Shown in pieces: positions 1 to 64,000 of a DNA stretch of 64,000 nt; position 1 is the stretch's first letter; each line of letters starts with the position of its first letter. A model generated the notes under the pieces. It saw only the letters and a program-made list of their open reading frames with translations. It searched no databases and was not told the DNA's origin. The position numbers were made by a program, and so were the translations under genes. The stretch is from contig OZ020248.1 of assembly GCA_963971285.1 (NCBI GenBank), forward strand, positions 26,587,764-26,651,763, written 5' to 3'. This DNA comes from Astropecten irregularis. Lineage: Eukaryota > Echinodermata > Asteroidea > Paxillosida > Astropectinidae.

Positions 1-63
1 TTGAGCTAATCTTGAAGCAAATTGTTCTAATAAATCGTCTGAAATGTCTTTGACTTTTTCCAG

Positions 64-6057
<5,994 letters not shown>

Positions 6058-9000
6058 GTAGTCAGGACGCCTAGTGGCCTGATCTCTTCCTCCTCAAGAA
6101 GGAGCCTATTACCAATCACGTTAGTTCCTCGCTACCAGCTCAACAACAACAACAAATAAATAAATGAAAAACAAAACTATGAGCCATCTTCAGTCTGACC
6201 TTCAAGCCAATGAAGTTTCACCACAATCGGCAAATGTCCTTTGACAAACGCATCTGTCTGTCCTATCACATCGTTGATAATCCTCCAGGACCGCTACACA
6301 GATCATGGTCTATCCTGAGAGAAAGCTGTCTCAAATTTCATTTACTCTAGGACAAACTCTACTTCCATGTATGAGTTGCTCTCTGAATCAAATTGTAGTT
6401 GAAATTGCACCTGGCTATCTTGGTTTTCAGGACATTCATATCGTTACATCATCAAATCATTTCTTTGTATCGTTTACTCTGTGAGATGAAACGTCATGAG
6501 TTGATACACTCGCCCGTAGGGAAACCTCATTGGCTCTGCTGGTCATGGCAGTGAACTCGCTACGTACAGTCAGTTCAGTCTCATCCCTAAAGTCATTTTC
6601 CTTTTGGTTGATTTAATACTGTCTATGTACATTGATTGTCTGTGAGTTAGCGTGGACAACCTGCCACCTGTCCAATAAAAGGCTGAGGGCTGGAGCCAAT
6701 TTCATAGATCCGCTAAGCACAAAAATATTGCTCAGCAGAAAATGTCTTGCTCAATAAAACAAACCACCATTAAAACCTTTCATTTGATATTCATGGTTAG
6801 CGAACAATAGCCAAAGAACAATCACAAGTGATGCATAACACATGAAATTTTGGTTGTAAACCTGTTTTTATCAAGACAGAAATTTCATGGTTAGTGAATG
6901 TTTGTGCTAAGCAGGGCTGTGAAATTGGCTCCTGGGCTTTGGCGGTTGGGGGCTGGGCTTGGGATGTTAGGGTGCGGTCTGTCTGATGTACAGTAGTTTA
7001 AGATTGGTTGTGTTTGTGGCTAGAAAGAATTTATATTTCTAAATATTTGGCATTACAGAAAAAATAAAATCACCATGCCCATCCACAATATTCACCATAC
7101 AGCCCTCTAGAGTGTGATATGGTAGACCACACGTCTGTAGAACTCTAGTACCATTGATTTGATGATCTGATGATACAGGTGCTTGATGACTGATGAGCTT
7201 GGACCAAGACCAGACAATGAGCATCATGGTTTTTACTGTGCAGTGTGGTGCTTCAGGAAAATGAGTTGTTTGTATTCCCTTTGGAGGGCTAGGGTGTTGT
7301 TATTGAATGCACAAAGTAGAAGTACCTAGTAGCGCCCATTTACCCTTCATAGCAGTATGCCAGTCCAGTACAGATGAGAAACCCACAACCCAGTATCACC
7401 CACTACCCAGTACCACCCACTACCCAGTAGTACCCAGTAGCATTCACTACCCAGTGGCACCCAGTGGCACCCAGTGGCACCCACTACCCAGTGGCACCCA
7501 GTACCCAGCACCCAGCACCCAGCACCACCCACTACCCAGTGGCACCCAGTACCACCCACTACCCAGTGGCACCCACTACCCAGTAGTACCCAGTACCACC
7601 CACTACCCAGTGGCACCCATTACCCAGTAGTACCCAGTACCACCCACTACCCAGTGGCACCCAGTACCACCCAGTACCACCCACTACCCAGTAGTACCCA
7701 ATACCACACACTACCCAGTAGCACCCCAGTAGGTATCTCCCTGATTGATTTGAACCATAGATGATCTCTGATCATAGTTTTGACCTTAGCCACTGTTGTA
7801 ATTTACTAGTGCAAACATTTCACACATTATAATCTAGAATAACCTACATGTAGTTAGATCCTCTTGGTCTTTGCCCTTCACTTCCTTGGGTTTCTTGCTA
7901 AATCTTCCAATCGGTAGATAGTGTATAGAATCACAGTCACATATTTTTATGCTATCCAATGTTTGACTTTGTGTCACTTCAGCAGGAAACATTTTGAAAA
8001 CTTTAATATTATGACACGATAAAGTATCAAGTTGTCAGTTTGTTCATTGTATGTATGTATTGTGTGTTTGTCCGTGAAGTGATAGGACTGGGCTGGATTT
8101 TGGGAGGGAGGTTGTAGAATTGCGCCTGTTGGATTGCTTTTTTTATTGCCACGTGGAAGGGACCGGTGTTTCTGTGGGTGGTTATTTGATGTTATTTCAA
8201 TGGTCATATGTTTGTGCAAGCAATCATTGTGATTATGTGACATATAATGGAATGTGACATGGCTTTATGAATATTCATTCAGCAACAATAGCCAATCAGA
8301 ATCATTGGATTCAAAACTCGCTCATCTTACCCTTTTCATTTGAACTTTTATTATTATTTTGTTTCCCATTGAAAACTTGCTCAATATTACATCTGAATAC
8401 ATTCGGTGTTACATATTCCCTTCTAAACTATATTATATCAAATGAAAGCATTTACAGATACAGTTTATGATTCTTGTGTGTTTTGATAATTGTAAGTATC
8501 CTCGCTTCATTGTAAAAGTGCAAAAGGTAATTAAGCACAAAATGTGTAATTAATTATGGGAAGTAAATACAAAAAAAAGTTCCACGTTGTCGCTTATACT
8601 AAGTCAGTATTCATAGCTTTTAAACGTTATATATTGTACATTGACTGTCGTGCACGTTAGATAAGAGATCTATTAATGTTAAAAAATTTAATTAAATCGA
8701 CAAAAAAAGTATAAAATGCATAATGTATTTGTAGTGATAGCAGCTTTAAAAAAAAAGAAGAAGAATATAGTCTGGTTTCCATGGTTATTGGAAAATCAGG
8801 GTTCTGGTTAAAGTAACATTGCTGTAAGTCATCCACCACTAATGATGAGTTTTAAAGGTTTTTTTGTTTTAACAAATTGTAAAGTTTAGCAGTGCGTTAA
8901 TAATGAAGACGAAAACTGGGAAGGTGTTATGTGTTAAATTATTCCCATATCTGTTTTGTTGTAATGTTTATTTCCTAAGTCTCAGCTTGGACTGTCATAC

Positions 9001-10376
9001 TATTGCAGTTTTTATTCTTCACTTTTCCCTTCTTTTTATCAAGTCTACTTACTTGTATTGCTCTCTGAGATAAAATAATCTTACACAATCGATTCAAGAG
9101 AATAAAACTTAGTATGCTTTTCCGAGAATCAAGATAAAAGGTACATGAAATGGTGTATATTTAAAGGCATTTATACAGTGATATTTGTTTGTGCATGATG
9201 TGCAAGACATCATTTTTTGCCCTTGGATTCAGAAGCTCATTTCCATAAACTGATCCAATAAGCCCCGCCCACTGCACACCACGTGGGCAGTGAACACGCG
9301 TTCCTATCCAATCATACTGCTCCTTCCAGTCGCGCGTTCCATACGCGCGCGTTCGTTTTTAGTGAACGCGCGTCGGACAGAAGCCATGGCTGTGATTGGT
9401 CAGAAACAAAATTGGCAAGCGCTTAATGGATCGGTCTATGTTAATTCCCCTTAAATCTCACTCACTGTGGATGTTTCGACACCATGCAAAAAAACAAAAA
9501 CAAAAACCAAACCCCCAATAAATTTGATTATATATATCATTCTTATCTAAATCCATAAAATGTAAATTCCCCACCACAATTAATATATTTTGAATTTCAT
9601 GCATGTGGTTTGGTCGCAATTTCGTCAAGAAAACCTTGTTAAACTCAACACCCAACTCAGTTTCTTTCATTTTTTTTGTCAAGGTTTTTTTTTTTTTTTT
9701 TTTTGGGGGGGGGGGGGGAACATACTGAGTACATCTTTCTTTGAAGAGCTAGCTGAAATGAAATTTGTAAGTTACCAAACACGATCGGTGTATTTGTAAG
9801 CGAGTTACAGTTTTCTGTATCAAACCTATTTTTGTTTTGCCTTGGGAAATTTCTCGGCCAAGATTTGATGCTGTCTGTGTCCCTATTATTAAATGAAGTT
9901 ATATCTCACGAAAGATATGATTATTGTCTGTTTGTTGCCGCCATTTTGCATTTTGTTCCAGCTAATTGCTCCATTCATTTCAGTACGTCCTTTTATAACT
10001 AAACCATTATACCAAACAGAAAAAAAAACAAGAACGAAACAAAAATCCCTAAAACCAAAACAGATAATTTGTTGAATAATGTATTCTACTGATTGGTTTT
10101 AAAGGTATAATATAAGTTTTTCTTATGAAACATAAAGAATGGTTTTTGATTTTACCCCGAAATCAAAACTGTTTTCGGTCTTTGTTTGACTACATGTTAT
10201 TTCTGGACAAATACAGTATTTCAGGGGGAGGGGGGGGGGGGGGCATTTTAACGGTATGATTCTACCAGCACCATCTTCATATCCTGAAAGTTATATGTAA
10301 ATCTGTGAACATTTCTGTTTGGGTATGTTACCAATCCTGTTCTATACCTTTAAACCTATTACCCTACGCAAAGGGC
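6058..10376. other. PRKAR1A 3' UTR and intergenic region
   Basis: No further coding exon is visible. A possible poly(A) signal AATAAA is at 6674-6679, with others near 6156 and 9107; I cannot say which is used. The stretch holds a fold-back repeat (6692-6935), the minisatellite at 7389-7729, an inverted repeat at about 9240-9440, a T-run/G-run at 9684-9718 and part of a dispersed element at 10099-10354. Short ORFs here are low-complexity or repeat-derived. Confidence 0.6.
7389..7729. repeat. Minisatellite of 5-bp-phased CCACTACCCAGTGGCACCCA-type units
   Basis: About 340 bases consist of irregular alternation of the words CACTACCCAGT, GGCACCCAGT, ACCACC and AGTACCCAGT. All are multiples of a 5-base phase around CCCAG/T. 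The G-rich complement has regularly spaced GGGT. Long open frames on both strands are a by-product of the period. Confidence 0.9.
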
Positions 10377-13300
10377 TTAACCATTGTTGTTGTTGGTCTC
10401 GAGACTGGTCTTGGTCTTGGTCTTCTTGACTTTGGTCTTGGTGCGTCGTACTTTCTGGTCATGGTATTGACTTGTAGGCCTACTCATTGGTCTTGCTCTT
10501 AGTCTTTTCTTGTACTCGCTGGTCTTGGTGTCGTGGCGGCTGGTTTCGACTTCAAAACTGCGATTAACTGAAAATTCGGTCTTTTCTGTGGACAGAATAG
10601 CCGTATCGTGCCTGCTTCTTCCAAGGTACATACCTGCAACCGATAAAATCACCCAATACAAATTACTGTGTTTCTGCCCGGTGCTGGAATCGCACGAAAA
10701 AGATGTTTATGCAGTACACTATAGCCCTGCTCCCGTGTCTGTTCACGGACAGACAACGGGATGGATTTCACCAAACGCATCGTAACTTACCATCAATCGC
10801 AGGACTTATGATGTATTATATCCCTACGTATAGGATACGACGGGTTATCCTTCGTAACTCGAGTTACGATCGATCGTAGGGCTTCGTGAAATCGACCCCA
10901 ACAAACAAGCGGACTGACAAACAAGCAGATAGACAGCAAGCCACAAAAATCAACCTGATATCAAAATTAAATCCTAGATATTGAAAGAAAACAAGGCTAT
11001 ACGAGCACAAAAAGTCACTCCGAACATCAATCAATCAAATAAACTCACCTCTGTATATCAAACTTTCCATGGTGAATGTCCCTCTAACGGAGCAATATTT
11101 TTCATACCAAAAGCGTGGATTCGGTGGAATGTTTGGTCCAGTCATATAATTCGGAAAGTCCTTTGTGTTAAAGAAAATTTAGAAGAATTGTTGAAGATTA
11201 TCACAAGAAGTATAGGTAGACTAGCACTTTATGCAAAATTGAAACGTCGACGCAATACAATTCATAGAAACTCAATAATTATATTCCCAGTGACGATGAA
11301 AGTTAAATTTTGCTGCAAAACACTTTTCAAAATGGCGATGAAAGTGCCATCAAAATTGGTGTTGACCTTTTTCAGAAAAGCGATGAATGACAATGACATT
11401 TGTGTTTTAGTGGCTAATTTTTGCATGTTTGATTCGGTAATGCGAAAACATGACGTAAATAACAAAAGGCAACCGGGGACACCGCAGTAATGACGGATGG
11501 TAGCCTATGTCGTGCCGTCGGATCGGTATATAGTACATCTGTCACAGAGGGCGCTGTTTGCTTGTAAAAAGTACATTATTTACAATTCCACTACAAAATC
11601 TGTTTTTGGTGTGGTTTTGTTGCATTGACGAAATGAGGCTTGAGGCTATAGGCTTGGGATTTTATTTTGCCTAAACACCATTTTGTATCCTTAGTGGCGA
11701 AGCTGGAGCCATTCTTCGATTTGGTCATAATGGCACAGTATTCTACATTTTATCTCCATACTCACCAGGGTATCAACAACCCCATTGGCCATTGTGCTTG
11801 TAGCTACGGTGTCTAAACGGTCACCCGTTTCTGAGCTCAACGAAAAGGCTACAACTTGTCCCTCAGAAGGTGATCCGCCGCCGCCATACGTGTACCTGAA
11901 GAAACTGCCTTTGTATGAAAACAAACATTCAGATATCAAAGCGTTAATTATTAATTATTGTGAGTTCGTTTAACTTTGGAAGTGTAGGCCTATATTTTGA
12001 AGGCATCGTCTTTCTAATACCTTCTTTCTCTAAGAAGTTTTTTGCCGCGGTACGTTCTTATATACTGCAAATTATCAGAGTAAGTGAACGGCAAAATAGC
12101 GTTTGAAGGAAGAATGCCGGTGCCGGCAAAATATCCCCTGGCTTTAACTTTAATTTGTAGCAAAGAGCTTCATAATTTACTCAACAACTGACCACACACG
12201 AGAAATGGGCGAAGGATTCCATATTACTCTTTGGATTTTGAGTGTCTTGATATTGAAGTTCATTCAGCTGTGGTCAGTGCACTGGACAGTGGACAGTGGA
12301 CATCTGCACAACTATCTGCCTGTGGCCCGATTGTCCGGACTTGACCGTGCCTGTGCCGAGTCCATTCTGCACGGTGCACGGTGTCACCGCTATGCCGGAC
12401 TCATGCCAACTTGACCGTGTTTGCATGGCCATCTTCTGGCCGGATAGCTCGCCCAATTCCCCGGTTCGTGAGGGTCTTCCGGTCTGGACATCAAAACGAA
12501 CTCTAGTTGGGACTTCCAACCTTGGTCGACAATCTGAAGCCCAGGATTCCAGTCAAAAAGACTTAAAGGTAGGCGTATGCCCTCTTACCATGTTTTATAG
12601 CTGAATGTCTCTTCGTACGTGTTAATCATAAATACGCACAGCTAGTATATCCTGCTAAATTTATTCGACTTGTTTAGGCGTAGTCTGTGGTTTCTGCGGT
12701 TGTGGAATTGTTGTGAAAGTTTTTGTGTGATTTCTACTTCTAGGATTTTGAGTGACTACGGCAAGTTCGTTGTTCGTTTGCTTGTTGTCGTGACCGCGTG
12801 TTTTTCAGTTCAATGACTTTTCAGCAACCGCTGCACACAGCCTACAACTTCGAAGCATTTTTGTTTTCTCAAAATGAACCTCCATTTTTAGCAGATACTT
12901 TTTGTATAAATGAAAAGTTTCTGCCTTTAAGCTCGAAAGAATAGTTAGAAGACCCGTTTTCGTGTTACCAAAAATATGTAGGCCCACTAAAATAAGGCAT
13001 GCAGCGCAGCCGGAGCCGAACGGGGCATGCATGTGACCGGTAAGTTAGATAATACCATAGATTTAAAATAACATTCCAAAATAGTGCACCACCAAGAGTT
13101 TGCAATGAGTTGGCCAATCACAATGCGCAGAATCTGCCTACCATATCCAGACGTGCATATGGGGTGAAGACCAGTAAGGTCCAAATCAGCTCATTTATAT
13201 ACCCTCAAAATCTTTTTTAATAAAATCATTCGCTGGGCCATACTCTGGGCAAGTCTTGTACAGAAAATGGATGGAACCCACTATATAGAGTGTACCTTTT

Positions 13301-16300
13301 TGAGCCTGGAACCAGTCAACATGGGCGTTTTCAAGGTATTTTCCTTTGGATGGACTTTTCTCAAAATGTCATTGGTTATCCGATTAATTTGAAATGAAAA
13401 TGAAAATAAAATTTTTCAGCTTTATTTTGGTGTATCTGAGAAACTTCTGAGTATTGTAATTATGTTAAATTGGCCATTTAGCATGGAAGCCTATGGAAAA
13501 TGATTTAAAGGTACAGACATAACAGATTTACCTAGATAACTTACAGGATATAACGATGGTGATGGATATAGAAACATACCGTTAACATTTTTTCTGCATG
13601 CTGTATTTATTCAGAAAAGAGTAAAACCAGTGACCAAAAATATTTTTGATTTTTTAAAGATCAAAAATAAAATACAAAAGACTTTCTAAAAAGGTGGGTA
13701 CCACATAGGACTGAAAATTTTACAGATGACTGTTACTGTATCTTCCTTGATATTTGTGCCCATGAATCTGCATAATCTTCGACAAAAACCAAAGTATGAT
13801 ATTACCTTTAATGGTCTGCACCCATTGGGTTAACAAAATGACCAACGCAATTTATTGTAAACTCTTGGTGGCGCACTATTTGGAATCGCCCATAATTGAA
13901 AACAGTCGCTGAAACAATGTAAGTCAATTCACATACTACGTTTGCCTTCGAAGGGAACAAACATCGGCTTGTTTTTCTCAATTGTGAGATAAAGTTGCGT
14001 CGTTCCGTCAATAAAGATATCGTAAGGTGCATCTGATCGATACTGATAGCTGAATGGACCTTTGGAGATAGGCACTTGGGGCATGTCGAATGTGTTGTTT
14101 GTCAGCGAAGAAATAACGTAGACTTTCGGGAAACTCTCTGAAACAAACCAGAATAACGAATGAATCATACCTTTCTAGGTCAATGACCTCCTAATATTAT
14201 TGGCTGTGTTCGCGTAGAAGTTAGAAACCTTCATGAATATAATTATTTGTAATGGAGTTAATTTACGACTGAATAAAGATTCGATGACTATTGCATGGTG
14301 ACAATTGGTATGTGTTTGCGGAAACACCATGTAAGAATCATTCGTACTTTTGCACTTCTATTTCGTTCGCACTTCTCGTAAGGTGTCTATCTTTATCTAA
14401 GTACGAATTCTTCTTACCGTTTTGCCTTAAATTGCATACTATGAAATGCACTCTAAATAATGTGGATGTAGTCGATCGAGCAACACCATGCGTTGCGTCG
14501 GAGCTTGAGGGTTGTTCGATGTAAGCTAGACGATCGATAATCGATTGATTGATTGATTGATCAATTGATTGATCGATCGATCGATTGTTTGATTGATTGA
14601 TTGATTGATCAATTGGTTGATCAATTGATTGGTTGATCGATCGATTGATCGATCGATTGGTTGATTAATTGAATAATGATCAATAGATAGATTGATCGAT
14701 CGATTGATTGATCGATCGATCGATTGATTGATCGATCGATTGATTGATTGACTTACTGATTACCTTTAGTGAAAACTTGAAAGATGATCCACTTGAAGTT
14801 CTCTTGCTTTTCCCGCTTCACCGCCTGTTCAAGAAACCAACAATAATCACGGCACTGTTCAGTCATTCTCCAAACCTCTCCCGATCCCACCATGCAGGGC
14901 TTGAAATATCAAACACAAACTATAGTCCAGCACCTAAAAACAGGCTAGTCAAGGAAGATTGACTAGTGTTTCCAACATTTTAAACTAGTCTACCTCGCTC
15001 GACTAGTTTGAAATACAGCTTGACTAACATGAACTAGTCGGCAGCGCTAGACTAGCCAGCCGGACCAGTTTAAGGCTAGTCAAGCACGTGGCCTACTAGT
15101 TTAGGTTTTCAGTGTAGACATGTTGATTTCATGTGATCAGTGATTCTCTTGTTTGATTTTGATGTTTGAAAGAAAACTTAACATTATTAAATTGTTCAAG
15201 ATCATATCACCAAAATCATGCATATGTGTATACGAAATAGACCAGGAATAATCTGTATTGAATAATTATTTTGTTCATGCATGTGCATTTTTTATTTCGT
15301 GTCAATCAGATTATGTTAGGAACATGCATTGGTTCACGTGTATAAAAGGACTTTCATAATCATTAGTATTCGTTTCCTTTGAGCAGTTTTGGTATGACCA
15401 ATTTGGTATAAAATCATTTAATGATCATAAGAAAAAGAAGATAAAAAAGGGAAAAAAAGAAAAGAATAAATGATAAAAAAAAATTAAAAAAAATAAAATA
15501 AAATAATGGTCTTATGATCTATCTGCTGGCTAATTATTTTAATTTTTTAGTTCTCCTGACTCACCAGAAGGAGGTTTACCCGGGAAGTGTTTCGGAGATG
15601 ATCCAACAGAAATTGAAGGTCTTTCCCCTCAGTGCTTATATCATTCACTGTCAGCAAGATGTCATCAGTCCTTATACAGAAAAACATGTGGTTGGAAATA
15701 TATTATTATAGGTATCGCGAGTGACAGAGCTGAATATTAAGATTGTTCGAAATGGGAATCAGCAAAGTTTGGGCTATTTCGACTATTGCCACGTTTTTAG
15801 AACTATAGACTTGACTTTGTCTCGATTACTTTCATGGATTCAAAGTTCAAATTTTAGACATGAATTCCTTTTACCTGAAACCGGCAGAGTAAGCCAGGCC
15901 GTTTTCATTGACGTCTTGGAGCACAAACTTGCCGTCAATATCCTTCAAGGCTGCACCAAAATCCACATGTTGGCCCGGTGCTTCAGAATTGGGAAGGAAT
16001 ATCTCCTAAAGTCAGAGGATTGCAATAAGATTATCACATTATTGTCAACATTAAACACAAAATAAATATAAGGTTGATATTTTCATTCAATAACAAAATA
16101 ATGCTGGTCTGACAGCTAGGTTTTCCACCTGTGTAAATTCCAGATGCAACTCTGCCTGGATTTTACAATCAGTTAAATCCTTTTTCTCGGAGTACTAAGT
16201 TCATTTTGTTTGTAGTAATCAAATATTCAGCTTTTATTTATCTTACACCCGAACAACATTGCCGATTTTCAACAAAAAATCTACAGAAAATATCAAGAAA

Positions 16301-16692
16301 ACGTCGACCGAAATAATACGCTTGTTTCCTAAATTTAACAATGCACATATATCTTCTACAATTTGACTTTTTGAAATCAAAACGTTGAATAATCTTTGGA
16401 TTTATGTTCACATTATTTTATCCTTCATGGGGTTGATTTCGCGAAGCCCTACGATCGATCGTAACTCGGGTTACGAAGGACAATCCATCGTATCCCACGT
16501 ACGGCTGCAATGTATGTATTGCACTATAGTCATAGTTTACGATGGATAGTAAGTTACGATGAGTTTGGTGAAAGGCATGTATACGGTATAGTCTATAAAA
16601 CCACTGGAAATGTTTCGTCATATAAGCCGCATGTATGTGGTATCAAAAACATGTATACTGACATTATCAGGTGTGTTTGATCCGGTAGCCAT
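10377..16692 (-). CDS. PDZ plus beta-trefoil (IL-1/IL-18-like) protein, copy A
   Basis: Eight exons on the minus strand: 16663-16692, 15875-16005, 15565-15670, 14764-14824, 13937-14137, 11766-11908, 11049-11160 and 10377-10633. The total is 1041 bases, 346 residues. Each exon was found by homology with the plus-strand modules at 30-39 kb, and phases join cleanly. Exon 1 gives MATGSNTPDN. Residues about 11-89 read as a PDZ domain: a carboxylate-binding-loop equivalent VDFGAAL, core GKFVLQDV, then AGFRTDDILLTVND, where the usual Gly-Asp is Asp-Asp. A short linker AVKREKQENFKWIIFQVF follows. Residues about 110-288 are the trefoil-like part (NNTFDMPQV, APYDIFID, FWYEKY, TMESLIYR, MYLGRSRHDTAIL). 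Residues 289-346 are a Lys/Arg/Thr-rich tail read through a GGTCTT-type simple repeat. There is no signal peptide or membrane segment, as in IL-1 cytokines. The function is inferred; the gene model is stronger than the family name. Confidence 0.75.
14530..14757. repeat. GATT/GATC tetranucleotide microsatellite
   Basis: About 228 bases of mixed GATT, GATC and AATT words lie in intron 3 of copy A. The array ends only about six bases from the minus-strand splice donor of exon 4 (donor at 14762-14763), so length changes act very close to that splice site. Confidence 0.9.
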
Positions 16693-17739
16693 CTTTGTTG
16701 TTTGAAGACAAACGCCCTCTGTCGAACACATTGTCTGATAAAAAAAATGAAAACAGAAAGGATTGAGAAAACATCGAAAAGAAAACCGTAAACAAACAAC
16801 ACATCGACTGGTTCAGATTAATAGGTTGATTTCCAAACACAAACTTGTCAAATCTTTCCTAAGGTCAATTTATAATATTATTTTTTCATTTTTTAAAGGT
16901 GGTATCATACTTTGGTAAGAAACCAAAACAGAAATGTTCACAGATTTACGTATAACTTTCAGGGTATGAAAATGGTGGTGGTAGAAACATACCGTTAAAA
17001 AATTTCCGCCTGAAATGATGTATTAATCCAGAAATTAGTAAAACAACGACCGAAAATCTTTTAAAAGATCAAAAATAAAAGAGAAAAGACTTAAGAAATA
17101 CTGTTCCCTTTTTTCACTGTTTTCTCTAAAAGAGGGCACCGTATGGGACTGACATTTTCACAGATGACTGTTACTGTATCTGTCTTGATATTTCTGCCCA
17201 TAAATCTGTATTTCTTTGATAAAAACCAAAGTATGATATTACTTTTAAACTAAAACTAAAAGCCACAATTTCCCCCCAATGAAAATTAAGTTGATGAAAT
17301 ACTTCACATGATTGTTAATAAGTGTTAATAATTACACTGACACTATCAAAAGCACCTTATGCAGGATCAGTCGATCGTCCACACACACCCTCATGGTAAA
17401 GAGACATGGTATCCTTAACTCATGTACTTTTGTGAGTCTGCAACAGAATTTACCGGTATTCATTCTCAAAATAACTAGCGGGAAATTCCTCGCATAATTG
17501 TAAAGATTAATTCCTCGAACTTTCATTTTCCATTGTTACCTTCCGTTACACAAAAGACACGGACAATGCTCCTTGATGCCATTTGGTGATAGTCTTTTAT
17601 GTATTGTTGTCCAACCAATGATGATTATTCATAATTCACAATAACCCGGATCTGAACGAAACGGCCGGCTGCCTTAAATGGGCAACTTTCCGACGATGGA
17701 CGGTAGTCTCAATGTCATTAACATTGCAATATGATTCTA

Positions 17740-18197
17740 TACAGGGTGCCCCCACCAAAAAACCAAACCGCAACACTTGTGTCGAGAACTATTTTATGAA
17801 AATTAAACTGTTTATCACTTCAAAATTCAGATATGTGATACAGCTATGTCTTGGCTATCATCGTATAGAATTTGAGCAAAATTGGACTAAAATAATAAGT
17901 GAAAAAGTAAGACTGAACTACCCAACCTCAAAACCCGATTTTCATCTTTCTTTCATACACATTATGTGTGTATTGATCACTATGCGTGCTATATCCTTGC
18001 ACATTTGTTTGTAGGAAGTACTCTTTCAATTGGTCATATTTTCGCCAATTTCAGCCCCAATATGCTTGCATTTTACATGGTGATAGCCGAGACATGACTG
18101 TATCACATATCTGAGCTGAATCTTGAAGTGACAAACAGTGAAATTTTAACATAATGGTTCCCAACACAGTGTTGCGTTTGTTCTGGGACACCCTGTA
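17740..18197. mobile_element. Fold-back element with TACAGGGTG termini
   Basis: The ends are inverted copies starting TACAGGGTG, flanked by TA on both sides, and the two arms (about 17740-17880 and 18060-18197) are imperfect inverted repeats of each other. There is no transposase ORF. The TA flank and CAGGGTG-type end suggest a Tc1/mariner-type MITE, by analogy only. Confidence 0.65.
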
Positions 18198-18340
18198 TAG
18201 TTTGAGCTGTGCGGGGATTTGAGTATAGGATAATGTTTGTAAACTGAAGCAATACATTACTAGATTCCTGCAATGATATATCACACAGCCCTACCCGGAT
18301 ATAGACAAGTGTAATCGGGAAACAATTCGCATATCGTCTG

Positions 18341-18540
18341 AAGTGGCGTCGCCAAGGGGGGGCCAGGGGGGGGGGGCACGTGCCCCCCCTGGAAAACCTC
18401 GTGCCCCCCCCCGCGTGCCCCCCCCCATTTGAGATTTGGGTTGGTGAACAAAAATATAATATATATTGTAGCGGTGCCCCCCAACAATTGCTAGTGCCCC
18501 CCTTGTGCCCCCCAGACTCAAAACTCTGGTGACGCCACTG
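18341..18540. mobile_element. hAT-type MITE with 8-bp target duplication
   Basis: The element is bounded by ATCGTCTG at 18333-18340 and again at 18541-18548. Its ends are inverted repeats (AGTGGCGTCGCC / GGTGACGCCACT). The interior is dominated by G and C runs. The 8-bp duplication and the CAGTGGCG-like end are the pattern of hAT superfamily elements. No coding capacity. Confidence 0.85.
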
Positions 18541-19012
18541 ATCGTCTGCTATATCCATCCTTCATCATAAACAAACATTCCTCGGAAATCGCACTTACCT
18601 TTTTTGCCAAAAATCACCGCGGGAAACGAGTGCACATAAGAGGAAATATAGCATGTGTGAGGACGTGTGAAATACAACATGTACAACAATGTTAAAATGA
18701 AACCAATATGGCGGTGTATACACATTCAAACACGTACTAAACAAATCAGGATTCAGGAAAGAAAAAGAAAAAAATTATAAATTAATTTCCCACAAACCAC
18801 TGGTTTGGTATACCAGGTAACACTCACAATACAATACAACTCACAACCGTGTAGAATGGTTTCGGAGAGTGGGCACATTTTGTATTCAAAATGGCTGTCA
18901 CGCTTAGCTGAACTTAATAGGGCCTAAGTTAAAAAGAAATGGTAGAAATTAGACGGTTTCAACAAAATAGGAAACGCGACATTATGACGCCACTGTATAA
19001 TAGTAACGTGGT

Positions 19013-19097
19013 TGCAGAGGCGTTTCTACGGGGGGGGGGGGGGGGGGCTTTGGGGTGCTGGGGGGGGGGGGGGCTGCCGGTAGAAACGCCTCTGAAG
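19013..19097. repeat. Short inverted repeat around G-runs
   Basis: GCAGAGGCGTTTCTAC at the left is mirrored by GTAGAAACGCCTCTG at the right, separated by two G homopolymer runs. This looks like a small fold-back element; I could not identify a target duplication. Confidence 0.6.
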
Positions 19098-20489
19098 TAT
19101 ATTTTGTCTTACCAATTCTGTACCATCCCTTTAACTATTAATATTGCTAATAAAATGCCGGAAAAGAATGCAATTGGCACCCTTTAAAGGTAGTATCATA
19201 CTTTGGTAGCATACCAAGGCACAAAATCTTCACAGTATAACAGGATGAAGAACTGGTCTACTGGTGGTAGAAACCTACTGTTAAAATCTTTCCGCCTGAA
19301 ATGGTGTATTTATCCAGAAATTCGTAAAACAACGACCGAAAATCTTTTTGATCTTTTAAAAAATCAAAAATAAAAGAGAAAAGACTTAAGAAATACTGTG
19401 GGCGTTTTTCACTGTTTTCTCAAAAAGTGGGCAATGAATGGGACTGAAATGTTCACAGATGACTGTTACTGTATCTGTCTTGATATGTTTGCCCACGAAT
19501 CTGTATTTCTTTGATAAAAACCAAAGTATGATATTACCTTTAAGGTCCACCTTCTTCATGATTGTAACTCAGGTTAGGACATGATCTCATCGAATTGGCA
19601 CTTTTTGATTTTCAACCCTCTGTTTCCCGAAAGGTAGATATATATACGACTCTCGGTACTTCTGCATTCTATCAAACTCATTATTCTTCTAGCTATACAT
19701 GTATATAAAGAGTGGAATCAGTCAACCAATGGTTCAGAAAAATGTCAACCGGCCTAGAGAATTGAAACAAAACGGGAAATGAATATCGTATCCTTGGTAT
19801 ATCCGCGTCTGTATTAAAACAAAAGTGGGATTTTCCCTTCTCAAACCATTCTTTTATTCCAATAAAGGGCGTGGCTGTAGACTCCTCCGCCCCTATTCTC
19901 GCTCACCCCGATTTCACGAGTGCACTCTCTAAACGCAAAAGAATGGAACGCCACTCTTTGAAGAGCAAAAAATAGACTACAGAGACAACTCTTTTTTCGA
20001 GTTGTCTCCTCCTACTCTTTTAGAGTGAAGTTTGCATCGTTTTAAATGATTTTTCACTCAGGCCCAGAGTGAAAACCACTCCAAAAGAGTGAAATAACCA
20101 CCACACTTTTTAAAGGTAGTATCATACTTTGGTAGCAAAATTATACCGAAACAAAAATAAAAGAGAAAAGTCTTAAGAAACACTGTAGCCGTTTTCAACT
20201 GTTTTCTCAAAAAGTTGGCACCGTATTGGACTGCAATTTTCATAGATGACTGTTACGGTATCTTCCTTGATATTTTTGCCAATGAATCTGTATTTCTTTG
20301 ACAAAAACAAAAAAGTATGATATTATCTTTAAAGAACCAGGGGTGGATTTCACGAAGCCCTAGGATCGATCGTAAGTCTAGTTACAAAGGATAACCCATC
20401 GTAGGGGGCCTATCCTACGTGGGGCTTCAATGCATTGATAAGTCCTACGATTAATAGTTAGTTACGAAGAGTTTGGTGAAATCGACCCC

Positions 20490-20641
20490 AGGGGCCGATT
20501 TCACTAACACTTTGCGATCATCGTAAAGCCCAAATCCATCGCTAAACAGAAAATTGCTACGCAAAGTAGCGATCGATTTTCTGTTTAGCGATGGATTTGG
20601 GCTTTACGATGATCGCAAAGCGTTAGTGAAATCGGCCCCAG
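20490..20641. mobile_element. Family 3 fold-back element
   Basis: A nearly perfect palindrome. It starts GGGGCCGATTTCACTAACAC and ends with the complementary sequence, with AAATCCATCGCTAAACAGAA in each arm. A second, more diverged copy is at about 4233-4392 in the PRKAR1A gene. It directly abuts a family 2 copy. Confidence 0.85.
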
Positions 20642-22889
20642 GACAACTCGATCCTTAAAGAGTGGTATTTTTTACTCTTTTGCATTATTTTTAGAGAGCA
20701 CTTTATTTTGTGACAACACCCACGTGCAAACCACACGAACTAAAACAATTATCAAGGACAAATTGACATCACGACGGAAATTAGTTTTTTTTCCACTCAG
20801 AATTGTCCAGGCAATATTATCGTTTTTGTTAGAATTATGGCGGTGTCACTATAAATAGCCGCTATGACGGGACGTTTCCGTGAAATGTATACAGGGCTGG
20901 ACAGGCCAGGGGTTTCCCCCATGAATCAATCATGGGAGTATGGGACGTCAACAGGTTCTGAAAAGTGACGGGGGGGGGGGTTGTCATATTAAAGGGTAGG
21001 TCTACGAGCGAGGGGAGAGGGGGCTTTTTGCATGTTCGTGCTTGATGGCACTGGGGCGGATCCGGGGGGGGGGGGGGGGACACCCACACGCCCCTGGATA
21101 TGTCCCTGTCTTGATTGCACGTGACAACGGTCTGCAGTGAACGTTTTATTTTTCTGGCGATTGAACCTCAAATTGGGCGAAGAGGGCGCTATTAATGATG
21201 TGATGTCCCCCACTTTTTAAATTGGGGGGGGGGGGGGGGGGGCACGCCCCTTGAACTTGAGATCATCGGATCCGTGCTAAAGCACATATACTAATTAATG
21301 AATATTGATAAACAGACTGGACTTAGACCTATTATGTTAATAAAGGTGCAGGTAAGCAGACGGACAGACAAACAAACAAACCAAGCCCCCCCCCCCCACC
21401 CCAAAAAAGAAGAAAAACGACGTTCCATTATACATTTTCTGCAGCTATGCCCAATAAACACTTTATAGGCCTATACTTCACGGACTGCACATAATTCGGG
21501 CCCTTGCATGCAGTGCCCTCCAAGCTTGTATGATATTGCACTGTGCAGCCTCGCATTGTCACTATGCCAAAGGTTGAGTGATGATGAGGCCATAGGTGGA
21601 GTTTCCTATTTTGACGCAGTCGTCACGTGACATATGACTATTATTATATATTGTGTGCCTTTTCCGTGCCCATATTGAGTTGTGTACTGCGACCCAGAGA
21701 CGTCGGGTGTACATCGTTGTCAAGTTGAGTGTGTATAGGTAAGTTATACTGCATGAATGTGGATCGCTTTGTGGAAACACCATGTCAGAATCTTTCGTAC
21801 TTTCACACTTCTTATTTCGTTCGCACTTCTCGTAACTTGTGTCAACGTTTCGACTAGCCTGCTCTAGTCATCCCCAGGTTTCCGCAAACCGATCCACATA
21901 CCAATATTGTCACCATACAAAGCCTCAAATCTTTCTGTGAAAGGATTCCTGACGGTGCTTTTTCAGTAATGGCTGATGGTATTTCATGCCGTCGGATCGG
22001 TTAGGCCTAAATCAATTTGTATCACTAGTATGACAGTGTAAGTACACTATAGGCCCGCATATGCATTTTAGCCAGCTTAATTGTAGGCATATACATTGTT
22101 GTATGCTGCCGTACTTTGTCTTCCTCATTATATCGGAAATTATAAACGGAAATGACCCTTCTGCAATTTTAAAGAGAAGTTGAGACACTGCAGTGACCCA
22201 ATGACAACATTGACACTGGCTGTGTGATGACCGGCCAACCAGTGGTTATCCAATGGTCAGCTGAATGGTCATTTCAAGAAAGGGCACAATGAATATTGAC
22301 CCACGGCACGGTATGCTCATTTTCCATTCCAGCATGGACTGAACGTCATACAGGGTGTTCATGAATTTTGCCAATTTTATACTTTAAAGGTATAATACAT
22401 GATTGCATGGTAGAGATCACACAACAGCACTCACACTGTCTTATCCACATGAAATAATAAACCTTTGGAAATTTGAGCTCAAGTCGGACATCCGAGTCGA
22501 GAGAAAACAGCGAAAACCCGACTCAATTTTTCTTATAAAACACAAATATTGGTTTTGATCTTATATTGGTTTTGAAAACTGTTTCCGGTCTTTGTTTGAC
22601 TAATCTCTGGATAAATACACTATTTCAGGCGGAAATATTTTAACGGTATGTTCCTACCGGCACCATCTTCATATATCCTGAAAGTTATAGGTAAATCTGT
22701 TAACATTTCTGCTTGGGCATTTGCCAATCATGTACTGTACCTATAAATCTTTGCATATCCATGACATAATTGTTGTCCATGCAGTAGATGTGAATTAACT
22801 CAATTTATTAACTACTGTTCTAATTTCTTCGTTAAACTATGCAGACGGGACCTGTTCGACAGAGGGCGTTTGTCCCCAAACAGCAAAAG

Positions 22890-25800
22890 ATGGCTACCGC
22901 GTCAGACACACCCGAAAATGTCAGTATACTATAATGTTTTGATACTTTTTATTTTTTATTTTTATTTTTATTTCTTATTTTTCGCTTATTTTTCTAGTAT
23001 TTATTTATTTATTGATTGATTTATTTTTTATCTTAACATCTCATCTTACAGTTTGTGTAAATTAATTCATATTGTTGTATAGACTGTATTATATAACACC
23101 TTAGTAGATCCTTGTCACTTGATTGGAGGATTGTATGTCACGTGATATTTGATAAATACACATAGAGTTATATTATGAAAACTAGAGTGCGCACTCACCG
23201 TGCCCTGTGTGACGCGCTCTCGGCTACACATGGGAATCAAAGATGGCGTCTCTAAGTGGGCAAAACAGTGTAAAATGCCCGGATGTGCTTATTCTTTTAC
23301 ACAGTGCGCTCAGAAAACGCATTACTAAAAGTCGATTTTCTCCAATCTTTTTGGGAGTTTCGGCCTTATCGTCATGAATACTACTCATCAATAGTTTGTT
23401 TTTGGTATAAACTAGTGCAATTGAAAAAAATTGCAATAATTGACAAAAAATCCTTTACATTAAAACTGCCCCTTTCCACTCGAATTCAGCTTTAGTTTAG
23501 GATATGCCACTTTTCAAGTCGAGGGCCGGTCATAACTCGATCGTGCGTCGATAATATCGTTTCTTTAATTGTCAGTCTTAATCTGAAACAAGGAGGGTAT
23601 CGGGTTTTTATATCTTGGGTTACGTGCATGTATAGTTTAGAGAAATGTGGGATGGAACTGAGGCGTAACCGGTATTTGTTGTACTCGATTACAACTACGG
23701 ATCCAAGTACATGTATAATTAAATCAGCCACAAACTTGACACAATGCGGAAACTTGAGATTTTCGAATTTTCTGCAAGTTCTGAATACTGTGTGCATTTT
23801 TTCCACTGTTTTCTCCAAAAGTAGTCACCTTATGACACTGGAAATTTTCACAGATGACTGTTGCTGTTTCTTTCTTGATATTGTGACGGGAATCACGCCC
23901 GACGTGAGACGAAGGGCGCGCCGCACGAGACCGAAACCCCGGTGCAACCCACGCAAGGATGCGGCCGGAGACGGAGGTTCGTTTGGCTGAAATATACCGC
24001 CTACAAAAATACCCGACACACCGCCGGACAGGATCCACGACCAGGGTACTGGACGAACGGGACAGACAACGGGGAGGGGTGTACAATTAATGACACGGGA
24101 ATAAATGTAAAAGGGGGGCAATGAAATGTAATTCTGCTGGTTTAATGACCCACCACCGAACAGCGTGGTGGGTGGAACTCTGTATGCATAACTAGCTCAG
24201 ATGACAATTAACAATAATCGCCTCTCTCTTAATTAAACTAGTGGTAATTAAACTACCTGGCCCCAATAGCCTCCAGTTATAATGCCTTAATTGGCACTTC
24301 CTTAAGCGCCTCTATATTTAACGATGCTTCCTCTAGCGCCAGCTACGCGAGCAATCGCCTCCTATCGTGCTAGTGTGGGCGGTCGCCTCTTGCGTCAACG
24401 CCAGTTATGCTGCTCCAAGTTTATAGCGCTCGTGCTATGTGGCGGTCGCCTCTATGCGTCAACGCCTCTGATAGCCGCTCCCTATGTGCGCTTCCTGTGT
24501 GGGCGGTCGCCTCTTGCGTCAACGCCCCTTATGCTGCTCCCTAGCGCCGGTGCTATGTGGCGGTCGCCTCTTTGCGTCAACGCCTTTATAGCCGCTCCCT
24601 AGGTGCGCTTCCTATGTGGGCGGTCGCCTCTATGCGTCAACGCCCCTTATGCTGCTCCTTAAGTGCTGCTCCTATGCGATCGCCTCTCCAGGGCACACCA
24701 GCCATCGGCTGAATATGTGCCAGAGGCGATACGACGGCTTGTCCAAACGAACACACACTGGCCGCCAGGAGCGCAGCCCAAAAAGAGAGAGCGTGCGCTC
24801 CAAAAACTGGGCTTATAAAGCTTAGCCCGGATTCAAGCGCACCAATCACATCTTGTGTGCCGCGCATCGCGCGCGCAAATCCCGCGCACACGTACACTAC
24901 GGACGCAGGACAAACAACACTTTCACTTCTAGCGCTAGTAATTAATTGCACACTAAACTTAACCATGAGGGCGCCCGTCCGAGCGCAATTTCGTTACACA
25001 GCCTCCTTCTTTGCTTGACCGTCCCGGTAAAAATCAGCATACAAATCATAAATAAACTAAAGGAATAAGCGAGGGCCAAGACCTCTTTCAAAAACTGAGG
25101 CGTTTCTTAACACGCCCCTTAAACTATTGCAACTCGATGTTCACAAACTCCTTTAACTCTTAACAGGTTGAACATTCACCACAATTGTTTTACAACTTTG
25201 ATCAACAATTCGGCAAGTCCTCCTAGGCGAGAGATGGAATATGCTAAAGGCATTGTCCAGCTCGCCCCCATTTTTAAACCACCTTGACAAGATAATCACA
25301 CTTCCAAAATTCTGGAGTCCTTAAACATTTAAGAACAAATCAGCAACTTTCATTAAAAGTTCGGCAGGCCTTCCGCGGCAACAGTTGAAACAAGGAATAA
25401 TAAAGTTCTGTTCAGTTCCGAAGCTCCACATCGTAAACTCGTTCTTCCTCGGCAATGACACAGTATGGTCCCCTGCTCGTAAGTAGTGGTCTTCTTGCGT
25501 TCCATCACCCGGACAACTCGGTCGCGGAGGAAGGGGGGCAAGCTCCATGGGCCAGAATGGACGCTGTCACCACCGGTTCACTCTTCTCTGGTTCCGGCGA
25601 CGGTTCCCTCTAAGTGGCTGGTTGGGGCTCCCCCTCCAGCAGGGCAAGGGAAACCGGGGAGAGGGACAACTCGGCTGGCCTCTCCTGGTTATCACCTTGC
25701 GTGAGGCCGGACGGTTCTTCCTTGGGCGGCTCCACAGGTTCGTCGTCGTAGCTGGACAGCTCCAAATCGGCCCGGAGTTGGTCATCGATCGGTAGGGCAG

Positions 25801-28800
25801 GGGACAACGGGGGAGGGGGTACGCTCGCCGAGGTCTGAGGGGGGTGAACGGCAGGCATCGGAGGGGGTTCGGTCAATGCAATTCCGACGGCTGGGGCAGT
25901 TGCCTCTGGGGTCCGGGCGGCTCTCTCCTGTTGGAGGAACTGGATGGCCTCTCCCCAGGTTTGGGCATCCTCCAGCGGCTGGACAACCACCTTCCGGGCG
26001 TGTATGTCCCTCGGCTCCTGCTGGTTCCTTCGTGTATCTCCAGCGCGTGTATTGTCCTCTTTTGTAGAGGTACCTCTGCTCCGTTCAAATCTTTCCTGGC
26101 CGTGCGATTCGATGCAGCCTCCTTCTAAGGCTGCATCGTGTGTTCCATTTGTCCCACGGCCAGTCCGTCCGTCTTCCCTGTGGTGCCTGCAGCCAGTCCA
26201 ACCTTCTTCCGGCCGGGTGATGTGGTGCAGCCTCCTTCTAAGGCTGCACCATGTGTTTTCACACTCTCCCGGCCGTTTTGGTCTGACTCCTCGGTTGGGT
26301 AATAGCCCGTCCCCGGGATGGCCTGTATCTCGGGATCGGTGTCTACCTCTCCCAACTGCTGAGGCACTGGGTCCGTGACTCCCTTGGCATCACGCATGCA
26401 GGAGGCGGCGATTTCGCTCCGGCTGCCTCCAGGTCAGTCCTGGTCTCCTCAGGGACATCCGGCCATGATACCCAGGGTTTGATGGGGTTTCCGAATGGGA
26501 AACCCATCCCCGCCATGGTCGCCTCTTCCCTGTGTTGAGCCTCCCAAGTCCAATCCTTCACCGGAGTGGCCAGATTTCCGGGAGTAGCCTCCTGTCGACG
26601 GCGGCGAGTCGTGCTCGCCGCCTGCCTGGGATTTATTACCCGGGCGTCTCCTGACCAAGGAGTCGACTGCCAGAGCTCCTCCAAATCGGCCATCCGCTTT
26701 TGCAGGTAGCGAATGCGTGCCTCCTGGCACTCGTTCTCCTCATACAGATCCTGCAGGAGGTCATCCTTATGTTGCACCTCGATCCTTAGGCTATCCACCT
26801 CATCGCGCAGATGCACCAGCTCCTCGTGTGCGGAGGCTACCATGTCGCCTCCAGCTCCCCTCACAAGGTCGTTATTTGCCATGGTTCCGTCTGCTCCTCT
26901 GGTGATAGTTGCCTCTACTCGAAGCCTTGCAGAATCACTGCTACGTGTGTCCTGTTTGCTAACTGATTTATCCTTTGGAGTTTCCTCCTCGTCTCTGATG
27001 CTGCCCGCCAGAGAGCTTGCACTTTCCCCGATTGTTTAAGTTGTACACATAAGATAATCCCCAAAATGGCCAGGGACGCAACTAAAAGCCCAAAAAGAAC
27101 TCCAAGTGAAAATCCCATTCCTTTCCAGACCCGATCGTGAATCTATCCAGCGGCAGTATCAAGCAAAAGTAATCCCACCGCTGCCACCATTTGTGACGGG
27201 AATCACGCCCGACGTGAGACGAAGGGCGCGCCGCACGAGACCGAAACCCCGGTGCAACCCACGCAAGGATGCGGCCGGAGACGGAGGTTCGTTTGGCTGA
27301 AATATACCGCCTACAAAAATACCCGACACACCGCCGGACAGGATCCACGACCAGGGTACTGGACGAACGGGACAGACAACGGGGAGGGGTGTACAATTAA
27401 TGACACGGGAATAAATGTAAAAGGGGGGCAATGAATGTAATTCTGCTGGTTTAATGACCCACCACCGAACAGCGTGGTGGGTGGAACTCTGTATGCATAA
27501 CTCAGATGACAATTAACAATAATCGCCTCTCTCTTAATTAAACTAGTGGTAATTAAACTACCTGGCCCCAATAGCCTCCAGTTATAATGCCTTAATTGGC
27601 ACTTCCTTAAGCGCCTCTATATTTAACGATGCTTCCTCTAGCGCCAGCTACGCGAGCAATCGCCTCCTATCGTGCTAGTGTGGGCGGTCGCCTCTTGCGT
27701 CAACGCCAGTTATGCTGCTCCAAGTTTATAGCGCTCGTGCTATGTGGCGGTCGCCTCTATGCGTCAACGCCTCTGATAGCCGCTCCCTATGTGCGCTTCC
27801 TGTGTGGGCGGTCGCCTCTTGCGTCAACGCCCCTTATGCTGCTCCCTAGCGCCGGTGCTATGTGGCGGTCGCCTCTTTGCGTCAACGCCTTTATAGCCGC
27901 TCCCTAGGTGCGCTTCCTATGTGGGCGGTCGCCTCTATGCGTCAACGCCCCTTATGCTGCTCCTTAAGTGCTGCTCCTATGCGATCGCCTCTCCAGGGCA
28001 CACCAGCCATCGGCTGAATATGTGCCAGAGGCGATACGACGGCTTGTCCAAACGAACACACACTGGCCGCCAGGAGCGCAGCCCAAAAAGAGAGAGCGTG
28101 CGCTCCAAAAACTGGGCTTATAAAGCTTAGCCCGGATTCAAGCGCACCAATCACATCTTGTGTGCCGCGCATCGCGCGCGCAAATCCCGCGCACACGTAC
28201 ACTACGGACGCAGGACAAACAACACTTTCACTTCTAGCGCTAGTAATTAATTGCACACTAAACTTCACCATGAGGGCGCCCGTCCGAGCGCAATTTCGTT
28301 ACAATATGTTTGCCCACGAATACCTGCATTTCTTTGACAAAAACCAGTTTTTATATAAACATTTAAATAAATAAATCGTGACAAACTAATATGCTTCTGG
28401 AGTGGCCAAAATGACGTACGGACGGACAGACGGAAGTCGGTATATTAACTCGCACTGCTTCGCAGCACTTCGCCAAAAAGCAAGTGCACCTTTATCTGAA
28501 CTGCGAAACAGCTAATTATTTACAGTATTACTTGCTCTTCACAGTTTATTAATTTAACAAGTCGAAATAGTATATGAAAGATCAACACACTGGGAAAGAA
28601 CAAACTTTTTTGACAAGCTAAAAATGTACATAAGTTATCTCAGCAATGTTTACATATACATAGCTCTATGTCCATGACTACAGACACTTTATACTTATGT
28701 ACCGGTAATTGTTTTAGCTCACCAGTACAAGGATTCACTAGGCCTATGTGTTTACATTGATGAACTTTGTCAATTCCTGTTTTCGTACTCATACTCGCAC

Positions 28801-31800
28801 TCATGGAAAAGTGCTCAGGTACTCGCACTCATAATATTCGTGGTAAAGTTCGTTCTCATGCCTTCTCACTGCCAAATGAACAAAGATAATAGACTACAAG
28901 AGATGAAAAAGAGATAATTAGAGACACCATCAACGTAGGGCTGGAAGGCTCAGTTGGTAGAGCGCCTGTATGGTATTCAGGAGGTCACCGGTTTGAATCC
29001 CGCTCCAGTCAATTTTTCTTTGTTCACTTTTCAATGACAATACATTTTTTGTAAAATCTAGTTAATAGTTATTTCTTTAAATCTTGCATCTGAGTGACAT
29101 CTTGCATCATGAATCTTGAGTTATGTCGCCATTCCTGAAATCTGGACCTGTATTCTTGAAGGAGAGTGCTAAAAAATGAAATTGAAAAAAAGAAAATGGA
29201 TTTCATCTTTTGGAAGTTTTCAACAGACTTGAATATAAATCTCTTTTGGGATGATTTGGTGGTCCTGAAAAGGGCCATTTTGTTGGAAGTGGTAACCCTG
29301 AAGAATCTTCCATCTTGAAACGTCGATCTTGGATCTTGAATCTTGAAACTTGGATCTTGAAACTTGGAACTTGAAACTTGGATCTTGAAACTTGGATCTT
29401 GAAACTTGGAACTTGAAACTTGGATCTTGAAACTTGAAACTTGGATCTTGTATCTTATCTTTAATTTTGCATCTGGAATTAGTAAAAATAAATTTGTAAA
29501 AAGAAGTTAGTTTAAAAAATAATTAGTTACAACGAATGAAATACGGTAGTCCATGCGATGTTCCGCTTCATTGTGCCGGTAAATAAAGGGCAATACTATG
29601 AGGAAGGTGCTGGTGGCAACTTTTCAAGGATGATCGATCTGACCTGTTTCTTTCATTATTTGATCATTTCCTGAAGTTACCTGGATGATTTCAACCTCTG
29701 ACATGATGCGGGAACCAGCTTTGCCGAAGTTAACATCCAGACCTAGATCCAGATCCAAATCCAGATCCAGAGTCGACTAAGTAATAAAATACACAATATA
29801 GCAGCACAAATTCCTATAGCCTTTTTATAGGCCTGACATAATATTATTATTTGTATTAAAGTAACGTTAACCCCTTCTTACTCCATGAAAAATCGACTAA
29901 ATTTAATGATATTTGATTAGACTAAGCAGTACTACTCACTTATAAAATGAAACGTTGTTGGTCTTATTACTCCGATTCCTGCAGCCAAAGGCTGCGAAAT
30001 TTTTGGGCATATCAAGCCATAATGCAAACACACGTCACAGCCAAACGCGAAACGTAAACATAACCCCATGAATGCCCATTTTTGCCCACTTAGGAAAATG
30101 GCGGCCAATTCTTCAATTCGTGACGCGACAAATCAGAGGTGCGCCCTCTAGTTTTTTAATATAACTCTATGTAAATACACCAATTCATGGCTTACGTCAC
30201 AACCGTTGAAATTTGTTCCATCCACCGTGCATTTTTGGTGCCATCCGATTTGTACCATTGCACGCCAGGGACTCTTATACGTGATTGGTCAAGCGGCGTT
30301 CCATTTATTTGTCACTGCGCGCGCGCGTACGCGTTGGCGTGCAACGCGCGATACTGGAACAGGCCATCTGTCACCTCATGAAATTATTTTTACCATTCTA
30401 CTCATAAACATTCATTATTTGTATACTATTGTATAGATATAATGTACATATGGATCTGTTAATTTACTTGCCTGTCTGTTGGCTGTCCGAGTGTTTGTTT
30501 GTGTGTTTGTGCTTGTTTGTTTATATTAATAACCATCCTGTAATTGGCTATTTGTATTGCTGTTGGTCTTGGTTGATAAATAAATAAATAAAATAAATAA
30601 ATACTACATAATTATACCTGCGGCTTATATGACGAACCATTTTGTGTGATTCTATAGACTACATAATTCAATTAAGGATACAACCATTTCGTTTCCGTCA
30701 GCAGATTTTTCTAAAACGTTTCATCAGTCTTTCCCGTTGCTTTGGGTGGTTTTTTTTCGTTGACATTCAGTCATTTGGACCGTTCTTATTTTATCTTTGA
30801 TTGAAAATGTAAACCTTATACTTGTGTTTAATTTTGACAATAATGTGATAATCTTATTGCAATCCTCTGACTTAAGGAGATATTTCTACCCAATTCTGAA
30901 GCACCGGGCCAATATGTGGATTTTGGTGCAGCCTTGAAGGATATTGACGGCAAGTTTGTGCTCCAAGACGTCAATGAAAACGGCCTGGCATACTCTGCCG
31001 GTTTCAGGTAAAACGAATTCATGTATAACATGTGAACTTTGAATCCATGAAAGTAATCGAGACAAAATTTAAGTATAGTTCTAAAAACGTGGCAATAGTC
31101 GAAATAGCCCAAACTTTGCTGATTCCCATTTCGACCAAACTTAATGTTCAGCTCTGTCACTCGCGATACCAAATTACATGTTTCCCACCGCATTTGTTTC
31201 TGTATAAGGACTGGTGACATCTTGCTGACAGTGAATGATATAAGCACTGAGGGGAAAGACCTTCAATTCCTGTTGGATCATCTACGACGTGACAGATGGG
31301 CAAACCTGCTTCTGGTGAGTCAACATCTGAATTAGACGGAGGAAATAAACTGTTGCAAACTGCTGAACGAACACAAGAATAATGACCCGAAGATGCTTGA
31401 AATAAAGAGCTAGGTCCACGTTACTTCTCAGATGCTAGAATGACCCAAATTCATGAAAATACAAGGAGAAAGAATGAAGAAATAAAATTATTACAAGTCA
31501 AGCCACAGACAAATAAGGGAAAACAGAATGGGCCGGCCGAAGATAAGGCAGAGGCAAACGTACAAATACAAATCCTGGTCGTTCAAACATTATCCCACAG
31601 TAAATATCTGTTCATTTCATTCCCTAATGGAGAATAACTGAACATCAAAACCTTATCATTGCTTGAACAGGCAGTTGAGCGGAAGCTGGGAGATGAGGAA
31701 ATGGCGATATTTAAGTGGATCATCTTCAATGTTATCGTTCAAGGTAAACGAACAAAAAAGAGATGAATAAAAATAAACCAAATGCGTGAATTTATAATGT

Positions 31801-34800
31801 TCTCTCATTTTGAAATACGATTTTTGTAATCTTGGGGTATGGTGAACTCGTCTCTAGTCTTTTAAAGGACGTATTCAACGTTGGTAAATGTGACAGAACA
31901 GGACGCATACGTTGTCTAATCCAGCAACATGAAATAATAAATCTGTGAAAATTTGAGCTCAATCGGACATCCGAGTCCCAAGAATTAAGCGAAATAGCGG
32001 CTAAATTTTTCATATGAAAAATAAAGAAAGATTTTTTGATCTTGCCAAGATCAAAAATGTTTGTGTTTGGTTTTAATCTTTCTGGATAAATACACCATTT
32101 CAGGCGGAAATATCTTAACGATATGTTTCTACCAGCACCGGAAGAGAGGAAGATCAGTAAGTTGACTCAGTTGTTGTGCTTCTGTTTTGTTTTAGATGGA
32201 ACACCAAGAGTTCACGTTGTTCATTCCCTTGAAAATGATACATTCGATATGCCGGAAGTGGACTTCACAGGCAGCGTGGAATTCCTTGGAGTTTCCCCCG
32301 AACCATTCGACATCTTCATCGATAGCAATGACAAACAGTCATATCTCAAAATCGACAAGAATAAAGTCGAATTTGGTTCTTACGACGATAACAGTAGTAA
32401 GTGTTGTAACTACCGATGCTAAATGGTCGATTCTTGTATATATAAAAAAAAGAGACCAACAAAACTGATTTCCAGAACACCGTATACTCAAACATGTATA
32501 ATTGTCTTATGTTGGCCAATGAAAGACAACTTAACCCACATTAATACTTACATACGGACTTGAAAACGATAAGATTTGTTCCCCTTGGTTCTGCGGAATA
32601 AGTGTTGGGTTTAGGTTTTGCTTAATATCACACTTTTATGATCTTTTAAAAGATCAAAAAGATTGTTGGTCGTTGTTTTACTAATTTCTGGTTAAATACA
32701 CCATTTCAGGCGGAAAAAAAATTTAACGGTATTTTTCTACCACCACTACCAGCTTCATACCCTGTAAGTTGTACGTGAATCTGTGAACATTTCTGTTTTG
32801 GTTTCTTACCAAAGTATGATACTACCTGAGGAAAGACGAAATATAATTAGATATTTCTTGTGTTTTTATGTTACATTCAGGTAAGTTCTACCTGTACCAT
32901 TATTCCGGTGGAGATCCGTCTAAGGGCAATGTAGTAGCTTATTCACAAATCAGGATGGAGCCTTCCGCTGATAGCAACAATGATAAAACCTGCTTTGCTG
33001 GTAAAGATGAAACGAAAGTGAAAGCAAAGGTGAGAACATACACTCATTGATACGAAATCAGTATTACTACATACCTATTATGATTTGAATTAAAGCTCTG
33101 TGGTTTGAAAGATTGTATAATATTGAACCAATTAGCCAAAGACGAAATCTGTCTGTGTTTGAAGTTTACAAGAATGTGCAATTGAATACCTTATGACATA
33201 ACATCACGCACCACGAACGCGTCTAGCTATTTGGCGTAGTTGGTCGAATTTTGATATGGTATTTGGTGTCGTATGGTAGAGATCTCTTAAATTAAAGGTT
33301 TACTGTTATCACAATTGGGAAAGGGGTGAAAGTGTTTTAAAATTATTGCTTAAAGGTAATATCATACTTTGTTTTTGTCAAAGAAATACAATATTCATGG
33401 GTAAAAATATCAAGGCAGATACAGTAACAGTCATCTGTGAAAATTTCAGTCCCGTACTGTGCCCACTTTTTGAGAAAACAGCCACAGTATTTCTTAACAC
33501 TTTTCTCTTTTATTTTTGGTCTTTTAAAAAATCAAACAGATTTGTGATCGTTGTTTTACTAATTTCTGGATAAATACACCATCTCAGACGGAAACAAATT
33601 AACGGTAGGGGGCCTATGTTTCTACCACCACCATCTATACCCTGTAAGCTATACGTAAATCTGTGAACATTTTCTGTTTTGCATGGTTTCTTACCAAAGT
33701 ATGATACTACCTTTAAGCAGCGGTTAGGCATGCGTACAGAAAGCCAGATGACTAATTATGTTGATGTCGCTTTGTCTGGGAAAGTTGGTTTGAGAATTAG
33801 CAGGGTTATGGGGATGGAGGTGGGTATAGGGCAGGGGGAATTAATAAGTCTCTCTAACGCACCATTCTTGATCACCTATGTCATCAGTTTAATAATTTTC
33901 AGTATTATCATCTCTTTCATTTTTATACTTTGAAGGATTTTCCAAGTTCCATGGTCGGATCAACCGTTGAACCGAATCCACGCCTTTGGTATCAACATCT
34001 CGACCATGACAGTAATCTCCATACACTGGAAAGTTACACAGAGAAGGGTGAGTCAATGTTCATAAAGAAATTCTGTTCTGAAATTTCTCATGAGCATATT
34101 TTCTCCTGGGTATACTTATATAGCTCCTCTTTATTGACATTCACATAGAGATTCGTTTGTCATATGCACGTGACACGTTTCACTCATTGATTTACAGGAG
34201 TTTCATTGGGTATCCATGAGGATCACACACTGTAAAAAGAACAGCAACAAATCGCTTTTAAGTATTTAAAGTAATTATTTTTGGTCAGGTTAGCGCTTGA
34301 TTGCGAATTGGTGAGCATTGAACGTGGTTTGGTATCAGTTGATGCCAGTGAAATGTTGGCCTGCACCCTGTGCACATAGCCATTGACTCATCATTATTGA
34401 TCTAGTTATGGTATAATACATGATTGGTGAAAGTCACCACGTAGCACCTTTGTCTGATCCAGCATGTACATGATAATTATGATAAATCTGTGAAAATCGG
34501 ACATCTGAGTCACTAGAAAATATCGAAAACCCGACTCGATTTTTGATTTAGAACATTAGGAATGGTTTTGATCTTACCCCGAGATCAAAACTGGTTTTGG
34601 TCTTTGTTTTACTTATTTCTGGATAAATGCCCCATTTGAGGCGGAAATATTTCAATGATATGTTTCTACCAGCACCATCTTCATACCCTGAATGTTATAT
34701 ACATTAGTGAACATTTCTATTTGGGTATATGTTACCAATCTTGTACTGTACCTTTAATAATCATAGATTTATGTCAGTCCCATTGGACACGTTCACGCCA

Positions 34801-35022
34801 TACGCCACTGTGACTCAAGTCCGAGTCTGTGTCTTGGAAAACATTACTTGAGTCAGACCCGAGTCAGACTCCAGCAGCATTAATATTATCCGATTTCTTA
34901 TGTTTACAGATCGGTTCCTTGGGAAGGATAACAACAATGACAAAGCTATCCTGTTAGAGACAGAAACGTTGCTGACAATTGCACTTAGTGGTACCAGAAA
35001 GGATGTTAGTATACATGTATAG
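22890..35022 (+). CDS. PDZ plus beta-trefoil (IL-1/IL-18-like) protein, copy B (first module)
   Basis: Exons: 22890-22919, 30877-31007, 31209-31314, 31671-31743, 32196-32396, 32881-33029, 33936-34047 and 34910-35022; 304 residues if the last exon is read to TAG. The start exon encodes MATASDTPEN and ends at a GTCAGT donor, exactly as in copy A. The PDZ domain spans about residues 11-89 (VDFGAAL loop, AGFRTGDILLTVND, LQFLLDHLRR). A linker with FKWIIFNVIV follows, then the trefoil-like region from about 114: RVHVVHSLENDTFDMPEV, PFDIFIDSND, KFYLYHYSGGDPSKGNVV, RLWYQHLDHDSNLHTLES and DRFLGKDNNNDKAIL. The order beta-strand, YxxxGG, F/LWY, T/MLES, then FLG resembles IL-18 and IL-36/37. Those families have a (F/I)FF or FLFY strand, then FES or LES, then a W/Y-F-(L/I) strand. 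Intron 1 (about 8 kb) holds the LTR retrotransposon nest. The last exon may instead splice at 35004 into the next module. Confidence 0.75.
23882..24998 (-). repeat. LTR (3' LTR in element orientation)
   Basis: 1117 bases, TG...CA ended on the plus strand. Positions 24377-24690 carry five units of about 60 bases sharing GCGGTCGCCTC and GCGTCAACGCC. Two unit types alternate, one ending with CTTATGCTGCTCC and the other with ATAGCCGCTCC. Confidence 0.93.
25003..25014 (-). other. Candidate polypurine tract
   Basis: Read on the minus strand, AAAGAAGGAGG lies three bases from the 3' LTR. That is the expected place for the plus-strand DNA primer of an LTR retroelement. Confidence 0.6.
25610..25990 (-). 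CDS. Proline/acid-rich ORF in the LTR element, function unknown
   Basis: 126 codons, rich in Pro, Glu and Ser (PPPPLSPALP, EPVEPPKEEPSG). No zinc knuckle or pol motif is seen. It could be the tail of a degenerate gag region, in a frame different from the 179-codon ORF. Its status as a real gene is uncertain. Confidence 0.3.
   Translation of the reverse strand: MVVQPLEDAQTWGEAIQFLQQERAARTPEATAPAVGIALTEPPPMPAVHPPQTSASVPPPPLSPALPIDDQLRADLELSSYDDEPVEPPKEEPSGLTQGDNQERPAELSLSPVSLALLEGEPQPAT
26343..26882 (-). CDS. Coiled-coil gag-like ORF of the LTR element
   Basis: 179 codons starting MANNDLVRGAGG. Residues about 18-70 have heptad-like spacing of Leu, Val and Ile with many Glu, Asp and Arg (VHLRDEVDSLRIEV, IRYLQKRMADLEEL), so a coiled coil is likely. 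An Arg-rich patch TTRRRRQEA follows at about 91-99. The position near the 5' end of the element and the coiled coil suggest a reduced gag or RNA-packaging protein; no CCHC knuckle is present. It starts 33 bases after the preceding small ORF. Confidence 0.5.
   Translation of the reverse strand: MANNDLVRGAGGDMVASAHEELVHLRDEVDSLRIEVQHKDDLLQDLYEENECQEARIRYLQKRMADLEELWQSTPWSGDARVINPRQAASTTRRRRQEATPGNLATPVKDWTWEAQHREEATMAGMGFPFGNPIKPWVSWPDVPEETRTDLEAAGAKSPPPACVMPRESRTQCLSSWER
26915..27118 (-). CDS. Small single-pass membrane protein ORF in the LTR element
   Basis: 67 codons; the start lies about 50 bases downstream of the primer-binding site. Residues about 3-25 are a strong hydrophobic segment (GVLFGLLVASLAILGIILCV), followed by a basic stretch (SETRRKLQRINQLANR). 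Predicted single-pass membrane protein with the positive side after the segment. It is the first ORF of the transcript. I do not recognise a family, and chance occurrence cannot be excluded. Confidence 0.4.
   Translation of the reverse strand: MGFSLGVLFGLLVASLAILGIILCVQLKQSGKVQALWRAASETRRKLQRINQLANRTHVAVILQGFE
27171..27189 (-). other. Primer-binding site complementary to tRNA-Leu
   Basis: The plus strand reads AATCCCACCGCTGCCACCA. This equals the 3' end of animal tRNA-Leu (AAG/UAG family) plus the added CCA. On the minus strand it therefore starts TGG two bases after the 5' LTR, the standard primer-binding geometry, and it fixes the element's orientation. Confidence 0.88.
27192..28303 (-). 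repeat. LTR (5' LTR in element orientation)
   Basis: 1112 bases, aligned end to end with the other LTR. It lacks one A near 27434 and four bases near 27502, and has C instead of A near 28266. It carries the same five-unit array at 27682-27995. Confidence 0.93.
28930..29037 (+). mobile_element. tRNA-derived SINE
   Basis: The body imitates a tRNA: acceptor halves GGCTGGA / TCCAGTC pair, the A box is GGCTCAGTTGGTAGAGCG, and the B-box-like sequence is GGTTTGAATCCC. The T stem is poorly paired, and the copy continues into a shared tail containing TTTTTCTTTGTTCAC. Related copies sit at 43105-43200 (+) and 57250-57365 (-), so this is a dispersed SINE and not a tRNA gene. Confidence 0.75.
29310..29455. 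repeat. Tandem array of a 14-base unit (GAAACTTGGATCTT)
   Basis: About ten irregular units, with variants GAAACTTGGAACTT, lie inside the large inverted-repeat element in intron 1. Confidence 0.85.
33351..33716. mobile_element. Family 1 fold-back element (representative full copy)
   Basis: The ends are inverted repeats: TAAAGGTAATATCATACTTT at the left and its near complement (AAAGTATGATACTACCTTTA) at the right. The centre is an AT-rich hairpin. Other copies: 13505-13811, 16894-17248, 19183-19543, 20108-20333, 32630-32827 (part), 36466-36826, 39335-39671, 44856-45110 (part), 58215-58495 (part) and 60749-61110. No ORF is conserved, as expected for a MITE. Confidence 0.85.
34405..34759. mobile_element. 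Family 1 variant element (representative copy)
   Basis: It shares the right half with family 1 (GGATAAATACACCATTTCAG region, CTACCAGCACCATCTTCATA) but has a different left end (GGTATAATACATGATTGG). Other copies or parts: 3060-3340, 10099-10354, 22384-22746, 31861-32150, 37345-37704, 45941-47111 (interrupted) and 51463-51851. Confidence 0.75.
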
Positions 35023-35300
35023 GCCTACACTGTTTTGATACCACGTATGCCTGCGGCTTATATGACGAAACATTTGGAGTGATTTTATAGACTGTATAAT
35101 TAAGTTTAGGATACAACCATTTCGTCTTTTCCGTCAGCAGATTTTTCTAAAACGTTTCATCAATCTTTCGTGTTGCTATTGTTTTTTGTTGTTGACAATA
35201 AGTAATTTGGACCGTTCTTATTTTGTCTTTGATTGAAAGTGTAAACCGTATACTATGTGTATAATGTTGACAATAATGTGATTTCCTCCTCTGACTTTAG

Positions 35301-38300
35301 GAGATATTTCTTCCCAATTCTGAAGCACCAGGCCAACATGTGAATTTTGGTGCAGCCTTGAAGGATATTGACGGCAAGTTTGTGCTCCAATACGTCAATG
35401 AAAACGGCCTGGCATACTCTGCCGGTTTCAGGTAAAAGGAATTCATGTTTAAAATTTGAACTTTGAATCCACGAAAGTAATGGAGACAGATTCTAGTTCT
35501 AAAAACGCGGCTATAGTCGAAATAGCCCAAACTTTGCTGATTCCCATTTCGAACAAATTTAATGTTCAGCTCTGTTAATCGCGATACCAAATCACATTTT
35601 TCCCACCGCATTTTTCTGTTCAAGGACTGGTGACATCTTGCTGACGGCGAATGATATAAGCACTGAGGGGAAAGTCCTTCAATTCCTGTTGGATCATCTA
35701 CGACGTGACAGATGGGCAAACCTGCTTCTGGTGAGTCAACAGTCTGAATTTGACGGATGAAATAAACCGTGTTTGAAACTGCTGAGCGAAGACCAAAATA
35801 TATGACCCGAAGATGCTTAAAGTAGCTAGAGCCCCTCGTTTACACATTTCCACCGTCTTTTGCAGATGCTGATATGACCCAAATTCAAGAAAATACACGG
35901 AGGAATAACGAAGAAATGCAAAATATATAAATTACGACAAGTCAAGCCTCGGAAGAATGAGGGAAAACAGAGTTATGTTTGGCAAATGTCCCAAATGCTG
36001 GTCGTGTAATCAGAATGAAACATTATCGCAATGATAAATATCTGTTTATTCCATTCCCTAATGAGAATAACTGAACATCAAAACATTATCATTACTTGAA
36101 CAGGCAGTTGAGCGGAAGCTGGGAGATGAGGAAAAGGCGATATTTAAGTGGATCATCTTCAATGTTATCGTTCAAGGTAAACAAAAAAGAGATATACAAG
36201 TAATAAACTGCTGCAAACTGCTCATCGGCCGAAAAATTACATTAGCTTTGAGATAGGAGGGCCTTACGCGTTTCAATCCTAAAGCAGGATCTTTCTCAAA
36301 GGCTATAAAAAGAAAGATCCTGCTTCGATCGAAACGCGTCAGACCTCCTAAAATAAGAGATAAATAACAGTAAACCAAAATGTTACCAAATGCGTGTATT
36401 TAATGTTCTTTCATTTTGATACTGTATATGATTTTTGTGATTTTCGGGTACCTTGTCTCTAGTCTTTTAAAGGTAATATCATACTTTGGTTTTTATCAAA
36501 GAAATACAGATTCATGGGCAGAAATATCAAGACAGATACAGTAACAGTCATCTGTTAAAATTTCAGTCCCATACGGTGCCCACTTTTTGAGAAAACAGTG
36601 AAAAACAGCCACAGTATTTTTCTGAAGTCTTTTCTCTTTTATTTTTTCAAAAAGATTTTCGGTCGTTGTTTTACTTATTTCTAGATATAAATACACCATT
36701 TCAGACGGAAAAATTGTAACGGTATATGTTAATTCTACCACCACCATCTTCATACCCTGTAAGTTATACGTAAATATGTGAAGATGTCTGTTTTGGTTTC
36801 TTACCAAAGTATGACACTACCTTTAAGTAGAGGGTAACGCGTTGTGGTATTACAGGCCAGTCAAAGATACCAGCTTGATGTGTACGATTTTCATAAGAGA
36901 GGAAGATCAGTAAGTTGACTCAGTTTTTGTGTTTCTGTTTTGTTTCAGATGGAATACCAAGAGTTCATGTTGTTTATTCCCTTGAAAATGATACATTCGA
37001 TATGCCGGAAGTGCCACTTACAAGCAACTTGGACTTCTTGGCAGTTTCTCCCGAGCCATTCGACATCTTCATCGATAGCAATGACAAACAATCATATCTC
37101 AAAATCGACAAGAAGAAAGTCGAATTTGGTTCTTACGACGCGAACAGTAGTAAGTAATGTAATTTGTTTGTTCTTGTTAAAAAAAAATGGGACCAACAAA
37201 ACTGATTTCCAGAACTCTTCATTCAGTCATGTATGCTGTCAAAAGAGAAGCCCACATTAAAACTCACGTGGAGACTTGATAACGACCATTTAAACAAAGT
37301 TTCCGTTTAGTCCTGCGGAACAGGTTTTTGGTTTAAGTTTTGCTCAAAGGGCATGTACAACATTGGTAAAGGTGACAGAACAGCTGCAGGCTGCTCATCA
37401 TTTGATTTGTCATGGAATAAAAACAAACCTGTGAAATGTTCAGCTCAATTAATCATTTGAAACTGTAGAAAACAGCGAAAAACTTTTTCCCGCCAAAAAT
37501 AAGGAATAGCTGTCTCAATTTTGATCTTTACAAGATCAATAATGTTTTGATGTTTGGTTTTACTCTTTTCTGGATAAATACAGCATTTCAGGCAGAAATG
37601 TTCACAGTATGTTTCTGCCATTACTGTATATATACCCTGTACATTATATAAACGTAAATCTGTGAACATTTCTGTTCGGGTTTGTTACCAATCCTACCCT
37701 TTAAGTGAGGAAAGACGAAAATGAATGTAAGTGGTTATTTCTTGTGTATTTGTGTAACATTCAGGTAAGTTCTACCTGTACTATTATTCCGGTGGAGATC
37801 CATCTAAGGGCAATGTAGTAGCTTATTCACAAATCAGGATGGAGCCTTCCGCTAAATGCAACAGTAAGACCTGCTTTGCTGGTAAAGGTAAAAAGAAAGT
37901 GGAAGCAAAGGTGAGTTAGCCTACATATATACACTCTTTGACACTGAACCAATATTAGTGCATACCTATTTGAATTATAGCTCTAAGTGGTTGAAACATG
38001 ACAGACTGGAACCAATAGGCCAACGAAGTAACCCGCCTGTTTTTGAAGTTTGCATGAATGTACAAGAATGTAATGCTTTAAACATAACATAATACACAAG
38101 AAAGATTTGAGGCTTTGTATGTGGTGACAATATTGGTATGTTGATCGGTTTGTAGAAACACCATGTAAGAATCGTTCGTACTTTCGCACTTGCGTTCGCA
38201 CTTTTCGTAGGTCTCAGCGTTTCGACTAGCCTGCTCTAGTCATCATCAGGAGACCTGACTAGAGCAGGCTAGTCGAAACGTTGAGACCTTATGAAGTTAA

Positions 38301-39289
38301 GAGGAGTGCGAACGAAATAGAAGTGCAAAAGTAGTAACGATTCTTACATGGGACGTGTTTCCGCAAACCAATCCACATAATTACACAACACGAAAGTCTT
38401 TTTTGGCGTGGTTGTTCGTAATGGTACATGGTGTCGATTTCATCAGACTCATCGTAACTTACTATAAATCGTAGGACTATATATAGCTATGATGCATTGC
38501 AGCCCTACGTAGGATACGATGGTTCATCTGTTCTTAACTCGAGTTACGATCGATCGTATAGGGCTTGGTATAAATCTAGTAACCAGCGCAGTCTAGGCAC
38601 ATACATATAGGTACGGAAGCCAGAACAAAATCGCTATGTCTGGGAAAGTTGCTTAGATATAAGGGTTTGGGATAGGGGTTGGGGCAGGGGGAAGTCTGAC
38701 TCGGCAAGTATTAGTATTATTGTCTCTGTTATTTTCATATTTTTTTTGAAGAACTTTCCTAGCTACATGGTCGGACAAAACATTAAACCGGATCCACGCT
38801 TTTGGTATAAGAAACGCAACTTGAACACCGCTCTCGACACCCTGGAAAGCTACAAAGCGAAGGGTAAGTCAATGTTCATCAAGGAAATCTGTTATAAAAT
38901 TTCGTATGGGCCCATTTTTGTTCTGGGTACTTACGTTACATAGCTTCTTTTCGTGGACATTCGCAAAGAGATTCGTTTGTATGATGCACTAATTGACACA
39001 CTTTATTCGATTGATTGACATGGGTTTCATTGAGTTTCCATGAGGATCATACTCGAAGTCATGAGCCTTGAAATAAACATCAACTTCATTAATTATCCCA
39101 TTTCTTATGTTTTCAGATCGATACCTTGGGAAGGATAAAAAGAAGGCCATCTTGTCCAAAACAAAAACGTATCTGACAATTGCACTTAGTGGTACCGTTA
39201 CCATGAGCGGAGAGGACGGGGACCAGGCCAAACCTGATGCATGTGAAGCTGCTGGTTGCTGTAATGGTACCAGCGAAACAGGACAATAA
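35301..39289 (+). CDS. PDZ plus beta-trefoil (IL-1/IL-18-like) protein, copy C (second module)
   Basis: Exons: 35301-35431, 35625-35730, 36104-36176, 36949-37149, 37765-37910, 38752-38863 and 39117-39289 (TAA at 39287). Lengths and phases equal those of copy B except three bases fewer in the fifth. The PDZ part reads EIFLPNSEAPGQHVNFGAAL, then AGFRTGDILLTAND. The trefoil-like part contains NDTFDMPEV, EPFDIFID, KFYLYYYSGGDPSKGNVV, RFWYKKRNLNTALDTLES and DRYLGKDKKKAIL. Its tail differs: an acidic, Cys-containing end (EACDA-like region with AAGCCNGTSETGQ). No separate start exon is visible in the 278 bases after copy B's stop. The first exon begins in phase 0 and can accept the donor at 35005 inside copy B's last exon. 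This is therefore either the second half of a two-module gene (612 residues in all) or a gene using the upstream start exon by alternative splicing. Confidence 0.72.
38125..38380. mobile_element. Fold-back element with hammerhead-like core
   Basis: Two inverted arms carry CGAACGAAATAGAAGTGC-type and GACTAGAGCAGGCTAGTC sequence. On the minus strand, CTGATGA is followed by a stem GACTAG/CTAGTC and then GAAAC, the order of a hammerhead ribozyme core. Related copies are at 21770-21920 and, truncated, at about 14290-14400. Confidence 0.6.
38434..38576. mobile_element. Family 2 fold-back element (representative copy)
   Basis: About 145 bases, almost fully self-complementary around GATCGATCGTA / TACGATCGATC. 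Complete copies start or end with TCGATTTCACGAAGCCCTA-type sequence and GACCCC. Other copies: 10757-10902, 16433-16577, 20340-20490, 45110-45235, 56352-56503 and 61380-61519. Confidence 0.85.
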
Positions 39290-41944
39290 ATAACTACCAA
39301 ATAACCACGTTACATGTTACTACAGTCATGTACCTTTAAAGGTAGTATCATACTTTGGCAGCATACCGAAACAAAAATCTTCACAGATTTACCTATAACT
39401 TAAAGATGGTGATGGTAGAACATACCGTTAAAATTTTTCTGCCCGAAATGTTGTATTTATTATGAAAAGTGACTAAAATTATTTTTGATCTTTTAAAGAT
39501 AAAAGAGAAAAGACTTAAGAAATACTGTGGCCGCTTTTCACTGTTTTCTCAAAAGGTGGGCACCGTATGGGACTACAATTTTCACAGATTACTTTTACTG
39601 TATCTGTCTTGATACTTTTGCCCATGAATCTGTATTTCTTTGACAAAACCAAAGTATGATATTACATTTAAATGATTCGTTTGTGCACCACTCATTGTCA
39701 ACCTTTGGAACAGAGGCTTATATACATACCTAAATATGACCGATGCGCCTATGCTTCTTTGCGCACTTTTCACTTCGTGAATTGAAGCCGAATTATGAAC
39801 AACGTTTACATAATTTTTCGTTTTCACAAACTGACACGCATGTTCTAGGCTTTACGAGTTAACAAAATACGTCGACTAGTACAATGAATTAACATATTTT
39901 TGAAAGGGATGCAAATCTTATTTAAATTTTATTTGAAATAAACAGGTTTTAAAAAGTAGCGAACTTCACGCATTGTGATTGGCCAAACTCTTGAAGGCGC
40001 ACTATTGTGAATCGGCCAATTAATTTGATACAGTAGTTGATTATATAGCCTATGGGTGCACCCAAGTAAATAGTCCCAAAATACGTCCGCCGAGCTCATT
40101 AATAAAAGTTAAGTACTCAATATATTTTAAATAAGAGAGTTTTGAGAGCTATGAAAATGAAGGATTGAAGAAATATGGCACTGGACCTCCTGCCTGGACT
40201 CTGCACTGGGCTTCCATTTGTGACCATTTTGTGATGCAATTGGGTGAGAAAGTGGGTCTATTTCATGGCTTCTTTGACTGGAGTGAACCATACCTTGTTT
40301 TAGGGGTGGTCAGCTGAGAATGAGTATATCTCAAAAATTCAATGGTCAACCCACCATACAAATTTAAGGAAAAGAAAATGAAAGGTGACATGTTCATCAT
40401 CATTTTTCTGTGCAACTTGAACAGCTGTGAGAGTTCTGTATATTTTTTAAATGATTTTTGAATAAGGATTTCTCACTGTGTTGTTACTTGGGTGCAACCT
40501 ATATATAGACCGATCTGACGGCACGCCATGGGTATGATATCATTTAATACTGCAGGGGGACGTACACCCTGTAGTATATAGTAGAGTGCGAGAGAGCGTA
40601 ATTTCTTTTGTTGCCGGACAAAATTGGACACCGCAGTAATGGCAGATGGTATGTCGCGCCGTCGGATCGGTGTATACACCGTAGTTAATCATTATTAGCA
40701 AACAGTAAATGTATTGTGTCTATATAATCGTGTATTTTTGCGCTTTGAAAATCGATAGCCGAATAATGTTAGCTATAATTATCTTCAGAATCAATGGAGT
40801 TGAAGGATTTTTGTAACATGTAGTTTACGAAACGGAGGCTTAGGCTAGGCTTAGGCTCCAGCTCTGTCGTCCAAATGCTGAAAATATAGGTTGTGGTTTT
40901 TCATTGAAGCTGAAACTCTGTTTTCCTTTTCAAACCAGAGAATCTACTTCAGAACCTCAGCCAAAAGTCTCTATTTTGATACCCTTAAAGGCTTTATTCC
41001 GGAATGGATTCATGAAATGGAGCTGGAGCCCGAGACGGAGCCTTGCGCATCCGTTTCGTAAAGGCCCATAGTTTGGCCGAAGTTTTTATTACAGTAAGGC
41101 GTAGAAAGGTGGCATGACAGGGTAAATTCTACACACAGATAAACATTTTTATAACGATATTTTTATAACGCACATTGTAATCATTTTTCTTATAATAATG
41201 TGATTTATGTCATGTAATTAAATTCATTACACGCGTGCATAATGCTTTTTTTTTATATTTCAACGCAGAGCCTTTTTCAAAGCCTTTTTGCATGTTTTAA
41301 TCATGAAATTTGAACAGAAAATATTCATTGAAGAGATAAATGTGACCCGCTTAAAATTAAAAGGCAACAATTAAAATGTATGGCTTTATTATCAAAATGA
41401 ATGAAATTAGTGTTGTTACTATCTTATTTCACTAATTAATACAATAGTTCAAGTTTAAGCATTTAAATTAGTATGATGGGGCTGAAAGGACATTGTAATC
41501 AAAATTTTAAAATCGTAAATGCCATGTTATAAATGGTAAACTGAGTTGTACGGCACTCACTCACGGACGTCATATAAAAACATCTGGACTTGCAATACGC
41601 CCTATACAAAATTACGGTGGGTCTCTGTAGGGACAGGTGCCATGATTATTCATTCAACAAAAATTATGTTTTTCATCGGCCTCCGTAGATTTTCCCAACT
41701 ACTGATGAGTGATGACTATCGAGTCATTTTCTATTTTTAGCTTCTGTAGCCGGAACCAGACTATTTCACACGTTGGGAAATACGAGGTGGTCTGGTCACC
41801 GCCTCAAGGGCGCGTTTGGTTACGTACGTACGCGTAGTGCACAGTGGGATTCGTGTGGAACTCAAAAGTCGTACGAATACAACCATTTCACGTTGGCTTT
41901 CTGAAACATTTGTGGTCTTCTGGAATCAGTGAATACATTTTATA
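39290..41944. other. Intergenic region between copy C and synaptogyrin
   Basis: It contains a family 1 copy (39335-39671), an AT-rich stretch and a dispersed fold-back with GGAGCCTTGCGC-type ends (about 40836-41067; relatives at 43633-43874 and 60170-60397). The last 200 bases before the synaptogyrin start are GC- and CpG-richer and probably include its promoter. No coding exon seen. Confidence 0.55.
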
Positions 41945-44900
41945 ATGGAAGGTGGAATTGGTGGAGCTTATGGAGCTGGAAAAGCCTCCAGTGTTGGCTT
42001 TAATCCCGTAGCTTTTGCGGTCAAACCACAAGTTATCCTTCGTGGAGTAGCCTGGGTATGTACAGTACATAGGCCTATGTAACTCAATGTGATGGGTGAA
42101 CACACCTCCTTTTTGCATGAAGTTGATGTTGGATCAGAACCTCTAAACTAATGTCTATCAATTATTATATGTTTTATTTAGTTTGTGTCGAGTAGGCGTA
42201 TATTATAGATAGACGTTAGACCCAGTAACTGGGGCACTGAACTCCCTTTTTTAATGTTGATGTTTATGGTCGGTCTCTACTCTACCCCGTCTCTAATGTT
42301 AGTCTCCACTCTAGCGTCCCAGATAGAAAATAGCCTTGTGGTGCACACGGAAGAAATTGTACTTAATGGTACTTGCGGCAAAAAAAGTCACCAAATGACA
42401 TCAAAGACATCACAGATCACTTTGAAAATTGCTCCATCTCTTCTCCAATTGTCAAGGATGAAATGCAGCTTATTTGTTTGTGAGCACTCATGATCTTTCC
42501 TTGTGATAAATATCGATGTTTTCCGATGGAAATCCAGACGATCGTTTTAGAAACTTGCATGAAGTCACATGTGTGTTTGTGTACAAGTGTCGGCCGTCAG
42601 TGGAATTCGTCCCCAGTTATTTATTGACATTATTAGGTGAAGACTGCGTTTGTGATATAGTAGTAGTACTACTACTAGTACTATGCACAAGTTGAAATAC
42701 ATGTACTGTCTTTTTGAAGAGCTGATATAAATTTTTTTAATTTGCTATCAACTACACGTAAGGTAGTTGCGATGATCGTAAGCTTAGGTCTGACATGGGG
42801 ACTGGGACCTATGTCAGACCTAGGGTTACGATCAGCGCAACTACACATAAGGTAGTTGCGATGATCGTAACCTTAGTTCTGACATGGGGACTGGGACCTA
42901 TGTCAGACCTAGGGTTACGATCAGCGCAACTACACGTAAGGCTGCAGAGTTCCATGACAGCTCCACTGTTCTAGTTTCAAGCAGAAGTAGTACTACTGTC
43001 CTAATGATAAATATGAAATAATATTGAATATAAATTGAATGAGGGAGACAAATATTTATAATTACTCTTGTCCTAATCAAATAATCACAAGGGAAACTGA
43101 CTGAATTTTAAGTCATGATAGCTCAGTTGGTAGAACGCCTGTACGGTATTCAGGAGGTTATCATTATTCAATTTTTCTTTGTTCACTTTTCAATGCCTTA
43201 AAATTATTCTTGTCTTTTTTCCCCAGTTCTTTGCTATTATTGTGTTTGGGTGCATTGGGAATCAAGGTTGGAACACGCCTGGCGGAGTGTGTTTCTTTGC
43301 TGGCAACCAGAATGCATGCAATTTTGGTATCTTCGTTGGAGTCTTTGCATTCCTGGCTTGTATGGCGTTCTTGGTCATGGATGCATTATTTGACAATCTG
43401 AGCAACGTGCAGACGAGGAAGTATGCTGTACTTGCTGATCTGGGATATTCAGGTGAGCGTAGGAATTAGCGCTGGGCAAAATCATGTAATTTCATATCCG
43501 GTTACTGGTTGCCAAAAAAATCAGGTTAACGGTTAACCTATGTAATCACATGCGACATGCGAGACATGTGTAATTTATGGTTTAAGTGTTCTTCAATGTA
43601 CCGGTAATCGTCGCCTTCGGAATTCTTTTTATAGGCCTTTTCCCACAATCTCGGGGGTGACCCCGGGGCGATGCAGGGGTGAAAATAAGCCACGATTCCC
43701 ATTTGAAATGTTCACCCCTCCGTCACCCCTGAGCCACCCCTGAGCCACCCCCGAGATTGCCCTTTCTCGGGGGTTAGTTCAACCCTGCTCAGGACCAGGG
43801 TTGAAATTTTCACCCCGGGGTGGCTCCGGGGTGAGTTTATCCAGGGATGAGCTCTCTAGTGGGAAAAGGCCTTATGATGTTATTTTTTAGATCAAGCATT
43901 TAAATCAAGTACATGATTGTTTTACTATACCTCATAAATATTCTTTATTGTCCACAATTTTGTTGAGAAGTGCAGCAAACCTGAGCAAAACATTCCTTTT
44001 CGTGAGCTTCATGTAGGGCGAAGTTCACACACGCGCACTGCAAATTAGGACTTTGCGTAGTGAGATATTACATGTACGTAACAGTTCCTTCGGAGATTCC
44101 CCGGCCTACTCGCTGGTGATCAGCAAATATATCCACTGGCATGTGATGGTGAATTGAACTATTGGGATTCGGCTCGGTAAATAGTAATACATGTTCTTAA
44201 TTTTACGTTATTGCTATTTGATCTGCAGGAGTCTGGACGTTCATGTGGTTTGTGTGCTTCTGTTTCTTGACTGATGCTTGGAGACACACTATCCAGGTAG
44301 TCTTTAGCCCAGGACAGGCTCGAGCAGCTATCGCCTTCAGTTTTTTCTCCATCATTCCATGGGTAATTAATCTTCTTTGTTATCCTAAAACCTGCCGCCA
44401 ATTTCACAGAGCTGCTTAAGCACCAAGACTTACTTAAGTCCCCAAAACCTTGGTAAATAAAATCAGTATGCCAGCCAAAACTCCTTGTGAATGTTATGCT
44501 CAGCAAACAATGGCCAAATACAAGTCAAAAGCAGTAAACATCACATGACAATTTAGTTGGTTATCCTGTTTGATCAAGGAAGACTTTGCATGCTTAAAGC
44601 AAATTTTGTACTCAAGTATCTCTATGAAATTGGCCCCTTGTTTGTATTAGACTCAAATTATTTGAAAGTAGACGGAATTATTGCCGCAAACTTATAAACT
44701 GAAAAAGGTTTGAGGTCATTGTTTTGCCACATTTGATTTGAATTTGTTTTGCATTCTTATTAAGCATGAACCAGGCTTACTATAAATCCATTGAATACTT
44801 TGACCTGAAAAGTCTTTGATTTTATAAATAACATTACCCATTACCTTTATATTTAATAAAGGTTATATCATACTTTGGTTTTGCCAAATAGATGCAGATT

Positions 44901-45563
44901 CATGGGCAGAAGTACAGTGTATCAAGAAAGAAACAGTAACTGTCATCTGCTAAATTTCTAGTCCTGTACAGTGCCCACTTTTTGAGAAAACTGTGAAAAA
45001 CGGCCACAGTATTTTCATATCTTTTCACAGGATTTTTGATCTTCCGAAGATTAAAATTGTTTTTGATCAATTGGTAAATCTCTTTTCTGGATAAATACAG
45101 CATTTCAGTCAAACTCATTGTAACTTACTATCAATCGTAGGACTTATGATGCATTGCAGCCCTATGTGGGAAACGACGGGTTAATCCTTCATAACTGGAG
45201 TTACAATCGATCGTAGGGCTTTGTGAAATCGACACTTGCACATGCCAAGGACATCTTATGACCTTCCAGTTACTGTGCAATGTCCATTCATTGTTCCCCA
45301 ATCCTCAATTTCTCAACCTATGGAGTCTGAGATTTATCCATAGTACAAATATCTATGTTACCATTCTTTAGGCTGGTCTGACATTCCTGGCATATACAAG
45401 GTTCCGTCAGGGTTCCCAGGCCGCCTTTTCACCAAGCTACGAGCCCGAAGGAGGCATCCCTCCACCGTCCTCACAAGTATCCGGCGGAGATTCCTACCAG
45501 CAGCCACCCTTTGCAGAGAGGACCGGGGTACCTGATTCACAATTCCAAGCTCCTACATACTAG
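41945..45563 (+). CDS. SYNGR: Synaptogyrin (complete, four coding exons)
   Basis: Tetraspan MARVEL-domain protein of synaptic and other small vesicles. Exons: 41945-42055, 43227-43452, 44229-44362 and 45372-45563; 663 bases, 220 residues, close to vertebrate synaptogyrins. The N-terminus MEGGIGGAYGAGKASSVGFN matches the family's MEGGAYGAGKAG opening, which supports this start. Four membrane segments are visible: about 30-48 (ILRGVAWFFAIIVFG), 69-92 (FGIFVGVFAFLACMAFLVM), 113-128 (GVWTFMWFVCFCFLTDAW) and 147-168 (AIAFSFFSIIPWAGLTFLAY). The first luminal loop has Cys residues around CFFAGNQNACNFG. The cytoplasmic tail is rich in Pro, Ser, Gln and Tyr (PEGGIPPPSSQ, FQAPTY), as in the family. Which vertebrate paralogue is closest cannot be judged here. 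Confidence 0.96.
42749..42944. repeat. Two 89-base tandem units, each with internal inverted repeats
   Basis: Each unit starts CAACTACACGTAAGGTAGTT and has TTAGGTCTGACATGGGGA mirrored by CCTATGTCAGACCTAGGG. Located in synaptogyrin intron 1. Probably a tandemly duplicated fold-back element. Confidence 0.85.
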
Positions 45564-45940
45564 CGGAAGCCTTTGTCTCTCCATTCATGACAGATACAGG
45601 TGCAGCCATTCAACAGGTGTGGAATTTAATGGAGCTCTCACATAATACCATTGATAAGCAGTTTGATTTGTTCAATGGAAATGTGGAATTTTAAGGAATG
45701 ATACCGTACCTCCTACACAGTGACATGCCACGCCTGATCTCATGGATGTTATTTTCACATGCAAAAGATGAGTATAGTTTGATATTGTATAGGTTTAATA
45801 ATCAGAACAGGATTGAGACAAGGCGAGAATTTGTATGAATCAAATATCACACAAGAATGATGGTAGTTGACTTTCAATGAATGCACATGTACAATAATGC
45901 ACATATTGTATGAACCAGCTTATGATATTCATCAGAATAA

Positions 45941-47111
45941 AGGTATAATACATGATTGGCAGGCCTGGAATTAAGTTCTGAAAGGGGCAAGGCCACTTCT
46001 CCATTGCAAGGGTAAGGCCAAAAAAAAAAAATTGTTTGTTTGCCCTCCGCGACCGACCGAAAAATCACGAAAATCTTGGGTCGCGTTTTTTTAAATATTT
46101 TTTTTATTCCCTTGTGCAAACTCACAAAATGTCATAATTTGGCAAAAAAAGATCGTTAAAAATATAATTTATACTTTCTCAGATATTTTTTTTAGCGTTT
46201 TGAAACCTAAAAGCACCCATATTAAAGCTGAAAAATATTTCAAAAATTCACAAAAATCGCCGTACGTACGAGTTGGATATTGCTTACATGCATCGTGGAT
46301 CGATCGTACAAACGCTAAACATATTCCGTTTGGCTAATAGCACTCCGCACTGCATTTAGTCAGACGAGTGATTTGGCTAGCGCGCGTGTACAAAATCCCC
46401 AGAAAAAAACAAAACCAAAACAAGAAAAGACAAGAAACAAGAAAAATAAAACATTAAATACTTTGAGATTCTGTTTCCATGATTGTTGATATCCTTTTTT
46501 GTGTGTGTTCTGTTTTAGAAACAATGTGGGAATAACATCCACGGTTTAATAAATCATTGTAGGCCTATATATAAAAATAAAAAAAATAAAAAATAAAATA
46601 AAAAATCGACCGACCGGCCCTGCTGATTTCTTTTCCGAAGGGCAAACAAACATTTTTTTTTTTTGGCCTAACTTCCATTGGAAAATCATAATGTCTATGG
46701 AAATATTTGAAGGGGCACCAAGGCCAAGAACCAGAGCAACGAAGGCCATGGCCTCCGTGGCCTCCGTTTAATTCCAGGCTTGGATTGGTAAAGGTCACAG
46801 ACTCGCACTTTATCTGATCAAACATGTACATGAAATAATAAACATGTGAACATTTGAGCTCAATCGGATATCTGAGTCACAAGAAAACAGCGAAAACCAG
46901 ACTCAATTTTTCTGAAGTAAAACATGAAGAATGGTTTTGATCTTACTCTGTGATCAAAACTGTTTTCGGTCTTTGTTTTACAAATTTCTGGATTAATACG
47001 CCATTTCAGGTGGATGTTTCTACCAGCACCATCTTCATACCCTGAAAGTTATACATAAATCTGTGAACATTTCTGTTTGGGTTTAATACCAATCCTGTAC
47101 TGTACCTTTAA
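45941..47111. mobile_element. Three-level nested transposon insertion
   Basis: The outer layer is a family 1 variant split after CATGATTGG. The middle layer, about 45961-46786, has inverted ends (AGGCCTGGAATTAA / TTAATTCCAGGCTT), and GATTGG is repeated on both sides. Its relative is at about 5400-5575. The inner layer, about 46016-46668, has long inverted ends (GGCCAAAAAAAAAA, then TTGTTTGTTTGCCCT, mirrored at the other side). The order of insertion is outer, middle, inner. Confidence 0.75.
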
Positions 47112-48703
47112 AAACGATTTCTGATCTTCTTATACTCTCTTCCAGTTTACATATTCATCCGCCATTGGATGCTGTCGGAACACAATTTCTTTTCTGTTTT
47201 GTTAAAAATATCAAATATCTAACAGTCACATTGAATTTAAAATTGAACATTGTTATAACCCACAGGTTGAACCAGGTTAAATTGCTACATATTTACTGAG
47301 ATACATTTGAATATAAAAACTGAATTGTGCTATGTCCTTCCAAATGAAATCTAAAATTTCTTTTACACCTGACCTCATTTGAAATGTTGTAGTTCTGACC
47401 ATGAACTTGTGAATGGTGTTAAGAAATTTTATATGAATATTCAAAAGACTAAATGTGTTAATTAATTGATGCGTTTGAATGTTAAATGTAACAAGCGAAT
47501 ATCTGATTTTGTGACGTGATCAAGTCAGATCCCAATAGGTTGGCAAGATCATTAATATGCATGAGATAGAATGATGCCCAATGCCCAGCAGCAACGTTTG
47601 AATTTATGCGTAATGAGGTGTAATTATGCAAAATGGCTAGCAGCAAGCCTGCTGAATATGTATGAGAGCCAGTGGCATATCGTGACCTAGTGGTATGTAT
47701 ATAGGACAGCTACTGCAATGTACATGTATGGCCCATGTCTCTACGCCATTAAGCAGTTCATTTTGAACTATGAATAATCGAGAACAAGAATTATATGCAC
47801 CGTAAACAGTTAATGCAAACTGGTCGTAAATAATTGTACAAAACGGACAATTTATATGATTGTGCGGCATGGATTTGTAGCTCCATACGTACGGCTTAAA
47901 GATGAACATTATTATTTGTTCTGTTTAATGTCTGCCTGTATCTTTATTACCATTGATATAATTTATGCAAAATTGACAAGAATTAAAGGATTAGTCATTT
48001 TAAATGAAGACGATCCAATAATGATAGAAAAAGACACTCTAAGTATGACATAGTCATAGTAAAGTTCCTTTATAAGACGGACCTTATAATAAAATGACAT
48101 TAAAATGAGAATAAATTCTAACAAATTTATGTAGCCATTTCAAAAGGCTAAGACATGGCTTCCAGAAACAAATTTTGTTGAAGAGCTATGATTGCTATTG
48201 TTTTTAGGGGAGAGGATAATGTGTAAAATATGACAGTACTATAACACTTAGATGTTAGTTTTTACCAATTCCATATATATGGAATGGTCTAGTCATTGGA
48301 AATAATAAGGTGTTAAATGGGAATGAATATTACAGTTATAGATAGTATTTACCGCAGCGATGTCTTCTTGCATATTATGTGCAGTATCTTCCCCCTGTCA
48401 TGATGGTTCAGTGTTTTTGTTTTACATAGTATGATGTTCATTAGTTAGCTATTATTTGAGATATATACTGTGCATGAACGACAAACATTTTGCCAAGTGA
48501 TAAGGATATGGACGCAATCTATATGTGGAGATATTTCATGGGAGATTTCTAATCTTATATGAACTCACATGATGAGCTTACCCTAACCCACCTGTATACC
48601 ACAATTTACCACACGTTTCTTTCCTGTAATCATGGTGGTAAGTGTGGTATCCTGAATACCACAATACACCACAGTGTGGATTGTGTGGTAATCCCCTCCG
48701 GAG

Positions 48704-49015
48704 ACTGTGGTAATGTGTGGTAAGCAGCTATTGTCTTGTGTGGTAGGTGCAGAGGGTTAGGGTTAATATCCAGTCCCCCTGTGGAGACTGTGGTAGTGTG
48801 TGGTAAGCAGCACTTGTCTTGTGCGGTAGGTGCAGAGGGTTAGGGTTAATATCCAGCCCCCCTGTAGAGACTGTGGTAGTGTGTGGTAAGCAGCACTTGT
48901 CTTGTGTGGTAGGTGCAGAGGGTTAGGGTTAATATCCAGTCCCCTTGTGGAGACTGTGGTAGTGTGTGGTAAGCAGCACTTGTCTTGTGCGGTAGGTGCA
49001 GAGGGTTAGGGTTAA
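48704..49015. repeat. 82-base tandem repeat (about 3.8 units)
   Basis: Units contain GAGACTGTGGTAGTGTGTGG, TAAGCAGCACTTGTCTTG and GAGGGTTAGGGTTAATATCC. The copies are nearly identical. Upstream (48597-48700), related TGTGGTA-type sequence is present in diverged form. Confidence 0.92.
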
Positions 49016-52000
49016 GAGTCAAAATAAACATCTCAAGATTGTAAACATCCCTCAACAGTCTGCATACAGAACCCATGTACATGACCTATTCATATAATAC
49101 TGTGGCTTCTATTACAAATTGTAAATGATTTCGACTCGTGGTGTTACTATTATTTTCAGGGCAGCTCATTAGGGGTTTAACATTAGTTAGATGCACATGA
49201 AATGTGTAAATTGTTTAGAAATATGAAGATGTGGTTGAAGCAATAATACGTGATTACTGTATCTCACCATGGAGGAAGGAAGCCGATGAATGATATATAG
49301 TCATGGAAATCACAAACTGTCTGTAAAAGCAGAGAATTTACATGTTAAATAGTTTCTTGTATAAGCAACTTGCTTGTTTTTGTTGTGTATTCTGCTTTAA
49401 TCTTACTTACAAAGTGTAATTTTATTTTATTTGTTTGTTTGTTTTTTAATTGAGAATACTTTAACACTTTGTATAATGACCCAAGGCATATTTTAATTTA
49501 TTTTGTATTCTTCGGTATGAAGTGTAACTGTCATTAATTACACAGATGACCTGGGAACAGATTACCAAATGCGTTGAGAAAGACAGAAAATGAGATGCTA
49601 TCATCTAATAATTGCAGCTGTGAATTGTGATAGAGATTTCTGGTGTAACACTAAGGGTCAGTTTGGGTCAGTTTGCTCTTGAATCCAAAGCCAATTGAGA
49701 AGATTCGTTACCATGGTTACGCTCATCTGCCATCTGCAAATGTTGCGATATCAGGGCACGCTGACAAATCGGCTAAGATTGAAACACATCATGCCCTCCT
49801 AACTCTAAGCATTTTTATCAATTTCAGGTCATGTTTTGGCTGATGAGCAGTTTGCAGCAGTTTATTTCTTGTATTGATTATATTTTCATATAAATCCCTG
49901 GATTCAGCCAAAAGAACAAGAAAATAGTTGCTACATATTTGAAAGTGCTAATATGTTTCACATGGTAACTGGTATTGCCAGTAAAATTTACAGTGGGAAC
50001 AAATGATTTTATAGTTACCAAATCTTTGTCAAAGGTAAAATTCTATTTTACTTGCAGAGTACACATCTAGTAAATGTATTATTTCCCAAACAGAGTATGC
50101 ATTAACGGATCAAGTTGTCGTACGATTACAGTGTTTTCATTTTAGTCTAGAACAGCCTCCGTCCCAGTAAAAAAAAAATGGTAGTTTTCATATGTAAGCA
50201 AGATAACAGTTTGGTGTGGTGCATTTTGTATGTCAAGTTCTTCTTTTTTCATTTAGATTAACAGAATTTCCAGGATGGAGCTGAAATATTGCAAACCAAA
50301 GAGTAGACGATGCATATTTTAATGGACGTGACTGTTAAGTGTTAACGGACTTAATAATCTAATATATCTAAACGTTTTGGCCCTAGAAGTGTTCATTGTA
50401 ATGTACTGATGTATTTTGTTTTATTGACATGGTGTAGGTTGCTTTTGTTTGCGCTTTATATTGTAATGTGCATTTTGTATTCTGTCTTGATTTACGTATT
50501 TAACCGAAATATTTGTTACATAACCATTACAATTAAATCAAATGGGTTTCATTTATTCTGAAACCAGTTTCCTACTGAGATACTAAGCATGAAATATGGA
50601 TCAGTAATTTTAATGCTTTAAAAAAAAGAACAAAAATGAAAAGAACAAAAGCTGGGTACCGGTTAATGAGTTGTTTATATCGCATGTTATTTTAGCTGGT
50701 AACCTCCGTTCACTAATTGCTCATTGAAACTGATTCCGGTAAATTTAAGTTGCAACAAAGTTTGGCAAATATTCTACGGTCTATTTTTTGGTTTTTCTCG
50801 ATTGAAATGTTTTATTAATACTTTAAACAAGAAGTTTAAAGTCTAATGTTTTTGAATTGCAATACTTCCACTGTGTACGCATGGTTTCTGTCAGTGTATT
50901 ATTACTGATCATAAAAAAGGACAAATGTTTATGTTAATTCCTTAAAATTACAATTTTTTTAACAACACAGTTATTATGGATGTTATCTAAAAAGAATTAA
51001 TTTATCAATGATTTGAATGATTTGTAAATGTGTGGATCTGAATTTGTGATGATTTCTGTGATTTCAGTTCTTGGAAGGTGCAAATAAATTTCATTGGATA
51101 ACAGGACAATTGTACATCATTCATTGTTGTAATGGTCCAGAAGTTTGTTTGTTTTTGTTTTGGGGAAGTGTTTATTTTGTTTACTCAAGTTTAAATTAGT
51201 CAGTTTGGAAATTCATTTAAGAATGAAATAAATGGCAAGTTTACTGATGTGATAGAGTTTTGAAGTAGATTTTAGAACTTTAAATGAGTCATTATCTTCA
51301 ATCAGTATAAATAAAATTTGAATAACCTTTTATGCTTCTTATAGATACATTGTCTGATCTAAGACGTCTTATGGTGAAAGAAAATTTTCCAGTCTTTTAA
51401 CTGGGTCCAAAGATAAAAACATTTTCATTCAAAATTAGTTCACTTATAATGTTGTCATCTTAAAGGGATATACAACATTTGTTACAAACCCAATCAGAAA
51501 TGTTCACAGATTTACGTATAACTTACAGGGTATAAAGATGGCAATGGTACTAAAAACATACTTTAAAGATGTACCTGTCTGAAATGCTGTATTTATCTAG
51601 TAAAACCAAACACAAAAACATTCTTGTAAAGATAATGAGACAGCTATTTCCACATAATTTGGTGTAACAATTGCAACATTTTTTGGGGGCGTGTTTTCTG
51701 ATGTTCCCAATGATCAATTGAGCTGAATATTTCACAGGTTTGTTTTTTTTCCATGACAATTTGACAAATCAAATTGCATGTATGACACCCCGCAGCTGTT
51801 CTGTCACCTTTAAATCTTTACCAATGCTGTGTACATAATGCATGCCCTTTAAACTAACGTAAATTTGGTGATAGAGGGCGCTGTTTAGTTTTAATATTTT
51901 TTTCCCTCGCACTTTTTAAGGTTCACTGACCACAACATGCTGACAAAAAACAAATCGATCTGTGGCTGCCACAAAGGCAAAGCGTCTCACCATTACTGAG

Positions 52001-52735
52001 CATTAATTCACCCTTCCTTCTCTCAAAGGATTATTTCTCATAATTGTTGATTCGACAAAACACCCTTCATGATGTAAACAAGATGGCTTTACTGTCAATT
52101 TAATTAGATTTCTTAATAGACCGAAGTTATCGCGTTGAGTTTCCGTGGTTTCAGAGTCCGACAAGGACTCGGCAGGCCAGCGTACTTTCGTCAGGTGGTT
52201 CACCGGGGCAAATCAACAGATTGACGGTACTAATTTGCACTGTAGACTCGCTAACCCCACCGGGACATTTACAACAATGTGACTGTTTGCTTTTGGCTTT
52301 TGGGTTATTTCCTGTAAATCGGTAAGTATCTTTGTGCTTTTGTAACAGATAATGTTTAGCTAGTTTCTTTCTTTTAAGTTTTAGTGAGACCAAAATAATG
52401 GTGAAGACAAATTGTGAAAATTTTAGAATCATGGAGATTGGTCATCAAAGGTAGGCCTAGTCTGATAGTAATAGATATAGAAATAGAATAAAAAAATGAT
52501 TTTGATAGCTGATTTTACCTTCTTTATCTTTCATATTTTCCATGATGTGATGTGGATATCACAACTATACACAGGATTCTTGGGGAAGTGACTTTGCTGT
52601 TTGAAGTTGAACAGGCCGTTTGGAAAGAATGCAGTCTAAGTTTAGACCTTAAAAATACTTTTCGATCTGATGTTTCATTTTGCAGGTTCCCAGAGAAATT
52701 GAGGACATTTTAGTGGACTGGAACAGGCTTTCAGG

Positions 52736-55700
52736 ATGGGGGCGTGTATAGGGGTCGACCAAGAAGAAAAGAAAGCGAGAATGCACAGTGAAGCCATCGA
52801 TAAACAATTGATCGAGATGTCTAAGGAAGAAGAACACATTGTTAAGATTCTTCTCTTGGGTGAGTATTCAACCTATCGATATGTCTGTTGATAATGTGTA
52901 TCGTAGCTATGATAGATCCTTCAGATGGGGCACAATGGGAGACTTTGGAGAACCGGTCTAAAGTCAACAGCGCAAGCGCACAAAACAGCGCGCTCATGCT
53001 CACAATTGCGCAAGCATGGTTTGCGCGTGCGCTGTTGACTCAAGACCGGTTCTCCAAAGTCTCCCATTGCAGAATACCCCGCCACTCACCTCTTCCACCT
53101 CGTAGCCGGCTACGCGGACACACTCCACTGATCATATCATCATGTATATTCACTGCATATCTATATAATAATAGCTTTGTAGCCACTTCCCCGGACCCAC
53201 ATTGGACTTAGAATTGTTTCAAACCTTCCCCATTCACCAGTTCACTTTGCGTGGTTCAGAGGGATGGTTTTTAGATGTTGTTTTGAAAGCAAAAGCGTTT
53301 TCAAGCTTCCGTATTGAAACTAAAATTCATTTGTCTTTGGATATTATTGAGCAATAGACCGATCCATCAAGTGCCGCCCCATTTGTTTCTGATCAATCAC
53401 GGCCATGACTTATATCCAACATGCGTTCATTAAAGTCCGACAAGTGTGCGCATGTGTGGAGCACGTTTTCATTGCGTACGTGTGAAGTGGGAGGCGCTTA
53501 CTGGATCGACCTATTACATAATGATATCATGATGACCTCATTGACCTAATAGTCATTTAGTATTTTTGTTTATAAATTTATACAATGATGTTCACCAATG
53601 ATTTCGTTATTCCAGGCGCTGGTGAAAGTGGCAAGAGTACGTTAGTCAAACAGATGAAGATTATTCACAGTGATGGATTCACCAATCATGAACTCATGAG
53701 CTTCAAGGTACGTACAAGTATTTATACAATTTTACAAAGTGGGCTGCAATCTCCCCTAATCCAGTTCCACTGACCAGTGACCATCAAACCTGACAAAACA
53801 CCACAATATACAAATAGGGCTAACTGTAAAATGAAATCTTCAATCTGCCACCTGTCAACTTTCCACTTAAAAACCCCCAAAATGCATTGCAAATGGATCT
53901 CTTTATCGAGTGTTCTCCGGTAGTTGTATACTGTGGAAGGCTGGAAGCTATAAATGTTCATTGTCAGATTGTGTGTAATCAAAACATTTACTGAAATTAT
54001 AATTGCTTCCTGGGCCTGTGCACCTGTTAGATGTCCATCATGCTTGATGTATTTCAAGGTTATCCAATTATGTTCTCTGGTATTTAATTTGAGCTCACCT
54101 TTTCCACAAAGCAAGATATACACCGATTGCAACCTTTGAGAAAGATCCTGCTAGGATCGAAATGTCAGGCCCTCCTAACTCTGAGCAGCCTTTGAGAAAT
54201 ATCCTGCTAGTATCGAAATGTCAGGCCCTCCTAACTCTGAGCAGCCTTTGATAAAAATCCTGCTAGGATCGAAACGTCAGGCCCTTCTAACTCTGAGCAG
54301 CCTTTGTGAAAGATCCTGCTAGTATCGAAATGTCAGGCCCTCCTAACTCTGAGCAGCCTTTGATAAAAATCCTGCTAGGATCAAAACGTCAGGCCCTCCT
54401 AACTCAAAGCAGCCTTTGATAAAGATCCTGCTAGGATCGAAACGTCAGGCCCTTCTAACCATGAGCAGCCTTTGAGAAAGATCCTGCTAGGATCGAAACA
54501 TCAGACCCTCCTAAGGGACCGTGGACCAAGTCTAGTGATTTTAGTGTCGGTCTAGTAAAGTGTGTACTGCACTAGTCCAGCTTTCTAGTGATTTTGTTTT
54601 CCGTGCACAATTAAAATGGTTCCTAAATTGATGATTTGTGACACAATATTGCATACAATTACAGCTTTCCTATGTACATGAATGCCACAGATCTAGTGAA
54701 AAAAGTTCAGGTCTAGTAAAATGCTTCAGTTACTAACGTTAGACCTGCTGTCCAGAGCTTTTTTTAAACGAAATTCGAGCCTTGCATACAAAGGGAGTTC
54801 ACTGTAATTAATTCATTAAATCTTCATGAGATGGATTTTAAATATTTTAGGAAGTTACTCTGTACATGACATAGCGTCTTCATCTAGAATTTTATAAATA
54901 CTGGAGGAATGGAGGTATTTGTATTGCAAACTACTCGCTACAGCACCACTAAACTCAAATTATAAATGCTGTGTAAACGTTGAAATATTAGACCCTTTAT
55001 TCCTCCACGTAATGCTCACAAAATTCACTTTCCTGTAAACAGTGACTGGTTCCTGTCTACCAGAAAATACGTTAATCTGTTAAGCATTTTAAATTTAAAC
55101 CGGCCGTCAATAAAATGCCCACCTTTATTGATTGGTCCAAAATTGTAATTGATTTCTGTCCCTGGCTTATTTAATCCTAGAACTGTGAACGAGTATTGAA
55201 GAGAGTCGGACAAATCAATACTTGAACATTCCATGGGTAAATTCTAGTGTAAACACGTATAGTAGCAAACTCCTCGTATTCAATGTCTGTTTGCTGTTCC
55301 AGACATCAAACGGCAAACAGAAATAAGAATGGTCCTTTGTGGACATTCATTGCTTGACTCTTTGGATAAAACCAATCCAAATACATCACTCTAGCAATGT
55401 CAACTCTAACCTATTCACAGTTTTTCACTGTATGATGAAACTACAGACATTTCATCTTTCTTTATTGACTAACTTTTAGTTCAATGCAAATTTATCTGTA
55501 TGTCTGATTGTTTAAGTTCGGCCATAATTTGTGATGTTTTCCCATGGATATGCTGGACATTGTTTTCACGAGATATAAAAATATCTGAATCAGGTGAAAG
55601 TGACATTTGGAAATAAAAGCAAAATCAACATTCTGCTCTGATATTTGGGTAAAATTTGCTTAACCATGAAAAGTCTTCCTTGATCAAACAGGATAACCAA

Positions 55701-58700
55701 CCAAATGTTCATGTGATGTTTACTGCTTTTGACTTGTATTCAGCCATTGTTTGCTGAGGATAACATTCACAAGGAGTTTTGGCTGGCATACTGATTTTAT
55801 AATTTACCAAGATATTTTGTACCAAGCAAATTTTGGTGCTTAAACAGCTCTATGAAATTGGCCCCTTAATGTACATGTACATGTATCATAGACCACAGAC
55901 TTGGCCCCCATATATATGTACCTTGCTTGATGATGCCACTTCATTGCATCTGATGAAGTAGCTGTTGCTACGAAGCTCAAGCTCTTTTTAAACTCTAGTT
56001 AGTCAATATAGTGCTACTTGTATTTTTGTATTTTATATGTTATCTGACTGACACGGCTACCCACCATTATATTCATGTACATGTATGTATGTTAATTATT
56101 CAAAGTATCGGATTGCTAAGACTTTAATACCCAAACAAAAGACTCCCAGTCCCTTTAACCTTTATCTGATACCCTAGCCAATCATGCGCCCTGCCAAGAT
56201 GTAAACAAGTCTTTCATTGGGTATTGAACTATTGATGGCCAGACAGCTTAAAGGGGCATGCAATGGACAGTCAGACTTTTGTTATTGGAAACGGTTTGGA
56301 ACAGTATTTAAGCTGAGGGAATGAGATTAATGTAGTCTGGCTTGAGGTACATGGGACGATTTCACCGAACTCATCGTAACTTTATACTATCAGTCGTAGG
56401 ACTTGTGATGCATAACAACCCTACGTAGGATATGATGGGTTATCCTTCGTAACTTGTGTTGCGATCGATCGTAGGGCTTCGTGAAATCGACCCCATGTCT
56501 TGTGGACAACACTTGCACATACTGGAATTTTGAGAAAGACAGAATTCTTTATTTGAAATATTTTTTTACTAATTTAAAAGAGAAACAGACTTCGATTGGC
56601 ACTCGGCAAATTGTTACAAAAACTGTTAAGACAAGTATGAAATAGTACTCTTTATTAATAGCTCAGGCTTTGTTTTAAAATATTTTGCTTGTTTTTAGAC
56701 TTCAGAAATGTTTAATTCAGCACTTTCTGACTTTATAACTAAATTTGAAATAGTTTTGGTAGTTATATTGTAGGGATACTCACACAGTCAGTTGGGAGAC
56801 AATACTACAATGTATGTTGATTGGAATTTAAAGTACATATAAATCGTGACTACTAACAGATGTTTCACAATTACACGTTTGATACAATCGGTCATTGTTT
56901 TTCTGATTGTTTTTCTGATATATCTGTTAGCCAAATGGATTGGCACAAAAGAGAAAGAAATATTACTTTTTATTACTTTATTACTCTTCATGAACAGAAA
57001 TATTTGTGAAAGATTTCTTCTTTTGAATATGTCACGTTTTAATTCACTACAGGATGTGATTTTTCTTTATATAATGGCTTTTAACTTCTGTAAATTGTAC
57101 AGTACGGTCGGCCTACAGTATGATTACTGCGCAATGCATAGTGTCCATTATCTTATGTCTGCACGAGATTTTATGCAGATCTACTGAGCAAGTTATCCAC
57201 AGTGTTATCGTTATTATGAGAAATCACAAGATTCTAAACCCTGTTTTACTTCATTGAAAATTGAACAAAGAAAAATTGATTGGAGCGGGATTCTAACCTG
57301 CAACCTCGTGAATACCGGTCAGGTGCTCTACCAACTGAGCATCCAGCTTTACGTTGGTGGTGTCCAATAGTCAATTATATCTATGTTCGTTTGGCAGTCA
57401 CAAGCCATGAAACCATGCACACACTGCCATACCCCAAGGATCGTTTTAATGATACACGCAGCAATGCTGCAACCTGGGAACGGTACATGGGGATCACTCA
57501 AAGAGGATACGGCTTTTTAATTAATATATTATAAATCATCAAATAACCACAAGGGAAACTGACTGAATTTACTGTTTTACTTCACGACTTTTAGTCTCTC
57601 ACATTGGATACTTCATTTCATTGTTAAATTTTTTGTAGCAGTTTATCTCCCTTGGTTGTTTGTACCTCGATCGAACAAACTTCAAAGGGAAAGAAAGCCC
57701 CTCGCCCTTTCATTACAAACATTTAGAATTTTCTGCTCCATTGAAAGATTGAATTGAATTCACAACTATTGTTCAACTGTCACCTCAGCCAGAAAAAAAA
57801 TCTTTTATAAAATCAGTTGAAACTGCCTGTGAACTTGTAGACCCTTGTAACTAGTCCTGGCATGTTTACCCAGTTGTGTATACAGAGTGTTTAGTAACAC
57901 AATGGAGCTGTTCTAGTAAAAGATGTTTGTACTTGGGCTTGTTGTTTGGCTTCTATTTTGCTTCCAGCAGACAAGTCTGTAGGCCTCCACGCATTGTACA
58001 TGTACATACATATCACATATGTATGGGGTTTAAAGTACTATACAAGCGACATGTTTACCCAATACCAGTCTGTGTAGTGCTTAACCACTCTGTGTATTGT
58101 ACCATACATTAATTTGTACAGTACATAAAACTGATTTTATAAAACAACAATTTTCGGAAGTCTGAAACAAGAACCATTCAGAATATGGGGAAATGTGAAA
58201 AGGTTATCACATCACTTAAAGGTAATATCATACTTTGGTTTTTATCAAAGAAATACAGATTCATGGGCAAAAATATGAAGGAAGATGTAGTACCATTCAT
58301 CTGTGAAAATATCAGTTCCATACGGTGCTCACTTTTTGAGAAAACAGTGAAAATTAGCCACAGTATTTCTTAGGTCTTTTCTCTTTTATTTGTTATCTTT
58401 TATAAGATCAAAAATATTTTTGGTGGTTGTTTTACTAATTTCTGAATAAATACACCATTTCAGGCAAAAAAATTTAACGGCATGTTTCTACCACAAATTG
58501 GAAACAAATTGCAAGTAAACGCAGAGCTATCAAAAAGATTAAGGATTGTTTTCAATGTACACGTACAGGAGACAAATGTAACAAATTTGCCCTACCCTGG
58601 TAAAATGATCCACAAATTAATTACAGTATTTATAATTTATGCACATAAATCACAATCACTTCATTGTTGTAGACAGTAAATTACATGCATGTTTGTGTGA

Positions 58701-60646
58701 TTTTGTTTTGCAGCCGGCAGTACTGGATAATCTCCTGAGTTCTATGAAGTACGTTCTGAATGGAATGGGACTCCTACGCATCCCATTGGCCAACCCAAGA
58801 AATAAGGTTATTATACCTATCATTCTATCCGTAAAAAATTGAAATAATGAAACAACTCAATTCCATTTGATGTCATTCTGAATAAAACTCTGAAAACAAA
58901 TCTTTATTTTTTATTTCTGAAGTTACATAAACTTGGTCAATGTACACTCTGCATTTTCTTTTTCTTTTTGGCTTGTTTAAAATCAGTTTTTGGTGAAAAA
59001 TACCTGATACATCGTCAGCTTTCCAATAACCTCCTCTAAAAAACAATAACACATCGGCAAATTATGATATACCATAATCAATAGCTGTTTCAATAGAGTC
59101 TGTTCAGTTAGTATCCATTTTTCATCTTTTTAGGTTAGAAACTTCAGACATTACATATAATCTTTAGTTTTTAATGCTTCGCAAACTTTAAAATTGTTCA
59201 ATTTAGTACTTTTGTAATCATCATGTTCACTCAAACGATAAATTTAAATTTTGTTTGATTTTTACGTGCAGATCTACGCTCAGACTATTCTGCAGTGCTA
59301 TCGTTGTTTTGATGAGCGTGTGAAGATACGTACATCTATTGCCATGGCCTTACTTGCCCTATGGAATGATACAGGGGTCAGGGGGTGCGTCGCTAGAGGT
59401 CACGAATATGAACTCAATGACTCGGCTCTATAGTAAGTTTGTTTTTGTAATATCCTTCGGTATTTCAGCCAGGAATCTTCCAAAATCTACTCAATCATCC
59501 AAATCCTGTGTCGAAATGAGCTATGAAGCTTAATTTAAAATTACAGTGCCTGGGCTCTACAGTCCTGTGTCCTTCAAAATACCACACTGTACAGTACCCC
59601 TATGGCATATTCTTTGGACTTGGACCAAGTTGGACCATCAAGCCCCCATATGAAGTTACAGTGCCTGGGCTCTACAGTCCTGTGTCCTTCAAAATACCAC
59701 ACTGTGCAGTATCCCTATGACACATTCTTTGGACTTGGACCAAGTTGGGCCATCAAGCCCCATATAAAGTTACAGTGCCTGGGCTCTACAGTCCTGTGTC
59801 CTTCAAAATACCACACTGTGCAGTATCCCTATGGCACATTCTTTGGACTTGGACCAAGTTGGGCCATCAAGCCCCATTTTGAAGTTACAGTACCTGGGCT
59901 CTACAATCCTGCTTGCAAATAGAATGTACTCAAATGAAGCAGCATACACCATTGCATCTACAACTCGAGTAATGAGTGTCTTAATCTTAACTCAATCTTC
60001 CCTCAGTTACTTTGAGAACATGGAGAGGATCACATCTGAGTACTACAGACCAAGCACGGTGGACGTATTGAGAGCTAGAGTCCGAACAACAGGTGTAATT
60101 GAGACACACTTTAAGATCAAAGGAATTATATTCAGGTAAAGAGTCTTGCCTTGTCGTCTCATTTCCAAGGCCCTTTTCCAAACCTTAGCTCTGGCTCGGG
60201 CTCCAGGTCTGGCTCCATTTCGTGAATCCATTCTAAAATAACCAGTATCAAAGTAGAGGCTTTTGGCTTCGGTTCGGAAGTAGATTAATTCTCTGGTTTG
60301 AAAAGGAAAACAGAGCTTCAGCTTCAATGAACACCACAATCTATATTTTCAGCACATGAATGACAGAGCTGGAACCTGAGGTTTGGAAAAGGGCCCAAGA
60401 GTAACGTTTGTTTCATATAAAATACACCTTATGATTAATTTCATCCGTATAAACACCAGATGTAAACACAGTTTCTTAATGCAGTGAATTTGTTGATATT
60501 ATCCACTAATATCCAGAATGTATGATGTCGGAGGTCAAAGGTCAGAGAGGAGGAAATGGATTCAATGTTTTGATGATGTGAAGGCGTTGCTATATGTCAC
60601 GGCATTGAGCGGTTACGACATGACCCTCTTTGAAGACCCAGAGGTG
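52736..60646 (+). CDS. gnav1: G protein alpha subunit, Gv class (5' six coding exons, partial)
   Basis: GTP-binding switch that couples GPCRs to effectors at the plasma membrane. Exons: 52736-52859, 53616-53707, 58714-58806, 59272-59432, 60007-60135 and 60517-60646; 243 codons, phases consistent. MGAC gives the N-myristoylation Gly2 and a palmitoylation Cys4. P-loop GAGESGKS is residues 42-49. Arg181 and Thr184 in RARVRTTG are the switch I arginine finger and magnesium threonine. Switch [10 protein letters not shown] is 203-210 with catalytic Gln207. The helical domain ([42 protein letters not shown]) and [15 protein letters not shown] follow the Gv pattern more than Gi/o, Gq, Gs or G12. Gv occurs in many invertebrates and fish but is lost in tetrapods. 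The NKxD guanine-specificity motif and receptor-binding C-terminus are not found before 64000, so the gene should continue beyond the window. Confidence 0.9.
52925..53070. repeat. Near-perfect palindrome in Galpha intron 1
   Basis: GGGAGACTTTGGAGAACCGG at the left is mirrored by CCGGTTCTCCAAAGTCTCCC at the right. AGTCAACAGCGCAAGCGCAC and its complement lie inside. A fold-back element without ORF. Confidence 0.88.
53353..53515. repeat. Dispersed inverted repeat with ATAGACCGATCCA ends
   Basis: The ends ATAGACCGATCCATCAAG and GCGCTTACTGGATCGACCTA are inverted. A related, oppositely oriented copy lies at about 9240-9440 (AAGCGCTTAATGGATCGGTC). Confidence 0.65.
54130..54515. repeat. Tandem array of about seven 57-base units
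   Basis: Each unit contains AAGATCCTGCTAGGATCGAA followed by ACGTCAGGCCCTCCTAACTC. The palindrome GATCCTGCTAGGATC followed by GAAAC resembles the stem II and GAAA part of a hammerhead core. Single relatives lie at 2035-2150, 36200-36350 and 49775-49880. In Galpha intron 2. Confidence 0.88.
55940..56070 (+). mobile_element. Penelope-like element remnant with hammerhead-like motif (tentative)
   Basis: CTGATGA (55950) is followed by the stem GTAGC/GCTAC and GAAGC, close to a hammerhead core. About 80 bases further, GACTGACACGGCTACCCACC resembles the ACACGGCTACC ends I associate with Penelope-like retroelements. No reverse transcriptase remains. Confidence 0.4.
59520..59925. repeat. Tandem array of about 115-base units
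   Basis: Three and a half units contain GTGCCTGGGCTCTACAGTCC, TTCAAAATACCACACTGT and TTTGGACTTGGACCAAGTTG. It lies between Galpha exons 4 and 5 and generates open frames that are not genes. Confidence 0.92.
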
Positions 60647-61667
60647 GTGAGTGAATCTTTGTTTAGTCTCTTAACCCATTCTTAGTCTGCTCGTCATTTT
60701 ATAGTGTCTTAGGCTTGGAACCCATAGTAACTTTGTGTGGTGCTATACTTAAAGGTAATATCATACTTTGGTTTTTGTCAAAGAATGCAGATTCATGGGC
60801 AGAAATATCAAGGAAGATACAGTAACAGTCATCTGTTAAAATTTCAGTCCCATACGATGCCCATTTTTTTTTTAGAAAACAGTGAAAAACGCCCATGGTA
60901 CTTTAAAGATCTTTTCACCGTTATTTTTGATCTTTCAAAGATCAAAATTGTCTTTGGTCATTGGTTTGAATCTTTTCTAGATAAATACAGCATTTCAGGG
61001 AGAGAAATTTTAACAGTATGTTTCTACCATCACCATCTTTATACCCTGTAAGTTATAGGTAAATCTGTGAAGATTTTTGTTTGTTACCAAAGTATGATAC
61101 TACCTTTAAAGCCCAATGGCCAATTTTGTACTCACGTTGCTGTTTCTGTTTCACGTCACTGCTAAAGTTCTGTATACATGTATTACCACTGGTGAAGCTA
61201 TTCTATGGTGACCTTCCTGCATTGCTAGCAACTGGGTGGTAGAAAAATTTACAGCCTGGATTTCTTGCTAAATTGTACAAATTACACTCAGAATAGATTT
61301 TTGTCTGCTACAGAAAGCATAAAGATAAAATACAATAAAACAGCTCCATCAAATTCACTCCAATAAGAATATGTGCACAGGGTTTGGTTTCACCAAACTC
61401 ATCGTAACTTACTATCAATCGTAGGACTTATAATGTACTGCAGCCCTACATAGAATACGATGGATTATCCTTCGTAACTTGGGTTGCGATCAATCGTATG
61501 ACTTTGTGAAATCGACCCCAAGAGCATTAATTAGTATATCACATTTTGATATATATAAGAATGCTATTCAAGTATTGTCTCTCGTTTTTTCGTAAGTGCA
61601 TTCTTAGCATACAAATAGGAGAGTTGCATCGAGCGAATAGTGCAATGTGTATACACGTACATGGTAT
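60647..61667. other. Downstream part of the Galpha intron; repeats only
   Basis: It holds a full family 1 element (60749-61110) and a family 2 fold-back (61380-61519). No Galpha exon 7 (which would encode the NxxxSL and NKxD region) is seen here. Confidence 0.6.
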
Positions 61668-62699
61668 TTAATGTGTGAGTGTTGGTTTTATAACATGAAT
61701 TTGAATATCATTATGAAGTGGTTGTTCCATCGGTACATTGGGCATTTCTGGATCGGAGAAAGCCTCCCTCACCCTCTTCCAGTACACCTTTGCGTTCTTC
61801 TTAAAAGTCTCGCGAAACTTGGCGTTCAATCCGCAGTAAATCCATGGATTACAGGCTGCATTTGCATACAGGAAGCAGGTCAAGATGATCTCACTGGTAC
61901 CCTTGACCTTTGGGTCCTGGATAGGAAAGATCTGCATGCAGCAGAATGGTGCCCAGGTTGCACAGTACACGCCGAGTACCAGTGAAATAGTAGTAGAGGC
62001 GCGGAACTTCTCCACTTTTTGTGCCGTGAAACCCTGTGCTATGCCCACTACAAGCGCATGGATGATGCTCCGATGTTTCTTAACGGCACAGAAGATGCGG
62101 ATATACATGACAACCATGCTGATCAGAGTCACGCAAAACACTCCAAGGAATAGGATGATAGGGAATATCGGTCCTTCTGGCCGGCAGATGAACTGGTACT
62201 CTGAATACCGGTACCCATCACTCAGCGCAATGTAGGGTAAAGCACTGACAATCACTGCTAAAACCCAAACCATGATGACGTATTTCAAAGCTGTTCGTTC
62301 TGTTATCATATGGGTGTGTTTTAGTGGGTATGCAATGACCACGTATCGTTCGTAGCTCAGAGCTATGAGAGTAAAGGAAGATGCTGTTAAGCATAGGATG
62401 CGGATAAATCCAGCAGCTTGACAGAAGATGTCAGAGGTGTGAGCATTCATCAGCTCTCCGGTAGTACCATTCATAGCAATGAAGGTTCTGGTAATGACAT
62501 AAGGCAGTACGACCATTCCAAGCATAAGATCCGGAGCGGCTAGATTAATCAAAAGTCGTCGTATCGGTGGACGTAGCTGACTGCTCTGGCACAGCATAAC
62601 TATGACGACGAGATTTCCTATGACGATTAGAATCCAGAAGACGATGTTGAGAATAACTGACATATGCCTGGCTGTGCCCAAGTCTGCCCCAGTCTCCAT
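61668..62699 (-). CDS. Orphan class A (rhodopsin-like) GPCR, single exon
   Basis: 343 residues with seven membrane segments and no intron. TM1 has GNLVVIVML. TM2 has LINLAAPDLMLG, keeping Asp2.50. Cys3.25 (DIFCQAAG) can pair with the loop-2 Cys in FICRPEG. TM3 ends SYERYVVIAYPL, an ERY form of the DRY motif. TM6 has TWAPF, keeping Trp6.48 and Pro6.50. TM7 has NPWIYCGLNAKFRETF (NPxxY). Residue 3.32 counts as Arg, so the Asp needed by aminergic receptors is absent and a monoamine ligand is unlikely. N-glycosylation sequon NGTT lies in extracellular loop 1. The ligand is unknown. It is antisense to, and probably nested in, the Galpha gene. Confidence 0.93.
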   Translation of the reverse strand: METGADLGTARHMSVILNIVFWILIVIGNLVVIVMLCQSSQLRPPIRRLLINLAAPDLMLGMVVLPYVITRTFIAMNGTTGELMNAHTSDIFCQAAGFIRILCLTASSFTLIALSYERYVVIAYPLKHTHMITERTALKYVIMVWVLAVIVSALPYIALSDGYRYSEYQFICRPEGPIFPIILFLGVFCVTLISMVVMYIRIFCAVKKHRSIIHALVVGIAQGFTAQKVEKFRASTTISLVLGVYCATWAPFCCMQIFPIQDPKVKGTSEIILTCFLYANAACNPWIYCGLNAKFRETFKKNAKVYWKRVREAFSDPEMPNVPMEQPLHNDIQIHVIKPTLTH

Positions 62700-64000
62700 T
62701 GTGTCTTGTATTGATTCTCAAATGTAAGATTGAAAACAAAAAACCAGGATTGAAAACCTGGAAACAATCTTACGGTTGTTGAAGTCTTGATGAAATGAAG
62801 TCCAGCACAACTCAGTTGAATAGCGATACTGCTATTCCCAGCATAAAGAACGGGCGTACTTTGTTAAGAAGAATTACCTTTAATCCCAAATTGATTGCTT
62901 TGGCAGGACTCTATCCATCAGATCTGTCTTAAATAAGATGGCAAGCTTAACACAATGCATAGCTGCTTCAGCCTGGGTTTCAAGAATACGTGTAGAATGT
63001 CGCTTTGTTGTGTTTCGTTACGCCACTCCGAAATTTCAATCCTAGCGTACAAGCTATTGGGAGAGTTCTTTTGCGTATTGCACGTTTGTTTTGCAAAGTA
63101 CAGATTGAATTTCTCTCAAGTCATCCTCAGGAGTCCGAACCTAAAGAGACGTTCCACGAAGACTCCTCGGACTGTTGAGAATTCATATACTTTGCTTCTA
63201 TCTCCTCAAAGCGGAGCGAGCTACATCCTGAAGTTTATATAGAGACTCATCTCTGAATGTCGATGTCTTCCTTTATGCTTAGTAGTCCAATCACAGAACA
63301 AAAACTTGCAAATTAATCTGCCGGATCTACCTCTATCATGTCAACAATAAGCCTTTGATTCAACTTGAGGTGTGGTGTACTTTCACGCTGTTAATAAGAT
63401 GATTATATCTCGGAGCTTAAAAAAACAAACCATACGGCCATTGATTCGTTTGGTTTTTTGTTGGCGTGGGAAGAGACAAGCTGTGAGTCGACTTCTCCGT
63501 CTCGCCCCAAGGATGTAGAGAAGGTAGTCAGACCATGTCCAGGATGTAATCAGAACAAAGACCCCAACTGTTATATAAATGAAAAATCAGCAGTTACCAT
63601 GGCAATATTCTGAAGGATTGACGTGGGTTCTTCATTTAAGACAATATCCCAGAGGCTTTGTAAATGACAGACTCCCCACCTTCCTCAAAATTCCCCATTG
63701 AATAATTTGCTTTGTTGGTGATTTTAATTTGCGAGGGCCGTAATGTTATGCAGTCTAATGGGAGAGGGAGTTATTTTAAAAAACGTCTTTTTTGTTGGAT
63801 TTGATTCTGCCAGCCCATTGTACCAAATATCAGCTTCATCTTTTGTCCTTAAGAATCTTGGAGAGATGCTGTACGTGATTACTATTCAAGAGGTTACCTT
63901 TGCTTAAGAATGGTATCCATGCCAACCATACTGTAATGTAATTAATCTTTTGGACTCTTTTAGTTTTTAACCTTTTTTTAGAAATGAATTTGCTGAAACA
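62700..64000. other. GPCR 5' flank; no coding exon recognised
   Basis: Mostly unique sequence without recognisable coding exons or the repeat families seen elsewhere. It should contain the GPCR promoter (minus strand) and lie in a Galpha intron if that gene continues to the right. Confidence 0.45.

Follow-up and report, generated by a model that had tools for sequence, protein, structure and literature searches.

Does a sea star genome encode a ligand of the interleukin-1 (IL-1) family? According to two earlier papers, invertebrates have IL-1R-like receptors and lack IL-1 ligands, an absence that one of the two extends to jawless vertebrates (PMC9020223, PMC9382457). IL-1-like activities have been described in invertebrates without molecular characterisation (PMC9020223). 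In the open-access literature that we searched, we found no report of an invertebrate IL-1 gene. The window considered here, the whole analysed stretch of 64,000 nucleotides from Astropecten irregularis (contig OZ020248.1), was the subject of an original prediction that three modules each join a PDZ domain to a C-terminal region resembling IL-1 beta-trefoils. We argue, with a probability of roughly three in four, that these genes encode leaderless IL-1-superfamily precursors, in which the PDZ domain would serve as a prodomain or intracellular anchor and the C-terminal region would be a homologue of the IL-1 beta-trefoil.

All three modules, here called A, B and C, lie where they had been predicted, and each could be modelled with GT/AG splice sites and concordant intron phases, but B and C appear to form one gene and the family is larger than three. 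Gene A occupies the minus strand in 8 exons running from 16692 down to 10377 and encodes 346 aa. Its start exon (16663-16692; ATG, MATGSNTPDN, donor gtcagt, phase 0) is followed by PDZ exons 2 (16005-15875) and 3 (15670-15565), bounded by splice sites and together spanning 15565-16005, and by exon 4 (14764-14824), which holds the PDZ end and linker. The putative strands, assigned by eye from alignments, are distributed over exon 5 (13937-14137; linker and b1-b3), exon 6 (11766-11908; b4-b7), exon 7 (11049-11160; b8-b9, with RFWY..TMES) and exon 8 (10377-10633; b10-b12, a basic tail that is partly simple repeat, and the stop). Module B, on the plus strand, has 8 exons (22890-35004): a start exon (22890-22919; MATASDTPEN), three exons for the PDZ domain and its end (30877-31007, 31209-31314, 31671-31743) and four for the IL-1-like region (32196-32396, 32881-33029, 33936-34047, 34910-35004). 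Module C follows on the same strand in 7 exons (35301-39289), of which three encode the PDZ part (35301-35431, 35625-35730, 36104-36176) and four the IL-1-like part and stop (36949-37149, 37765-37910, 38752-38863, 39117-39289). The last exon of B ends in AAGGAT at its boundary with gttagt, the first PDZ exon of C joins it in phase, and inspection by eye revealed no start exon for C between the two modules; B and C are thus predicted from the DNA, with the junction judged by eye, to form a single in-frame gene of 612 aa with the order PDZ-X-PDZ-X. The proteins start with MATxSxTPxNEIFLPN, and their translations, inspected by eye, contain no signal-peptide-like stretch, which bears out the predicted absence of a signal peptide; the motifs quoted for the C-terminal region are likewise present.

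The mitochondrial genetic code marks the genome as that of an echinoderm, and thus of an invertebrate. Searches of the animal's own genome, whose counts are lower bounds, revealed at least four further modules: D (298 aa) and E (316 aa) on C11 at 11.40-11.43 Mb, F on C1 and a divergent G on C19. One further locus (L021), listed at E 4.1 with 6.7 bits from the module profile, was dropped as a family member. The predicted PDZ domain holds up against Pfam, as PDZ_6 scores 27.3 bits in B, over its cut-off of 27, and stays under it in A (25.9) and C (21.0); D also contains a PDZ over the Pfam cut-off.

The coding introns of the IL-1 beta gene have phases II,0,I,I,0 (PMC4880838), and this pattern serves as a gene-structure criterion for the IL-1 superfamily. 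Modules A, B and C all contain the run 2,0,1,1,0, followed by one extra phase-1 intron between putative strands b9 and b10 that sets the sea-star genes apart from vertebrate IL-1 ligands. The complete series is 0, then 2,0,1,1,0,1 in gene A, the same in module B with a further phase 0 at the B-C junction, and 2,0,1,1,0,1 in module C, the initial phase-0 intron being confined to A and B. Because of the extra intron, the putative trefoil spans the last four exons, compared with the last three in the IL-1 pattern. In a global alignment, the phase-0 intron of the modules comes after the residue aligned with V85 of mature IL-1B, which we take to be the position of the human intron. Simulation places the chance of the phase run at ~0.013 and that of two positions together with their phases at 0.0015, the latter estimate relying on assumed human IL1B exon sizes.

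The C-terminal region also carries a weak but repeated IL-1 profile signal. When paralog D was scanned against Pfam-A (24736 families), the only family listed after three PDZ models was PF00340 Interleukin-1/18, at E 0.072 and 13.2 bits (cut-off 25), over residues 239-288, a segment that contains RFWYEKLNNRRSTYTLESYKDKDWFLG. This family is listed for one of the seven modules, under its cut-off, and an E of 0.07 is by itself near chance, as unrelated families reach similar values in other modules (PGM1_C at 0.091 in the PDZ part of C; AFOR_N at 0.11 in G). A profile built from nine human sequences of the IL-1 family scored 12.1 bits on D, 9.1 on E, 6.1 on B and 5.2 on G with none of 500 shuffles as high, counting as lower those shuffles too low-scoring to be reported; 5, 21 and 49 of 500 shuffles were as high for A, F and C, with C ranking lowest. 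As a control, the true member IL-33 scored in a similar range against the rest of its family, at 5.5 bits with 4/300 shuffles as high. In profile-profile comparison by hhalign, 2/200 column shuffles matched the local score of six modules against the IL-1 family, and the signal increased once divergent module G joined (local 21.4, highest shuffle 18.2, 0/150; global 11.4, highest shuffle 11.3, 0/150). In a set of 16 hhalign runs, P values ranged from 0.0068 to 0.04, the lowest being a best of many. Aligned globally with IL-1B, IL-18 and IL-36G, modules B and D match collinearly across the domain, which they do not with IL1RN.

Other comparisons were mixed or silent. The module profile found IL-36G with 0/300 shuffles as high and ranked IL-18 (50/300) and IL-38 (41/300) poorly, and Smith-Waterman comparison of the modules with IL-18 gave no signal. 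None of the six modules A-F matches the PROSITE IL-1 signature, a pattern with proline, but this signature does not define the superfamily, since it is matched by 4/9 of the human members in the profile and missed by 5/9. A block resembling F.[FY]..[FL]ES..WF, a pattern loosened after the modules had been seen, occurs in 4/6 modules and 7/9 of these human members; such motif tests are not wholly independent, because IL-1 had been picked by eye from the same motif. Sequence searches of solved structures listed no IL-1 or FGF chain and a single carboxylesterase chain (E 0.84), a silence that is not evidence, since a phmmer search with human IL-18 itself retrieves no chain of the other IL-1 family members. 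A search of the sea star's own genome with PF00340 gave no match anywhere, controls included, and viral contigs scanned with two peptide patterns yielded no confirmed relative.

That the C-terminal region folds as a beta-trefoil is suggested by these sequence comparisons and stays conditional, because AlphaFold2, given three-row alignments of the whole module and of the trefoil core, produced no usable model (mean pLDDT 33.7 and 40.4). The first model is uninformative, since even the PDZ domain was left unfolded, and Foldseek with the low-confidence predicted core returned no meaningful match.

The closest known architecture is that of the fish cytokine nIL-1F. In lumpfish it comprises a PDZ (IPR001478) and an IL-1 domain in 352 aa (PMC7144542), so the original prediction's view of a PDZ and IL-1 fusion as new in itself does not stand. 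Like the sea-star genes, nIL-1F combines a PDZ with an IL-1 domain, putative in our case, lacks a signal peptide and measures ~350 aa (346 in gene A); the likeness is one of architecture as described. The fish gene, as described there, differs in having 7 coding exons compared with 8 here and in an IL-1 domain recognised by InterPro, whereas the sea-star region stays under the Pfam cut-off, and the text covered reports no tandem double unit like B-C. A caspase-1 cut site is predicted in nIL-1F (PMC7144542, PMC4929537), and between the PDZ and putative trefoil six of the seven sea-star modules carry a candidate site x-E-x-D (LEND, HEND, LEYD and, in G, IETD), A having LTNN instead. As far as our searches show, what is new is a PDZ and IL-1-type architecture outside vertebrates.

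FGFs, which are beta-trefoil cytokines as well, offer another possible relative, with the genes encoding a leaderless, PDZ-fused, FGF-like intracellular or secreted factor. FGF1 alone scores well: Smith-Waterman comparison gave 47 with B (4/300 shuffles) and 45 with C (2/300), the best of 15 pairs, the module profile gave FGF1 6.9 bits with 0/300 shuffles as high, as for IL-36G, and an FGF profile gave D 5.9 bits (1/500). This profile is at chance, however, for the other six modules (A 252, B 113, C 145, E 241, F 191 and G 95 of 500 shuffles), the hhalign local P with six modules is 0.43 for FGF and 0.028 for IL-1, changing to 0.16 and 0.013 once the seventh is included, and the Pfam listings of the modules contain no FGF family. 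FGF introns have phases 0 and 2 (FGF1 exons are 171/104/193 nt), different from the 1 and 0 found here, and we know of no PDZ-FGF fusion. The tests support IL-1 over FGF for the C-terminal region on most counts, not all; we regard an FGF affiliation as improbable.

We give little credence to a second view, in which the PDZ would be the working part of a cytokine or scaffold, as in pro-IL-16, and the C-terminal half an unrelated lineage-specific domain. Pro-IL-16 resembles the sea-star products in its PDZ, its missing leader and a possible caspase cut, and differs in that it is known to contain PDZ domains only and no trefoil. The PDZ is the sole domain to pass a Pfam cut-off, but the C-terminal half shows the IL-1 profile signal and appears old and constrained, as its dS between A and B is 3.0, near saturation, with dN/dS 0.2, compared with a dS of 0.28 in the PDZ half. 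The PDZ and C-terminal halves of A, B and C were each compared pairwise, and five of the six comparisons gave a dN/dS of 0.20-0.59, a sign of coding constraint; for the C-terminal halves of A and C, dS was saturated and no value resulted. Gene F, moreover, retains the exons of the C-terminal region, and a search for its PDZ came up empty, though the same search overlooked the divergent one in G. A sea-star transcriptome contig is annotated as pro-interleukin-16 (PMC4503460), an annotation that a PDZ could attract.

Least probable is that the IL-1 likeness reflects chance or convergence of some other all-beta domain on a strand-rich pattern: every IL-1 sequence signal lies under curated cut-offs at E values that unrelated families share, structure prediction gave no fold and the motif tests depend partly on the hypothesis, yet intron phases of low simulated chance, the nIL-1F architecture and the gain in signal with a divergent member agree as independent lines.

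The IL-1 affiliation of the C-terminal region, as originally predicted, thus finds support in a sub-cut-off Pfam model, controlled profile tests, intron phases and the nIL-1F architecture, lines that do not all depend on one motif. Vertebrate IL-1 ligands (IL-1 beta, IL-18, IL-33, IL-36) resemble the sea-star products in being leaderless, in having an N-terminal extension and in collinear profile alignment; the sea-star region is too dissimilar to them for curated models, and to our knowledge these ligands contain no PDZ. If the sea-star genes are IL-1-superfamily precursors, the trefoil homologue would comprise a C-terminal stretch of ~140 residues that starts at FDIFID in module B and ends with the LTIAL strand. 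We hypothesize that immune cells synthesise the precursor with no signal peptide and that its PDZ retains it inside them, that a protease, plausibly a caspase at x-E-x-D, cuts the linker, and that the freed trefoil binds an IL-1R-type Ig-TIR receptor as an agonist, or as an antagonist like fish nIL-1F; the B-C gene would then be a double precursor yielding two ligands. A TIR family search of the genome gave 15 matches, a human IL1R1 TIR query gave nothing at E 0.01, and in the open frames of three TIR loci no Ig domain was recognised by eye.

The prodomain exons of IL-1 beta and the PDZ exons of the sea-star genes share the same intron phases (2,0). We tentatively propose, at somewhat less than even odds, that the IL-1 family predates vertebrates as a PDZ and trefoil precursor kept by sea stars and by fish nIL-1F, that the IL-1 beta prodomain exons are a worn PDZ, and that the ligands hitherto missing for the IL-1 receptors of invertebrates are encoded by the sea-star genes, of which one would make a double precursor. 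These genes would also be candidates for the activity of an IL-1-like protein that, by a report of 1986, was purified from the sea star Asterias forbesi, and a gene would be in hand for comparison with that protein. An IL-1-type ligand in echinoderms, if true, would resolve the puzzle of invertebrate receptors without a ligand, move the origin of the IL-1 family to before vertebrates and hint at what the IL-1 prodomain once was.

In the window, gene A on the minus strand (16692 to 10377; eight exons, 346 aa) and modules B (22890 to 35004; eight exons) and C (35301 to 39289; seven exons) on the plus strand each encode a PDZ domain followed by a C-terminal half that is putatively an IL-1-type beta-trefoil. 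GT/AG splice sites at all junctions and common intron phases of 2,0,1,1,0,1 from the second intron onward confirm these three modules, which had been proposed from sequence alone; A and B have an additional phase-0 intron behind a ten-residue start exon, and C showed no start exon. Five of six comparisons give dN/dS values of 0.20 to 0.59; the sixth was saturated. The donor of the last B exon matches the phase of the PDZ exon that opens C, and splicing the two gives an open frame of 612 residues, so that B and C appear to form a single gene, PDZ-X-PDZ-X, where X is the C-terminal half; when the donor is unused a stop follows soon after (GTRKDVSIHV), and skipping the donor would yield a single-unit product. 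By eye, the intron between them (35005-35301) opens with sequence like that of intron 1 in A and B, a likeness which suggests that the double gene arose by unequal recombination between a last exon and a first one. Divergence is much lower in the PDZ halves of A, B and C than in their C-terminal halves (dS 0.28 versus about 3 for A-B, 0.04 versus 0.25 for B-C), which suggests either gene conversion among PDZ exons or rapid change in the ligand part.

Intron 1 of gene B also houses an LTR element (23882-28303), apparently a recent insertion, since a single substitution and two short indels are all that separates its direct repeats (1117 and 1112 bp) and ATAT stands on both flanks. A dispersed repeat with AAAGTATGAT ends, a ten-mer occurring 17 times in the window on both strands summed, lies in introns and intergenic sequence (for example 33350-33720 and 36470-36830). 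From sequence and translation we named by eye the flanking genes as PKA regulatory subunit type I (1-6060) and synaptogyrin (41945-45563); likewise by eye, 52736-60650 (plus strand) reads as a G-protein alpha subunit whose N-terminus is unusual, and beyond its last exon seen a single-exon rhodopsin-type GPCR lies on the minus strand at 61700-62700.

Protein searches of the 475.7 Mb assembly (168 contigs) located two further modules, D and E, at about 11.4 Mb on contig C11, the contig that also holds the window (26587764-26651763), and module F on C1, together with a weak match on C19 (E 0.394) that is a seventh, divergent module, G. A profile from the other modules' PDZ halves gives the PDZ exons of G 13.9 and 9.9 bits, a six-module profile gives its four C-terminal exons 28.2, 20.2, 20.6 and 11.6 bits, and its introns 4/5, 5/6, 6/7 and 7/8 have, by eye, the phases of the window modules (1, 1, 0, 1). 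These family counts are lower bounds, as the search scores the best candidates only. A PDZ search of the genome returned copies of A to E only and overlooked the diverged PDZ exons that G has, so a PDZ in F may likewise have escaped it. The shared PDZ domain of the original prediction exceeds the 27-bit PDZ_6 cut-off in B (27.3), as it does in D (30.0), but falls below it in A (25.9) and C (21.0), and in E (23.6).

Pfam placed no family on the C-termini of A, B and C, PDB sequence searches returned a carboxylesterase at E 0.84 and nothing else, and two structure predictions gave no usable fold. The sole non-PDZ family listed for D is PF00340, Interleukin-1/18 (13.2 bits, below the cut-off of 25), at an E of 0.072 that stands as it is and is not a single-model p-value, because IL-1 had been chosen from the same motif. 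PF00340 is absent from the Pfam lists of E, F and G, and unrelated families reach similar E in other modules (PGM1_C 0.091, AFOR_N 0.11). A profile built from nine human IL-1 family proteins gives D 12.1, E 9.1, B 6.1, G 5.2, A 1.7, F 1.3 and C -0.3 bits, scores reached by none of 500 shuffles for D, E, B and G and by 5, 21 and 49 for A, F and C (for A to F the program reported 307 to 400 of the 500, the remainder being counted as lower). As a measure of scale, IL-33 left out of the profile scores 5.5 bits (4/300 shuffles as high), while the remaining eight members score 35.1 to 109.4 bits (0/300); on this scale the sea-star family is about as distant as IL-33. Profile against profile, the six modules score 19.3 with IL-1 (2/200 column shuffles as high), and the seven including G score 21.4 locally and 11.4 globally (0/150 each), with only a slight lead in the global case, where the highest shuffle reaches 11.3; adding G widened the local match from query columns 116-166 to 79-170.

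FGF, the rival family named beforehand, gives 82/200 column shuffles as high in the same comparison for six modules and P 0.16 and 0.79, obtained without shuffles, for seven. Other results favour it: FGF1 is the top pairwise match for B and C, the FGF profile on D is equalled by 1 of 500 shuffles, and the module profile on FGF1 by 0 of 300, level with the top IL-1 member, IL-36G (0/300). Corresponding counts out of 300 are 2 for IL-33, 3 for IL-37, 4 for IL1RN, 11 for IL-1B, 13 for IL36RN, 17 for IL-1A and 41 for IL-38, against 8 for FGF2, 35 for FGF19 and 105 for FGF9. IL-18, named in the original prediction, is among the poorer single matches (50/300), although an IL-18-led profile alignment gives the lowest P (0.0068) among 16 hhalign values.

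As anticipated, the protein start has, by eye, no signal-peptide-like stretch. Between the PDZ domain and the putative trefoil, six of seven modules carry x-E-x-D (LEND in B, C and D, HEND in E, LEYD in F, IETD in G), the site in A reading LTNN; human pro-IL-18 is cut after LESD. A caspase may cleave here, which would release the C-terminal part, and this part could then bind a receptor.

The invertebrate origin of the host was borne out by its mitochondrial code. Within a 258-residue stretch of COX1 on contig C168 (16335 bases), AAA stands at conserved Asn in 4/4 places, TGA at Trp in 6/6, AGA at Ser in two of four (the others Ala and Gly) and ATA at Ile in two of four (the others Leu and Val, never Met), the pattern of table 9, used by echinoderms and flatworms. 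Two frames that by eye resemble nad1 and nad2 are encoded on the other strand from COX1, as in sea stars; the host is thus an invertebrate, most likely an asteroid. Elsewhere in the assembly, a stop-free COX1-like frame of 552 aa with 39% identity to the animal query (C131:32129-32881) perhaps marks a bacterial contig, and a nuclear COX1 stretch with 72% identity and two internal TGA codons (C25:9951035-9951415) is probably a mitochondrial insertion.

Gene structure supports the IL-1 reading independently. The coding introns of IL-1 beta genes follow the phase order II,0,I,I,0, and the twelve strands are encoded by the last three exons (PMC4880838). The window modules repeat this run and then add one extra intron, the chance of the run being about 0.013 under simple assumptions. 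When B is aligned with IL-1B, its phase-1 intron interrupts the codon matching mature residue 39 and its phase-0 intron comes directly after residue 85; by exon size, the introns of the human gene lie in codon 42 and after 85, and the chance of two positions agreeing within 3 residues and in phase is about 0.0015 under simple assumptions and with those sizes.

Two papers describe IL-1 ligands as absent from invertebrates, and one adds jawless vertebrates (PMC9020223, PMC9382457). Searches of the open literature brought up no title or opening of an abstract that announces an invertebrate IL-1 gene. The PDZ + IL-1 fusion, first thought novel, is already known from fish (lumpfish nIL-1F); the new parts are its occurrence in an echinoderm and the double unit. 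Judged by architecture, the sharing of so rare a fusion by fish and an echinoderm is difficult to account for except by common descent.
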